Part shown: positions 1 to 64,000 of the stretch, piece by piece
Layout: every line of letters starts with the position of its first letter
Numbering within the stretch: the stretch's first letter is position 1
Assembly (NCBI GenBank): GCA_918797485.1
Contig: CAKKNE010000003.1
Coordinates: 4,960,001-5,024,000 of the forward strand
DNA: 64,000 bases
Direction: 5' to 3'
Source: Pelagomonas calceolata
Taxonomy: Eukaryota; Sar; Pelagophyceae; Pelagomonadales; Pelagomonadaceae
Notes under the pieces: model-generated
The model's input: the letters and a program-made list of their open reading frames with translations, nothing else
What the model was told of the DNA's origin: nothing
Databases searched by the model: none
Translations under genes and position numbers: made by a program

Positions 1-3000
1 GGCCTCTCGGCGTCGGCGGGCGACGTGGGCCTCGGCAGCGGCGAGTCGTCGACGGCGGACGCGGCGGCGGGCGCGGTGTCGAGCATGCTCGGGAGCGCGC
101 TCTTCGACACGCCCGAGGACGCGGCGTCGACGGGCAACGGCACGCGGCGGCGCCTCACCGCGGCGCGCTGGGCGCGGCGGCGGCGCCGCCTCGCCGGCAA
201 CCAGACGTCCTTGTACTCGTACTCGTACGACGACGACGCCGCGGCGGCGGCGGCGGAGGTAGATGCGGCATCGACCGTGCTCCTCGGCGTCGCGGACAAC
301 CTGGCCAAGGCCCAGCTGGACACGATCATCGCAAACGAGGCGGCGGTCGGCGTCTCGAGCGACGTGTACTCGAGCGCGAACCAGGTCGTCTCCATGTCTG
401 ACGGCTCGACGACGGCCGCGGAGCTCGGCCCGTCGCTCGGCCTAAACACGTCGGCGGCGCTCAACCTCTCGGCCGACGTCGACTTCACCACGGAACTGTC
501 GCAGTTCTCGGCCAACCCGCACGGCGGCGACAAAAACGGCTCCGCGGCGTCGTCGGACACGATACGCTTCGGCCTGGGCGACGCTGGCGCCGGCTCCGCG
601 GACGCGACGGCGCGCCGGCGCCTCAGCGCGGCGCGCCGGCGCCTCCAAGAGGTCACTCCGGCTCCAACGCTCGCGCCGACGACGGCCGCGCCGACGGTCT
701 CGCCGACGTTCTCGCCGCCGCCGAGCGCCGTGCCGACGCCCGCGCCGACGGTCGCGCCGACGGTCGCGCCGACGACGGCGCCGACGTCGGCGCCGTCGAT
801 CTCGGCGGCGCCGACGGCCACGTTCGCGCCGACGCCGGCGCCGCTCAAGACGCCCGTGGAGCTCGTCATCCCCGGGACGGCGGCCGCGAGCAACGCGACG
901 CCCGCCGTCCTCAACGTGACGTGCCTCTGCGACGTCGAGGAGAACAAGACGGTGACGTGTCCCGACAACTCGACGCAGCACTTCTGGTGCAACGGCATGC
1001 CCGGCGAGCACTCGCTGGTCTGCGGCTCGACGACGAGCGGCTGCGCGACGTGGGACACGACGCGCGGCAGGTACGTCATGCCCGACTACTGCGAAAAGGT
1101 CGCCGGCGACGACGGCGAGACGACGTGCCTCTGCGACCTCGAGCTCGGCGCGGCGGCCGACTTCAGCACGGCCGACGGCGCGACGGATGCGATGGCCGCG
1201 TTCAAGAGCATCATGGGCGCGCCCATCGACCTCTCGAAGGCGCTCATGATGATCATCATCCTCCTCAGCATCCTCGTCTTCCACACGGGGTGGAGCGTCG
1301 TCGGCGGCGCGCAGGACCGGTGCGACGAGAAGGCCGAGGCGGACGCGGCGCTCGTCGCGACGAGCGCGTTCGACGTCGACGCGGACCTGCCCGTCGGCCA
1401 GGGCGCCGCGGCGGCGCTCGCGCGGCGGACCGAGGCCATCTTCACGAAGCAGTCGTGGGGCCACTGGTGGGACGTCATGTGTGCCGAACACCCCATCCTG
1501 AACATCGTCTTCGTCCACGACGACACGCCGCGCTTCGTCCGGATCTGGGCGTTCGCGTTCGAAGTCCTCTGCGGCCTCTGGGGCATGGCGCTCGAGGTCA
1601 TGCTCAGCTACCCCGAGCCGGACCCGGAGTGCGCCTCGTATACGGCGCAGTGGGAGGCCTGCGACTACTGCCCCGAGGCCATCGTCGGCGGCGTCTGCTA
1701 CCCCGAGAAGATCGGCCAGCTCGGCACGGTCGTTCAAGACCAGGGCGACGGCACGTTCGCCGAGGTCGAGACGACGATCTGCCCCAAGGCCTGGAAGGCG
1801 GCGCGCACCGCGTGCGAGGACGACGGCATCAAGACCCGGACGATCGTCGGGAACAAGCTCTGCCTCTGGAATCGCTGCGCCGAGGAGTGCTGCGACTTCT
1901 ACGCTGGCGGCTGTCCCGACGACCCGCCCGACGACAGCGCGTCGCCCGAACACTACATGTGCCTCATCCTCGTCATGATCGTCTTCATCCCCATCGTCAT
2001 GATCTTCGAGTGGGCCATGGACGCGTATCTCACGCAGCCGCTGCCCGAGGCGCTCGAGCCCTACCTCGACGGCTTCTGCCGCGGCTGCGCGTGGATCTGC
2101 GGCCAGTCGGCCGCCGACGACGCCGCCGACGCCGACGGCGCGGGAGGCGCGGGCGACGCGTCGAACGCGGCCGTCCAGGAGCGGCTAGGGGCCTGGTCGC
2201 AGGGAGCGGGCGAGGGCGGCGCGCCGCCGGCGCCGGACGCGGCGGCCGGCGGCCGGCGCCGGCGCCGCCGCGCGTCGGACCTCGAGCTTGCGCGGCGCAG
2301 CTTCGCGGATCCCGGCGACGCCGTCGTCGGAGCACTCCCCGACGACTACGCCGCCGCCATCCGAATGCTCCGGGACTTGGACGAGGCCGCGGACGCCCGA
2401 GCCGAACCCTCGGGCGCGGCGCGCGGCGCGCGGCGGCCCGGCGCCGGTGTCGGCGCGCCCGCCGCGCCCGACGGCGGCGCGCCGCCGGCCGGCGACGACG
2501 ACGCGAATCGGCTCGCCAAGCTGGCGGCCGAGGACGCGGCGCGCGGCGACGACGCGGAGGCCGAGGAGGGCCCCGGCGGCGGCGAGGAGATCGACGGCCC
2601 CGACGACCACGCCGGAGAGGTCGCGGACTGGTCGTCGCTCGCGAGCGGACCGCTCCAGGAGGAGGCGCCGCGCGCCGACGCGTCGACGGCGGCCGTCAAC
2701 GAGCGCCTCCAGACGTGGCTCGGAGCGCAGACGACGCCAGAGCCGCGGCCGTCGCGGCCGGACGGCTGGTTCTCGGGCCTCCTCGGGACGGGCGGCGAGG
2801 AGCGGAGCGCCGCGGCCGCCGGCGGAGACGGCGCGCGCGTCGTCGAGGGCGGCCTCGACGTGAACGTCGCGGCCAAGATGATGGCCGAGGAGCCGCCGCC
2901 GCCGCCGGCCGAGGGCTGGGCGGCGCGCTCCGTGCGGCGCCTCGCGTCGTGGCGCGGCGGCGGCGGCGGCGACGACGACGACGGCGGCGACGACGACGTG

Positions 3001-4826
3001 GCCGTCGTCACCGGCGCCGAGGCCGGCGCGAGCGCGATCGCCAAGATCGCCGCGGAGCACGGCCTCGACGACGAGGGCGCCGCCGACGAGGAGCACGTAC
3101 CCTGGTCGCATATTGCCAAGGAAATGGCGCACGAGAACGTCGAGCTCCACGCGGCGCTCGACATCCTCTCCGACGAGCACTCGCGCGCTCTCGCGGAGAG
3201 CGGTGACCAGTACCGCGGCGAAGTCGCGTCGCCCGCGAGCGGCGAGCGGCCCAGGCGGCGCGACCTCGCGACGGCGACGACCAAGGCGCTCGCCGGCGCG
3301 CCCGTGAAGGAGGCGGACAACGTCGTGCAGCGCGCGCTGGTCGCGCAGCGCGCGACCGCCGCCAAAGTCGCCTACGCGGGCGTCACGGCGCGCGAGGCGG
3401 TCAAGCGCCGGGTGCACGCGGCCCGCGCGTACGTGTCCGAGGAGGGGCGCGAGGCGCATGCCGAACGGAAGGAGCGCCTCGTGGCGGTGAAGACCATGGC
3501 GCCCATCATCTGCGACGCCGTCCTCCTGCGCCGCGCGGAGCTGCTCGCGTTCCGGAAGCGCATCGCTCAGGGCCGAAGCCAACGGTCCCGGGGCCTTCGA
3601 TTTGTGGGGACCCCCGGCCCCCACCCCGCGCACACTCCCCGCCCTCCGTCCGAAACGTGGCCCCAACGACCGACCGAGCGGACCACGACGCAGGCATCGC
3701 GGACCGCAAGGACAGGAAGGCGCGGCGCGCGCGGCACCTCGTGCAGATGCTCGAGGTGCGGCTCCTCAGGGACTGGGGCTGGTCGCCGGACCACGTCGTC
3801 TTCCAGCGCAACGTCGAGAACATCACGCGAAGGCAGATCAAGAAGGCCGAGGAGTGGAGCGACGCCATCGACGCGATCACGGACGACGACGCGCGGACGG
3901 AGCTCGAGCGACGCGTCGCCAAGGCGACCGAATACGAGCGCCTCTCGCACATGGGCGAGCTGGAGCAGGTTCTCTACCACGTGTCCCTCGACGCCCACGG
4001 CGTCGCCGACGAGGAAGAAGAGGAGGAAGCAGCGGAGGAGGAGGTCTCCGTCGCGTGGTACCTCGTCGCGTGGTTCGCGCTCATCTCCGTCCTCGTCTTC
4101 TTCGTGTGCGTGCCGCCGCTGGGGCTCCTCTACGTGGCGACGGAAATGGGAAACGCGAAGACGCTGGTCTGGATCTACCAGTGCTTCGTCGGGATGATGC
4201 TCTTCTACTGGGTCGTCCTCCCGATCGAGATCGCCTTCTTCCTCCTCTTCATCCCCAAGCTCGTGCGGCACCACCTCACTCAGCACTCCAAGGACAAGTC
4301 GAGCTTCCCGTACCGGACGAAGCTGCCCACGACGCCGGTCTACTACCTCTGCCAGCGCCACCCAGAACTCACCGACACGCCCGTCGGCGCGACGGCGCTC
4401 GGCCAGACGGCGCTCGACGACGCGACCGACGACGAGATCGTGGATCAGATCGTCAGCGTGCACCGCGACACGACGTGGACGCCGCCGCTGCACATGTTTT
4501 TCCTCATGACGTTCATGGGCTTGTTCATGATGCTCCCGGGCGACTTCCAGGCGATGGCCTTCGAGGAGCTCTTCACGGTCGCGTCGATCGTCGTCCACTA
4601 CATCACCAACCACGTCCTCTTCGGCACGCTCGACCTCATGGGCACGGGCGTCGGGGAGGACGACGTCGACGGCGGCATGATGGAGTTCCTCGAACTCCTC
4701 TGCATCTGCGTGATCCTCGGCCTCGCGTACCTGGGCCTATCCTTGGCCGGGTGCTCTTGCAACGGCGTGCGCGCAGCGGTAGCGCGCTGCTGCAAGGGCT
4801 GCGAGAGGCTGTTCTTCGGCTACTAG
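1..4826 (+). CDS. Large multi-pass membrane protein, 5' end outside window
   Basis: The frame is open from base 1, so the N-terminus is missing. Proposed exons are 1-3559 and 3694-4826 (1,563 residues seen), with a phase 1 GC-AG intron that yields KRIADRK across the junction. The ectodomain holds Asn-glycosylation sites, a Pro/Thr linker (about 655-850, PTxAPT repeats) and a Cys-rich block with two CLCD motifs (910-1140) just before the first hydrophobic segment (1240-1290). More membrane segments lie near 1540-1605, 1957-2015, 4054-4150, 4170-4260, 4480-4560 and 4680-4750. The 2100-3200 stretch is hydrophilic, Ala/Asp/Gly-rich and probably disordered. The Cys block before the first membrane pass recalls polycystin/REJ-like or GPS-bearing proteins of stramenopiles, but I see no diagnostic motif, so function is unassigned. 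Confidence 0.75.
3568..3693 (+). mobile_element. Introner-type intron insert in the membrane-protein gene
   Basis: The 126-bp insert is bounded by GCATCGCT (3560-3567) and GCATCGCG (3694-3701), a 7/8 direct repeat. Donor GC at 3560 and acceptor AG at 3692-3693 remove insert plus one repeat copy and keep phase 1. A second in-frame GC donor lies 12 bases downstream at 3572. Its 5' end is diverged from the other inserts, suggesting an older copy. Confidence 0.65.
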
Positions 4827-5569
4827 CGTGCCCCCTTCCTCACCCCCGAGCGGTATGCGCGACGCCCCCCGGGGGGAGTAGGCCTAAGGGGCCAGGTGCC
4901 TCCAGGAAAGTCTCCAGGACCACTGGCAGCTGGTTTCAGTGGCCGGTTCTTTGGAACGCCGTCGAGTCTCGAGACCCGCCGCCGGCATTGGCCCGGTGCC
5001 CAAGGCTCCGAGTCTAGGTTGCAAATGACCCAGCGGCTGAATCACCCGGAAGTCTCCGGAGGCTAGGGTCGGTACTATACACGTGCACGCGCCTACGTCG
5101 CATACGCCGCCGCTTCAAGCATTCTTGGCCGATTTCTCTCAGCAGCCCGCGGAGGAATAGCAACTGTTTGGCCTATTTTGCTTCCAGGGCTCTCGGAGAG
5201 CACTAGGCTGCTGCATCGATGGCGTGTGCGGTGCGTCATGCCTCGGTACTTGCCTCGGCGGGCTACGTGCGCCCATCCGCTCGACTGGTGGGCTTACCAG
5301 AGTAGATTCCCAGAGGTAACACTGGCTAGACTCGGCCCGGGATACTATTTAATTGCTCTGCTTAGAGCTAGGCCGCCTAGAGCCGACGCGGGGTCTGCCT
5401 GTTAATTAAGGTAGGATATCTTAGACTCGCGGGACAGAAATAATTCGTTGCGGTGGATGTTTTAATTCAAGTTATTTTACTTCGAGCGGGCCGGGCGTGA
5501 GAGCTCGATTTTGAAAGTTGCGGCCGGCGGCGTCCCTGATATGGCGCGCGCCAGAAAAGAAAATAGACG
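4827..5569. other. Spacer, no gene seen
   Basis: This is the convergent 3' region between the membrane-protein gene and the SulP gene. It contains short GC palindromes (for example around 4866-4876) and no frame with family resemblance. Base composition drops toward AT near 5400-5480. Confidence 0.5.
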
Positions 5570-7188
5570 TCACGAGGCCTTCTTCGAGTTCTTTCCCCCG
5601 AGCGCGGCGACAGCGGCGGCGGCGGCGAGGCCGGCGAGGAATCCGGTCGTCGGGTCGGCGACGACGGACGCGAGCGCCGTGAGCCAGGCGACCTGCGTTC
5701 GAGGGCCGTCGGCGGCTTTCCCCCCCTTGCGCTGTCTACGCCGTGTCGCGCCCCAGCTTCAGATCCGCGGAGCGCCAGGACGCCCTTGGGTCGCGCGACG
5801 CCAGGCCCGACGGCGGCAAGGACCACGGCGGCGAGCGCCGCCTTGGGCGTGGCGGCGAGCGCGCCGGCGTACGGCAGCAACGAAATCGCCGCGACGCCGT
5901 GTACGAACCCCGCCGCGCGCGACGTTGCGCCCGTCAGGCGCGCGAGCATCGATCGGCTCAACGACGCGCCGCAGGGCCCGCCCCGGAACGCGCCGGACGC
6001 GACCGACGCGACGCCCTGCGCCGCGAGCTCGCGGTCAGGCGACCACGCCTGCGTGGGATTGATTCGATCAGTGTGCCGGGTGTGCGGCGACGACGTGGCT
6101 GTGCTGGACCACGCGTGACCGATTTCCGCACAGGACCACGCGTGGCCGTTTTCCGCCTCGAACGCACTGCACACCGACACGCTCTGGAGGAAGTCGACGG
6201 CGGCGAAGACGACCGACGACTTGGCGAGCGCGGCCCACGACCTGCGCGGTCGCCCTCCCTTGGTCGCGATCGCGCGATCGCGCGGCGCGGCGACGGACCC
6301 GCCGTAGCAGAGGTCGACGAGCCGGCGGAACGGAAGGTCCCAGGGCGCGACGGCCAGGGACCGGGCGCCGCCCGCGCCCGCCGGCGGCGCGCCGACGACG
6401 CCGCCCGCGTATAATCCGGCCGCGCTCAGTCCCGTCGCGAGGCCCACGAGGACGAGGACTTCGAGGCCCGGCGGCGCGCGCCGCGGAAGCAGCGCCTTGC
6501 CACGGAGCGTGCCCACGACGACGACCGCCGAGAGCGCGGCGACGTCCCAGTCCCAGGCGCCCGGGTGCCCCGCCGCCCACGCGAGACGGACGACCTGCGG
6601 GGCGCCGCCGAGGCCCGCCGCCGCCGCCGCCGCCGCCGCGCGGGACGGCCCGGCCCACGCGGCGTCGTCGCCCGCCGCCTCGCGCAGGCGCGCCTTGCCG
6701 CCCCGGAAGAGCGCCGTCGCGCACTGCGACGAGACGACGGCGCAGCCGAAGCCCAGCTTAAAGCCGGCCTTGACCGGCCCCGGTATCCGGCGGACCGCGA
6801 CGCCGCCCGCCCCGCAGAGCGCGAGCGCCGTCGACGCGAGGCCGACGATCGTGGCGAACGCCGCCATCACGAGCACGTAGTCGTCCTCCGGGAGCGCCGC
6901 GTGCGCCGCCGCGAGCGCGTCGCGCGCGAGCATCGCCGTGATGGACCTGCGCCGGCCTGGTGGCGAAACGCGGCGACGCGGGGGAGGCGGCCCAGACGCC
7001 GGCTGTCGAGACGTCACGCCGATCGACGCCCAGGGCGACCCCGTCGCGGCGGCGAACGCCACGCATGGAAAGCCCATCGTCGCCAGGCCGCGCCAGCCGG
7101 CGACGCCGCTGACCTCGGCGTAGGCCACCGCCTGCGGGATCGACGTCAGCGCCAGCGTCACGCCGGCGATCACGTCGTTCAACATCAA
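5570..7188 (-). CDS. SulP/SLC26-type anion transporter without STAS domain
   Basis: Predicted membrane anion (sulfate-type) transporter. Four exons fit: 7188-7013, 6946-6142, 6048-5740 and 5692-5570 (470 residues). The start at 7188 opens MMLNDVIAGVTLAL..IPQAVAYAEVSG, the classic SulP first-helix signature. Intron 1 (66 bp, GT donor) joins ASIGVT to SITAML, matching the conserved second-helix motif. Intron 2 (93 bp) gives ENGHAWSPDRELAAQG, the region before the GS-rich loop. Intron 3 (47 bp, GT donor) leads to a last exon beginning VAWLTALASVVADPTTGFLAG. It ends about 18 residues after the last membrane stretch, so the cytoplasmic STAS domain typical of the family is absent. The family call is firm; substrate and membrane location are not visible. 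Confidence 0.8.
6049..6133 (-). mobile_element. Introner-type insert in SulP gene, perfect 8-bp repeat
   Basis: The 85-bp insert lies between two exact copies of GCGTGGTC (read on the minus strand; 6141-6134 and 6048-6041). It begins CTGTGCGGAAATCGG and ends CCCACGCAG. The GC that opens the left copy serves as donor and the AG closing the insert as acceptor. Because the intron is 93 bp and stop-free, an unspliced reading looks like one open frame carrying a false AWS repeat. Confidence 0.85.
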
Positions 7189-7865
7189 TAATTATTCGTG
7201 CTTGGCGTGCTGTAACTGATCCAACTGCGGAGAAAGGGCTGTGAAGCGATAGCGTGTGTTGTCTGCTGCGTTAGCTAGTAACTTAGCTCCCATAGGGCTA
7301 GCTATAGTCAATTCGGGTTGCGGGGGCGCGCGCCTAGAGGGGTGACGGGGGAGCTATCCCCCGCCAGCGTGTACGCAAGCTTGCTGCCGGTCGTGGAAGC
7401 GTGCGTCGTCGTCGGCGTGCGCGGGTGCGTTGGTGAAGTCCGGGTTGCCGCCGACGAGGCCGTCGATCTTGATCCGGGCGTACTCGTGCTCCCATGGGAG
7501 TATAGCAGCGCGACGACGGGTTTTTAGCCCCCACCCCTGCACGAAACGCCGGCTAAGAGTATTGCGGCCTTGTCCGCCCCCAGGGAAGCGTCAGCGGAGG
7601 TTTAACGCGCCGTATGCAGGGAGCCATTATGGACTCGGACGGGTTTCATCAGGCTTTTCTCTTCTTCGGGCCACCTTGTCCTGCGGCGCTTCCCTTCCTT
7701 TTTTCAATTTTTGCCTCAAGTCATTTCGTTGGTCGCGTGCTCTAGCGGGAGGCGAAATACGTGAAGGGACACCGCGATTTGGCGGCTATCTGATATGCCA
7801 GTGGAGGGGCATGCATCCAGGAGCAGAAACATTATAAAAAGGACGGCAGACAGATAGAAGCGGCG
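7189..7865. other. Spacer between SulP promoter side and RCC1 3' end
   Basis: AT-richer than the flanking genes. A minus-strand open stretch at 7354-7542 has protein-like composition but no recognisable family and no neighbouring exon, so it is not called. No RNA gene or repeat seen. Confidence 0.45.
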
Positions 7866-9943
7866 TCAGGGCTGGGCGGACGGGCCTTCCGGCGATTCCG
7901 GCCGGGACGCGGTCCGCGCGGCGCGCACGCGCGCGGCGATCGACGGCGGGAGCGCGGCGTCGAGCGCGTCGGCGTCGCCGGCGGCGACGAGGACCTCGGC
8001 GCAGCGATCGAAGAGCGTCGGCGGTTCGAAGTACCCGCAGAGGACCAGCGTGCCGTTGTTGCCGCACGCGACCTCGAGCACGTCGCGGCGCGTCGCCTTG
8101 AGGCGCGCGACGAGGCGCGGGAACTGCTCGTTCTCGCCCGAGCCGTGGCCGAGCTGGCCCTTGTTGCCGGCGCCGCACGAGTAGACCTCGCCGTCCGCCG
8201 TCAGCGCCACGCTGTGCTCGCCGCCGCACGCGACCTGGGCCACGCGCTTCCGCGCGAGCGTCTCGACGAGCCGGAAGTCGGGCTGGTACGGGTGGCCGCG
8301 CTCGTTGTGCGGAAACGCCTCGGGGTCGCCGAGGCCGAGCTGGCCCTGGAAGTTCCGGCCGCAGACGTAGCAGGCGCCGTCGGCCGTCAGCAGTGCCGTG
8401 TGGCCCCAGCCGGCGACGACGCGCCGGACGCGGAGCCCCGCGACCGACTCGACGCGCCGCGGCCGCGGCACGAAGTGCGCGCCCTCGCCGTTCCGCGGGA
8501 CGACGTCCTCGTTCGCGTAGCCGAGCTGGCCGACGCGGTTGTGGCCCCACGTGTACACGTCGGACCTGGGTAGAAACCAAGGTCGTGGGCATCTCGCAAA
8601 AAAGTCCCAGGCGAATCGGACGCGCTGGTTGATTGCCACACAGCCGCGGACGGCGAGACGAGCGCGACGGTGTGGTAGCCGCCGGGCCCGACCGAGATCT
8701 CCCGGACCGCGCGCCCGCCGAACGCGCCCGCGAGCGGCCGCGGCGCGAGCACGTCCGCGGCCGCGCCGTGGCCCGTGTACTCGTGCTTGCCGAAGCTGTA
8801 CGCCACGCCGTCGACGCCCAGCGCGCAGGTGTGGACGGAGCCCGCGTTCACGCGCCTGAGCGGGCGCCGCGGCCAGAGCGCCTCGACCAGGGACGGCTCG
8901 TGGCGGTCGTCGACGTCGCCCAGGCCCAGGCGCCCGTTCTCCCCCGCCCCCCACGTGTAGAGCGCGCCGTCGCGCGAGACGGCGGCCGTGTACGCAAAGC
9001 CGCACGCGACCTGCGCGCAGACGACGCCGGCGAGGCCGCCCCGGACGAGCCGCGGCGCCTTGAGCGACCGCACGTCCCCGTGGCCCAGCCGCCCAAAGCC
9101 GCCGCGGCCCCACGTGTAGACGTCGCCGTCGCGCGTGAGGACCGCCGCGTGCTGGCCGCCGCAGCAGACGCTCGCCACGGGGAGGCCCAGCAGGCCCTCG
9201 ACGAGCTGCGGCGACGCGTCGCCGCCGTTCGCGTCGTCGTCGACCGTGCCCATGGCGTAGACGACGCGCGCCGGGTCCGAGAGCGCGACGAACGCGGCGT
9301 AGAACCCGCCGCGCGACGCGAAGCGCCCGAGGCGCGCCATCGACACGAACTCGTTGCGCGCGGTCACGCCGAGCGCGGGCCGCAGCGCGTCGACGGTGCC
9401 GCGCGGTTGCTCGCCGAACTCGTCGACGACGGCGCGCGCGAACTGGCGCCAGGGCACCTCCGTCGAGTACCGGCCGAAGCGCTCGATCCAGAGCAGCCTC
9501 GTCGGCACGTCGGCGATGGTCGCCTCCGCGTCGTCGTCGCCGAGCGCGCCGCCGGCGTAGCTCGCCGCCGCGCGCGCGTCGGCCGACGACGCCTCGGACG
9601 ACGACGCGGTGAGCTGGCGGACCTTGCGCTCGACGTTCTTCAGGGTCGACAGCGGCGAGCGATCCCGGAACTCGGCGCCGAAAAAATTGCTCCGCTTCTC
9701 GCGCAGGTCCTCGAGCGCGCGCCGCGCCGCCTCGGCGCACGCGAGGAGGTACGCCAGCCGCGGCCGGCCCGCGCGCGGGCCGTGGACGGCGCGCAGGGCC
9801 CCGTAGAACGCCGCCGCGAGGCCGCCCGTCGCCGGGTACTTCTCCCGCAGCGGCTCGCCGCCCGCTTCGAGAAGGTCGAGCGCCGCGAGGCAGGCGTAGA
9901 CGACCCGCTTCGCCTCGTCGCTCGCGCCTGGTGAGCCCGACAT
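7866..9943 (-). CDS. RCC1-repeat (beta-propeller) protein
   Basis: Two exons, 9943-8652 and 8565-7866, give 663 residues starting MSGSPGASDEAKRVV. The N-terminal ~210 residues are helical and of unknown type. The rest carries RCC1 repeats: repeated DGDVYTWGRGGFGRLGHG, YTWGAGENGRLGLG, YTWGHNRVGQLG, CGRNFQGQLGLG and SCGAGNKGQLGHG blocks separated by V.CG..H..AL motifs. RCC1 repeats form a propeller used in guanine-exchange, chromatin or ubiquitin-ligase adaptors; nothing here picks one role. The junction VALVSP-SDVYTWG restores repeat spacing exactly. An alternative donor 12 bases later would add four residues (SAAV). Confidence 0.82.
8566..8643 (-). mobile_element. Introner-type insert in RCC1 gene
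   Basis: The insert begins CTGTGTGGCAATCAACCAG on the minus strand, closely matching the ends of the inserts in the glycosyltransferase and NSF-like genes. It is bounded by GTCCGCGG (8651-8644) and GTCCGACG (8565-8558), a 6/8 repeat. The donor GT is the start of the left copy; the acceptor is CCCAG. Confidence 0.75.
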
Positions 9944-10134
9944 TTGCGGGCCAGGGCAGCTGAGCCAAAGCAAATCGCCCGCAGCCGCAGTCGGGGGCTC
10001 GCTTCCAGAGGTCGCGCGCGCCGCGAGGCCTACTGCGGCAGATTCTCGCGGTCGCGGGACTGCGGATGCAAAGGCCTATAGCTTGTACTGTGGTACCTAC
10101 GGTAAGGCGTAGGGCGTACCGTAGGTACTTGTAC

Positions 10135-10217
10135 TAGAGAGAGAAACCTACTAGCCCTTCCTACCCTAGATATGTATCTCCCACTCTCTAATATTTGAGT
10201 CTATACATCGAGTGTCA
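10135..10217 (+). repeat. Left outer direct repeat of the 10-11 kb element
   Basis: An ~83-bp AT-rich block beginning GAGAGAGAAACC and containing CTACCCTAGATATGTATCTC recurs in the same orientation at 10961-11042 with few differences. The two copies flank the inverted-repeat element, as nested insertion or duplication would produce. Confidence 0.8.
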
Positions 10218-10221
10218 AAAG

Positions 10222-10908
10222 CACTACGGTGTAACAACAGTTCACTATAAAACACTCTCGCAGTCAGGCCTATCAGCCCTAGGCTGGTTAGCTAAGACCC
10301 TGCTACTTACATAACTTGAACGCTGCGACATACTACTCTTGCTAGGTTATGGGCCCACAGGGTTCTGCCTATTGACGTAGAGTGTTTTACAGTGAATGCC
10401 TAAACAAGGAAAAACACCCAAAAAGAAATCTAAAGAGAAAACACCCCAAAAGAGCGGAGAAAGTGAATATCCAGCGATGGCCGGGATCAAGAAGAATTTA
10501 ACCGGCTCGTTCAAAACGCGATCGAACAATCACAAGCTCAGCTCCAACAGAAACACGAAGAACAAATCAAACGGCTGGAAGCTGACCGTGAAGCGTTGGA
10601 GGAAAGGCTCACCAGAAAATTTGGTGATGAAGTGCGTGAATTAAATCGAGCATTTGAAGAATCAAGAGGTGCAAACCCAACAACTAAAGATACAACGTGG
10701 ATGCGGAAAATAATGGAAGAAGCCGTCGTGGCTGCCAATAATGCAAGCCTACATACCCAAAAACCCTACATTAGAGTAGGCCTAGTGAATGGTATGTCGC
10801 AGCGTTATGTAAAGTAGCAGGGTCCTAGCTCACCAGCCAAAGGCTGGGCCAACCTAACTACGAGAGTGTTTTATAGCAAATTGTTGTTACACCGTAGTGA
10901 TTGTACAC
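10222..10908. mobile_element. Element with ~110-bp terminal inverted repeats
   Basis: The left end (10222-10332, starting CACTACGGTGTAACAAC) and right end (10802-10908, ending GTTGTTACACCGTAGTG) are inverted copies with small indels, about 690 bp end to end. The interior is AT-rich, unlike host genes, and holds a Lys-rich and coiled-coil-like open stretch. Motif GTGTTTT followed by GTGAATGCCTAAA occurs inside (about 10382) and again outside (about 10915), indicating repeated nested events. No transposase motif is visible, so it is probably a non-autonomous DNA element; class unknown. Confidence 0.75.
10396..10817 (+). other. Open stretches inside the inverted-repeat element
   Basis: From the ATG at 10396 an 82-residue frame starts MPKQGKTPKKKSKEKTPQK. 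A second frame, with no ATG of its own near its 5' end, runs to 10817 and reads as a charged heptad-like segment (EEQIKRLEADREALEERL and onward) ending MSQRYVK. Codon choice is AT-rich and unlike neighbours. This may be an element-encoded DNA-binding or accessory protein, or decayed sequence; I recognise no family. Confidence 0.4.
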
Positions 10909-10960
10909 TCCGACGGTGTTTTGAAGTCACGGTGAATGCCTAAAAGCGGCAAGAGCGCCC

Positions 10961-11042
10961 TAGGAGAGAGAAACCCTCTAGCCCATCCTACCCTAGATAT
11001 GTATCTCCCACTCTCCAAATTTGAGTCTATACATAGAGTGTC
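10961..11042 (+). repeat. Right outer direct repeat of the 10-11 kb element
   Basis: This is the partner of the block at 10135-10217, in the same orientation, lying just upstream of the CYP51 start. It is followed by AAAACACTCTACG, a motif that also recurs in the inverted repeats. Confidence 0.8.
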
Positions 11043-11112
11043 TATCAAAACACTCTACGAGGCTGCACATACCTACGGTACGGTACTCTAACTAGCCTCC
11101 CGGCTCCACGTA

Positions 11113-12685
11113 ATGTCTGCTATAGGTACGACAAGTTTTGACGCCATGGCGCTCGCCGTTGTCGCGGCCGCGCTTTTCGTGGTGGGCGTCGCGTGCTGGC
11201 TGGCGACGTCCGGCCGGCTGCGACCGCGGGACTCGCCCCCCGTCGTGCGCGAGGGCAAGCCGATCGTGGGCAACCTCCTCGGCTTTGCGCTGGGCAAGCG
11301 CGGGCCGCTCGACTTCATCGAGCGGAACTACCACCGCTACGGCGGCGCGCGCCCGCGCGAGTGATCGCGTCGCGCGCGCCGCCGCGACGGTGCGTCGCCC
11401 CGGCGCAGGCGCGTTCTCGATGCCGCTGGGTCCCAAATGCCTGACGTTCGTCGTGGGGCCCAAGACCGTCGCGCCGTTCTTCCGGAACCGCGACGACGTG
11501 TTCAGCCAGCCCGAGGTCTACGGCTTCATGACGCAGGTCTTCGGAAAAGGCGTGGTCTACGACGCGACGCCGCCGAAGCGCAAGGCGCAGAACGTGAACA
11601 TGAGCCGCGGCCTGCGCGCGGACCGGCTGAAGTCGTACGTGCCCAAGATTCTGCGGGAGACGGAGGCCTACTTCGCCGAGAAGTGGGGCGAGAGCGGCAC
11701 GGCCGATCTCCTCGTGACGCTGTCGGAGCTGACGATCCTCACGGCCTCGCGGTGCCTCCACGGCGACGACGTGCGCGAGAATCTCTTCGCCCAGGTCAGC
11801 GAGATCTACCACGACCTCGACAAGGGCATCACGCCGCTCTCGTTCTTCTGGCCGACGGCGCCCGTCGAGGGCCACCGGAAGCGCGACGCCGCGCGGCTGA
11901 AGATGGTGGAGCTCTTCGGCGACGTGATCAAGGCGCGCCGGCGGCAGACGCCGGAGCAGGCCGCGGCGCGCACCGACATCCTGCAGGTCTTCGTCGACAT
12001 GGTCTACAAGGACGGCACCAAGGCGACCGACGACGAGATCACGGGGCTGCTCATCGCCCTGCTCTTCGCCGGCCAGCACACGTCGAGCGTGACGTCGACG
12101 TGGACGCAGCTCTACATCCTCGCCGACGACAAGCTGGCCGCGCGCGTGCGCGCCGAGCAGGCCGACGTCGTCGGCGGCGCCGCCGCGCCGCTCGTCTTCG
12201 ACGACCTCAACAAGATGGCGCTGCTCCACAACTGCATGAAGGAGGCCCTCCGCATGCACCCGCCGCTCATCATGCTCATGCGAAAGGCCATGCGGGCCGT
12301 GCCCATCGAGACGGACGCGGGCGCGCGGTACGTCATCCCCAAGGGCGACGTCGTCTTCGCGGCGCCCGCGATCCAGGGCCGCCTGGCGACGTGCTGGACG
12401 GCCCCGGACGCGTTCGACCCCGACCGCTACGCGCCCGGCCGCGAGGAGCACGCGATGCCCTTCGCGCACATCGGCTTCGGCGGCGGCATCCACCAGTGCA
12501 TGGGGCAGCAGTTCGGCTACTGCCAGGTCAAGACCATCCTCTCGTGGCTGAACCGCAACTACGACATGGAGATCGTCTCGGAGTTCCCCGAGCCCGACTA
12601 CACCGCCATGGTCGTCGGGCCCAAGGGCAAGCCCATGGTGAGGTACGTCCGCAAGGCCGCCGCCGCGGCGGCGGCGGCGGAGTAA
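11113..12685 (+). CDS. CYP51: Sterol 14-alpha demethylase, cytochrome P450 family 51
   Basis: Removes the 14-alpha methyl group of sterol precursors at the ER membrane using P450 chemistry. Exons 11113-11344 and 11409-12685 give 502 residues. An N-terminal anchor (MALAVVAAALFVVGVACWLA) precedes the Pro-rich hinge and GNLLGFALGKRGPLDFIE. The first intron joins YGG to AFSMPLGPK, the CYP51 pattern. FGKGVVYD, the I-helix AGQHTSS (a CYP51 hallmark), ExxR in EALRMHPPL, and the heme loop FGGGIHQCMG are all present. The frame after TACGGCGGC runs into TGA if the intron is not removed. Length is normal for the family, and identification is secure from the AGQHTSS plus heme-loop combination. Confidence 0.93.
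11353..11408 (+). mobile_element. Short introner-type insert in CYP51
   Basis: A 56-bp insert starts CCGCGCGAG, the same nine bases that open the first Wee1 insert. It is bounded by GCGCGCGC (11345-11352) and GCGCGTTC (11409-11416), 6/8 identical. Donor GC at 11345 restores YGGAFSMPL; a second GC donor lies 12 bases on. GC-rich context makes chance similarity more likely here than at the other sites. Confidence 0.55.
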
Positions 12686-13734
12686 AAAAAATGCGCCGCA
12701 TTTTCCTAAAAACAAATACTAGTAGTACGCGCCGGCGCGCCCCGGTGCCGTGGTGCCGTGGAGGCCCTGCAGTGGAGGGTGGGGGCTAGTAGATGCCCAA
12801 CTCGCGTTGCTCGATTGGCATCTACGAACCCCTAACAAAAATCAACGCCTTTATTAATTATTTATGGCCCTTATTTATTTACATTATTTTTACGGACGGG
12901 TTACGCGGGACGGGGCCCTGGGGGTCTAGTATGTTCGAATAGATGTATTAGGAACGTATCAGCAAGGGAACACACAACAGGCAGGCGGCGGACGGCACTT
13001 CAGAGGCTGTCGACGTGGACTGCGGTCGCCGCGCGACGGTAGACGAAGAAAAGAAGTACCGTCCATAAAAGGAAGTGCCGATCCGTACCCCCACCGACCA
13101 TCCCGTAAACGGCCTGAGGTCACACGACGCGTCCCGCGTGATACTGCGCTGGGCACGCGTGGAGCCGCCGGACGGCCACGCGTCGGGAAGATGCTGTCAG
13201 ATGTGCAGCCCGCGTCGCGTGGGCAGCCGCGCAGACCTTCAGAGGTAGTAGAACGTGTTTGACCAGGGCGATTTCGAGGTCGTGCTGCTCACCGTGAGCG
13301 CCGCGGGCAGCCCCCAAAATTGGCATGGACCTGGCCAGGGGTACGGACTTCACTTTTCTTGCTGGGGGCGCGAGCGTGCGACCGCCTCCCAGTGCGCTAG
13401 GGGCCCGTGCACGTTTTTTTTTTCTCTCCGCGGCGGTGCGGGTTTTATTTTTGAGTTTTTGAGCGATATCTCCGCGCGGCGCCGTCCAATTTGCACCCCG
13501 CGCTGCATGCAGCCCGGTGACATCATAAGGAACAGTTGCCCCAGCGGGACCTCCCCCCATTCCCCCGTCTTCCCACCCATTTGCCCCATGTCCCCTCGAT
13601 TAGGCCAGCATATACATACTAGATTTCTCGCGGTCGAGCAGACTCGAGCTGTCGTGAGTGGCGCCAAGCAGGGCGAAATTGGTTGAGCTGCGCACTTCGT
13701 CGGCCGCGCACACACGAACTTCAACTCCTCCACC
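12686..13734. other. Spacer, no supported gene
   Basis: The first ~250 bases are AT-rich (12,840-12,900). Around 13,250-13,320 a plus-strand stretch reads VFDQGDFEVVLLTVSAAG and looks protein-like, but it is short and isolated with no joining exon, so it is left uncalled. No RNA gene or inverted repeat seen. Confidence 0.45.
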
Positions 13735-14475
13735 ATGTTCATGGCAAAGAGCGAGTACGACCGGGGCGTGAACACCTTCAGCCCCGAGGGCCGCCTCTTC
13801 CAGGTGGAGTACGCGATCCAGGCCGTCAAGCTCGGCTCGACGGCGGTCGGAATTAGGACCGCGGAGGGCGTGGTCCTCGCCGTCGAGAAGCGGCTCACGT
13901 CGCCGCTGCTGAACGCGGACTCGGTCGAGAAGATCATGGAGGTCGACTCTCACGTCGGCGCCGCCATGAGCGGTCTGATCGCCGACGCGCGGACGCTCGT
14001 GGACCACGCGCGCGTCGAGGCGCAGAACCACCGCTTCACGTACGACGAGCCGATGCAGACGCGCGCGCTGACGCAGGCGGTCTGCGACCTCGCGCTCTCG
14101 TTCGGCGAGGACGGCGAGGGCGAGGGGACCAAAATGTCGCGACCGTTCGGCGTGGCGCTGCTCGTGGCGGGCTACGACGCCGTCGACGGGCCGCAGCTCT
14201 ACTACGCGGATCCGTCGGGCACGTTCGCCGAGTACAAGGCCAAGGCCATGGGCTCTGGCGGCGAGGGCGCGCAGTCGAACTTGCAGGAGGCCTACAGCGA
14301 GGCCCTGACGCTCGCGGAGGCCGAGGGCCTCGCGCTCGCCACGCTCAAGCAGGTCATGGAGGACAAGCTGACCGACGACAACGTCGACGTCGCGCGCGTC
14401 ACCGAGGCCGGCTTCCACCTGTACACGAAGGATGAGATCGCGGCAGCCAGCGCCCGGCTCGCGGCGGCGGCCTAG
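13735..14475 (+). CDS. PSMA5: 20S proteasome subunit alpha type-5
   Basis: A structural alpha-ring subunit of the 20S proteasome. The 246-residue single exon has normal family length. It begins [19 protein letters not shown], the alpha-5 form of the alpha-subunit N-terminal signature ([20 protein letters not shown]), followed by [27 protein letters not shown] and the [13 protein letters not shown] strand. Alpha subunits lack the catalytic Thr, as seen here. The start is in CACCATGTTC context, and the SEYDRG motif specific to alpha-5 leaves little doubt. No intron. Confidence 0.96.
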
Positions 14476-15112
14476 AGCTACCGGGCTAGGTGACTGTACA
14501 GGTTCAAGTTCTACTACTAGAAGTACTAGCGCCGGCTGGGTATCCTAGCCGCTCTACCTAGCCGCGCACGCAGGGAGAAGGCTGTAGAGGCTTGGTGTAT
14601 GTCCTTTTTCCTTTGGGATATTCCTTCCTTAATTACTGGCCCGAGCCTTTGAAGAAGGCAGCCGCCGCGAAAAAAATTGCCAATGATTTTGTAGCATCGC
14701 GCCGGTCGTCCGAGTTCGCCGACGGCCTCAAGGGCATGTCGACCCTCTATAACATGAGCAAATGGGTCCAGAAGGGACGGGTCGGCCTGTCGGAATATCT
14801 GCTCAGAACGTGCCCCTCGTCACGGTCACCGTGACCGTGACGGTCGTAGCACAATGATCATAATCGCTGTGATTATTAATACAATATTTTATTTTTATAC
14901 TATTTATTGTCGCCCGGCCTTTCGCGCACACTGACTTCTCTGTTGATCATCCCCCTCCACCCCGGCCACTCAAAATGGGGCACCACATACTGTTATGGTA
15001 CCGATATAGCCTTGAGCTTTTTGTCCTCGCCGTGCCCTCTGTTTGGCTTGGTGTGCTTGCGCGAGCCGCTCCCTCTATCGGGCCTCACTTTATGTATATA
15101 TTGGAGCTCGTG
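14476..15112. other. Spacer with palindromic repeat
   Basis: It holds a TTCAAGTTC motif (14503), a stop-free stretch 14,592-14,834 without a recognised family, and a GTCACCGTGAC palindrome cluster near 14,818-14,849. Sequence after 14,850 is AT-rich. Confidence 0.45.
14818..14849. repeat. GTCACCGTGAC-type palindrome cluster
   Basis: Overlapping palindromes of the unit GGTCACCGTGACC could form a hairpin. The same unit cluster occurs at 51251-51280, also in a spacer. Confidence 0.6.
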
Positions 15113-15529
15113 ATGATGTTCCTCGGGCTGCGCGCGTCACGCAGTCTCGCGCCGCGCGCCCTGGCCGCGCCGCGCCGCGCTGCGCCGGCCCTACGGGCCC
15201 GCTCGCTCGCGGTGACCATGTCTAGCGAAGCCTCCGCCGGCGCCAAGATGCAGGGCACGGTGAAATGGTTCAACACCGTCAAGGGCTACGGCTTCATCAC
15301 TCCCGAGGCCGGCGGCGGCGGCGACGTCTTTGTTCACCAGACTCAGATCTACGCGCGTGGGTTCCGCTCGCTCGCCGAGGGCGAAGAGGTCGAGTACGAG
15401 GTCGAGCTCGACGAGTCGGGGCGCCAGCGCGCCATCTCCGTGACGGGTCCCGAGGGCGACTACGTCCAGGGGGCGCCGCGCCCGCCTCGCGCCGACGACT
15501 ACGACGCCAAGTACGACGAGACTTACTGA
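15113..15529 (+). CDS. Cold-shock-domain protein with possible organelle presequence
   Basis: A single-stranded nucleic-acid-binding cold-shock domain starts at MQGTVKWFNTVKGYGFITPE and contains both RNP motifs (KGYGFI and DVFVHQ), followed by the family's closing RAISVTGPEGDYVQG. With the ATG at 15113 the protein is 138 residues and has an Arg/Ala/Ser-rich, acid-free leader (about 35 residues) typical of mitochondrial or plastid targeting. Starting at the ATG at 15218 gives a 103-residue cytosolic form. The C-tail is Asp/Tyr-rich. Eukaryotic single-CSD proteins act as RNA chaperones. Which start is used is not decidable from the sequence. Confidence 0.85.
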   Translation: MMFLGLRASRSLAPRALAAPRRAAPALRARSLAVTMSSEASAGAKMQGTVKWFNTVKGYGFITPEAGGGGDVFVHQTQIYARGFRSLAEGEEVEYEVELDESGRQRAISVTGPEGDYVQGAPRPPRADDYDAKYDETY

Positions 15530-15835
15530 GCCCGGGGGAATGCCGTTCGCCGCTCTCGTCCGTCCCTGCCCGCGCTCGCTGCCTCGTTGCGGTCTTAAGA
15601 CCATACAAGGTGGCTCAAGTAGTCAGGGTTCAGATAGTATCGCGTTTTACTATCGCGTTCATTGACACTCAGAACCCCCCGGCGTTGATTGATGTCGCGT
15701 TAGTAGCACCTCGCCCTAGTAGGTACTTTTCGCAAGCAAAAACGGCACGCCTCGCGGCATGTACTCTAACGGACGCCGTTTCCGTCATAAATAGCGAGGT
15801 CTGATTCGTCGTCGTGTCCGGAAAGCCAACACCAC

Positions 15836-16024
15836 GACATCGAGGTCGCGCTGAACATCATTTATCGGCGCCTGCTCGGTGTGGAAGCGAAAACGGCCTC
15901 GCGCTCGGTCGCCGTCTGGCACGAATTGGGCGTCGCGTCCGTCGCAACTCGTATAAACGCCGCGGCGTTGAAATTTCACAACAATATGGTACGGCCCAGA
16001 GGCTACTTAGGGATGCCTAAGTAA
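15836..16024 (+). mobile_element. LINE fragment, region C-terminal to reverse transcriptase
   Basis: An open stretch reads IIYRRLLGVEAKTASRSV then VWHELGVASVATRINAAALK. This matches the pattern found after the RT domain of non-LTR retrotransposons (R+LLG...S.a.l.ELG). It is truncated at both ends, isolated in a spacer, and ends at TAA 16022-16024. I infer a dead LINE copy. Confidence 0.5.
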
Positions 16025-16108
16025 AGAGGGTGTCCTAGCTCTACCTCGGCAGCGTGCCGGCGCCCGCCAGGGCGCACAGCCCGCTAGTGACACAGAGTGC
16101 GTTCAAAC

Positions 16109-17725
16109 ATGACGACGTTCGCGACGCGGCGGATCTCGCAGGAGACCTTCGATGCGGTCGTGCGCGAGAACGTGGAGGACTTCGACATGGACGCGGCCGA
16201 GGCCGTGCGCGAGGCGCGCGAGCAGTTCGAGCACCAGGGCGTCGACCTCACGGGGGTCGACGTGAGCGGCTCCGAGGAGCGCAAGGCCGAGCGCGCGGCG
16301 CTCCTCGCGGACGTGGCGCTGGTCAAAAAGGCGGCGGCGGGCGGCGTCGCGCGGCCCGACTTGCTCGAGGCGCTGGCGCGCGCGGCGACGCTCTGCGCCG
16401 CGGGCCGCGGCCGCGCGGCCGCGTCGGCGCGGTCGACGGTCGTCGCGGCGCAGGGGCTCTCGGCGCTCGCGCGCCTGGCGCGGTCCTGCGTCGACGAGGC
16501 GACCGACGCGGTCGGCGACGCCGGCGTGCTCGCGGCGACGCTCGCGGCGCTGGACCGCGCGGTTCGGGGCGACGCCGACGCGCGGGACGCGTTCCAATAC
16601 GGCGGCTGCGTCGAAGCGACGGTCGCGGCGCTCAAGGCCGGCGTAAAAACCGACGCGGCCGCGGCCGCGGCGGCGCTCCGCGTCGCGGCCGCGGCGGCGC
16701 GGCAGTGCGAAGCCGTCAAGGCCGCGTTCATGCGCCTGAAGCTCGCGCGGCTGGCCGTGGAGGCGCTCGTGACCGCCGCCGCGGCGCGCGACGAGGCGGG
16801 CGCGGGCGCCGCGGCGCAGGCGCTCGCGGCGCTCTGCGCCGCGGACGACGTGCGGTCCGCCACGTCGTGCACCTACGACGCGAGCCGCCTCGCGCTCGAC
16901 GCCGGCGCCGTCCACGCGCTCCTCGCCGCGCTCGAGGCGTTCGCGGACGCCGAGGGCGGCGAGGACGCGGCGACGGCGGCGCTGGACGCGCTGCGCCAGG
17001 TCGCCAAGTCCGACGACGCCGTCAAACGCATCCGCGAGGCCGGCGGCGCGCGGGCGTGCCTCGACGCGCTCCGGCGGAACCGCACGCGCCGCGACCGGTG
17101 CCGCCGCCTGGTCGGCCTGCTCCGAAACATGGCGAACAACGACGACGCCAAGGACGCCATGTGCAAGGACGGCACGCTCGAGGAGATTCTGGGGTGCCTC
17201 GAACGATTCCTGAGGGACGACGCCGTCATCTGCGAGCACGTCGTCGCGACGCTGGCGATGATGGCCCTCCGGCGCCCCAAGAACGGCACGCTGATCGTCG
17301 AGGGGCGCAACGGCGCCTCCCTCGTGATTCACGCCATGGGCGCCCACCCGGCCCACGCGGCCCTCCAGCGCCAGGGCGCGCTCGCGCTCCGGAACTTCGT
17401 CGCGCGCTCGCCCGAGTTCAAACAGCCCATCCTCGACGCGGGCGCCGAGACCGCGCTCCGCGCCGCGGCCACCTGCGCCCAGGCGAACGTCGACGTCGCC
17501 TACGCGGCCCTCCGCGACCTCGGCGTCGACGCCAAGATCGCGACGTTCGAGACCGACGCGTCGGGCGCGGTCGTGCAGAGCGCGGGGCCCGCGCGATTCG
17601 GAGACAAGGCCAACGCGAACTTCAAGGCCGTCTTCGACGAGTCCGCCGACGTGGAACGGCGTATTCACGACGTGGACGCCCTCACGGACCAGCAGACCAA
17701 GCTCGAGGAGTTCTCCCTCATGTGA
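16109..17725 (+). CDS. ARMC6: Armadillo-repeat protein, ARMC6 orthologue
   Basis: The 538-residue single exon opens [18 protein letters not shown] then [18 protein letters not shown] and [10 protein letters not shown], the distinctive ARMC6 N-terminus. The rest is a run of helical armadillo repeats (for example [54 protein letters not shown]). ARMC6 is conserved across eukaryotes, but its molecular role is poorly defined; the repeats form a protein-binding superhelix. The ATG at 16109 is chosen because homologous sequence begins immediately after it. A short alternative upstream start lacks ATG. Confidence 0.9.
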
Positions 17726-18114
17726 GCTCCTTGCGCTGCGGTGCGCCTCGGAACGGTGGGCGGATTTTTACCAACTAATTTTAGCGGTATTTGCTCAAAG
17801 GTCCCCCACTGGCACCGCCCGATTGTCGCCAATTTAAAAGGTAACTTGAAGTCTTCACTTAATATAGTCTTTCGAATTGAGTCCCAGTCCACCGCGAGGC
17901 GAGGATACTCTAGCTCGACATCGTCAAAAAAGGTAAGAACACCTTCACGGTCCCCTATGCAGTGATCTCTCTCAGTCTTACTCCTCCAGTACAGCACTGT
18001 GCAATATTTTATTCTCTCTGAGGGCAAGCTCCAGAATGTTTACGTGAATCGCGAAGAAAAAGCTACCATAGGAATCAATTAGGAAAACAAGCCTGAGCTC
18101 CTAAAAGACCTCCT
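17726..18114. other. Spacer downstream of ARMC6
   Basis: AT-rich. A minus-strand open stretch overlapping the ARMC6 3' end (to 17,665) reads plausibly as protein but has no family match and no ATG-anchored context, so it is not called. The phrase CCCCCACTGGCA occurs at about 17,804 and again near 18,268, a short local repeat. Confidence 0.4.
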
Positions 18115-18235
18115 CTCAAATAAATAAATACATAAATTAAGGAAGACCGAAAAAAGGAACAAGCTCCTAAGAGCCTCCTCCCTGCTCGGTCAGGATGCCC
18201 ATCCGGAGCTTCGAAATAGTACTAAGGTACCTGTA
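18115..18235 (-). mobile_element. LINE 3'-end copy
   Basis: On the minus strand this matches the 3' end of the LINE at 26.7 kb: GCTCCGG.TGGGCATCCTGAC then the hairpin-like GGCTC.TAGGAGCTTGTTC, followed by TTAATTTATGTATTTATTTA tail units. Only the terminal ~120 bases are present. Confidence 0.7.
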
Positions 18236-18416
18236 TAGAGTATTCTCAGTCTCGCGTGGTAAAACGTCCCCCACTGGCATCAAGAGGAAGTTCAAGCGGT
18301 GGCTGAGACCTTCTCTCATGAAAAAACAAGATCCTCCTAAGGCCAAGACAGTGCGACGTTCAGTGCCGTTTCGATCCTAGGCAGGCGCTAGTACGAACTA
18401 AGTACACACGTGTGAA

Positions 18417-20591
18417 TCATCTATGCGTTGGAACGGCGTCGTCGTCAGGGGCGCGGCGCCTGTAGCTCTGGCGCACGGGCGGGACGACGAAAGCGGCCCC
18501 GGCGGTGAGGTCGACGGCGGCGGCGGGCGCCGGAGAGGGCGCGCTCCTCGCGACGTCCCGCCGCTGGCGCGCCCGGGCCTCGGGCATCGCGGCCGCGAGG
18601 TCGGCGGCGACGTCGCGGTTCCCGGCCGGCGGCGGGGCGCGGAGGGTAGCGGCGGCGGCGGCGGCGCGCGTGTCGAAGAACGCGGCGAGTCGCTTCCGCT
18701 CGGCGAGCACGTCCGCGCGGGTGAAGAGGTTCTTGGCGAATTGGCCGCTGAACGTCGTGTCGCGACCGCCCGCGCGTACCGGGGGCGGCCGGCCGTAGAG
18801 GAGGTCGAAGAACTTCAGGACGTAGACGCCGCAGTCGAAGGAGTTGCGCTGTCGGGGCAGGTCCGGCAGGACGACGGGCATGGACGCCTCCTCGAAGCGC
18901 CCGTCGCAGCCCGGCGCTCCCGGGCGGTCCGCCCAGGCGGCGCGGAGGAAGGACCGGACGTACGCGGCGATGCGGGCCGCGTCGTGCGAGCGGAGCGAGT
19001 CCATGACGAGGACGCACGGACCGGCCGGTGTCGGGGGTTCCGCGGCGGCGGCGGCCTCGTCGTCCGACGAGGCCGCGAGGTCGACGACGGCGGACGGGGG
19101 TGCGGCGGCGCCCGGCCGGAGCACGACCGCCAGCGACCAGTGGAGGTGCTCGTTGACGGGGACGAAGAGGGCGTCCTTCGCGAAGAGGTCGACGCCGCGG
19201 CACCAGCTCTTGACCTTTTCGTAGGCCTCGGCCGAGGCGTGCCGCGGCGCCTCGGACAGCTTGGTGAAGAAGAACGTCGAGAAGACGTGAGCGTCGAGGG
19301 GCGGCGCCTCCGCCGAGCTCGTGCGGTGCCGGAGGTAGAGGTTGATGAGATTGTCGTTGAGGAACTCGCCGTCGTCGAGGCGCCCGCGGTCGCCCCGGAC
19401 GAGCGTGATGGCGTCGGGCGCGTCGGGCCGCGGGTACACGAATGCGGGCAGCGCCGCGTCCGGGTCTTCGGCCTCGACGTCGACGACCGACCGGGCGGCG
19501 CGGCCGCGGCCGCGGCGCGACGCGCGGGAAGGCGTCCGCCGCAACGCCGCGGCGTCCTCCGCGGCGTCGGCGGCGGCGAGCGCGTCGGCGATGGGAACGC
19601 CCTCGAGGAACGGCCGCGCCGCCGCCGCCGTGCCGAGGACGGGCGCGGCGGGCCAGCCGACGTGACCGCCCCAGACGACGGCCGGCACCGCCTCGCGCTT
19701 AAAGGTCGCGAGGGCCTCGCCGTCGAGGACGACGACGACGTACTTGCGCGGCCCCGCGTCGTCGGTGGGCTCGAAGCCCTCCACGGAGCGGAGGTGCGGC
19801 GGCTTCTGGCGCAGGCCGATGGCGAAAAATTCGCGGATCGCATCCGGCGCCATTTCGTCGTCGTCCGCGAGGTTGATGGGGTTGGCCTCGCCGTCGCCGC
19901 CCGCGCCGCGCGCCGGGCCGTGGTACAAGTCGAACGAGGTCATGTGGGACGGCGCCAGCCTGGTCTCGATGTAGAGCCCGGACGTGTCGCTCCGCCACTC
20001 CATCGTGACGCAGGACGGCGCGAAGACGACCGTGACGTCGCGCCGCAGGGCCGTGCCGAAGTAGACGCGGCGGCATCGGAGCATGACCCGCTCCTCGCCG
20101 CGGCGCGGGTTCCGGCGCGGCGGCGCCGGAGGCTCCTCGAGGCGCCGCGTCGATCGGCGCTCCGGCGCGCGGAAGCGGCCGGCTCGCGGCGCGGGTGCGC
20201 GGGCGCGGCCGTCGTCGACCTCGACGACCTCCGGGGTTCCGCGGGGCTCGTCGTCGACATCGATCGCGTCCGCCGCGTCTCGGCCGCCGGAGCTGAAGTG
20301 GGGGGACCTCCGGGCCGGCGCGCCGACGCGCGCCCGTTTGGCCGGCGGCTGCGCGGCGCCGTCGCGGCTCTCTTCGTCGCTGTCGGCCTGCCCGGCCCAG
20401 CGGTCGGCGCCGCGTCCTCCCGCGGGCGGCCGCGCCGCGACGGCGCGCCGCCGGTCGCTGGCCCGCGCCCCCGCCGAGTCACGGGTCTTGCCGTCGTCGT
20501 CGAAGCTCACGTCGTCGAGCCGGCTCCGCCGCCGCTCCTTGTTGTTGCGGACGAAGTCGGCGGCCTGCGCGGCTTCCTCGTCGCTGTCCAT
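18417..20591 (-). CDS. SUMO-specific cysteine protease, C48/ULP-SENP family
   Basis: Cleaves SUMO precursors or removes SUMO from proteins. The 724-residue single exon has a disordered N-half with acidic and Arg-rich clusters (nuclear-type). A beta-rich segment near residues 170-230 (RCRRVYFGTALRRDVTVVF) may be a PH-like fold. The C-terminal protease runs from LDDGEFLNDNLINLYLRH to LLYGRPP. All catalytic elements are visible: His-Trp in NEHLHWSLAVV, Asp in VLVMDSLRS, Gln in LPRQRNS and the nucleophile in FDCGVYVL. The long N-terminus and FLNDNLINLYL start suggest a SENP6/7-Ulp2-like member, but subfamily is inference. Start ATG at 20591. Confidence 0.9.
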   Translation of the reverse strand: MDSDEEAAQAADFVRNNKERRRSRLDDVSFDDDGKTRDSAGARASDRRRAVAARPPAGGRGADRWAGQADSDEESRDGAAQPPAKRARVGAPARRSPHFSSGGRDAADAIDVDDEPRGTPEVVEVDDGRARAPAPRAGRFRAPERRSTRRLEEPPAPPRRNPRRGEERVMLRCRRVYFGTALRRDVTVVFAPSCVTMEWRSDTSGLYIETRLAPSHMTSFDLYHGPARGAGGDGEANPINLADDDEMAPDAIREFFAIGLRQKPPHLRSVEGFEPTDDAGPRKYVVVVLDGEALATFKREAVPAVVWGGHVGWPAAPVLGTAAAARPFLEGVPIADALAAADAAEDAAALRRTPSRASRRGRGRAARSVVDVEAEDPDAALPAFVYPRPDAPDAITLVRGDRGRLDDGEFLNDNLINLYLRHRTSSAEAPPLDAHVFSTFFFTKLSEAPRHASAEAYEKVKSWCRGVDLFAKDALFVPVNEHLHWSLAVVLRPGAAAPPSAVVDLAASSDDEAAAAAEPPTPAGPCVLVMDSLRSHDAARIAAYVRSFLRAAWADRPGAPGCDGRFEEASMPVVLPDLPRQRNSFDCGVYVLKFFDLLYGRPPPVRAGGRDTTFSGQFAKNLFTRADVLAERKRLAAFFDTRAAAAAATLRAPPPAGNRDVAADLAAAMPEARARQRRDVARSAPSPAPAAAVDLTAGAAFVVPPVRQSYRRRAPDDDAVPTHR

Positions 20592-21274
20592 GCCTCAGAT
20601 TTGGTACCCGCTTCGGGCGGCCAAGCGCGAGGCCAAGGATCTAGCGGGAGCCGCGCGAGCGCAGTTCTGGGCGACGTGATAGTAATTAGCTGAGTGCCCC
20701 GGCACATATGCCTGTGTTACCGTACCTCAGGCTAGGTACCATAGGTAAACTGGCGGCCGTTCTTTCACTGGTATGTACGTATAAGTTTTACTGATGGGTT
20801 TCATGCCGGGCTTTGATTGGGCTGCGTCGACTAGTAGTAGCGTTTCGAGATACTACGAGTGATAATCGACGTTAAGCACGTCGCGGCCCCCTCCGAGGCT
20901 CGGCCCCGGGCCGATCGCGCGCGCGACGAAGCCGAGACCTATCACTCGAGGCTCCAACCGATGCCCTCGTTGTAGCCGAGCTCCTCCCGCAGTAGCCGGT
21001 TCGCGCGTGAGAAGCAGTGGGACTCGTCGAAGGGCTTTGCGTCCGCGCCGCGCCCGCGGCGGCGGCTCGGGTAATTTAGGAGTACAATTTTTTTTTACTA
21101 TTATACCTGCGAAATATATGGAATTATACTCGAATAATCGCAATTATATATAATAATATGTCAGGCACGAAACATGTATACATGTCTCGCGAAATAACCT
21201 GCGCAGGTCGAGGTAAAAAACCCGTCGCGCGGCGCGCAAAAGCGAGGCTAGAGATTGGAGTAGAGATTGAAGGC
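20592..21274. other. Divergent spacer between SUMO protease and Pcf11-like gene
   Basis: Shared 5' region of two head-to-head genes, AT-rich at 21,080-21,180. It carries a GTACC palindrome cluster around 20,715-20,742. In-frame ATGs at 21158 and 21182 precede the chosen start of the plus-strand gene. No canonical promoter motif stands out. Confidence 0.45.
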
Positions 21275-23466
21275 ATGGACCCAGACCAGCAGGTCGCGCG
21301 CCTAGAGAAGCTGATCGTCCGCCTCGGCGGCTTCCCGGACCGCGATTTGATCCACCAGATCACGGAGTGCGGTCGCTTGGGGCTCCGGACCGGCGGCCAG
21401 GCCCTGGCGGAGCGCATGTGTGCCGCGATCATGGACGTGCTCGACGACGGAGAGAACGGCGCGACGGCCGCGGAGCGGCGCGTGCCGCTCTTCTACGCGC
21501 TGGACTCGGTCGTGAAGAACGTCGGGGACGTGTTCCAGCCCCTCCTGAGCGTGCGGGTCCGGGCCGCGTTCGGGCGCGCGTTCGCCGCGTGCGCGGAGAA
21601 GGACAAGACGCGCCTGCACCACGTGCTCCGGACCTGGAACGAAAAGAGCGCGGCGGCGGCGCGGACGCCGCCTTCCTCTTTTTCCCGCTCCGATCCGACC
21701 GCGGGCGGGGGGCCGATCGCGCCCGGCGCGCAGGCATCTTCGCCGAGCACCTCGACGAACTCAACGCGCTCGTCGCGCCGTGGCACGCGGCTCTCGTGGC
21801 GCGCGCGTCGGCGGCCGACGCGGCGGCGGGCCCGGCCGCGGCGCGGGCCGCGCCGTCGCAGGCGCAGCTCGCCGCACAGAGGGTCGCGGACCGCGAGGAG
21901 GCGCGGCGCCGCGCCGCGCGCGTCGCGCCGCCGCCGCCGGCGACGGGACCGCCGACCGCGCGCGCGCCGGCGCCGCGCGCGCGCGCCGCCGCGCGCGCCG
22001 GCGCGCAGCTGGCGCCGCGGCGCCTCGCCGGCGGCGACGCCACGCTGGCCGGCGCGTCGGCCGCCGCGCGCGCGGCCGCGAGCCTCATGACGCACGCGCA
22101 TCGGGCGACGGCCGGGCACGAGGTCGCGCTCCCGTCGTTCGCGCGCTTTCCCGCCGGCGGCGAGCCCCCCGCGAAGCGCGCGCGGTCCGCGGCGGCCGCG
22201 CCCGCCGGCGACGACGACCCGCTGACGGCGGCCGCGCGCGCGAAGCTGGACCAGCTCCAGCGCTCGCTCGGCGAAGCCAACCCCATGACGCTCGAGGAGC
22301 TCAAGGCGTCCCAGCCCGAGATCCACGCGAAACTCCTCGCCGAGGCCGCCGCGCGCGATCCGCGTCCCTCGGAACGGTCTCCGTCGTCACGCGCCACCCG
22401 TCTCCGCGCGCAGGCCGAGATCCGCACGGCCGCGCGCGCGCGCGCGCCGGGACGCCGCGCGATCGCCGCCGCCGCGGCGCCCGCGCCCGCGGCGGCGCCC
22501 GACGGCGCGCCGGTCGGCCTCGGGGCCGACGTCGTCGCCGCGCTCGAGGCCGTCCGGCGCCACGGCGACGATTTGATCGGCGGCCTCGCGGCGCGCGGCG
22601 CCGCGTACCGCCGCGGCGAGGCGCCGACGCCGACGACGCCGGAGCTGTCGGCCGGCGCCCGCCGCGTCGCCGAGCAATTCCGCGACGAGCTCGAAAAACG
22701 CCGCGCGGCGGACGACGACGCCAGAACCGCCCGGGCCCGGGCCCGCGCGCGCGCTTCGGCGGCGCCCGCCGACGCCCCGGAGCCGCGCGCCGCGGTCGAC
22801 GGCGGCGACGTGGCGCGCGTCGGCGCCGTCGCCGCCGCGCAGCCGCGGTACGTCCCGCGGCCGACGCCGTCGATGCCGGGGGTCTACGAGCTCTCGACGG
22901 AGGCGCTCGCGGCGGCGCCGAACGCCGGCGCCGTCGACGCGCTCTACGCGGCGTGGCCCGAACAGTGCTCCGCCGACGCGCGGCGCTTCATGGACGCCGC
23001 GGCGCGCGACGCCTGGCTGGACGTCGTCTTCGCGCGGAACCAGGCGCGCGCCGAGCGCGCGCGCGGCGCGACGAGCCGGCCCTGGAACCCCGCGCGCGCG
23101 GCCTGGCTCGCGGACGGGACCGCCGAGGCGGCCGCCGCCCCGGACGACGCCCTGGCCCCGGACGCCGCCGACGGGACGGACGCCCTGGCCCCGGACGACG
23201 CCGACGACGGGTGCGCGCGCGTCGTCGTGCCCGACGACGCGGCGCCGACGCCCTGCCGCGTCTGCGGCGAGGCCTTCGACGTCGCCTGGGACGCGACCGC
23301 CGGCGAATGGGTCCTCGCCGCCGCCGTCTCGGTGCCGGTCGACGACGGCACCGACGCCGTCGTGCACCGCGCGTGCCGCGACGCCGTCTGCGGCCGCGGC
23401 GGCACGCTCGAGGCCGCGGCGCTCGTCCCGGTCCCGTCGCCGCCGCCCGGACCGACGGCTCCCTAA
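21275..23466 (+). CDS. Pcf11-like pre-mRNA 3'-end processing factor (CID protein)
   Basis: Probable cleavage-factor subunit that reads the phosphorylated CTD of RNA polymerase II. Exons 21275-21647 and 21734-23466 give 701 residues. The N-terminal CID (residues ~1-140) shows LIVRLGGFPDRDLIHQITE, LFYALDSVVKNVGDVFQPLL, and across the intron LRTWNEKSIFAEHLDEL. The middle is Ala/Arg-rich and disordered. The C-terminus has the Pcf11-type zinc element CRVCGEAFDVAWDATAGEWV followed by an HxxC (VHRAC). The intron uses GC at 21648 and AG at 21732-21733; no convincing 8-bp repeat flanks it. A second cryptic intron near 22,370-22,418 (ending CGCGCAG) is possible but keeps frame either way. Start: the ATG at 21275 places MDPDQQVARLEKL at the CID start. 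Confidence 0.8.
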
Positions 23467-24192
23467 AGTAGCGCGCTAGCCGCCCGCGCGCCTAAGCCCA
23501 GTACCGCCTTGGGCGGCCCGAGTTCGCGAGGGTCGTCTCACTATCAACCAGCGGTCTAGTCGACCGTGGGGGGACGCCGCCGAGAATTCCCCATGATGTC
23601 AGGGGCGCATGCGTGGGGAGGGCTCCATGCCATCGCTCCTGGGAAGCCGGGGGGGGGGCGCGGCGTGGAAAAGCGCGAGCGCTGTGATGTGGACCATTGG
23701 TGTCCTCCGTGCCCGTTTCTAGTAGCTCTATTAGGCTCAGGCTAGTTACGTCGCAGGGTTCCCCGTACCCCTCCCGCTCCCCCCGGGCCCACCCGTCCGG
23801 CTGGACTAGGACGCAAGGGCTGAGTCACAGGGACTCGCACGCCCCCCCTCTTTCGGGACGCCCCCCATCAGGATGTGGAACTGGCCGCTGGCTCCTCTTT
23901 TACGACGAGCCGGAAATCAAGTGGTGAGAGAGATGCCCTCGCACACCAGGCCGAGCAATCCTGAAGCGGGGAGCGAGAGCTCCGACCCGCCCAGACGGCC
24001 CTTGACAATAACTCGTTGGAACGGAACTAATGGGTTCAATGGATGCCACGGCGATACCGTAAGCCTGTTAATGCTAGTGCGTTGAGCTAGCGTTGACCGA
24101 TAATTTCGCGCCTTAACTCAAACGTGCGCGAACGGTGGGCTACGCTGTGCCCTAATAAGCCAGGCACTCGCGCAGCCGGCGCGTCCACCACC
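23467..24192. other. Spacer, nothing recognised
   Basis: Mixed-composition sequence with poly-G/C runs (for example 23,650) and no frame resembling a protein family. An in-frame ATG at 24124 precedes the Wee1-like start but adds residues without similarity. Confidence 0.45.
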
Positions 24193-25846
24193 ATGTTCCT
24201 CTCCCCCGTGCCCGGTTCGCCGGCCGAGGAACAGCCTCCTCCCGCGGCGGACTTTTACCCGCAAGCGAAGCTGGGGTTTGGCGGCCTCTCGATGGACGAC
24301 GAGGGCGACGCGCGCATGAGCTCGCCGCTCGCGACGCGGCCGCTCAAGCGGAACAAGCTCGCGACGCCGCGCGACAAGGGGACGCCCGCCTCGCGCGCCT
24401 CGACGGCGACGGACGGCGTCGACAGCGACGCGAGCGCGGGCGCGGCGTCGGACGACGACGAGTGCGGGGGCTTCTCGCTGCGCGTGCCGCGCGACGGCGG
24501 CGCGGGGCCCGCGCGGAGCCTCTTCGGCCGGCGCGAGGGCGGCCCCGGGCGCGAGGCGCGCGACGCGCCGCCGCCGGCGAACGTGAACCCCTTCGCCCCC
24601 CGCGACCTGAACCGCTGCGACTCGATCGACACGAACAGCGGGTCGTGGACCTTCGACGGCGGCCTCAAGCCGGCGCTCGCGGCGCCCGCGGCGCCGCGGC
24701 GCGGCGCCGCCGGCGCCCGCCGCGACGCGGCGGCCGACGCCTCGTCGCGCTTCCGCAACGACTTCGAGGTCGTGCGCGAGATCGGCGCCGGGTCGTTCGG
24801 GACCGTGCGCAAGGTCCGGTCGCGCATCGACGGCTGCCTCTACGCGGTCAAGTCGACGCACGCGCGGCCCCGCGCGAGACGTCGGAAACGAGGCGCCGCC
24901 CGAACCTTCGAACGCCCGCGCAGGCGCAGTTCCGCGGCCAGCTGCACCGCGACCGGACGCTCAAGGAGGTCTTCGCGTTGGCCGCCCTCTCCGCGCGCGA
25001 CGAGGGCGCCGAGGGCCTGCGGCACATCGTGCGCTACTACCAAGCCTGGATCGAGGACGAGCGGCTGTACATTCAGACGGAGCTGTGCGACGCGTCGCTG
25101 GAGAGCCGCGTCCGCCGCGGCCGCTTCCTGCCGACGCCCCCGGCGGTCTGGGGCTTCCTCCGGCAGATGCTCCTCGCGCTCGAGCTGCTCCACGCGCGCG
25201 GTCTGGTCCACCTCGACCTCAAGCCGGGCAACATCTTCGTCAAGGGCGAGGACCCGCGCGGAAGTCGTGTTGCCGCGGTCTCGCCCCCCGCCCGGGGCCG
25301 GGGGGCGAGCGCGCGCGGGGGGCGCGCCTCGGACGACGCGCGTGTCACGCAGGCGAGGACTGCTACAAACTGGGCGACTTTGGCCTCGCGACGACCGCGC
25401 GCGCGCGCGGCGACGTCGTCGAGGGCGACGCGCGCTACATGAGCAAGGAGCTGCTCGACGACGACGATTTCATGTCCGGCGGCAGATCCGGTCCGCGCGA
25501 CCTGACCAAGTGCGACGTCTTCTCGCTCGGCGCGACCGCGTTCGAGCTCGTGCGCCGCGCGCCGCTCGCGGCCAACGGGCCCGCGTGGCACGCGCTCCGC
25601 GACGGCGCGGCGGCGTTCCCGGCGACGGTCCCGCGCGACCTCCGGGACGTCATCGCGGGCCTCGTCCACCCGAACCCGGCGTGGCGCCCGACGGCCGCCG
25701 CGGCGCTCCAGCATCCCGAGCTCCAGTCGGAGGTCCAGCGCATGGCCCTCCAGCTCGCCGCCGAGAAGCAGCACGTCCAGCAGTACCGCGAGGACGTCGC
25801 GCGCCTCTCCAAGCACCGACTCGCCCGTTCAAACACGTGGGCCTGA
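24193..25846 (+). CDS. Wee1-like cell-cycle kinase
   Basis: Inhibitory CDK kinase of the Wee1/Myt1 family, restraining entry into mitosis. Exons 24193-24861, 24924-25245 and 25353-25846 give 494 residues. The N-terminal ~190 residues are disordered with Ser-Pro sites. Then come FEVVREIGAGSFGTVRKV (glycine loop), CLYAVKST (catalytic Lys), a Wee1-type insert (LKEVFALAALS.. HIVRYYQAWIEDERLYIQTE), HLDLKPGNIFV (catalytic loop) and YKLGDFGLAT (DFG). The Trp in YYQAW and the IQ.E hinge are Wee1 family traits. The second junction reads NIFVKGEDCYKLGDFG only when the left 8-mer GC donor is used. C-terminal to the kinase are a coiled-coil-like LQLAAEKQHVQQYREDV tail and stop. Confidence 0.85.
24870..24923 (+). 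mobile_element. Introner-type insert, Wee1 intron 1
   Basis: A 54-bp insert opening CCGCGCGAG and ending CGCCCGCGCAG lies between GCGCGGCC (24862-24869) and GCGCAGTT (24924-24931), only 4/8 alike. Donor GC at 24862 gives KSTH-AQFRG; a GC donor 12 bases on adds ARPR. The repeat is weak, so assignment rests mainly on the shared ends. Confidence 0.5.
25254..25352 (+). mobile_element. Introner-type insert, Wee1 intron 2, perfect 8-bp repeat
   Basis: A 99-bp insert between exact copies of GCGAGGAC (25246-25253, 25353-25360). It begins CCGCGCGGAAGTCG, ends GTCACGCAG and contains a long GC hairpin (CTCGCCCCCC...GGGGGGCGAG). Using the GC that opens the left copy as donor restores IFVKGEDCYKLGDFG without gain or loss of residues. 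Confidence 0.85.
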
Positions 25847-26001
25847 TTCACTCCCCCCCCCCTGGCGCCCGTACTAAGAATTGTAATAAAGTGGGACTCC
25901 CTGCTTCTCGGGGCCTATCTGTAGCGCGTGTGTCCCCCCGGACCGGTGGGTCCGGAGCAGCAGTTGTAAACGTCGGCAGTTTGGCCCGACTTGTCCTCTA
26001 G

Positions 26002-26773
26002 ACTTGTCCATGTATCGCCATCATCTTCAGTCAGTGCCTCCGCGAATCGCGAAACCCTGCCGATTGGCAAATTGCGCTCGTAAAAACACTATTCAAGAAG
26101 GGCGACAGACATTCGTGGAAAAATTACCGGTTGATCTCGCTCCTCTCCGTTGTGGGTAAATTGTACGAATCGGTCCTCGCGAACCGTCTGTCGTGCCTGT
26201 TAGACGGCTGCGACCGCCGCGGCGACCATCTGCTATCGCAATTTCAGGGTGGCTTCCGTCGCGGACGGAGCTGTCAGCACCAGAGTTGGGTCCTGTCGGA
26301 ACTTATAAAATCGAACGCACGCCGCGGGAAGAAGACCTACGTGGCGTTTCTCGACGTCCGGAAGGCCTACCCCACGTGCCGCCGCGCCGCGATGTTGGAA
26401 CGTCTTTACGCGAAATTGGCGGCCGCGCCTGGCGGTTCGGAGAATCACCGCCCGAAGCTCTTCTCAGCCGTAGCCACGATGCTTCGAACGGAGAATTGCC
26501 GCTCGAAGGTCGTGGTGGACGGCGCCGAGTCCGCCGAATACACGGTGGGCCACGGCCTACGTGAAGGGGCCGTGTTGAGTCCCGTCCTGTACGCGGTTTT
26601 CATCGACGATATTGCGCGTCGCCTCGAGGCGTCGTTGGGGGATAAGTTGCCCCGGGAGATTGAAAATCCGTTGTATCGTTATCTCATTGCTATTTCGAAG
26701 CTCCGGTTGGGCATCCTGACCGAGCGGGGAGAAGGCTCCTAGGAGCTTGTTCCTTTTTTAGGTCTTCCTTAAT

Positions 26774-26804
<31 letters not shown>

Positions 26805-26805
26805 T
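26002..26805 (+). mobile_element. LINE (non-LTR retrotransposon) remnant with RT and TTTA tail
   Basis: An open stretch shows the RT order of non-LTR elements: WQIALVKTLFKKGDRHSWKN, YRLISLLSVVGKLYESVLANR, QGGFRRGRS, FLDVRKAYPT (motif A) and GLREGAVLSPVLYAVFIDDI (motif B). Shortly after, at KLPREIENP, it passes to a 3' module ending LGILTERGEGS and TAG, without the YADD motif C, so a central piece is missing. The tail is GGCTCCTAGGAGCTTGTTC, then repeated TTTA units (26,765-26,805). No ATG opens the frame. The 3' module recurs at 18.1 and 54.7 kb. A dead, truncated copy. Confidence 0.82.
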
Positions 26806-26811
26806 ACTGCG

Positions 26812-26862
26812 GTACCTACGGTACCGTAGGTAGGTACCGTAGGTACCTACCTACGGTACGCG
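26812..26862. repeat. GGTACC/CCTACGGTAC palindrome cluster
   Basis: Tandem overlapping palindromes of GGTACCGTAGGTACC type lie between the LINE tail and the start of the desulfurase fusion gene. Similar clusters occur in at least eight other spacers of the window. Confidence 0.7.
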
Positions 26863-26881
26863 CAAAGGAGCGTCATCGCAA

Positions 26882-29870
26882 ATGAGTGCTACATACCCCG
26901 ACGAACCGGCACATCGCGCGTTCGCGCTCGGCGAAGCCGTGCACGACGAACCGACACATGGCTCGCCGGCCGGCGCGACGGCGGAGCAGCTCCTGGCGGC
27001 CCAGATCGGCCGCCACGCGCCGATCTCGACGCCGCTGGGCGTCAAGCCGCTGGTGTACGCGGACTGGACCGCGTCGGCGCGCGCGCTGGCGCCCGTCGAG
27101 GCCTTCCTGGCGCGCGAGGTGCTGCCGGCGTACGGCAACACGCACACCGCCGCGTCGACGTGCGGCGCGCAAGCGTCGTCCTTCGTCGCCGAGGCGCGCG
27201 CGCGCGTCGGCGAGTTCTGCGGCGCGCGGACGCACGGCAAGGCGGCGTCGGACGTCGTGCTGTTCTGCGGCCACGGCGCGACCGCGGCGACGAACCGGCT
27301 CGTGCGGATCCTGGGCGTCGACGCGGGGTGGGTGGCCGTCGTCGGGCCCTTCGAGCATCACTCGAACACGCTGCCGTGGCGCGAGGCGGGCGCGGTCGTC
27401 GAGCGAGCGCCGGCGAGGGACGGCGCCGTGGACCTCGACGCCCTCGCCGAAATGCTGGCGCGCCACGCCGGAGCCGCGTCGGACGGGCGCGTCGTCGGGT
27501 GCTTCTCGGCGACGTCGAACGTGACCGGCATTCGGACGGACGTCGGCGCCGTCGCGGAGCGTCTCAAACGAGGGCGGGCCCTGGCCGTCTTCGACTGGGC
27601 GACCGCCGCCGCGCACCACCCGCCGAGACTCCACTTCGCCGGCGGCGTCTCGGCCGACGCGCTGGTGTTTTCGGGCCACAAGCTGCCCGGCGGCGTCGGC
27701 GCGCCGGGCGTGCTCGTCCTGCGCAAGGAGCTGATCCGCCGCGATCGCGCGCCGGCCGAGCCGGGCGGCGGCACCGTGTTCTTCGCCTCGCCGCACGGAC
27801 ACCGCTTCCTCAGCAATCGCGTCGAGCGCGAGCAGGGCGGGACGCCCGACGTCGTCGGCGCGAGCCGCCTGGCGCTCGCGACCGCGACGGCGCGCGCGTG
27901 CGCGCGCGCGCCGGACCGGGACCGGGCCGCCGTCGTGGCGCGGCTGCGGGCGCTCGCGCCGCGGGGCGTCCTCGTCGTCCTCGGCGGCGCCGGCGCCGGC
28001 GCGCCGATACTGAGCCTCCTCGTGCGCTGCGGGCCGGCCTGGCTCCACCACAATTTCGTCTGCCAGCTCCTAAACGACCTCTTCGGCGTCCAGGCGCGCG
28101 GCGGCTGCCAGTGCGCCGGGCCGTACGCTCACGACTTGCTGGGCTTGACGCGAAGCGCCAGCGACGCCGTCCAGAGCGCGCTGCTCACGAAGCGCACCGA
28201 CCGCGAGCTCTTGCGACCGGGCTTCGCTCGCGTCGCGGGCTGCGTCGGCACGAAACGTCCGCGGGGCCTTGAAACGCGACGGACGCGCGGGTGGACGCGG
28301 CCGTCGAGGCGCCTCGGTCCGGCCGCGGTGATTCCGTTCCCCCGCGCAGGTCTCGATCGGCGCGACCGCCGCGTGGCACTCGGACGAAGAGGTCGAGTAC
28401 GTCCTCAAGGCCGTCGCGCTCGTCGCCGAGCTGGGCTGGCGCGCGCTGCCGCTTTACCGCGCCGAGGCTCGGACGGGCGAGTGGCGCCACCGGAGCCGCT
28501 TCTCGAAACCGCTCGGCGACGCGCGGCGCTGGCTCGGGGCCTTCGACTTCCGGACCGACGCGCGGCCGACGCCGCCGGCGCAAAGGCCCGACTTTGAAGG
28601 GCTGCTCCGGGACGGGAAGTCGTTCTTGCTGGACTGCGGCGACGAGGGCCTCGCGGCCGACGACGAAGCCGAGCCGCTCCGCTGGTACGCGACGCCCGCC
28701 GAGGCGGCGGCGCGGCTCCGGACCGGGGCGCTGCGCTGGCCGCCCGACGCGGGCGACGCCCGCGGCCCGCTCCGACCGCCGGACGCCGGTCCGTTCGCGG
28801 CACCCTTTCGCGACGACGGCCGCGTCGGGCCGCGCCGCGACGGCGAGGCCAAAAAGGGGCTCCGCGGCGTCGCGACGGACCGGGACGCGACGGTCTTCGC
28901 CGCCGCCGGCGCGGCGGCGGTCCCATCTCCGCCGCCGTCTCCGCCTCGGCCGCCGTCTCCGCCTCGGCCGGCGCCGCCGGCGGCGACCCGGGCGCCGGTC
29001 GCCGCCGCGAAGACGCCGCCGAAGAAGCTTATGCGGGCGATAGGTGAGGCGACGCGGGATTTCGCGCTCATCAAAGACGGCGATCGCGTGCTCCTGGGTC
29101 TCTCCGGCGGCAAGGACTCGCTGAGCCTGCTGCACGCGCTCCTCGCCCTGCAGAAGCGCGCCCCCATCCGGTTCGAGCTCGCGTGCGCGACGGTCGACCC
29201 CGTGACGCCGTCGTTCGATCCGAGCCCACTGATCCCGTACGTCCGCGCCCTCGGCGTGCCGTACTTTTACCTCCGCGACCACATCGTCGACTACGCGGGC
29301 GCGGTGAAGCCGACGTCGCTCTGCGCGTACTGCGCGCGCATGAAGCGCGGCGCGCTGTACACGTGCGCGGCGCGCGAGGGCTACAACGTGCTCGCGCTGG
29401 CGCAGCACCTCGACGACCTCGCCGAGTCGTTCGTCATGGGCGCGCTGCACAACGGCCAGCTCCGGACGATGCGCGCCAAGTACGTCGCCGAGCGCGGCGT
29501 CACCGTCATCCGGCCGTTGGTGTACGTGCGGGAACACGTGACGCGGGCCTTCGCCCGCGACGCGGGCCTGCCCGTGATCAACGAGAACTGCCCGGCGTGC
29601 TTCGAGGAACCCAAGGAGCGCGCGCGCGTGAAGAAAATGCTGGCGCGCGAGGAACAGCTCTTCCCAGCCATCTACAACTCGCTCCGTCGCTGCCTGACGC
29701 CGCTCATGGACGACGCGCTGTACCCACACATCCGCGAGTCGACGACGAGCATTGCCGCGAGGCGCGTCAGACGCCGACCCCGGAAGGTGATCGAGCCGCC
29801 CCGCGCACCGCCGTCGCCCCGGCGACCCGCGCTGCTCGGCCGTCTCCGCGACCTCCTCGGTTCTCGGTAG
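26882..29870 (+). CDS. Fusion: class V cysteine desulfurase-like plus TtcA-like tRNA thiolase
   Basis: Exons 26882-28231 and 28350-29870 encode 956 residues in one frame. Residues ~30-500 are a class V PLP fold: PAYGNTHTAAS, the PLP lysine in FSGHKLPGG, a Cys-rich loop RGGCQCAGPYAHDLLG that could carry the sulfur, and across the intron GFARVSIGATAAWHSDEEVEY. After a Pro-rich linker comes a PP-loop ATPase (residues ~690-915): GLSGGKDSLSLLHALLAL, CAYCARMKRGALY (paired Cys), LAQHLDDLAESF, VIRPLVYV and NENCPACFEEPKER, the TtcA (tRNA 2-thiocytidine) layout with its cluster-binding cysteines. The chemistry fits a sulfur donor joined to a tRNA-thiolating acceptor; that substrate pairing is inference. 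The intron (118 bp, GT donor) is introner-like. Confidence 0.82.
28240..28349 (+). mobile_element. Introner-type insert in the desulfurase/TtcA gene
   Basis: A 110-bp insert starts CTGCGTCGGCACG and ends CCCGCGCAG. It is flanked by GTCGCGGG (28232-28239) and GTCTCGAT (28350-28357), 5/8 alike. Donor GT is the start of the left copy; the alternative GT 12 bases later would insert VAGC. The insert falls between the two halves of the aminotransferase C-terminal domain. Confidence 0.6.
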
Positions 29871-30478
29871 GCGCGCATCCCTTTCAATTTCGCGTAAGAG
29901 AGAGGGGGAAGCTCTAGTACTTATAACGTACAGCGGGCCGCCTAGCTCCGAGGACCGGCCGGGACGCGTGCTAGAAAAATACCCCTATCCTTACCCTAGT
30001 AGTCCCTATTCCCTCCTAGACTATTAAGAACGCGTATGAGCACAACCTCTCTCCGTATTTTAGTACCACGGGGTCTGGCAACTAGGGAATCAGTGCAAAG
30101 CACTGCCGTGCTCCTAGCAACGCGTGATTAAAACAGCCTGAGAGGAAATTCTTCCAAACGATGCTGGGTGTTCACCGAATAAGTGAGTTTAGGTTTTCTA
30201 CACCGGAGCGCGCGCGGCAGGGATTAAGAAGGGGAGGGGGGTATCCTAGGATACAAAGCACTCGGCTCCACTAGAAGTTCCACTAGTAATATCCATCATT
30301 AGTACCGGAGAGGAACCATCCGTATACGTAACTAGGGTATCATAGCACAATCGCTTCATCCACCACACCGCCTGGTTAAGGTTGATGAAACAATTATTAA
30401 CTGTTTAAAAAAGCTGTCACGCGGTACCCTCCTTATATGATATAACCGGCTCACGAGCACACACAATCAAGCCGGGGA
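29871..30478. other. Convergent spacer, no gene
   Basis: AT-rich 3'-3' spacer between the desulfurase/TtcA fusion and the glycosyltransferase gene. No protein family, RNA gene or inverted repeat recognised. Confidence 0.5.
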
Positions 30479-33400
30479 CTAGACACCGGGCGACGCTGAT
30501 CGACGACCCGTCCTCGCCGGCCGCAGTTCCAGGCGGCACACGGAGCGCGTCAAGGGGTAGGTCCCGAATTCGTCGGCGAGCCGGTCGACGCAGGCTCCGC
30601 GCAGCTCGGTCCAGTTCCTGTGTGACATCGACCAGTGAGTCGAGTAACCACGTCGCGTCGATGGCGTGGGCGTCCGACGTTCGAATTCCACACAGTCCAG
30701 TTCTTCACGTCGAGGTGCATCTCGCCCGACTGCGAGCCGTTGACCGCGACCGTGTCGAGGTCGAGCGCGTCCTTGGTCGGGAGCTCGAGCCAGATCGGGG
30801 GCGTGCGCGGGTGCCGCGTCGCGTGCAGCCAGTGAAGCGTCATGTCTTCGCACGTCGGGCGGTGGCCGTCGTCGATGAACCGCCGCGACGCCGCCGGGAC
30901 GGCGGTCGCGAACGCGGCGACGGTGTCCGGGGAGACGACGGACGTTTTTCCCGTGAGCATGTTGTACTGGTACTCCACGAGGTTCCCACCCTTGCGGTCC
31001 GGGTTCGCGTAGAAGCCGGGCGCCACGTCGCTGTAGAGGGCGATGCGCCCCTGGAGGCCGAGGACGGCGTCGGGGAAGAGCACGTGGACGGCCGAGAACG
31101 CGCGAAGCGCCTTGCGCGAGTAGCGGACGTCGTCGTCCTGGAGCAGGACCGCGGGAAACTGGGAAAGCTTCTCCGGAGACGCGTAGCGGTTGAGCAACGT
31201 GTTGCGCTCGAACGCGACGACCTCGACGTCGACCGAGAACTTTGGGTCGCCCTTGTCTGGGGGAACGTGCGCACAGTCGATCACCGGCGCGGGCGCCGGA
31301 CCGTTCCACTGGACCAGCACCTTCCCGACGACGGCGCCGAGGCTCGCGTAGTGGCACGCGGTCGCGCGAAGGCGCGATACCTCGGACGGGAGGTACGACA
31401 GCACGGCCACGGACAGGCGCGGCGGTTTCGTCGGAGGCGACAGGCCGCGGACGCACGCGGCGGGCACGTTCGAGATCTTTCGCTCGTAGCCGCGGCACCG
31501 GCAGTAGCGGGCGACGGCTCGCGTCAGCGCGAGCCACCACGCGTCGGTGTCGCCGTCGGCCGGCTTGGGCCGCGCCGCGCGCGGTGGGTGGAACGGCACG
31601 ACGCCCGACGCGCGCGCCGTCGCCTTGAGATGCGCCTTGAGCGACTGCGTCGTGGGCGCGCCGAGGCACGTCGGGATCTTGTCGGGGGTCTCGGCGAACT
31701 CGGCGCGCATGACCTCGACGGGTCGCCGCTCCTGGCCCAGCGCGTACGGCTTGACGTCGAGCCGCGCCGCGCGCGCGGTCCGGCTCTCGGCCGCGCCGAG
31801 AACGTCGAGCATCTCCTGCGTGGCCTTGGCGACGCGACCCGCGTCCGTCACCCGCTTCGCCAGGTAGCTGTCGAGGTCGCCCCACCACTTGAAGTGCGCG
31901 ACTTCGGCCCACCGCTCGACGGCCTCGCAGCGCGCGGACGGCAACGTGAAGTGTTCGGCGTGGTGCCCGCCCTTGTCCGAGTTCCACGCCGTCTGGGGGC
32001 TGCCGAAGCGCCGGTACGCGACGGCCTTGTTGGCTCGGCACTCCGCGCACCGCGCCGTGATCGCCGATCGCACGGGAAACTGTTTCCAGATGGACGGCGC
32101 GGCCCGCGGGGCCTCGAGCGACCCGCCCTTCCGACTCCGGTCGACGGTGTAGCCGGCCAGGACGGTGAAGCCGCCCGCGGCCAGCTTCGTCAGGTGCGCG
32201 GCGAGGGTCCTCGACGGCGCGCCCCCGCCGAGGGGGCTCGGCAGGATCGGAAACTCGTCGACGTCGGCCAGCGCGATCCAGCCGCCGCGGCCCGGCGTGG
32301 CCGCGAGGCGCGCTTCAAGGAACGCCGGCACCTTGAGCACGCGGTCGAATCGCCGCCGTTTCTCCGCGCTCGTAAAGTTCGTCGTGGTCCAGTTGAAGAC
32401 GTTCGCCGCGGGGACGCCGGCGGCGCGCAGGACCGCGTGGATCGGATCCAGCGCCCCGCGCCGCGTCGCCGTCGTCGGTGCGTTCGAATTCACGTCGACG
32501 AGCACGTTCGCCGCGCGCACGCCCAACTCGCCGATCCAGTGCGCCAAAAAGTGCGGCAACAGCGCGAGATGGTCGTCCGCCGAGACGACGACGTACAGGG
32601 CGACGACGTCCTCGCCCTCGTCGCACCCGTCCCAGCACCCGGGCTCGGGCGCCGCGTCGCCGCGGCCGTCGTCGCACGCGTACAAGTGGCGCTTTGGCTC
32701 CTTGACGAAGACGCCGCGGGCCGTCTTCTCCGCCTCCTTGCCCAGGCGCGCGTACATGTCGAACTGGAACCTCGCCTTGGCGGCGCGCTGCGCGCGGAGC
32801 GCCTGCAGGCGCAGGTCGACGTGCGCCGCCGCCGCCTTGAAGAACTCGCTTCTCGCGAGAACGCCGTCGCCGTCGCCGTCCAGGCCCGCGAAGGAATCGC
32901 GGAGCGCCGCGCCGCGCGCCGCGAGCCCCGCGACGGTCGGATTCTTGTTGTTCGCCACGCGCAGTCGCTTGTCGTCGCCCGCCCGCCGCGCGTTCCACGC
33001 CTCGAGCGTCTTCGCCGTGACGGGGGCCTGGGCGGAAATCAAATGTGGGGGCGCCGTCGTGCTGAATCATCGCGTAAGTTATCTGCTCGACGGCGCGGCG
33101 GTGCGGGTCGCTTACCGCTCGGGGCAGCCAGCGCGGCCGCGTCGTCGCCGAGACGCGAGTTTCTTGAAGTGCGCCCGACTCATCGGTTGAGTTCCGCACG
33201 GCCGGGGGCGCCGCCGCGCGCGACGTAGGCCCAGGTCTGGTTCAAGAGACTCTTCTCGGCCCGCAGGAACTCCGCGTCTTGGCGCGCGGCGACCTGCGCG
33301 GGCGCCTGTCCTGGCGCGCCCCGCCGAAAGAGGAAGACGCGGGCCGCGACGCGCGTCTCGGCCGTCTCGCCGCCCGCGAGGATCTTGCCGTAGACGTCGC

Positions 33401-34250
33401 GCTTCCGCCGCGCGAGGTCGTAGGCGCGGCGGGTGAACCGATAGTGCGCGAAGGGGTAGCTCCGGTTGCCCGCGGGCGCGCAGTGCTTGGCGCGCCGGTC
33501 CTTGGACCGGAGGTTGACGCAGTAGAGGTTGTGCGACGACCGGTAGCGGACGCGGAGGCCGTCGCGGTCCACCATCGGCGTGAGCATTTGCTTGAAGTGA
33601 TTCGCCTGGAGGTGGCGTCCCGTCACGCGGCACTGAAGCGGAAACTGCGCCGGGAGCGCCGGCGCGCCGGCGCCCGGCGCGACGACGTCCCTGAACTCCC
33701 AGTTCGCGGCGATGCGCTCCACCATGTGGCCGTGGACCGCCCCGTCGCGCGCGACGACGGCCTCGACGTCGCAGGGGTACGCGAAGAACTCGTCGCTGTC
33801 GGGGTAGACGAGGAGCGCGTCGCGGGGCAGCGAGTCCATGAACGCGTTGGCGAGCGCCTGCTTGACGGGAGACGAGTACGTCTCGGTCGCGTTCACGCCC
33901 GCGACGCGGGCGAGCACGGCCATGGTGGCTTTCGCGCGCGGCGCCCCGGCCTCGCCGCGCGGCACGTGCACCCAGACGCGCGTCCGCGCGGGGCTGCGGA
34001 GGTCGACCCCCAGCGCCTCGTACCACGCGACCCAGTGCGCCAGCATGGCCGGTTCGTCCATCGTGACGAACGCGAAGAACGCCAGGCGCTTGCGCAGGCT
34101 CTTGGGCAGGGGCCGCGGCGCCGCTGCCGCGCACGCCGCGTCGGGCGCGCCGGCCCGCGCCATCCACGGCGTGCCCATCTCGAGGTACTCCTCGAAGCAT
34201 CGTACCACGCAGCCTCGCAGCAGGAGGATGGTGGCGGCGACGCCCCTCAT
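30479..34250 (-). CDS. Three-module glycosyltransferase with EF-hand (GT92-like, DxD-type, GT64)
   Basis: Exons 34250-33210, 33027-30692 and 30617-30479 give 1,171 residues. An N-terminal signal-anchor (MRGVAATILLLRG) suggests a Golgi/ER type II enzyme. Module 1 (~45-345) has LAFFAFVTMDEPAMLAHWV and YPDSDEFFAYP, like GT92/DUF23 enzymes. An EF-hand-like loop follows (GLDGDGDGVLARSEF, ~395). Module 2 (~485-690) has YVVVSADDHLALLPHFLAHW and ALADVDEFPIL. Module 3 (~900-1171) is GT64/exostosin-like: LSVAVLSYLPSE, LLQDDDVRYSRKAL, GFYANPDRKGGNLVEYQYNM and the terminal CEDMTLHWL..H..FGTYPL. Exon 1 and exon 2 look like separate genes unless the 182-bp intron is recognised: reading into it meets TGA after GRAELNR. 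Substrate unknown. Confidence 0.8.
30618..30695 (-). mobile_element. Introner-type insert, perfect repeat GAACTGGA
   Basis: A 78-bp insert with ends CTGTGTG and CACACAG lies between exact copies of GAACTGGA (30703-30696 and 30617-30610, minus strand). The left repeat starts GA and cannot be a donor, so the usable donor is the GT at 30691-30690 inside the insert; the mRNA then keeps CTGT plus both repeat copies, giving KNWTVNWTELR. The inverse of its 3' end matches the 5' end of the NSF-gene insert over ~25 bases, so this copy is inserted in the opposite orientation. Confidence 0.85.
33028..33201 (-). mobile_element. Introner-type insert joining two glycosyltransferase exons
   Basis: A 174-bp insert lies between GCCCCCGG (33209-33202) and GCCCCCGT (33027-33020), 7/8 alike. 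It begins CCGTGCGGAACTCAACCGA and ends TTTGATTTCCGCCCAG; the inverse of that end, CTGGGCGGAAATCAAA, matches the beginning, so terminal inverted repeats are clear. Phase 0 on both sides. The longest insert seen in the window. Confidence 0.88.
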
Positions 34251-34364
34251 TTTTTGGGCTGCCTCCCCTTTTTTTTTTGTATCGATAGAGCCGAGTAGCA
34301 ATCCCGAACCTATGTAAGGCTGACTCAGGTCTGTCAGCTATGTTTGGTATCCTAGCAGCAATAT

Positions 34365-34509
34365 CGTCACACCTAGTGGCTCGCTGCAAGATACTTTCTT
34401 ATACTTGCTCGTGTCCCATAGCGCTCCGATTGTGAGAGCGCAGGACAAAGGAGCAAGCCTGCCCGGGCCGGGCCAGAGTCTGAGAATTTTTGGCCCGCCC
34501 ACCCTCCGA
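34365..34509 (+). repeat. Dispersed repeat, copy 1
   Basis: A ~145-bp block beginning TCACACCTAGTGGCTCGCT and containing GCGCTCCGATTGTGAGAGCG is repeated at 51289-51404 in the same orientation at high identity, with a ~30-bp segment (34457-34485) present only here. Confidence 0.8.
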
Positions 34510-34785
34510 GTCCCTTGGTTTGTTTTGGCGCTATCCTAGCAACGGCCTCTTTTCCACTTATAAATCTCCCAAATTTTATCTTAGCTTCACTATCCTAGTC
34601 TCATTTATCTTGGTTAGATACCCGGATAGAATAGGCCTAGTGAATACCTACGGTACCGTACCACGCCGTACCTAAGTTCATGTGAAAGCGTCCGGCATAA
34701 ATGGGCGCTGGGACCTAGTCGGCCAGACATCAGGCTGCAGAAAGTAGGGCCAGACACAAATATATTGCGTTTGTTGCTCAATTAT

Positions 34786-35349
34786 ATGAAGTCCGACGAC
34801 CCCTCACAGTATGTTGACCTCGCCTCGCAGCGATACGATAGTGGCCGGAATGAGCCCGAATTATGGTCCCACGATGGCTATGAGACGTTCTCCAAGCTCC
34901 CCCCCAAGCAGTTCCAGCCGTACGTGCGCGGAGGCCCCGGTCGCGGGCGCGACAGCAGCCGACGCGGCCGCGAGGACCGCGACCGCGTGCCTTCTCGTCG
35001 TCCGCCGGAGCCTCCGCGCGGGTGGGGCCGCGCCCGAGGCTTCGACGAGCGCGACGTACGGCGGCGAGAGTCGCGCCCGTCGCCGCCCCCTCGCGGGCGG
35101 CGCTCGTCGCCGTACCGCTACCGGCCCGGCCGCGACGCTGAAGCTGGCGCGCCACGACGGCGGAACGGCTTCGCGAGCCGCAGCCCGCCCCGAAGCCGGC
35201 CCCGAAGCCGGCCTCGTAGCCGATCCCGCAGCCGCAGTCGACGAGGGCGGGGCCGCACGTCCCGCCTCCGCAGCAGCTCGAGTTCCAGCAGCGCGCGGGT
35301 GCCCCCGCCACACGGCCGTCGAGGCTTGGCGCCGCCGCCGCGCGCCTGA
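34786..35349 (+). CDS. SR/RS-rich protein, probable RNA-processing factor
   Basis: The 187-residue single exon begins MKSDDPSQYVDLASQRYDSG. Residues 1-55 are ordered-looking and acidic/aromatic; the rest is Arg/Gly, Arg/Ser and Arg/Pro rich, with runs of RSRPRSRPRS and RSRSRSR and a poly-Ser stretch. RS domains occur in splicing and mRNP proteins and are phosphorylated by SR kinases. No RRM is present, so the family is not identifiable. Start is the first ATG of the frame. Confidence 0.6.
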   Translation: MKSDDPSQYVDLASQRYDSGRNEPELWSHDGYETFSKLPPKQFQPYVRGGPGRGRDSSRRGREDRDRVPSRRPPEPPRGWGRARGFDERDVRRRESRPSPPPRGRRSSPYRYRPGRDAEAGAPRRRNGFASRSPPRSRPRSRPRSRSRSRSRRGRGRTSRLRSSSSSSSARVPPPHGRRGLAPPPRA

Positions 35350-35760
35350 CTTCGTTGCCCTTTCGCAAATGCGCATGGGAGATACCGTGAGGATCCGTGG
35401 GGGGTACTAGGGCCACTGGCAGTAGTAGTCTAGGGTGCAATTTACGTGGAAAAAAACGCGTAAGTTACACGTAAAGCACCGCTACAGGAGATCCCACGTA
35501 AAAAACGGCGTAAAAAAGGAGGTATCCAAAAGTCCTTCCAGGGCTCTTCCCGAAGCCGGCGCTAGCGGCCCTTTAAGACTCCGAGTCTAGCTCGCGATCA
35601 GCATGTGGCAACCTAGAATACCGGCGGCCGGCGTGAGCGGGAGGTCTCTCGGGGTGACCAGCCTGAGAGGGGTGATTCATACGCATGTAACTTGTCATTT
35701 AGACGCTGGCAACCCTATAATACCTAGGTACCTACGGTACTTAAGTAGACGGGTTTTCAA
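35350..35760. other. Spacer with short repeated motifs
   Basis: Contains TTACGTGG-like units repeated between 35,440 and 35,520 and a GTACC palindrome cluster at about 35,723-35,742. No gene seen. Confidence 0.45.
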
Positions 35761-35830
35761 GCTGTCGAGTATAGACACGACTCCTCCGCTCCGAGAAACC
35801 CAGGGTAAACCCGAATTTACGTCGCAAAAA
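35761..35830 (+). repeat. Inverted-repeat pair, left copy
   Basis: About 70 bp (from GCTGTCGAGTATAGAC to CGAATTTACGTCGC) match the reverse complement of 39249-39316 nearly base for base. The two copies enclose the coiled-coil gene, WDR31 and the Sec22 fragment. Confidence 0.82.
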
Positions 35831-35927
35831 GCACCTAGACGTGTTAGCGGCTCGGAAGGCGTGCTCTAAACGCGACAGGTTTTCAAGTTGGTCTGGAACC
35901 TTACACTGGGTCCCTCGCGCCGAGACC

Positions 35928-37407
35928 TCACGCCGTCGCCGGCGCGTCCAAGCGGACGAGGAGCGCCGCGATGCCGGTCGCCAGCGTGTCTCGAAGCTGC
36001 TTCGAGTCGAGTTCCAGGTCCAGGCTCTCGCGGGGCCCGTCGCCGACGAGGCTGAGACACGCGTTGGGCGACGCGTCGACGGACGCCTGGCGGCGGAAGA
36101 CGGCCGTCGTCTTGCCGCGCACGAGCCGCACGCCGCGGACGAGCGGAAATCGCTTCGCGGCACCTTTACTTCCGGACTTCTTCGCGCCCGCCGGGCCCCA
36201 CGCGAGCTCGTCGGTGCGCGGGTCGAGAAACAAGCGCCGCGCCTTGGGGTTGCCGGCGCGCCCGTGCTTGCGGCAGTCGACGCCCGCCACGAGCCTGGCG
36301 CGGGTCTCGGTCGCCGCCGCGCGCGCCAGGTCCTCCTCCAGCTTGGCCGCGTGGAGGCGTTCCGACTCGGCGCGCGCGGCCGCCTCCGCCTCGGCGCGCT
36401 CGAGGTCGAGGCGCTCGCGCCGCGCGTCGGCCTCGGCGCGCGCGGCCTGCGTCGGAACGCGCGCGTTGCCATGCGGCCGCGGGCGGGGCCGCTCTCGGTC
36501 CCGACGGGCGACGCGGTCGATATGCGTGAGGGGAGCGCCGGCCGGCGCGCGCGACGCGGCGACTTGAGCGGAAGGCGCCTCGAGGACCCGCGCGGCGCGC
36601 GACGCGTTCGCGCTCGCCCCTCGCCCGCTCCTCTTCGCCGCGGCGCCGCTCCTCCAGGACGCATTCGTCGACCTTTTTGCGTTGCTTCTTCAGCTCCTCC
36701 TCGAGGACGTAGGCTCGTCCGCGGTGCTCGTTCGCGAGCTTCTCCTTGTCGGCCAGCTTGTCGCGGGCGGCTTGCTCCGCCTCGGCCGTCGTCCTGAGCC
36801 GGTCCCGCAGTTCGGCGTTCTCGGCCTCCAGCGCCGCGACGCGCCGCGCGAGCGCGTCGCGCGCCGCCGCGTGGTCGTCGCGCTCCCGCAGAAATTCGGC
36901 GCGCGCGGCGTCGCGCTCCGCGGCGCCGGCCCGCACGAGCTCCGCCGCCGCCGCCTCGGCGTCGCGCGCGGCCGCGAGCCGCGCGCGGCTCTCGTCCAGC
37001 TCGTCGCGCAGGTGCCGGATGCCGTCGCCGAGCGCCGCGGCGTCGCGCCTCGACGCGTCGCGCTGCCGCTCGGCGGCGGCCGCGCGCGCGTCCAGCTTCG
37101 CGGCCCGCGCCTCGAGCTTGTCCGCGCGCGCCGCGGCCGCGTCGCGCTGCGCCGCGGCGGCGCGGTAGTTGCGCTCGAGGGCCTCGGCCTGCCGCGCGCC
37201 GGCGCGCATCTTCTCGACGACGTCGTCGAAGAACTGCTTGGCCCTGACCTTGGTGTCCAAGGTCCTCGCCGCGGCCGACGCCTCGACGGCCCGGAGCTCG
37301 TCCTCGCGGGCTGCGAGCAGCGCGGCGAGCTCGGGCGCCGCGTGCGCCGCCCCGGGGTCGTCGGGCGCCATCCAAGGGTTCCCGCTTTCCTGCTGCTGCT
37401 GGAGCAT
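35928..37407 (-). CDS. Long coiled-coil protein with small C-terminal domain
   Basis: Exons 37407-36604 and 36446-35928 give 440 residues from MLQQQQESGNPWMAP. Residues ~25-320 are an almost unbroken Ala/Arg/Glu coiled coil (LAALLAAREDELRAVEASA and onward) continuing across the intron (GERER-AARAEADARRER). The last ~115 residues form a globular unit, KHGRAGNPKARRLFLDP then TDELAWG, VRGVRLVRGK and a C-terminal LLVRLDAP. The pattern 'R.L.LD..T.EL.WG' is typical of PH-like domains that open with KHG(R/K), so a membrane- or cytoskeleton-linked coiled-coil/PH protein is plausible. No orthologue name can be given. Confidence 0.72.
36447..36595 (-). mobile_element. Introner-type insert in the coiled-coil gene
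   Basis: A 149-bp insert opening CCGCGCGGGTCC and ending TCCGACGCAG lies between GTCGCGCG (36603-36596) and GCCGCGCG (36446-36439), 7/8 alike. Donor GT is the first dinucleotide of the left copy; an in-frame GC donor follows 12 bases later. Phase 0. Confidence 0.7.
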
Positions 37408-37587
37408 GGCCCCGACAAAATATTACCAGTCGCTGCCTAAATCGCTACGCCGCGGTGCTGCGACAAACGGAGACAACGTTGTCCGGGCCACCTTTATTAG
37501 TACCAGTTATTAAACCATACTACGGTATACTTTGTATCTGGATCGTACCTACGGTATCCCACGAGGCGGAGTGAGGATGTCACCTCG

Positions 37588-38568
37588 ATGGGCCCGGCGT
37601 GCTCCAAGCCGCCCGGCGACATCGCCACCGCCGCCGGCGTGGCCCAGCTCCCGAAGATCCACGGCGGCGCGGTGCTGGACGCCTGGTGCGGCGGCGACAA
37701 CAGCGTCGTGACGGCGGGCGCCGACGGGCGCGTGGTGCTCTACGATGCGGCGGCAGGGACCGCGAAAACGCTCGGCGTGCACGCGGCGGCGGCGAACGGC
37801 GTGGCGGCCGCGCGGGATCGCGCCGGCGCCGTCTACACGTGCTCGCGCGACTTGAGCGTGCGGCGGTGGCCGCTGGCCCGCGGGCCGACGCAGGTCATCG
37901 AGGCGGCCCACGAGCTCGCCGTCACGGCCGTCACCGTCGCGGACGACGGGGCGACCGTCGCGTCCGGCTCACGCGACTACCGCGTGAAGACGTGGGACGC
38001 GGCGACGGGCGAAAACGCCGCGGCCGTCCGCGTGCCGCGAAACGTCGTGACGTGCATGTGCTGGCGGCCCACCACGCAGACCTTTGCGCAAGGGAGCGAG
38101 GACCTACGCCTCCGCGTCTGGGACGCGCGGGACCTGCGGCAGGCGGCGGCGCAGACGTTCGCGGGCTACGAGTTCTTCCCGCTCGCCGTCGCGTCGGCGG
38201 GCCCGCACCTCATCACGGCGTCGAAGGGTTTCGGCGGCGAGGGCGGCGAGGTGACACTGTGGGACGCGCGGCGCCCGGGGTCGGAGCCGCTCGCGGTGCT
38301 CCGCGGCCACGCGCAGGACGCGACGGGCGTGGCGTTCCTGCGGGGCGGCGCCGGTGCGGCCTCGGCGTCCAAGGACGGTCGCGTCAAGCTCTGGGACCTA
38401 GAGGCGGGAACGCTCTCGCGCGACGTCGACGCCGGCGGCGAAAGCCCCATGTACACGTCCGTCTGCGCCGCGCCGGGCGCCGCGACGGTCGCCGCCGTCG
38501 CGACGACGTTCCAGGGCGACGTCTTCTGCTTCGACAGGGAATTCCGGGTCGCCGCGGCCGTCGGCTAG
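37588..38568 (+). CDS. WDR31: WD40 beta-propeller protein, WDR31-like
   Basis: The 326-residue single exon opens MGPACSKPPGD, a possible N-myristoylation/palmitoylation start. Seven WD-type units follow, with SRDLSVRRW, SGSRDYRVKTWD, the conserved RNVVTCMCWRP, SEDLRLRVWDARDLRQ and the WDR31-specific SKGFGGEGGEVTLWDAR, then SASKDGRVKLWD. The GFGGEG loop and RNVVT..CW motif match animal WDR31, a protein tied to cilia and retrograde transport. Normal family length. Upstream it is head-to-head with the coiled-coil gene, 180 bp apart. Confidence 0.85.
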   Translation: MGPACSKPPGDIATAAGVAQLPKIHGGAVLDAWCGGDNSVVTAGADGRVVLYDAAAGTAKTLGVHAAAANGVAAARDRAGAVYTCSRDLSVRRWPLARGPTQVIEAAHELAVTAVTVADDGATVASGSRDYRVKTWDAATGENAAAVRVPRNVVTCMCWRPTTQTFAQGSEDLRLRVWDARDLRQAAAQTFAGYEFFPLAVASAGPHLITASKGFGGEGGEVTLWDARRPGSEPLAVLRGHAQDATGVAFLRGGAGAASASKDGRVKLWDLEAGTLSRDVDAGGESPMYTSVCAAPGAATVAAVATTFQGDVFCFDREFRVAAAVG

Positions 38569-38609
38569 GTTTCTTTGGTCGTCGGCGACCCTGTCGCGTT
38601 TAGACCACG

Positions 38610-38742
38610 CCTCCCGAGCCGCTGGCACGTCTAGGTACAAATAACGGAAGATCGCCCGCTTCGGGTAGGATTTGGGCGTCATCGCCAGGTAGACGGCCGC
38701 GTCGGAAATGACGTAGTGGAACGCAAAGGGTCCTTTGCGCAA
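38610..38742 (-). pseudogene. Sec22-like longin-domain fragment
   Basis: On the minus strand the open stretch reads GPFAFHYVISDAAVYLAMT then SYPKRAIFRYLYLDV. This matches the longin domain of Sec22-type R-SNAREs (GPY.FHYLI...YL.L...YP+.LAF.YL). Only ~45 residues are alike. There is no ATG, and no SNARE helix or transmembrane segment nearby, so it looks like a stray gene fragment just beyond the WDR31 stop. Confidence 0.55.
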
Positions 38743-39248
38743 GGGGCCGGCACTCGACTATTTCGGCTACTGTAGTAGCGCCTCCCCTTTAATAGCCCGA
38801 AGTGGGAAACTTACTACGAATGGGCCCCAGGGGGTGCCCCACATTCTGGCGGAGTGTGGAGCCCAAAAAATGCGAGGGGGCGGAAGGGCCCCCACGCGAA
38901 CGTCGCGCCAGTGGCGTTTCGTGCCGCGTCAGGCGACCTTTTGGGCAACTATACACCAAAGGTTGCCGTGTTTGCGCATCCTACAGACGCCGCGGGTACC
39001 GAAGGGGACTTCGAGGGGGAAACCACCAGCATAGAAGCGAGTTTTGATTTCACCCCCTGAAAACCCGCGAGTTAAGCCAAATACCCGCACGTTAGGCCAT
39101 TTTGGGCACCTCACCCCATCCCGAGGGGGGCACCTCCGTGGCAAGCTAGTGTCGCCGTGTGCTTAGGATGCCCCTGGGACCCCAACGGGCGAAGACGCCT
39201 ACTTCGGGCTATCAATTGAAAATCTCACCAATTGGGGTGCCGGCCCCG
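38743..39248. other. Spacer, no gene
   Basis: GC-moderate sequence with no protein family. It lies inside the interval bounded by the inverted-repeat pair 35761-35830 / 39249-39316. Confidence 0.4.
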
Positions 39249-39316
39249 TCTTTGCGCCGTAAATTCGGTTTACCCTGATTTCTCGGCGCGGAGGAGTCGT
39301 GGTCTATACTCGACAG
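39249..39316 (-). repeat. Inverted-repeat pair, right copy
   Basis: Reverse-complement partner of 35761-35830, about 120 bases beyond the RAD21 stop codon. Confidence 0.82.
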
Positions 39317-39436
39317 TCGGCGACAAAGGGAGGACACTAGTACTGCTTTTAGGGGCCTGGTGCGCTCGTTCTTCTTCTTTCTTCGTACTCCGCCGGACGG
39401 CTCGCTTCTCGAGGACGCGTCGCGGCGGCAGGCCGC

Positions 39437-41425
39437 CTAGGCGGCGGCGGGGACCTCGTCGTGGAAGCAGGCGGCCTTGGCGATGGAAATGTCGCCGTAG
39501 GCGTGCGGCTGGTCGAGGGCGACGAAGTCCCAGGTCTTGAGGTGGAGGAGCTCGACGAAGGCCGAGGCGGCGGACCGCTTGTCGGCGCCCCGCGTGAAGG
39601 CGCCGAACGAGAGGGCGTCGCGGTCGGCGAGATGGTCGCGGAGGAGCGTCGCGACCTTGACGGTGTTGGGGTGCCACTCGCGGTCGTCGGTCGACGGGAC
39701 GATGCCGGACGCGGCCTCGTCGGCGTCGGGCTCGACGGCGTGGAGGTCGTCGACCCCGCCCGCGTCGAAGGATGCGGCGCCCGGCGGCGGGGCGAGCAAC
39801 GCGTCTTCGTCGTCGTCGTCGTCGACGAGAGGCGGCGGCGCGAGGCCCGCGAACGCGTCGTCGTCGTCGTCCGGCGGCGGCGCGAACGGCGGGGGCGCCG
39901 CGCCGTCGTCGTCGTAGCCGGCGAACGGCGCGGCACCGAGCGACGCGCCCTCGCCCTCGCCCTCGCCCTCGCCCTCGCCGCCGCCGCGCGCGACCTCGAC
40001 GTCGTCGTCGAAGCGCGCCGAGAAGCGCGCCGGCGCCGGCGCCGGCGCGGCCTCAGCGCCGCGGCGGTTGACCGGCAGCGCCGCGCGCGCGGAGGCGCCG
40101 TCGCCGCCGTGGAGGCGCGCCACGACGGCGGCGAGCTCGGGCGCCGCGGCGGGCGCGAGCCGGGGCGCGAGCGGGTCCGCGGGCGCCGCGGCGACCGCTT
40201 CGTAGCGCGGCCGCTTGACGTCGACGATGGCCGAGCGGTCGCGCATCCATCCCTTGATCGTGTCGGTGTCGAGCGCCGCGGCCGCGTCGGCGAGGTCGAC
40301 CGCGCGGCGCGGCCGGCGGCGCTTCGGACGCGGCGCCGCGGCGGGCGGCGCCGCGTCGACGTCCATGGGATCGCCGGAGCGATCGTCGGGCTGCGCCGCC
40401 GCCGCGCCGTCCTCGTCCATCGCCTCGAGCGCCGCGAGGTCGTCGACGGCGCCGAGGCTGCCCGAGGCCCGGGGGCCGAGGAGCCCCGCGTCCATGCCGT
40501 CGTCGTCGTCGAGCGGCGGCGGGGCGAACCCCATCTCGTCGTCGTCGTCGGCGCCGACGGCCGCGAGGTCCGCCGCGCCGACGGGCTCGAGGTCCACGAG
40601 CCCCGCGTCGTCGTCGTCGGGCCGGCCGAGGAACCGATCCGAGTCGCGGCCGCCGACGCTGAGGGGATTCGACTCGCGGTCCTCGGCGCCGCGCATGATC
40701 TCGATGCTCGACACGTCGGACCCGGGGCCGCCGCGCCGCGCGCGGCCGACGACGTCGTCGCCCGCGACCGACCGCGACCCGAGGCTGGCGGCCGCGAAGT
40801 CCTCCTCGTCGTCCGCGAGCGAGATGTCGCGCACGTGGCCGATGCGGTGCGTCGTCGTCGCCGCGGCCGCCCACTCGTCCGCGCGCGGGTCCGACGTCAG
40901 CTCCGACGGCCGGCCGCCGCCGCCCAGCGGCGCGTCGAGTTCGAAGTCGAGGTCCAGCTCGTCGAAGTTCGCCACCTGCCGAGGGGGGGGCGATTTGTCG
41001 CTCGCGCGAATCTCCGGGACGCGGACGCACGCGCCGTGATGGCCGCGTTCGACGCCACGACGCTCTCCGCGGGCAGGTCCACGACGCCGCCGCGGAACGC
41101 CATGCGGATCTTTACCATGGCCTCGTTGCAGTCGTTCATGAGGTAGGCGACCTGCGGGCGGCCTCGGTCGCGCGCCGCGCGCCCGAATCCGCCCGCGGCG
41201 GACGCCGGCCCGCGCCTTGCGCGCGTAGATGCGGACGACGCCGACGAAAAGGTTCGCCGACAGGCGCAGCGCCAGCGGCGCCGCCGGGTTCGCGATGGAC
41301 TCGACGACGGTCGCGATGTCCGTGCCGAAGATCATGGACCGCGTCACCTTCTTCTCCCAGGTCGCCGCCAGCCAGACGTGGGCGAACGGGCCGCTCTTGG
41401 CGAGGATGCTGTGGCTGTAAAACAT
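39437..41425 (-). CDS. RAD21: Cohesin kleisin subunit RAD21/SCC1
   Basis: Bridges the SMC1-SMC3 heads of cohesin, holding sister chromatids together. Exons 41425-41216, 41151-41035 and 40975-39437 give 621 residues. The N-terminus [20 protein letters not shown], then [11 protein letters not shown], is diagnostic. Splicing yields [20 protein letters not shown] and [18 protein letters not shown], the kleisin SMC3-binding helix. The middle is acidic and disordered with Asp runs. The C-terminal winged helix ([33 protein letters not shown]) contacts SMC1. Both introns (64 and 59 bp) use GC donors. The first has an in-frame GT 12 bases later; neither has a strong 8-bp repeat. Without splicing, the first ~170 residues are scrambled. 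Confidence 0.92.
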
Positions 41426-41695
41426 GGTCGGTCCTGCGTAGTCGGTCCTGCGTAGTGCGCGCGCTCTGCTTCGCGCGCTTTTTGACTGGTTGCTAGTGTC
41501 TTACCGCTAGCCGAAAGCACGTTCAATTCTCCAGGCCTCTGGGGATTTGTGCGCGCGGCAACGGACAGCTGGGCACGCCATTTTCATATACAGCTGCACG
41601 ATGGCCAAGGAGCTTGCCAAGGATGGCGGCTGCCCAAGTATGTAGACCATGGTGGTCGCGGCGGGTGTCCGAACGAGCCTGGTCGTCTTAGAACA

Positions 41696-42974
41696 ATGTA
41701 CGTGGGGCCGTGGCAGGAGTACCGGGCCCTGGCGCGGGCGCGCCACGCCGAGGCGCTCTACGCCACGCGGGGCCCGGAGACCCAGGTGGCCGACGAGTTG
41801 GAGCGCCTGCGGCGGGCGCTGGAACTCGTGAGCGGCGAGCTTCCCGCGGACAAGGCGGCGAAGGTCCGCGAAGCGCTGGCGCCCGTCGCCGAGCCCGGGC
41901 CGCCTCCGCTCCCCGGTCTCTCCTGGAACCCGCGCGCGGCGCCGCGGCGACCGGCGCCCGTCGTCCGACCGGTCAAGCCGCCCCCGCACGTGCTGACGTC
42001 GCTACGCCTGGACGACGTTCGCGGCGGCGCGGCGACCTTTCTTCTCGGCACCCGCGCCCCGTCGACGGATGCTTCGACCGCCGGGAAGAACGCATCTGCA
42101 CACTCCGCACAGGCGCTTGGTCTCGCCGACTTCAAGAACGCCTTCTCGACGCCGCTCTCCTCGCGGGGCGGCCCGGCGGCGCGGCCGCTCTCGGCCCGGA
42201 GCGCGAGGTCCCAGGCTTGGTCCGAGCACCGGACGAGCCGAAGCGACGACCGGCGTCCTAGAGAGGGACATGCCACCGCGCGACCGCCGACGAGAGTCGC
42301 GCGCCGCAGGCGACTCGGGAGCGACGCCGCGAAGGACGTCGCTCGCGTCCAAGGTTGCCGGCGCGCGCCGGCGAAAACAGTTCGCGCGGGAACGGCGGCG
42401 GCCACCGGCGCCGCGGCCGACGCCCGAGGCGCGATCGGCGTACGATCGCGGCAAAACCGCGCAGTTCCGACGAGCGGAGCGCCTTGGGCGACGGATCCAT
42501 CTTGCCTCCCGTACGTGGTGCGAGGCGCCGTCCGGGTCCGGGCGCGAGCTCGCGCCGCGGGCGACCGCCGCGGCGCGACCGCCGCGGCCAACGGCGACGC
42601 CGGTCGAGCGCGCGCGCGGCCGGGTCGGGTCCATGCGCCGGGCGTACCTCGAGGGCGCTCGCCGCGGCGACGACGGTCCGCGGCGACCTTCCGTGCCTCT
42701 GCCGACGGTCGCGGCGCCGGCGGAATCCGCGCCTGCGCCCGGCGGTGCCATCGCAAAATTTGACCTCACGGCTGCCCAGATGGGCGCCGTCGCCAAGTAC
42801 TTTGGCGACGAATCCACGCCGCCGCCGCCAGTGGCGACGGTCGCGCCGGATACGCCGGCCGAGACCGTCGACGACCTTCTTAACTGGGCCGAGGGCCTCG
42901 AGGCACGCGAACGTGCGATGTCGCCCCCGCCCCGCCTCTCGCCGAGACGACGACGGGGAGATGAGTGGCTCTAA
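41696..42974 (+). CDS. Unknown Arg/Pro-rich protein
   Basis: Proposed exons 41696-42016, 42113-42242 and 42310-42974 (371 residues). It begins MYVGPWQEYRALARARHAEA with a helical segment (ELERLRRALELVSGELPADK), then ALGLADFKNAFSTPLSS, an Arg-rich disordered middle, and a C-terminal motif FDLTAAQMGAVAKYFGDEST plus DDLLNWAEGLEARERAM. Intron 2 is flanked by GCGACGAC and GCGACTCG, like the introners. Intron 1 keeps frame and is less certain. The head-to-head neighbour is RAD21, 270 bp apart. I do not recognise the family; composition suggests a structural or cytoskeletal accessory protein. Confidence 0.6.
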
Positions 42975-42992
42975 AATAAATCGAGGTAGGAA

Positions 42993-43280
42993 TCTAACTA
43001 GCCTAGACCCCAGACTGAGACGTTGTATCCAAGTCAGACGAGCGAACTTGAACCGATACAGTCTCATACAGATGATACGGATACTCAGGCTAAGTTGAAC
43101 ATCGGTATGCTGTACCGTGTCGGCGTCTGGGTACCGATACCAGCGGGCCTCGAGGCCCCAAATCTGGCCGAGTCGAGACGACCGAGACGTTTAGACGCGC
43201 AGAGGGCTAGGGGGGAACGGGCGTGTCTAACCTCTAGAGGTAGACAAAATCGTCTAAGTCTGGGGTCTAGGCTAGTTAGA
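42993..43280. mobile_element. MITE-like element with 30-bp terminal inverted repeats
   Basis: Ends 42993-43022 and 43251-43280 are inverted copies with one mismatch in 30 (TCTAACTAGCCTAGACCCC... / ...GGGGTCTAGGCTAGTTAGA). It is 288 bp long, non-coding, and sits immediately after the stop of the unknown gene. No clear target duplication is seen; flanks are GGAA and TGTT. Confidence 0.8.
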
Positions 43281-43408
43281 TGTTAAGTGCATAAATCAAT
43301 GACCGCTGCTCTTCGCCGCTCCTGTCCCAGCCTGGGACTAAGGACGCTCGAACAATTAATAGCGCCCTCGCCGTTCACGCTAGGGACGCCAATTCGTACT
43401 TGGTTCCT

Positions 43409-44872
43409 TCAAGCACGCACGCGCGGCAAGAGATCTCCGTCGGACCACTTCATCTCCTCGACGACTTCGAGGCAGCACTGGGCCAGGTCCCCGACTGCCG
43501 CGCGTAATAGTTCCGGATCATCGTCGTAGCGCGGCGTCAGCATGAAGCCGCCGACTGGCACGAAGTAGGGCAACACGCCGGCCGCGGCGCACTTCTCCTT
43601 GAGAGCGACGTTCGCCACGCTTCGTTCCGCCAGACTCGAGTGCGCGAAGAGGCCGCCCCAGAGCGCGCCCTGGCCCTGCGTGAGCACCCGACCGCCGCTC
43701 TCCTCCCGCAGCGCGTCGAGGGCGGGCTTCACGGCGGCCTCGACGCGTCGCACGTCCGCGCGGAGCGACTCCAGTCTGTCGAGCAGCGACGCGGCGTTGC
43801 AGAGCGCCCTCACGGAGGACCCGGCGTAGGTGTGTGACTGGTACGCGGTCTGCGAGGCGGCGGCGAGCGCCGATGCGCCCTTCAGCAAGATAGCGCCGGA
43901 CAGCAAGTGCCCCGCGCCCCCGCCGACGGACTTGCCGAACGTTACGACGTCCGGCCGGAGGTCCCAACACTCGGTCAGAAAACAACCAGTGGCCCCGCGG
44001 GGGTCCTGCCCGTGCCTTCCGAGACCGCACATGACTTCATCGCAAACCACCGCCAGGCCTCGTCGCTTTGCCTCGGTCACGTAGGCCCGCAGCAACTGAG
44101 GGGGCCACGGCGTCGACGCGACACTCGAACCCCACTGCGGCTCGAACAGAACGACGCCGAGCTCGTGCTCGTACGCATCAAGATACTCGATGAACTCCGC
44201 TCGTAATCGCGCGTGAAAAGCGTCGTCGGATTCGTCCCGGAAGCGGAGGAAGGGCGACGGGACCGGATAGCGAACGGGATGGGTCAGGCCCTTGGCGGCC
44301 GCGCCCAAGGGGATGCCGCCACCTGGCGACGTCGAAGCAGGTCCGTGGTACGAAGAAGCGCCGCACGCCACCCGCGTCCGAGCCGCCGGCGCCGTCAAAT
44401 CAGCCCCGGGCTGCGTGACTTGTATGGCCATGTCGATGGCGGCGTGGACGGCGCTCGACCCCTCCGCCTGCAGGTTCACGCACCAGTCGTCCTCGGCCTG
44501 GGCCCAGCTCGGCAGGTGCGGCCGTAGCGCCGCCAAGAAGTCGTCGAGGCTTTTGGGCACGCCCGCCGACGTGTGTATGGACAGCGGCTCGGCCGGCTCG
44601 CCCCGCTCGAGCGCGCGGAACGCGCGCTGCTCGATCTCGAACCCGTCTCTCAGGACCTCGGCCAAGTTCGCGCCGCCCAAGATTTCCGACGACGCGCCGC
44701 CGAGGACTCGAACCGCCCGGTCCTCGCCGCGCCAGGCGAACCGCATGCCCTGCTTGGTCTCGACGGCGGGCATGTGCTTGCCCAGCGCGTAGCGACCGGC
44801 GAACCGGGCCCTCGCGTCGGACGAGAAGCGCGCAAGTGTTCGGCGCGGCCGCACGCGGAAAGTGATGCGCAT
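43409..44872 (-). CDS. Class III PLP-dependent aminotransferase, probably mitochondrial
   Basis: The 487-residue single exon opens MRITFRVRPRRTLARFSSDA, an Arg-rich, acid-free presequence typical of mitochondrial import. The class III fold is evident: NLQAEGSSAVHAAIDMA (cofactor phosphate loop), ACGASSYHGPAS, FEPQWGS, VVCDEVMCGLGRHGQ (Asp that contacts the PLP ring nitrogen), VVTFGKSVGGG (Lys forming the Schiff base), SHTYAGSSVRALCNAAS and LWGGLFAH. Relatives act on ornithine, GABA, glyoxylate or similar amino donors; the substrate-defining residues do not let me choose one. No introns. Confidence 0.85.
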   Translation of the reverse strand: MRITFRVRPRRTLARFSSDARARFAGRYALGKHMPAVETKQGMRFAWRGEDRAVRVLGGASSEILGGANLAEVLRDGFEIEQRAFRALERGEPAEPLSIHTSAGVPKSLDDFLAALRPHLPSWAQAEDDWCVNLQAEGSSAVHAAIDMAIQVTQPGADLTAPAARTRVACGASSYHGPASTSPGGGIPLGAAAKGLTHPVRYPVPSPFLRFRDESDDAFHARLRAEFIEYLDAYEHELGVVLFEPQWGSSVASTPWPPQLLRAYVTEAKRRGLAVVCDEVMCGLGRHGQDPRGATGCFLTECWDLRPDVVTFGKSVGGGAGHLLSGAILLKGASALAAASQTAYQSHTYAGSSVRALCNAASLLDRLESLRADVRRVEAAVKPALDALREESGGRVLTQGQGALWGGLFAHSSLAERSVANVALKEKCAAAGVLPYFVPVGGFMLTPRYDDDPELLRAAVGDLAQCCLEVVEEMKWSDGDLLPRVRA

Positions 44873-44971
44873 TGCTTTCTATTTAATTACTGCAAACTCG
44901 CTCTTGCTGATCTCGGTACGAGGTAGTGCCTGTATCAGAGCTAGTGTCTTACAGTCGCTAGTTCGTGGAAG

Positions 44972-44976
<5 letters not shown>

Positions 44977-45008
<32 letters not shown>
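44977..45008 (+). repeat. (CT)n microsatellite
   Basis: About sixteen uninterrupted CT dinucleotides in the aminotransferase 5' flank. The rest of 44,873-45,358 is an AT-rich convergent/divergent spacer without a gene, with a tandem TTCAAGTTCAAGTT at 45060. Confidence 0.95.
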
Positions 45009-45011
<3 letters not shown>

Positions 45012-45358
45012 GAGCTGTCCCCCGCGAGCGTAACCTCGTGTGCGTGGGCGGGCGCCTTTTTCAAGTTCAAGTTGGTGAGGCGGCCGCCGGCGGCCGGAGC
45101 GCCGCCGCCGCCGGGGGAGACTTGCAGCCTGAGTAGTAAGGGATTTATTTTGTATACTTTATGTCCCATCCTGGCGGATGATACATAAAGCATACATACA
45201 ACTAATAAAAATAAGACAAAAAAAGTGATACCGTGACAAAAATCGCCAAAATATTTTAACCGTTGGCATTTATAGTCTCCCTGGCTCGCTCTTGCGTCCT
45301 CCGCCCGTCCTCGATGTCTAGTCTAATTGATTCTTAATTTCTTAATAGTATAATCAAT

Positions 45359-45832
45359 TCACAGCTCGGCCTCGGTCGGCGTGCACGTCTGGAGGCTGTC
45401 GATGGCGTGGATTGCGCCCGAGTCAAGCTCGTCGCGGATGCTCCGCATGACAAGCTGTTGGCGTTTGACGCGCGAAAGTCCCTCGAAAAGTGCAGAGACC
45501 TGTGTGCAAACCACTCCGTGTGTTGAAGCCGTCGAAAGTGCCCTGGCAGAATACGCAAACGATGGAGACGTGCGTGCCATTTGGGTCGTCCTCCGAGTTG
45601 GTGACCTGCGGTATCCATTTCTCTCCATGCGGCCAACGCTGGTTTTATCTACGCGGTGGGCGACCCTCAACGACGTGGGCTCCAACGCCGCCGTGATCTT
45701 CTCCTCGCACCGCGCCACGCTTCCCGCGGCCGTTCGAACGACGGCGCCGGCGCGCGGCCTCAGGGGGCGGCGGACCAATAAAGCGCCGCTGTACTGCGTG
45801 ACGAGGAAGGCGTGGAGCAAGGTCGCACGCAT
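45359..45832 (-). CDS. BolA-family protein
   Basis: BolA proteins bind monothiol glutaredoxins and [2Fe-2S] clusters in iron-sulfur trafficking. Exons 45832-45665, 45605-45555 (only 51 nt) and 45499-45359 give 119 residues. A leader MRATLLHAFLVTQYSGALLV and Arg-rich stretch may target an organelle. The fold reads EKITAALEPTSLRVTNSEDD, GTHVSIVCVSALFEGLSRVK, QQLVMRSIRDELDSGAIHAI and TCTPTEAEL. The THVSI.VVS..FEG signature and the final TPTE are conserved. The +strand frames and the unspliced frame both break this motif, so the tiny middle exon is needed. Intron 1 is introner-like; intron 2 is a conventional GTATTC...CACAG. Confidence 0.85.
   Translation of the reverse strand: MRATLLHAFLVTQYSGALLVRRPLRPRAGAVVRTAAGSVARCEEKITAALEPTSLRVAHRVDKTSVGRMERNGYRRSPTRRTTQMARTSPSFAYSARALSTASTHGVVCTQVSALFEGLSRVKRQQLVMRSIRDELDSGAIHAIDSLQTCTPTEAEL
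45606..45656 (-). mobile_element. Introner-type insert in BolA gene
   Basis: A 51-bp insert starts CCGCGTAGATAAAACCAGCG and ends GGATACCGCAG, flanked by GTCGCCCA (45664-45657) and GTCACCAA (45605-45598), 6/8 alike. Donor GT opens the left copy; use of it yields SLRVTNSEDD, the conserved BolA reading. Confidence 0.65.
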
Positions 45833-46150
45833 GCTTTGACGGGGCGAATTCAGCTAGCGCGCGAGCAAAGGTGGGCCGAGCAGCGTTTGCTCGTACGGTA
45901 CGTAACAGTCCTTGGTTGCAGACAGCGGCAACACTACTAAAGTCCTTACGAGCAGGGCTCGTAGCAAGTACCAAAAAGTACCTATCCCAGCTACCTTGCA
46001 TGCGGGCTCTTGAAGCGTGGGGTAAACCCCAGAGTCATAAAAACCATTCATCGCAAACGTAAAAGTCGCTGTAAACTCGCTTCAGACAATACCTTAGGTA
46101 GCCTGAGCAGATACGTAGATACCATAAAGCGCCACCGTGAGGGAAACAAC

Positions 46151-48625
46151 ATGGTGACCGCTCGGCAGATCCAGCAGCTGACGCGGCAGCGCCTCGAGGG
46201 GACGGTGCCGAGCTACCCCGAGCAGTGGCTCGAGGGGCCCATGGTGCGGCGCGAGCGGCGCATCATGAACCGCGGCGGCATCCTGTACGGCCGGCGGGCC
46301 AAGACGCTCCCGCGGCTCAAGCCCGGAGGGAGCGCGGAGGCGCCGGCGGCGGCGAAGAAGAAGCCGACGGACGCCGACGCGCGCCTCGCGGGACCGTCGG
46401 CCGAGGAGAAACGCGCGCGGACCGAGCGGGCGCTCGCCGTGATCGCCGCCGGCGGCGGCGCCGACGACCACGCGCTGCGCCTCCCCGTGCGACCGCTGGC
46501 GTGGCCCCGGGGCCGCGACGAGCAGCTCCAGACGGTCCGCGCGATCAAGCGCATGCTCCGGGAGCTCGACGCGCACCTGAAGAGCGCCTCGTCGACCCTT
46601 TCGGAGGCCCTGCCGCGGCGGTCGGTGACGGGCGACGGCCTCGTGAGCGTCGCGACGCTCCACGCGTGGCTGCGGTCCCTGACGCGCGCGGCGGACGAAA
46701 AGCGGGGCGGCGGCGCGCGCACGGCGTTCGACGACGACGCGCGCTTCGAGCGCCGGGCCGAGGCCGTGCGGAAGGAGTACGCCAAGGGCGCGCCGCTGCC
46801 GCCGGCGGTCGTCCGGGCCATGGTGGCCCTCCTCGACGGCGGCGGCACGGGCGTCGTCGCGCTCCGGGACCTGGTCGAGTGCTTCCGCGTGGCGACGCGC
46901 CTCGCAATCGACGCGGACGCGGAGGCACCGGCACCGCGAGGCGAGGCGACCGACGAGGCCAAGGAGGAGCGCGCGAAGGACGCGGCGGCGGTCGAGGACG
47001 CGGCAGTCGAGGACGACGAGCCCGTGGACCCCGAGCTCGCGTGGTGGATCGACGAGGAAGCCGAGGCGGCGGCCGCGCGGGCGAAAGCCGACGCCGACGC
47101 GGCGCTGGACAAGGCGGACGACCCGGCGCCGTCGCTCGCGGCGGGCGGCGCGTACGGCGCCGTCACCGAGGCCGACGTCCACGAGCTCGTCGACGTGCTG
47201 TTCTCCGAGCACGACGAGCTCTTGATCGAGGAGCTCGAGCGCGCGACGCGGGCGCTCCGTCGCGCGTGGGCCGTCGCGCACGCCGGCCACCGCTACGGCT
47301 ACGCCAACGAGGAGGACGCGGCGCGCGCGGAGAGTCTGCTCGAGGCGTCGTACGCGCACCAGCCGGGCGACTCGGCGTTCCTGCCGGCGCCGGGCGAGGA
47401 CGAGGCGCCGTTCGCCGCCGGGCCGCCCCTCCACGCGTCGCGCATCTTCGCGGCGCTCGAGCACTACCTTTTCGCCAGAGAGGGCATGCGCTTCATGGAG
47501 TTCGTCAAGCTGCACTGTCTGCCCTGCGGCTCGCTGTTCAACGAGGGGCGCGGCGTCGCGGACGCGTTCGCCACGGTCCACGAGGTGCGCCACGTGCTCT
47601 GTCGCCTCTTCGACGCCAGTTCCCGCGCGGACGCCGCGAGGTCCGCGCGCGACGCGTACAAGGCCGCCAGGGAGCGCCTCGACGCGCTCGAGGACGCCGC
47701 GCGGCAGCCGTCGGCGTCGACCTTCGAGCGGCACATGCGGCGGTCGGGCCTGGACGCCGCGTTCCGGAAGGTGGACGCGCTGATTCAGCGCCGCGGCATG
47801 AAGCTCAAGGAGGTCTGCGAGCTGCTCGACCAGGACGGCGAGGGGCGCTGCGACTCGAGTCGCCTCGCCGCCTTCCTCCAGGCCGTGGGCGTCCGGAAGC
47901 CGCCGCCCTCGTACGAAATTGCGCGGCGCAAACATGCGGAGCGCGAGGCCGCGGCCGCGGCCGCCGCGGCCGAGCGGCGACGCGAGGAGGCCGACTTCGC
48001 GGCGCGCATGCGCGCCGCGGAGGAAAGCGGGTGCGTCGCGAGCTTTGCGCTGATGGACCGGTACTTTAGCCGCTACCAGCTCAAGGCCGAGGACATCTGG
48101 ACGCACGGCCGCGCGAAGAAGACGACGGGCCTCGATCGCGCGGCGGAGTCGCACGAGGACGACTCGGACGCCGTCGGTCCCGACGAGTTCCACCGGATGC
48201 TCCAGACCGCCAAGGTCCACTTGTCGTCGGAGCAGGTCGCCAGGCTCGTGGCGTACCTCGACACGGACGGCTCGGGCAAGATCGAACACCGCGAGCTGCA
48301 GGCGGCCATGCTGGACTACCGCCGCTTCAAGCGCGCCAAGCAGCGCCTGGAGCTGCAGCGCGCTGAGCGCGAGCGGCGCCTCTTCCTGGACCGCCAGGTG
48401 CTGGTGCTGCTGCAATACCTAGTGCTCGTCGGCGGCGCGCGGGACGCGCCCGGAGACGCCGGCGAGGACCAGCCCGAGCAGTTCATCGAGGTCGCCGAGT
48501 TCCAGCGCGCCATCGGGCGCGCGAGCCACCTTCCGATCGCCCAGTACCTCCGCGGCGTCCGCGAGCGCCTCCATTCCGGCGCCTACAGGGGGCTCGCCGA
48601 GCTCAGGTCATCGGCGGCGACATAA
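46151..48625 (+). CDS. EF-hand protein, cytosolic, unknown family
   Basis: The 824-residue single frame from ATG 46151 opens MVTARQIQQLTRQRLEGTVP. Two EF-hand-like regions stand out near the C-terminus: LLDQDGEGRCDSSRLAAFL (~600) and YLDTDGSGKIEHRELQAAM (~730), the second with a full canonical calcium loop (DTDGSGKIEHRE). Around residue 280 an acidic Glu/Asp/Ala region occurs, and 640-680 is Ala/Arg coiled coil. The layout (large helical protein with scattered EF-hands) is common for flagellar or calcium-responsive proteins of protists, but I do not recognise an orthologue. An open frame continues 5' of 46151 without similarity. Confidence 0.75.
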   Translation: MVTARQIQQLTRQRLEGTVPSYPEQWLEGPMVRRERRIMNRGGILYGRRAKTLPRLKPGGSAEAPAAAKKKPTDADARLAGPSAEEKRARTERALAVIAAGGGADDHALRLPVRPLAWPRGRDEQLQTVRAIKRMLRELDAHLKSASSTLSEALPRRSVTGDGLVSVATLHAWLRSLTRAADEKRGGGARTAFDDDARFERRAEAVRKEYAKGAPLPPAVVRAMVALLDGGGTGVVALRDLVECFRVATRLAIDADAEAPAPRGEATDEAKEERAKDAAAVEDAAVEDDEPVDPELAWWIDEEAEAAAARAKADADAALDKADDPAPSLAAGGAYGAVTEADVHELVDVLFSEHDELLIEELERATRALRRAWAVAHAGHRYGYANEEDAARAESLLEASYAHQPGDSAFLPAPGEDEAPFAAGPPLHASRIFAALEHYLFAREGMRFMEFVKLHCLPCGSLFNEGRGVADAFATVHEVRHVLCRLFDASSRADAARSARDAYKAARERLDALEDAARQPSASTFERHMRRSGLDAAFRKVDALIQRRGMKLKEVCELLDQDGEGRCDSSRLAAFLQAVGVRKPPPSYEIARRKHAEREAAAAAAAAERRREEADFAARMRAAEESGCVASFALMDRYFSRYQLKAEDIWTHGRAKKTTGLDRAAESHEDDSDAVGPDEFHRMLQTAKVHLSSEQVARLVAYLDTDGSGKIEHRELQAAMLDYRRFKRAKQRLELQRAERERRLFLDRQVLVLLQYLVLVGGARDAPGDAGEDQPEQFIEVAEFQRAIGRASHLPIAQYLRGVRERLHSGAYRGLAELRSSAAT

Positions 48626-48729
48626 ATTGCTTCCTCCGAGTACTCTGGGTAGATGATTTATACCGGGTGTCTATTTTGAAGTCAAGTTGACTACTGCGCC
48701 TCTACTAGTACCACTAGTACTAGTATGTC

Positions 48730-48955
48730 GCTAACGCGTACTACTAGTAGTACTAGTAACGCGGCCCGGGAATGCCCCTGTTGTGGAGACGGTTCCGAGA
48801 CGATCACTCATACTATATTTGATTGTCCCAAATTGGAGGACTCGGATGTCAGAAACGACTTCTGCCAGAAACTAGAAATCATCTTACCCGAGGGCGGGGA
48901 ACGTCACTGGCATAATAAGTTGATGTGTCTTTTTTTACATCACCTTTTTGATTAG
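48730..48955 (+). mobile_element. LINE C-terminal zinc-knuckle remnant
   Basis: Reads ARECPCCGDGSETITHTIFD then CPKLEDSDVRNDF, the CxxC...H...C motif (zf-RVT type) at the end of many non-LTR retrotransposon proteins. AT-rich relative to host genes; no RT upstream. A stretch of ACTAGT repeats precedes it (48,705-48,755). The rest of 48,626-49,264 holds no gene I can support. Confidence 0.55.
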
Positions 48956-49264
48956 AGGCCGATTGTCCTATGAGCAGCGAATATTTAGGGCTTAATTGGC
49001 CTCTAAAATAAAAAAAGTGGTGTAAAAAAGCACTCGACTTATATCATCATCTCAGTGCGCAACCTTGAGGACGTCGGGGGCTCGGACTTCAAGTTGGACC
49101 CAGACTCGGAGAGGTCAATGAAATGCTGAACCGTGGCAAATCAGACTAGCTCGGCCTCGTGGTAGTACACCACTTAACAGCGACAGCTACCTCGCTTGGC
49201 CTGTTGGACACTGGACTGAAACGTCTGGCGGGCTGTTCGCACACTTCCTTTGGGCACATCGTGA

Positions 49265-51031
49265 TTAGCATTGTGCCAGTCCATCGGCACCAAAGACCCA
49301 CTCCCACGAGAATCGGAGGTAATCCGTGGACCATGGAAGTTGACCCTGAAATTTCTGACGAAGAATAGCCTTATTTGCTGCAATGTCGTGACTCGAGTGG
49401 ACTCGCTCGAGGTGGATGAGCGGCGGTGCGGGCTCCAATGCCATGGCGTCCGTGAAATTCGCGACGTGTTTCATGATTGGTCTCTCCGAAGATATGCGCT
49501 GGCAATCCGGCGTCTGCCTGAGTCGAGCAGCGAAATGTACGTCCGTAAACCCGTAGTTTCCGACAAAGTCCTCGTCGCAGCCTCCCACTCTCCAGTAACT
49601 CGAGCGGGATGTCAGCATCGTGGCTGGGTGCACTCGGTGCTGTCGGCCATTCGGAAACTTGCGCGGAAAATCAAGAAAAATGTCGCAACGAGCGAGAGCG
49701 TACTTCGAGTGCCGCAGGCTCCATTCGAGCAACGACTGCGTGACAAGCTGGTCGGCGTCCACGAGAAGCACGAGTTCGGTGGGCGCAAGGGCAAATGCGA
49801 GGTTCCGGGCGCCGCCGATGTTCCACCTGATGTCCTCGCCCACTCGGACGACGGCGGCGCGCACGTCGCAAGCTCGCATTTTTTCAAGCACGGCGCGCGC
49901 GGAATGGTCCATCGGGGAGCCATCGTCAACAACTAAAATGGATATCCGCTTGAGCAAGTCCCTGGGCAGGGTGATCCAGTGCTTCACGTGCCGTTCCAAA
50001 TACTCCGTGTCGCGATAATAGAGATAGGCCACTGTGAGATCGGCCGCGTGATTAGGCAAGCGCTGGACGTGTTGAAAGCGGGACGGACACGAGGGATTTG
50101 CGCTCAGTTGAGGCAATAAGGAATTGCTCTTGTCCACGACGACAGCGCCGCACGGCGGCGAACCACTCGCTGAAGAGGACTGCACGGGTGTTCCCGGCTT
50201 GAATACGTACCACGACGGGTTGTAGGTATTCGTGATCACGAGGTCGTAGTCCATGCCGTCCTGCGCGAGCGACGTCCGCGTGAAATTCTCGATCGTGTGG
50301 TAGACCTCGAGCTCGGGGTGCCGCGCAAGCCACTCCTGCACGGCCCTCACGACGCCCCACTGGTTCGCCACGCGCCGGTCACCCTTGCCGTGTCGAACGC
50401 CGTACTCGGTGTATTTCACGCACGCCGGCACGTCCGCGCAGCCCCGGCACGCCAACGGCCTTTCGTCGTACTTGCAATAGTCGTGGCCCGCGAGCATGCC
50501 GCCCGGCCGCAACATTCGATAATACGGCTCGAGCTCCCGGGCTACGTTCGCGTAGTCGTGCGCACCGTCCAGGTAGACAAAGTCAACGGACTCCGGGGCG
50601 ACGGCGTCGAGGACGGCCTTGTCGAGCGAGAACGCCTTGAAGAAGCGTAATGTTGACGTGGTGCCAATGCCCCGCGATGCCCAGGACGTGGGCATCTCTT
50701 CGAGCTGGCGCCGCGGCGCGCGGCGCCCGCTCGCCGACGGCGGATAGCGGGCCTGAAGCATTTTGTTCGGGAACGGTTCGACCATGTACCACGTTTTGGG
50801 CTGGGCGTCGATCAGAAAATGTTCCGAGAATCGGCCGTCGGCCACGCCCACTTCCATGGCAACGTCGTAGGGTCCGTCGCGCACCAGTCGGCTGAAGTAC
50901 GCGCGGGAGGGGTGCGCGCGCAGAAAGGCGAGCATCTGGTCCTTCGTCTCGAGCCTGGCGGCGCACGTCCCGATCCCGAAGCCCAGCAGTCGTAGCATCA
51001 GCATCGCTATTATGCTCATGGCACGTAACAT
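49265..51031 (-). CDS. Methyltransferase - family 2 glycosyltransferase fusion
   Basis: The single exon from ATG 51031 gives 588 residues with a signal anchor MLRAMSIIAMLMLRLLGFG. Residues ~20-270 resemble Methyltransf_24: YDVAMEVGVADGRFSEHFL (SAM motif I-like), YMVEPFPN, SVDFVYLDGAHDYANVAREL and MLAGHDYCKYDERP. Residues ~330-560 are GT2-like: LTVAYLYYRDTEYLERHVKH, SILVVDDGSPMD, WNIGGARNLAFALAP, LLVDADQLVT (DxD) and WRVGGCDEDFVGNYGFTD. The combination suggests an enzyme that both builds and methylates surface glycans in the secretory pathway; that is inference. The in-frame stretch upstream of 51031 has no ATG. Confidence 0.82.
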   Translation of the reverse strand: MLRAMSIIAMLMLRLLGFGIGTCAARLETKDQMLAFLRAHPSRAYFSRLVRDGPYDVAMEVGVADGRFSEHFLIDAQPKTWYMVEPFPNKMLQARYPPSASGRRAPRRQLEEMPTSWASRGIGTTSTLRFFKAFSLDKAVLDAVAPESVDFVYLDGAHDYANVARELEPYYRMLRPGGMLAGHDYCKYDERPLACRGCADVPACVKYTEYGVRHGKGDRRVANQWGVVRAVQEWLARHPELEVYHTIENFTRTSLAQDGMDYDLVITNTYNPSWYVFKPGTPVQSSSASGSPPCGAVVVDKSNSLLPQLSANPSCPSRFQHVQRLPNHAADLTVAYLYYRDTEYLERHVKHWITLPRDLLKRISILVVDDGSPMDHSARAVLEKMRACDVRAAVVRVGEDIRWNIGGARNLAFALAPTELVLLVDADQLVTQSLLEWSLRHSKYALARCDIFLDFPRKFPNGRQHRVHPATMLTSRSSYWRVGGCDEDFVGNYGFTDVHFAARLRQTPDCQRISSERPIMKHVANFTDAMALEPAPPLIHLERVHSSHDIAANKAILRQKFQGQLPWSTDYLRFSWEWVFGADGLAQC

Positions 51032-51250
51032 CGGTATTGTTCGCGAAATTTTTCGCCGCGAGCTAAAAAAGTATCTCAAGGCTCCTTAAAAATTTGGGAG
51101 ACGCATCTTTTGGGTGGTGTTTAGGCCCAAAGTTTAGCAGCTCCATCAATCTCTCTTAAATTAACTATGATGGTGAAGCGAAGGGTTGGGTCGATGTGTG
51201 TTTCTTCGCCCTGGCCACGGCGTCGCCGCTGGACGGGTCACACGGTGCTA

Positions 51251-51280
51251 TCACCGTCACCGTGACGGTGACCGTGACGT
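51251..51280. repeat. GTCACCGTGAC-type palindrome cluster, copy 2
   Basis: Same palindromic units as at 14818-14849, adjacent to dispersed-repeat copy 2. Confidence 0.6.
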
Positions 51281-51288
51281 CTTCGTTG

Positions 51289-51404
51289 ACGTCACACCTA
51301 GTGGCTCGCTACAAGATACCTTTTTATACTTGCTCGTGTCCGATAGCGCTCCGATTGTGAGAGCGCAGGACAAAGGAGCAAGAATTTTGGCCCTCCCACC
51401 CTCC
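51289..51404 (+). repeat. Dispersed repeat, copy 2
   Basis: Matches 34365-34509 in the same orientation, lacking its ~30-bp GC segment. Confidence 0.8.
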
Positions 51405-51710
51405 TCAGGCTGAGGTGAAAACTCCCCTGGATATATATCTGCAACGCCATAGCCCCCTATCGCCGGATCTATGGCTACATTACTCTCGCCTATCAGCACG
51501 CTATATCAACCGGCACGTGCCCGGGGCTGATATTTCCCTATATCCCGTATCTTCTTACTTATCCAAGTGGATCAAGCCCGGCGCTAAGTAGGCGCCGTAA
51601 AAACACCGGGGTGAACCTAAAGTAAGTTCACTTCACTGGGGGGAACAGCGGGAAACGACCCTACAAAGCCCAAGTGAGGCTAACCCCATAGGCCCCAGCC
51701 CCGCGCGGGT

Positions 51711-51959
51711 ATGCCCCTGGACACGGTCGAGCCCATAATACTCACAATTACAACTGAAGATAAGAATCGCCCGAAGGACGAAATTGTACTCCAATATAAC
51801 CCGGATGGCGAGGAAAAACTAGAAAAATTAACTGAGAATCATGACAAGCACGATTATGTCACTGTCGATGTACCTGGCATAGAAGAAATGACCATGAGGG
51901 TCCAAACGGGATCTTGCAGCATGTGGAAAGCAGAATGGCTTCAAATTGTACCAATATAA
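51711..51959 (+). CDS. Small AT-rich open frame, unknown
   Basis: 82 residues from an ATG, MPLDTVEPIILTITTEDKNR and onward, acidic and hydrophilic with beta-like hydrophobic alternation (DYVTVDVPGIEEMTMRVQTG). Codon use is AT-rich, unlike every confident gene here, and it lies in repeat-laden spacer after a palindromic GC stretch (51,500-51,705). It may be a recent insertion or an element gene. No family recognised. Confidence 0.35.
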   Translation: MPLDTVEPIILTITTEDKNRPKDEIVLQYNPDGEEKLEKLTENHDKHDYVTVDVPGIEEMTMRVQTGSCSMWKAEWLQIVPI

Positions 51960-52343
51960 TACTCATGCGGGTCTCGGGGTGTACTTTTCTGCTTTTTTTG
52001 TTAAAGTTTGACTCGAAAACGGTGATGAGAAAGCCTTGCGACATTGTCGCCCCTGCCTGTCACGTGCGAGTACTTCAAGTTCTGGTGTACTCGTCCCACA
52101 CGTCGCGGGCACCCTCTGGTTTTACTTATCGTATAAATAAATAAATCAAGGACCCGTAATGGCCCCGGGCCATCCCTTTTTGGCGGCGGCGCCGGGGCCC
52201 GGGCCCTGCTAGGTTTCCGCGTGCCCGGGTGGTTTCGCCCTGTGGGCGACAACTGAGCAAAGAATAAATTCCCGACTATTAGTCTGTTGAGGTTCCACTA
52301 GGCCCTAGAGGGTAAGCTGAATATATTCATACTCTGGAGCCAG

Positions 52344-53017
52344 TAGAGAGCTTACGCTAGCGCTTTTACTGGAATTGGCACTACATCTGCCGCGCGGGGG
52401 GGGCAGCGGAAGGCTGGGCCGCTCGTCGTTGGCGAGCTCCATTTCGCTCGACTAGCCTGCGCGCCGAAGAGCCGGCCGCAAACGATGCGGCGGGCCCCAA
52501 GAACGGCCAGGCTGGGAAAGTTGTGCCTGGCGGGCATTGGGCCGCTTCGGGCGCGCCGATTTCCGCGACCAACCCCCGCGCGCGCACGCCGTGGTGGCTG
52601 GGAGGGTCCCTGCCAAATCTCGCGACCCACGGCGCGATTTTTGCCCGAAACCGCGTCCCGGCGAGAAACGCGGACCACACATAGACCGACATCTCACGAG
52701 CCGCTGCTGCCGAACTTCGTCTCAGATCGTCGTCGGCCACGTGGTGAATGATGTCCGACGCTGCGGTGGCCCGATCGGCTCGAAACGGCGCCAAAAAAGA
52801 CGATCGTAGGTCATTTTGCATGGTTTTGGCCGTTTTCTCGGCGAGAAAGGCCGCGTTTGCTGCCGCGTTTTTTGCAATGCGTCGTCCGACTGCCGGGGCC
52901 CAGCCGGGGCTGCCCCTCGGCGCTTGGCACTCGAGTGCCAATCTGAGTGAAAGCTTGGCACTCGAGTGCCAGCCTGTAAGTCGTAGTGCCAGTAAAACGG
53001 CTAGCGTAAGCTCTCTA
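52344..53017. mobile_element. Inverted-repeat element with GC-rich interior
   Basis: The left end (52344-52384, TAGAGAGCTTACGCTAGC then GCTTTTACTGG and GGCACTAC) is the inverse of the right end (52983-53017) apart from a small indel. The 674-bp unit encloses GC-rich DNA resembling host coding sequence in composition, unlike its AT-rich flanks. Two identical TTGGCACTCGAGTGCCA palindromes sit near the right end (about 52,924 and 52,955). No transposase is visible; probably a non-autonomous element that captured host DNA. Confidence 0.75.
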
Positions 53018-53202
53018 GTACCGTGGTAGTACACTGGTACAGGGCTCGTAGCCAGTGTTGACATCATCACCCTTGGGATAGAAGTTTTTTTGGTATCCGC
53101 TCGCGTATTCTTCTGGGCTTGAGTCGCTAGAAGCTGTGCCGCAAAGACCTGTGACAGCTGCGCCAGCGCGCTGCCTTGCGTTTGGCGCATTCACGTATAC
53201 AC

Positions 53203-53487
53203 ATGAGCGTCGTCAGCGATCCCGGACGCGACGGGCGCCTCACGTGGTCCAAGTACGCGGAGCACGAAGCACGTAAGGAGCTCAGCGCGATCGCGATTCG
53301 AAAATGCGACGCGCACCTCGCCGCGTTCTCCCGGTGCGCCCGCGAACAGAACCTCTTGGTCGTTTTCAACTGCCGCGCGGAGAACCGGCGGATGAACGAC
53401 TGCCTCCACCGCTACACGAACGAGACGGCCTTCGAGGAGTACAAGCTCCGGCGCGGCAAGGAACTGGCAGGCCGCGAGCGACCTTGA
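53203..53487 (+). CDS. CMC1-type twin CX9C mitochondrial protein
   Basis: 94 residues from MSVVSDPGRDGRLTWSKYAE. Two CX9C motifs, CDAHLAAFSRC and CRAENRRMNDC, are spaced as in the COX assembly factor CMC1 family, which is oxidised and trapped in the intermembrane space by Mia40 and helps build cytochrome c oxidase. Length and the following CL..Y..E..FEEYK.RR.KEL tail also fit. The ATG at 53203 is preferred to an upstream start at 53176 because homology begins there. Confidence 0.85.
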   Translation: MSVVSDPGRDGRLTWSKYAEHEARKELSAIAIRKCDAHLAAFSRCAREQNLLVVFNCRAENRRMNDCLHRYTNETAFEEYKLRRGKELAGRERP

Positions 53488-53726
53488 CGCGCACCGTGGA
53501 CCCGCGAGACGCCAGCACTTGCTACGGGGCCTCCTCACGGTGGCGGTCAGGCACTTGCGCTGGTTGCGAGAGTGCGGAAAAGCCGGAGTCTGTTGGGTGT
53601 CGTCCGCTAGCCTCACAACTCGCCCTTCCCGGGCCGTGTTATAATTGTGTAGCTTCTAATGTTACAAGTCTGTATTACGGGTGGCGCGTTACGTGAGACG
53701 CGTCGAAGCCCGCCCAACGTCGGCAC

Positions 53727-54059
53727 TCACCACGGCTTGATGCCCATGAGCTTGTAGCTCGTCTGGCCGTAGCAGTAAAGGAAGCCGGCGAGCGCCCCAA
53801 GCATGCCCGTCGTCCCGGCCGTAGGCCCGCGTATCGCGCCGCCGAAACGCCACCCGCCGAGCGCGTTGACGACGAAGAAGGTCCCGATCGTGGCGTAGTC
53901 CGACGGCCCGAAGTTGAGCACGACCGTCTCGAGCTCCGGCGACGGGTCGACGTGCGTTTTGAACTCGACAGGGCCAGGCGCCGAAGCCCGCACGGCCCCG
54001 CCGTCCACGAGCGCCGGAGCAGCGCCTACCGTCCCCTTTTCAAAGGCGTGGTCGCCCAT
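53727..54059 (-). CDS. Complex I 21-kDa-subunit-like inner-membrane protein
   Basis: 110 residues from MGDHAFEKGTVGAAPALVDG. The core DPSPELETVVLNFGPSDYAT then FRGxxxG-like GGAIRGPTAGTTGMLGALAG and the C-terminal YCYGQTSYKLMGIKPW match the small mitochondrial family represented by the fungal complex I 21-kDa subunit (DPxxxxVVxxFxPSDY...YQNSSxRLMGxxPN). Two short hydrophobic spans are present. The assignment is from motif memory and is moderately secure; the exact complex I position is not known from sequence. Confidence 0.65.
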   Translation of the reverse strand: MGDHAFEKGTVGAAPALVDGGAVRASAPGPVEFKTHVDPSPELETVVLNFGPSDYATIGTFFVVNALGGWRFGGAIRGPTAGTTGMLGALAGFLYCYGQTSYKLMGIKPW

Positions 54060-54617
54060 GGAGCCGATCGACACCGCCGCCCCGCGTTCGCCTCTAGAGC
54101 TGTGCGGCACCGCTCAAAAAACTGCAGCGTATCCGTAGACCAGTTTATGAAGGGACCACGTAATTATCTGCACGATAAGCGTCTAGCCGCACCTGCAAGT
54201 GATGCATGCAAAATTAATTAATTGCGACGTAGAAACCCGCGAGCTCTGGGGGTGACGTCCTAGGCCTACATTGGGTCCTAGCCCGACGGATGGGTCCCGG
54301 AGGAGCGGAAGCGACTAGGGGGTCGCGCGCCGTGTAAAACCCGAACCTGGAGGCGTCGGCCAAGCTTGCTCGGCCAGGGGTCAATGCCAGTGATTTATCT
54401 TTAGCCTTATTTTACTCTCAGGCTGCAGCCAAATGTGCTCGTCAGGTAAGCCCAAACAGCGTCTCCTCGTCGCGCGTTTCGCCCACTACTAAGCTCACGA
54501 CGCGCAACGACGCTAAAAGCCTTGGCGGGGCAATGCACGAGGCCGGCGCGAGGAAGAAGCGCACAGCGGAGTAAAATTTTCGGTGCTGCTCAGCGGCGGC
54601 GCTATTCCAAGTAAATT
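54060..54617. other. Spacer, no gene
   Basis: Moderate-GC sequence with no frame resembling a family; AT-rich toward 54,590-54,640 where the LINE tail begins. Confidence 0.45.
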
Positions 54618-54800
54618 TAAATAAATAAATGAATGAATTATTAAGGAAGAATCTTGGACCTCAGGCTAAAACTTGAAATAGAAACAAGCTCCTAAGAGCC
54701 TTCTCCCTGCTCAGTCAGGATACCCAACCGGAGCTTCAAGTTCGAAATAGCAATAAGATAACGGCACAACGGGTTTTCAATCTCCCGGGGTAACTTTTGA
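54618..54800 (-). mobile_element. LINE 3'-end copy with 6-bp inserts
   Basis: Minus-strand copy of the 26.7-kb LINE 3' module (PREIENPL.RYLIAIS... ending EGS, TAG, then TTTA units). Compared with the other two copies it carries an extra AAGTTC after GCTTC (54735-54742) and further TTCAAGTT motifs at 54670 and 54799. Truncated. Confidence 0.75.
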
Positions 54801-54893
54801 ACTTGAAATTGCCCCCTAGAATTGTCCCCCATGACCAACATTCCAATAACCTGAAATTTTACACTGGACGAAACACGTAAAAAAATTGTGCCT

Positions 54894-57041
54894 TCAAGGC
54901 CCACCGCGCCGTTTTTCGGCCATGACCTCGGCGAAGCTCTTAATGCCGAAGTCGTCGACGGGCGCGTCGACCTGGGGACGCTTCTTCGCGACCTTCCGGA
55001 CCTTCGTGCCCTTATTTCTCGGCGCCCCCACGTCGATCTCGATCGCGATCGCGCCCTCGTCCGGCAAACCGGTCGCCGCGTCGAGGCCCAGCGTCGAGAA
55101 CGCGACTTTTCCGTCGTCCTTGATCTGCAATACGCGGACAAAGATCCGATCGCCCTTGGCCGGGACGCGTCGCGCGCCCGTCGCGTCCGTACCGCACTTG
55201 GACCGGTGCAGTAGGCCCTCGCCGCCGCGGTCGAGCGACACAAAAGCGCCGTACGGGGCCACCTTCGAGCAGGCTCCTGCGTAAATGCCGCCCTCCTCCA
55301 CGTGGGGGGCGTCGTCTCCCGCAGTGGCACCGGCGTCCGTGCGCTCTGCTCCAGCGCCCGCTTGGGACGCCGGATGTTGGTCGTTGCGCGAATCCGCGAC
55401 TGCGGGGGCGCTGGGGACCCCCGCTCGTTCGCTCAACGGAGGCCGGGTGCGAACGTCGCGGGTGGTGCAGGACCATTTTTTGGCGCCCTTGTTGTCCATG
55501 ACCCGTACGCGGACGCGGTCGCCCGGTCGAGCGGTTTGATCCTGCTGCGACGTCGGCAGCAGACCGTCGGAGAAGTCTCCCGGCACGCGGACGAACGCGC
55601 CGCACGCCCGGACGCGGTCGACTACGCCGTCGATCAGGGTCCCGGGCGGCGGGCAGCGCGGCGGCGGGCGAGGCGGGGCCGCCGCGCGGTCGTCGTCCCG
55701 TCGATCGAAGCTTCGCCCGTCGCGATCGTCGTCGTAGCCGCGCAGCGGTCGCGAGCCATGGTCCAAGTCACGCGACCGACTCCGATCAAAGCCGCGCGAC
55801 GCGCCGCGATCGCGACCGCGGTCGGCGGGCTGGGGAACGCCGTGCATGGTCCCCTCCCAGCGCCATCGGTGCGACGGACAGCCAGCGGGAAAGGAGTATG
55901 CGACGCGCACTCGGACGGGGGTCCCGGCGGGGAGGCGCCGGCGCGCCATGCCGGCTAGGGGTATCAAACCCTCGAGAGAGAGACCCTCCGCGACGACGAT
56001 GGCACCATGCGGCGTGTCGTAACGGTCGATCGTGCCGTCGACGACGTTGCCGACGCGCGGCGGCCGCGCCGCGGTGGCCAAGGCAGGCGGCGACGGTCCG
56101 GTCGGGGCGCGCGCCATCGCGACGCCGTTTCGTCTCGGTCGTGGCGGCGACCGCGATCGCGAGCTTGGACTCGCGCCGCGGCCTCGGTTCGCAAACCCGC
56201 GAGCCCGTCGCCACGGAGGCGGCGAGCGCGGCCGCGAGCTGGGCGAGGCGCTGTGCGAGCCGGGGCGCCGGAACCGGCCCGACCGCCGGCTCGCAGACCG
56301 CGACGACGACCGCGACGAGCGTACGGGGCGCGCCGGAGGCGCCGAGGACCCCGCCGGCGCTGTCGCGGCCGCGCGCCAGCCGCCCGCTGGAGATGCGGCC
56401 GCTGGGTCTGGCGAGGCGGCCATCGGACGCTGCGTCGTCGCCGCCGCATTGGCACGAGCCGTCTCGCTTGCCGGCACCTCGGGCGCGCCTCTTTCTTTCG
56501 CCGTCGAGCCAGCGGCGACATAAAGAGGGACGGCCACGGATGCAGGCGCGTGCACGACGAGCCGTCCGGCGGCCTCGCGGAGCTTCGCGAGCGTTTCCTC
56601 CGGGAGGGCCCGCCGCGCCGCCCAGATCGCGATGAGGCGCGCGACGCCGGCGCCGACGTCGACGAGTCGCGGTGCGTCGCCGGCCTCCTCCTCAACGAAG
56701 CGCGCGAGGTTGCGGACGAGTCGAGCCACGTGCCTCGTGCGCTCGCAGGCGTCGGCGAAGCCCCTTGCCGCGCGCTGCGCGTCCGACGCCGCGGCCGCTT
56801 CTTGGCCCCCCTTCAGCGCGTCATCAATCACGTAAAGCGTCGCGAGGCCGGCCTTGAACCGTTCGACGGCCGGCCCCTCGTCGGCGAACAGACGCGCGGC
56901 GACGTGGTCCAGGAGCGCCTGCAGCGCGCGCTCGGCGAGCTGCGCGTCCGCGCCGTGCGCTCGGATCCACGTGCTGACCGCTTGGACGCGCGCTCGTTTC
57001 GTTGTGAGTGCGGCTACTGCCTTGCTGAGTGAGTCGGCCAT
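54894..57041 (-). CDS. CID protein with RS region and three S1-type RNA-binding domains
   Basis: The 715-residue single exon starts MADSLSKAVAALTTKRARVQ. Residues ~1-135 form a CTD-interacting-domain-like helical bundle (ALLDHVAARLFADE, LATLYVIDDALKGG, VARLIAIWAARRALPEETL). Residues ~170-310 are Arg/Ser/Pro-rich (RS type). Three S1-like barrels follow: GNVVDGTIDRYDTPHGAIVV (~345), GTLIDGVVDRVRACGAFVRV (~480) and GGIYAGACSKVAPYGAFVSL then GEGLLHRSK (~605), the last being canonical. The end has a KRPQVDAPVDDFGIKSF motif. A protein reading the Pol II tail and binding RNA is the natural inference; I know no named orthologue with this architecture. Confidence 0.75.
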   Translation of the reverse strand: MADSLSKAVAALTTKRARVQAVSTWIRAHGADAQLAERALQALLDHVAARLFADEGPAVERFKAGLATLYVIDDALKGGQEAAAASDAQRAARGFADACERTRHVARLVRNLARFVEEEAGDAPRLVDVGAGVARLIAIWAARRALPEETLAKLREAAGRLVVHAPASVAVPLYVAAGSTAKERGAPEVPASETARANAAATTQRPMAASPDPAAASPAGGWRAAATAPAGSSAPPARPVRSSRSSSRSASRRSGRFRRPGSHSASPSSRPRSPPPWRRARGFANRGRGASPSSRSRSPPRPRRNGVAMARAPTGPSPPALATAARPPRVGNVVDGTIDRYDTPHGAIVVAEGLSLEGLIPLAGMARRRLPAGTPVRVRVAYSFPAGCPSHRWRWEGTMHGVPQPADRGRDRGASRGFDRSRSRDLDHGSRPLRGYDDDRDGRSFDRRDDDRAAAPPRPPPRCPPPGTLIDGVVDRVRACGAFVRVPGDFSDGLLPTSQQDQTARPGDRVRVRVMDNKGAKKWSCTTRDVRTRPPLSERAGVPSAPAVADSRNDQHPASQAGAGAERTDAGATAGDDAPHVEEGGIYAGACSKVAPYGAFVSLDRGGEGLLHRSKCGTDATGARRVPAKGDRIFVRVLQIKDDGKVAFSTLGLDAATGLPDEGAIAIEIDVGAPRNKGTKVRKVAKKRPQVDAPVDDFGIKSFAEVMAEKRRGGP

Positions 57042-57307
57042 GCTGTTTTTAGCCTCGTCCGGGCGGTGCTTCGGCCGTACGCCGATTTAAGTTTTGGGCT
57101 GCGCACGCGGCGCCCCGCTCCTGCCTTCCTAAGGCCGCGTTTCGTTTCATTGAGATAACTCATCTGAGGCTCTCGGAGCACTCTATGCAACTCGCGCAGC
57201 CTGCTCACAGCTCGATCGAGCCAACAAGCGCATTTGAATTCAGCTGCGGGAAGGGCTAATTATAAAAAGGGAGCGTTGCGTAACGCCTACTTAGACGCCC
57301 CGATCAC

Positions 57308-60300
57308 ATGGCTCCCCGCGTACTACCACAGAGCGCCGTCCTCATCGTCACGGTGGTCGCCGTCGTCGGGGCCTTCCGCGCGCCGCGATCCGGCCTCGCG
57401 CCGCGGCCGCGGCAGGCACCCGGCCCGCGGCGGCGCGACGCGCGCGCCTTTTCGGCGAGCGAGATCACTCCGGACGCGTTCACGGAAAAGGCGTGGGAGG
57501 CGCTGCAGGGCGCGTCGCAGGCCGCGCAGGCGCGCCGCGGCGGCGTCGTCGAGCCCGAGGACCTGCTGGGCGCGATCCTGCGGCAGGACGGCAACGGGCT
57601 GCTGAACCGCGCGCTGCGGTTGTGCGAGCCGCCGGCGGATCCCAGGGCGCTGGCGCGGCTCGCGCAGGACAAGACGGCGGGCTTCCCGACCGTGTCCGGG
57701 TCGTCGGCCGCGCCGGGCTTCGGCCCGCGGGCGCAGGCGGTCGTCCAGGAGGCCTTGGCGGAGGGTCGCCGGCTCGGCGACCGGTACTGCTCGAACGAGG
57801 TGCTGGGGCTGGCGCTGCACGCGCCGGACGCCTGCGGGCCGCTCTTCGCGGCCGCGGGCGTCGCCGCGCCGGCGACGCTCCGGGCGGCGGTCGACGCGCT
57901 CCGGGGCGACAAGACGGTCGACACGCGGACGCCGGAGGCCACGACGGACGCGCTCGACCAGTACGGTCGCGACCTGACGAAGCTGGCCCGCGCGGGCAAG
58001 CTGGACCCCGTGATCGGGCGCGACGACGAGATCAAGCGGACGATCCAGATCCTGAGCCGCCGGACGAAGAACAACGCCTGCCTCGTCGGCGAGCCCGGCG
58101 TCGGCAAGACCGCCATCGCCGAGGGCCTCGCGCAGCGCGTCGTGAGCGGCGACGTGCCCGAGGCGCTCCAGGGCCGGACGATCGTCTCGCTGGACATGGG
58201 CCTGCTGATCGCCGGCGCCAAGTACCGCGGCGAGTTCGAGGAGCGCCTCAGGGCCGTCATCGAGGAGGTCGAGGCCGCGGAGGGCCGCGTCATCCTGTTC
58301 ATCGACGAGATCCACACGGTCGTCGGGGCCGGCGCCTCGGGCGGGGCCCTGGACGCGTCGAACCTCCTGAAGCCGGCGCTCGCGCGCGGCGAGCTCCGGT
58401 GCGTCGGCGCGACGACGCTGGCCGAGTACAAGCAGCACGTGGAGGCGGACAAGGCGCTCGAGCGGCGGTTCCAGAAGGTGCTGATCCGCGAGCCCGACGT
58501 CGAGGCGACCGTGTCCATCCTGCGGGGCCTCAAGCCCAAGTTCGAGGCGCACCACGGCATCCGCGTGCTGGACAGCGCGCTGGTCGCGGCCGCCCGGCTC
58601 TCGGACCGCTACGTCGCGTCGCGGTTCCTGCCGGACAAGGCCATCGACGTCGTCGACGAGGCGGCGGCCAAGCTGAACAACGAGGTGACGTCGCGGCCGC
58701 CGGCCCTCGACGCGGCCGACCGCCGCGCGATCGAGCTCGAGATGGAGAAGGTGAGCCTGACGTCGTCGCTCGTCGAGACCGCGACGCCGGAGGACAACGA
58801 CGCGCGCGTGGCCGAGATCGACCGCGAGCTCGCGGCGCTCCACGACGAGCGGCGGCGCCTCGAGGACGCCTGGCAGGCCCAGCGCGCCAGCGTCGGCAGC
58901 GTCGGCGAGCTCAAGGAGACCATCGCCGCGAAGCTCAAGGAGGCCGAGGGCCTCGAGGCCGACTTTGACCTCCAGCGCGCGGCGGAGATCCGCTACACGG
59001 AGGTGCCCGCGCTCGAGGGCCGGCTGGCGGCGGCCGAGGCGGCGCTCGAGGGCGGCGCGGCCGAGAGCCTCGTCGCGCGCGACACCGTGACGCCCGACGA
59101 CGTCGCGGCCGTCGTCGCCGCCTGGACGGGCGTCGCGACCGCGCGGCTGGTGGCCACGGAGCGCGACAAGCTGCTTCATCTCGAGGAGACGCTCGCGCGG
59201 CGCGTCGTCGGCCAGCCCGACGCCGTGAACCTCGTCGCCGACGCGGTCCGGCGGTCCAAGGCCGGCCTGGGGGACCCCTCGAAGCCCATCGCCGCGTTCG
59301 CGTTCCTGGGCCCGACGGGCGTGGGCAAGACGGAGCTCGCCAAGGCGCTGGCGCAGGAGGTCTACGACGACGCGGGCGCGCTGCTGCGCTTCGACATGTC
59401 GGAGTACGCGGAGAAGCACACCGTGTCGCGCCTGCTGGGGGCGCCGCCGGGCTACGTCGGCTACGACCAGGGCGGCCAGCTCACCGAGGCCGTGCGGAAC
59501 CGGCCCTACTGCGTGATCCTCTTCGACGAGATGGAGAAGGCGCATCCCGACGTCTTCGACACGTTCCTCCAGCTCCTCGACGACGGCATCCTGACCGACG
59601 GCCAGGGTCAGACGGTCAACTTCCGCGACGCCATCGTCCTCTTCACGTCCAACGTCGGGTCGCAGCTCATCCTCGACTCCGTCGCGGACTTTGCCGTCGT
59701 CGCCGCCCGCGTTCGAGACGCCTTCCTCGCGACACGCCTGCGAGCTCGCGCGCCCTCGCGACCGGCCCGGGAACGAACACGCGACTCGCCGCGAGAGCCG
59801 CCCGCGCAGGTCGACGCCGCCGGCGACGCCGACGGCGCCGCCGAGCTCACGGAGATCAAGCGCAAGGTCCTGGACGCGATGCGCGCCAAGTTCCGGCCCG
59901 AGTTCCTGAATCGGCTCGACGAGATCGTCGTGTTCAACCCGCTGCGCAAGTCGATGCTCGCCGACATCGTCCGGCTCGAGGTCGCCGCCATCGCGCAGCG
60001 CCTCAACGCCACGCACCAGGCGTCGCTGTGGGCGGGCCCCGGCGCGACACTCGACCGCTCGCATCAACCGGAAGGCGGCGAAACATGTGAGCAACACACG
60101 CAGGTCGAACCCGACGCCGTCGAGCAGTTGGCGCTGAGCGGCTTCGACGCCGCCTACGGCGCGCGGCCGCTCAAGCGCCTCGTGACCAAGGCGCTCGAGT
60201 CGCCGCTCTCTCGGGCCATCCTCAATGACGAGCTCCACGCCGGCGACACCGCCGCTTTCGTCGTCGAGCACGAGCGCCTCGCGCTGCAGATTCGACGCGG

Positions 60301-60319
60301 CGACGAGGCCCCCGGCTAG
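57308..60319 (+). CDS. clpB: Plastid ClpB/HSP100 disaggregase
   Basis: ATP-driven unfoldase that rescues aggregated proteins. Exons 57308-59695, 59810-60019 and 60104-60319 give 937 residues. The N-terminus has a hydrophobic signal then [20 protein letters not shown], the heterokont bipartite plastid import pattern (cleavage before F). The Clp N-domain (~60-205) precedes NBD1 (Walker [20 protein letters not shown]; Walker [14 protein letters not shown]), the ClpB-specific coiled-coil middle domain (~480-600) and NBD2 ([58 protein letters not shown]). The middle domain separates it from ClpC. Two stop-free introns (114 and 84 bp, phase 0) inflate an unspliced reading after FAV and after THQ. 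Confidence 0.9.
59704..59809 (+). mobile_element. Introner-type insert in ClpB
   Basis: A 106-bp insert ending CGCCCGCGCAG lies between GTCGTCGC (59696-59703) and GTCGACGC (59810-59817), 7/8 alike. Splicing from the GT of the left copy gives [20 protein letters not shown], phase 0. The insert's 5' end is diverged from consensus. Confidence 0.6.
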
Positions 60320-60821
60320 GTTCCGGGCCCGGGCTCGAGGGCCTACTAGGTCGCGTTCCGTCACGGAGCCAAGGCGGCACCCGCATGAAGACTAAGACTT
60401 GTAGTAGTAAGTTTGATTCTTGAAATTTGTGAATACTAGTAAATGTTCGAAAGTCTGAACTTCACTTTCAAAACATGTCCGAGTTTTTCAAAAGTTTAAC
60501 TATGCCAGAATAATCAAATCGGCCTCGATTTCTCCTCTAAGTTGCCACTTACCTGGCGGGTGAAGCCCCCGGAAGTCCCCGGAGGTGAAAAATTACCCGT
60601 ATAAAAAACGGGTGAGTGGGGTGTTTCTTACCCGGGGGACTTATAGAGGGGTAGGGGAGGGGCCCCATAGGCCACTGGCGCGAGGCCTACCTAGTTTCTC
60701 CTTCGACGCACTGGGAACCCACCGTGACTCAGGCTGGCTTTTAATTCGACACCGTGACTAGGCAATATGCCAAGACGTCGTCGAAGCTCTACGTCGAAGC
60801 GGCACTAAGCTTTCAGTATAA
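60320..60821. other. Convergent spacer, no gene
   Basis: 3'-3' spacer with an AT-rich part (60,400-60,520) and a CCCGGGGG/ACCCG-rich part (60,560-60,680). Nothing recognised. Confidence 0.45.
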
Positions 60822-62582
60822 TTACGGCATCGCGGCATCGATGCACTCGAACGGCTCGAGAAGATCGCGAAGGGCCTCGTCGGAGGCGGCGTTGACGGTG
60901 GCCAGAACGAGCAGGCGGTGGTCGCCGCACGCGTCGTCGTCGCGGAGGAGCGCCCGGAGGCACGGATAGAGGTCGGGGTGCAGGAGCTCGAGGTCGTGGA
61001 GGACCACGGCGGCCGAGGGCGAACCTGAATAGAAATCAAAAGTTCACGCCATCGACGCGACGCCATCCCGCGACCGCGTCTGCGCGCCGGCGTGGAGGTT
61101 GACGAGGATCTCTCGCAATAACTCTCGGGTGACCTGACTCACTGGTTGATTTCCACGCAGGGGCGAACGCCGCGCGTCGTCGAATAGCTCGACGAGGCTC
61201 CGGCGCGCCGCGTCGACGTCCCGGCCCGCCAGGTGGGCGGCCGCAACGGTGCGCTGGAAGGCCAGCGCCGGGGTGTCCTCGAGGACCGCGGCGGCGGTTG
61301 CCCTCTTCCTCGCGCCGCGCGGACCCACGAGCGCGACGGCGGCGCGCCGCTCGTCCGAAGTCGAGGCGGTTGCGACGACACGAGCGGCCCTTTCCCGGCA
61401 CGCCGCTAGCGACGCGGCGGGAAGGTCCCCCGCGGGCGGCCCGGCCCGGCGCGCGCGCCCGAAGACCGGCACGACCTCGTCGGCGCCGCGCAAGAGGTCG
61501 TCCGCGGTGACGACCACGGCGTCCGGATCGTCGGCCGCGACGGCGCGCTGAAGCGCGTACGACGTGGCGTTGCGAACGGCGGCCTCCAGCTCGGACCCGC
61601 TAAAGTTCTGCGTTTTCTCGTCGGCGACGCGACCGAGGACGTCGGCGAGCCGCTCGCCGTCGAGCGCGAGCGCGGGCCCGAGCTTTGCCGCGTGCAGCGC
61701 CAGGATCTCGCGGCGCCCGCTGGCGTCGGGCAGCGCGACCTCGCAATGTACTTCGAGGCGACCGGGACGCAGCGCCGCCGGATCGATCAGATCCATACCT
61801 GCGCATCCGACTATTGCGCCGTGGTTGATACATGGACCCATCAATTTCCGCGCGGGCAACTCGCGATTGGTGGTGCCGATGACTAGGAGATTGCTCTGGT
61901 CGTCCAGCCCGTCGAGCTTGGCCAGGATCTGGTTGACGACGCCGTCGCGCGCCGCGCCGCCGAAGCTGCCGTCCCCGGTGGCCCCGCCGCCGCGCTTCCG
62001 GAGTATGCTGTCGCACTCGTCCAGGACGACGACGTGGAGCGACGACTGCGAGCCCATCCGCGCCCACTCGTCGTCCGCCGGCTTGAAGAGCCCCCGGACC
62101 GCCTGCTCCGACGCGCCCAGGAGGTGCGAGAACACCTCGGGTCCCCGCACGAGAATCGGCTTGCGATCGCTGAGGAGCTTGGCGATGCCGCGGGCGATCA
62201 GCGTCTTGCCCGTCCCCGGCGGGCCGTGCCTGCGCGCAATCGAAAAATTCGCTGCTCGACGACGAACGCGCCGTAAATCTGTTTTGCGCCCCGCAACGCG
62301 CAGGAGCAGGCCGCGCGCGTGGCGCAGCCCGCAACGCTCGCGCGTCTCGCGCGACACGAGCCGCGACGTGAGGACGCGTCGCATGACGGCTTCCAGCTCG
62401 CGCCCGAACCCGCCGACGCCGAGCGCCGCGCCCAAATCACCACTCGCGTCGAGGATGGCCCGGCGCTGCTTCTCGGCGACGCTCCGGCTGCTCGAGAGCG
62501 CCGCGCGACCGAACCGCGCAGCAGCCGCGCGAGCGGCTGGTGGCATCATTCCGTGTGCAGTGTTTGGCACTCTTGGGTGCAC
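60822..62582 (-). CDS. NSF-like AAA protein lacking the N-domain, degenerate D2
   Basis: Exons 62582-62302, 62229-61865, 61798-61169 and 61024-60822 give 492 residues. NSF disassembles SNARE complexes. D1 is convincing: LGVGGFGRELEAVMRRVLTS, GLRHARGLLLHGPPGTGKTL (Walker A), VVVLDECDSILRKRG (Walker B), and after splicing GTTNRMDLIDPAALRPGR (second region of homology). The usual ~200-residue N-domain is absent; the leader AARAAAARFGRAALSSSRS looks organelle-type. D2 is recognisable (LVELFDDARRSPSAAVVLHD, LLVLATVNAASDEALRDLLE) but its Walker A reads VGPRGARKRA and lacks the GKT. It stops early at DAAMP. Either a divergent paralogue or a decaying copy. The start may instead be 62549. Confidence 0.75.
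61025..61160 (-). mobile_element. Introner-type insert, NSF-like gene, perfect repeat and TIRs
   Basis: A 136-bp insert between exact copies of GTTCGCCC (61168-61161 and 61024-61017). The 5' end CTGCGTGGAAATCAA and inverted 3' end CTGAATAGAAATCAA share 11 of 15 bases. Two GT donors 12 bases apart are in frame; the first restores ARRSPSAAVVLHDL. The clearest complete example in the window. Confidence 0.9.
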
Positions 62583-62667
62583 AAGACTTGCGTCGTCAAG
62601 GAGATTAGCAGTCCTTTTTGCCTTATCTGGACAACTGACTCGAGCTCCTGACTCGGACCTGAGTGTA

Positions 62668-62790
62668 CCATGGTACCGTAGGTACCGTAGGTACCGTAGG
62701 TACTACTACTGCGGTACTGCGGTACTTGCTGGTACTGCGGTACCTACGGTACTAGTCTGGTACTGTACAAAGAGCTCGTACCGTGGTACC
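62668..62790. repeat. GTACC/CCTACGG palindrome cluster
   Basis: A long tract of GGTACCGTAGGTACC and related palindromes upstream of the NSF-like gene. The rest of 62,583-63,066 has no gene; a TTCAAGTTC motif lies at 62921. Confidence 0.75.
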
Positions 62791-63066
62791 TTAGTTCCCC
62801 TTGACTAAAAGAGGTTTCTCATGGGATACCCGCAGCAGCTCGTGAATACGTGAGGTTTGTGGCTAGTCAGCGCAGTTATCAGACAGACTCCCACGTATGT
62901 GGGACGGAACCCGCCGCGGTTTCAAGTTCAGATCACGGCGCTTTGGCTCGTAGCAAGCCATGTTGCCGGCTCGCCGGTAGTCGATAAAACACACACCTCA
63001 TCCCAGTGCAACTCTAGAGGCTCCTCCGGCCGGCAGGCAGCCGCGCCCCCCATCATCCTCGTCCAC

Positions 63067-63462
63067 TCAGTTCGCCCGTGCGTTCATGAGGCTGGAAAAG
63101 CGCCGTCGCTGGTACCCCGCCCACTCGACGAAGTCGACTCGGGTTGCGACGACGCGCTCCCGCCAGACGTCCGACTCCGCGGCCTGCGGACGTCTCGTCT
63201 CGGAGTCGCTTACCCCGCGTGCGGTAGCGTGGTCGCAGAAAGCGTCGGCAAAGTGATCGAGATCGAGGATGCGTGCGACGCCGCGCTGCGTCTTCCGACG
63301 CGGCGCAGCCTTCTTGGGAGCGGACCGAGCATGCTTGCGCGCCCTGGCGCTCTCGAGGCTCAGGCGACGCTTCTCCTCCGAGAGAAACGCACTTTTGTGA
63401 GCCGCGATTCGTTCCGTTCGCACGCTCGCGTCCGCGTACAGCCTCTCCGAAACGTGTGACAT
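63067..63462 (-). CDS. Small basic protein, unknown
   Basis: 131 residues from MSHVSERLYADASVRTERIA with an ATG in ACAATGTCAC context. The N-terminal pattern RLYADASVRTERIAAHK is common near the start of long helical flagellar proteins of protists, but the frame is short and complete. The middle is Lys/Arg-rich and the C-terminal half helical (FVEWAGYQRRRFSSLMN). No family named. Confidence 0.5.
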   Translation of the reverse strand: MSHVSERLYADASVRTERIAAHKSAFLSEEKRRLSLESARARKHARSAPKKAAPRRKTQRGVARILDLDHFADAFCDHATARGVSDSETRRPQAAESDVWRERVVATRVDFVEWAGYQRRRFSSLMNARAN

Positions 63463-63737
63463 TGTTGTTTTTAAAGGGGCACAGCGAGGGCTATCTTGTG
63501 GCGCTCTGCTTGGTGTGGTCGGAGGAGGATGCTTAAATACAAGGTAAACCTGCCGCGAGACTCGAGACAGCCTGCTATACCATTGTACCTCGGTACCGTG
63601 GTACCTAAGCCTGGTATCCTGTCGTGTACTGTAGGCACAATGGCTACAGGTCCTGCGTCAAAAGCAGCCGGGTACGAGCTTGACATGCATCCAGTAGAGA
63701 CTAAAAAATAATAACGCGAGGCGCTGCGTGGCTTAAG

Positions 63738-64000
63738 ATGAGGCGAAGAAGACGTGCGCTCACGACGACAGCTTTCTTGCCGTTGCTAGCGGCGCCCCTC
63801 GCTCGGGAGGAGGCGCTGCCTCCCTCGCGCCACCAGCACCTATGCGTTCCGTGGACGGCGTCGCTGCGCGAAGCGTTGACGCGGTCGAACGCGTTTCTTC
63901 CCGACCCCGCGGCATTTGTGTCGCACCCGCCGGTGGACGCGGCCGCCGAGCGCCTCCGGCGGCAGCTGCGGCGGCTCGGCGAGAGCTGTCGCGCGCCGTT
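63738..64000 (+). CDS. 5' end of a secreted or membrane protein, cut by window end
   Basis: From the ATG at 63738 the frame stays open to the last base: MRRRRRALTTTAFLPLLAAP is a plausible signal peptide (basic n-region, hydrophobic core, Ala-Pro end), followed by a helical PVDAAAERLRRQLRRLGESC. At least 87 residues; the remainder lies beyond the window. Confidence 0.5.
   Translation, partial: MRRRRRALTTTAFLPLLAAPLAREEALPPSRHQHLCVPWTASLREALTRSNAFLPDPAAFVSHPPVDAAAERLRRQLRRLGESCRAP

What the first reader, a model, noticed from the sequence alone, without database searches (positions are those of the whole stretch)
3560..61168. Most introns are transposon-like introners with 8-bp target repeats
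Seen: at 13 introns the 8 bases after the acceptor AG resemble the last 8 exon-side bases before the insert. Four are exact (SulP GCGTGGTC, Wee1 intron 2 GCGAGGAC, glycosyltransferase GAACTGGA, NSF-like GTTCGCCC); three more differ at one base (membrane protein, glycosyltransferase intron 1, coiled-coil gene), as does ClpB intron 1. The inserts begin near CYGYGYGGAAATCAA and end in its inverse. Known: introner elements of Aureococcus and Micromonas are non-autonomous DNA transposons that create introns. Inference: this genome region carries a population of such copies of different ages.
Basis: partly seen in the sequence, partly recalled or inferred. Interest (0 to 1): 0.85.

Follow-up and report, generated by a model that had tools for sequence, protein, structure and literature searches.

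The report
Introns made by small jumping DNA
In this stretch of a GC-rich microbial eukaryote's chromosome, many of the gene-interrupting introns look like short transposons that landed in genes, copied 8 bases of the target and are spliced out again; this way of making introns is already known from marine algae, and this set mainly adds detail on where the splice sites come from.

Summary
A scan for the terminal sequence with flanking repeats finds six loci scoring 26 or more of 32, against none in ten simulated windows. Among pairs chosen by the ends alone, five loci have 6-8 of 8 repeat bases and every other pair 0-4. Of 16 introns I could place, 11 keep at least 6 of 8 repeat bases, four exactly.

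Removing one repeat copy plus the insert restores frames, and proteins that align without a gap to SLC26 transporters and Myt1. One pair of copies shares interior sequence in opposite orientations.

My refinement concerns the 5' splice site. The repeat begins with GC or GT in 15 of 16 introns, so the donor is probably borrowed from the duplicated target while the TIR supplies CAG. For Aureococcus sp. the published account is that both sites lie in the element and 12 nt are added (PMC9860276). That +12 donor exists here in 13 of 16 introns and is missing in three. No RNA, second genome or transposase was available; the host is unidentified. Known kind, probably a new member.

The parts
3560..3693 (+). 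introner-type intron in large membrane-protein gene; TSD GCATCGCT/GCATCGCG 7/8 (right copy 3694-3701)
   Evidence: length 134, not a multiple of 3; joined
6049..6141 (-). introner-type intron in SulP/SLC26-like gene; TSD GCGTGGTC 8/8; element 6049-6133
   Evidence: ungapped across the junction to two SLC26-type chains; Pfam 67.7 bits exact vs 59.3 with +12 nt
8566..8651 (-). introner-type intron in RCC1-repeat gene; TSD GTCCGCGG/GTCCGACG 6/8; element 8566-8643
   Evidence: removal gives the spacing of the protein's other RCC1 repeats (by eye); RCC1_2 65.0 bits exact vs 54.3 with +12 nt, RCC1 63.4 vs 63.1
11345..11408 (+). short GC-rich intron in P450 gene, GC donor, TSD GCGCGCGC/GCGCGTTC 6/8
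   Evidence: first-exon frame runs into a stop if unspliced; joined first 140 residues match p450 profile 5-104 with 23.4 bits, the unspliced ORF only from position 37
21648..21733 (+). probable old intron in CID-domain gene, repeat no longer visible (2/8)
   Evidence: placed by frame and by eye, joined protein not tested
22339..22413 (+). possible intron 2 in CID-domain gene, TSD GCCGAGGC/GCCGAGAT 6/8, in frame; weak
   Evidence: one search gave 22323-22413 with a coding-like interior; left border moved by eye; no homologue check
24862..24923 (+). intron 1 of Myt1/Wee1-like kinase gene, GC donor, TSD 5/8
   Evidence: ungapped to Myt1 across the junction
25246..25352 (+). introner-type intron 2 of Myt1/Wee1-like kinase gene; TSD GCGAGGAC 8/8; element 25254-25352
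   Evidence: ungapped to Myt1; Pkinase 134.5 bits exact vs 132.4 with +12 nt
30618..30703 (-). introner-type intron 2 of GT64-like glycosyltransferase gene; TSD GAACTGGA 8/8 (GA, not GY); element 30618-30695
   Evidence: shares an 18-bp interior with the NSF intron in inverse orientation
33028..33209 (-). introner-type intron 1 of GT64-like glycosyltransferase gene; TSD GCCCCCGG/GCCCCCGT 7/8; element 33028-33201
36447..36603 (-). introner-type intron in coiled-coil gene; TSD GTCGCGCG/GCCGCGCG 7/8; element 36447-36595
   Evidence: (score 23, within the null range); length 157, not a multiple of 3
45500..45554 (-). old intron in BolA-like gene, GT donor, 3' TIR 10/12, repeat 3/8
   Evidence: (extended TIR 18/24; 0.2 expected); BolA 44.7 bits spliced vs 33.7 unspliced; the gene's first exon was not resolved
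59699..59809 (+). introner-type intron 1 of ClpB gene; TSD GTCGCCGC/GTCGACGC 7/8; element 59707-59809
   Evidence: its 37 codons are part of a longer stretch absent from ClpB chains of known structure
61025..61168 (-). introner-type intron of NSF-like AAA gene; TSD GTTCGCCC 8/8; element 61025-61160 with the best TIR (24/24 extended)
61799..61864 (-). second intron of NSF-like gene; 5' TIR 12/12 (one base further in) but repeat 2/8
   Evidence: extra residues absent from Sec18 and NSF chains
62230..62301 (-). third intron of NSF-like gene next to the P-loop; GC donor, repeat 4/8
   Evidence: extra residues absent from Sec18 and NSF chains; AAA 102.4 bits with introns 2 and 3 removed (fragment) vs 81.5 unspliced

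Best explanation
A family of short (about 47-174 bp) non-autonomous DNA transposons with terminal inverted repeats (CTGYGYGGAAATCAACCAGTGAGT and its inverse) has inserted into protein-coding exons, duplicating 8 bp of target. The TIR ends in CAG, so either end gives a ready 3' splice site and orientation does not matter. The 5' splice site is most often the first two bases (GC or GT) of the left copy of the duplicated target, so that splicing removes one repeat copy plus the element and leaves the old mRNA unchanged. Twelve bases further on (8 of target + 4 of TIR) the TIR usually carries its own GY, an in-frame fallback that would add four codons. Shown here: the 8-bp repeats, the TIRs, one pair of copies in opposite orientations, the restored frames and protein lengths. 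Inferred: transposition by a transposase made elsewhere, splicing itself, and which donor is used.
For: Six TIR+TSD loci against none as good in ten simulated windows; repeats in 5 loci chosen by the ends alone; 8-bp edges. Exact removal gives open frames in the eight genes joined and in the P450 part; 10 of 16 introns are not multiples of 3. Ungapped alignments across junctions with two SLC26-type chains and Myt1. GT64_2 and NSF_1 share an 18-bp interior (E 9e-7) in opposite orientations. Donor: GY at the repeat start in 8 of 9 clear repeats (p 2e-5), the mirror RC at the repeat end in 2 of 9, as composition predicts; 15 of 16 right-hand copies start GY, p 0.001-0.003 even given the G. The +12 position is not GY in BolA, CID_1 and NSF_2, and within the first 24 nt of these three introns the only in-frame GY is the repeat start.
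Against: No RNA reads, no empty site in a relative, no transposase, no copy of the family outside the window. Ten of 16 donors would be GC, which is unusual, and the donors lack the usual downstream consensus. GT64_2 would need a GA donor while its TIR offers GT at +12. G after the acceptor is a common exon preference, so part of the GY signal has another cause. Older donors were placed with GY in mind, so only the right-hand copies count as independent. For the six scan loci alone the start-versus-end contrast is 5 of 6 against 1 of 6, Fisher 0.08. NSF_2 keeps a 12/12 5' TIR but no repeat, which simple decay does not explain. Protein-length tests cannot separate the two donor models, because exact removal equals the empty site by construction. 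Both orientations rest on one pair of copies.
Confidence: 0.72

Rival explanations
1. The same introners, but the element carries both splice sites: donor GY at TIR position 5, acceptor CAG. Each insertion then adds 12 nt (8 of TSD + 4 of TIR), as published for Aureococcus sp.
For: The legend of Fig. 2F in PMC9860276 describes this geometry. GY is present at +12 in 13 of 16 introns; GT64_2 has GT there and only GA at the repeat start.
Against: It gives no reason for GY at the start of the repeat (15 of 16) without the mirror bias at its end. It is not available in BolA (GG), CID_1 (CG) and NSF_2 (CG) (no other in-frame GY nearby). It would add residues beside the NSF P-loop. The example genome in the paper is a TARA MAG, and genus-level TARA genomes were left out of that paper's RNA-seq test.
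Confidence: 0.2
2. Introns gained by tandem duplication or double-strand-break repair of a short exon stretch, which also leaves direct repeats at both ends.
For: Direct repeats at splice borders alone would fit; SulP_1 holds a third copy of GCGTGGTC inside a near-duplicate of the exon end.
Against: The repeats have one constant length, and inserts in unrelated genes share inverted terminal sequence.
Confidence: 0.03
3. Ordinary old introns, or unspliced in-frame coding inserts, with chance similarity in GC-rich DNA.
For: Six of the 16 introns are multiples of 3; GC-rich coding DNA gives many chance repeats.
Against: Null tests; 10 of 16 break the frame if kept; higher AAA and BolA scores after removal.
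Confidence: 0.03
4. RNA-level spread (reverse splicing of intron copies), as proposed for fungal introners.
For: Not excluded for the most decayed introns.
Against: 8-bp repeats and TIRs, and a pair of copies in inverse orientation, which reverse splicing would not be expected to give.
Confidence: 0.02

Closest known systems
Introners of Aureococcus sp. TARA_AOS_82_MAG_00129, family 4 (PMC9860276, Fig. 2F; abstract, results section and methods passages seen)
   Same: 8-bp TSD, a splice donor 4 bp inside the element so that 12 nt are added in frame, similar length (their example spans 77 positions; the RCC1 element here is 78)
   Different: The authors read both splice sites as carried by the element, +12 nt in mRNA; here the repeat start itself looks like the usual donor. 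Sequences could not be compared: theirs are not held.
Introner elements of Aureococcus anophagefferens and Micromonas pusilla (Huff et al. 2016; not held; known here through passages in PMC10228655, PMC7789003 and PMC9481584)
   Same: [quoted passage not shown] direct repeats and TIRs of constant length in A. anophagefferens
   Different: A. anophagefferens elements have a characteristic length near 210 bp; here the elements are about 47-174 bp
Introners of Amoebophrya (PMC7789003, passages seen)
   Same: Inverted repeats inside, direct repeats at the borders
   Different: Direct repeats of 3-5 nt and many non-canonical splice motifs there; 8 bp and mostly GY...AG here

Membership tests
Introner (intron-generating transposon) | group of introns in different genes with similar sequence reaching the splice borders | tested here: met
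   TIRs shared across genes; beyond the ends only one pair of the nine compared has similarity below E 0.01, an 18-bp interior
Introner (intron-generating transposon) | insertion created the intron (empty site in relatives) | not testable with these tools
   no relative found in the collections searched; only protein families point to a formerly uninterrupted gene
Introner (intron-generating transposon) | spliced from mRNA | not testable with these tools
   no RNA; frame and protein evidence only
Non-autonomous TIR DNA transposon (MITE) | target-site duplication of constant length | tested here: met
   8 bp; five of 16 introns show 5/8 or less
Non-autonomous TIR DNA transposon (MITE) | terminal inverted repeats | tested here: met
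   8-13 of 20 between the two ends of one element (nine elements), better against the consensus
Non-autonomous TIR DNA transposon (MITE) | autonomous partner with the same ends | not tested
   no genome held; no transposase among the 28 ORFs given to Pfam, a part of all ORFs
Aureococcus-sp. type introner (12 nt added) | element carries both splice sites; 12 nt gained | tested here: inconclusive
   GY at +12 in 13 of 16 introns, absent in 3; repeat-start donor better supported
hAT or other superfamily with 8-bp TSD | related transposase or family-specific TIR | not tested
   no transposase available; TIRs were not compared with any transposon library

The most novel reading that the evidence does not exclude
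This introner family has a built-in choice of two in-frame donors. If the duplicated target happens to start with GY, that is the 5' splice site and the mRNA is unchanged; if not, the TIR's own GY 12 nt downstream rescues the frame at the cost of four codons. The palindromic ends make this work in both orientations, and the 12-nt gain described for Aureococcus sp. would then be the fallback, or a gene-model choice, rather than the rule.
Probability: 0.4. Interest if true: 0.5.

Novelty: new member of a known kind. Interest (0 to 1): 0.4.

Why it matters
Introners are a leading explanation for sudden intron gain. A family whose 8-bp duplication plus a 4-nt TIR offset keeps the frame with either donor shows how one transposon can land almost anywhere in a coding exon, in any orientation, and still be tolerated. 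It also gives a clear, cheap test (RNA junctions) of a published reading. The general phenomenon itself is known.

Tried and rejected
An unanchored search for any TIR + 8-bp repeat was swamped by GC-rich coding repeats (587 pairs) and was replaced by the consensus scan. A home-made gene finder placed genes but merged them or missed short GC-rich introns; many of the introns it printed were not followed up, and junctions were settled by frame, homology and eye. In the sense-strand scan (60 rows shown) I took rows such as 41940-42112, 33294-33342 and 40958-41074 (6-7 of 8 repeat bases, coding-like interiors) as chance without further test, while keeping CID_2, which is no better by that score; without CID_2 the counts are 10 of 15 with at least 6/8 and 14 of 15 GY. 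Two more possible introns (SulP near 5716-5768; ClpB near 60026-60103, extra residues) and a first BolA intron were left out because no junction convinced me; the first two lack a clear repeat, so leaving them out raises the share with repeats.

My first reading was the published 12-nt model. The protein-length tests looked like evidence against it, but exact removal is the empty site by construction, so they only support insertion; the donor question rests on the GY bias and on the three introns where +12 is not GY.

Relatives: seven IMG/VR contigs matched a 17-mer of the TIR. Their best element score was 26 (L005: 511 bp, 5' end 7/12, repeat 7/8, the other end matched by construction), the same as the lowest of the six window loci. 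In L005 and its relative L007 the 17-mer lies in a 378-codon open frame, so I take them as chance; the other contigs scored 25 or less. Three further repeat patterns and one protein found nothing. No tRNA or Rfam match. The host is not identified; GC 68% and the 8+4 geometry suggest a pelagophyte such as Aureococcus (A. anophagefferens 67.4% GC, table in PMC9481584), which is inference.
Full report
What was checked. The window is GC-rich eukaryotic DNA (mean 68%) with gene families such as proteasome, P450, RCC1, Ulp1, Rad21, ClpB and NSF-like AAA. No genome is held for it.

Is it more than chance? Scanning both strands for the terminal consensus, its inverse, and matching 8-mers outside gave 9 rows at scores 26-30 (6 loci, three of them found on both strands because the ends are palindromic) and none as high in ten simulated windows; at 25 there was one real row, a sub-pair of the NSF locus, and 0.2 expected. 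The consensus was taken from these loci, which inflates its share of the score. The coiled-coil locus scored 23, where chance gives about 7 rows, so it rests on its gene context; the membrane, ClpB and P450 introns were likewise found through reading frames or by eye. Choosing pairs by the ends alone gave 24 rows: 8 rows (5 loci) had 6-8 of 8 matching repeat bases, the other 16 had 0-4. Over nine introns, partly chosen for their repeats, the match is 7-9 of 9 at each of the eight repeat positions, 1-2 of 9 just to the left and 4, 1, 2, 3, 6, 3 of 9 to the right; in the six scan loci it is 5-6 of 6 inside and 0-3 of 6 outside.

Are they insertions into genes? Exact removal of one repeat copy plus the insert gives open frames in the eight genes joined (RCC1, ClpB and membrane show one stop; in RCC1 and ClpB it lies at the end, in the membrane protein its place was not printed) and in the first 140 residues of P450. 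The CID gene was not joined, and the first BolA exon is not resolved. Ten of the 16 introns have lengths that are not multiples of 3, so the frame needs their removal. The joined SulP fragment aligns without a gap across the junction to SLC26A6 (8opq) and to the sodium-independent sulfate anion transporter 9iar; the kinase aligns without a gap to Myt1 across both junctions. The RCC1 repeat regains the spacing of the protein's other repeats (by eye). The NSF-like ORF has two stretches, introns 2 and 3, that Sec18 and NSF chains lack, and its AAA score rises from 81.5 to 102.4 bits in a fragment without them; the alignment ended before NSF_1, so that intron has no such check. BolA rises from 33.7 to 44.7 bits. 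The joined P450 start reaches 23.4 bits against a cut-off of 22.8, while the unspliced ORF matches only from profile position 37.

Orientation. Among nine elements compared, GT64_2 and NSF_1 share 18 exact bases (E 9e-7) and an 11-base stretch, in opposite orientations relative to their genes; no other pair is below E 0.01. Both still end in CAG at the 3' side because the ends are inverted copies of each other.

Which 5' splice site? Two in-frame donors are possible: the first two bases of the left repeat copy (mRNA unchanged), or GY at position 5 of the element (12 nt added). The latter is what Gozashti et al. describe for Aureococcus sp. in the legend of Fig. 2F (PMC9860276; abstract, results section and methods passages seen). 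For the former: the repeat starts with GY in 8 of 9 clear cases against 20% expected, while the mirror dinucleotide at the repeat end is at background (2 of 9), which a symmetric target preference would not give (Fisher 0.015; for the six scan loci alone 5 of 6 versus 1 of 6, Fisher 0.08). Across 16 introns the right-hand copy starts with G in 16 and with GY in 15; given the G, the chance of that is 0.001 to 0.003. Six introns placed by frame, homology or eye (P450, CID_1, Wee1_1, BolA, NSF_2, NSF_3) are all GY in the right-hand copy (p 0.03 given the G). At +12 the dinucleotide is GY in 13 of 16; it is GG in BolA and CG in CID_1 and NSF_2, and in these three the repeat start is the only in-frame GY between the first base and base 24 of the intron. 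BolA also has in-frame GT 6 and 15 nt upstream, and NSF_2 GC 12 and 30 nt upstream. Against it: GT64_2 starts GA and has GT at +12; ten donors are GC; part of the G excess may be the usual exon preference after AG; the older donors were placed with GY in mind. Scores of joined fragments are higher for exact removal than for +12 (SulP 67.7 vs 59.3, RCC1_2 65.0 vs 54.3, RCC1 63.4 vs 63.1, Pkinase 134.5 vs 132.4), but that only shows what the gene was before insertion.

Loose ends. NSF_2 has a perfect 12-base 5' TIR, one base further in than usual, but no repeat (2/8), so simple ageing does not explain it. The SulP_1 intron holds a near copy of the exon end with a third GCGTGGTC. No mobilising gene was seen among the 28 ORFs given to Pfam, which are a part of all ORFs.

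Compared with what is known. A review passage says that Huff et al. found co-opted splice sites and insertion in both orientations (PMC10228655), and another passage says that A. anophagefferens elements have direct repeats and TIRs of constant length (PMC7789003). The phenomenon is therefore known. What may be new is the family itself and the evidence that, with an 8+4 architecture, the repeat start is the usual donor. I searched the held library and did not see this point in the listings or in the passages seen (also PMC12768974, and PMC12730881); Huff et al. 2016 itself is not held, so it may be there.

Noticed in passing
window 38741-39249: Intergenic 509-bp element with about 12-13-bp inverted ends (AAGGGGCCGGCAC) and an exact 8-bp flanking repeat CTTTGCGC: perhaps another DNA transposon, unlike the introners in its ends.
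   Followed up: partly
window 26002-26742: Reverse-transcriptase fragment (Pfam RVT_1, 63.7 bits) ending near an (ATTT)n run; its flank resembles repeats at 18118-18273 and 54618-54796.
   Followed up: partly
window 10137-11042: About 0.9-kb AT-rich stretch with 92.5% direct copies (80 bp) and 80% inverted copies (about 125 bp) near its ends, between the RCC1 and P450 genes.
   Followed up: no
window 34365-34457 and 51290-51382: Two 93-bp copies, 95.7% identical, in intergenic DNA.
   Followed up: no
window 35762-35879 and 38590-38636 / 39251-39316: Inverted repeats (about 91%) flank the coiled-coil and WD40 genes.
   Followed up: no
window 6106-6170: In the SulP gene the end of the exon and the start of the intron are near copies of each other (about 27-nt period, by eye), so the 8-bp repeat occurs three times.
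   Followed up: partly
window 61799-61864: NSF_2 intron has a perfect 12-base 5' TIR but no flanking repeat.
   Followed up: partly
window 62672-62753 and 26820-26845: GGTACCGTA-type simple repeats in intergenic DNA.
   Followed up: no
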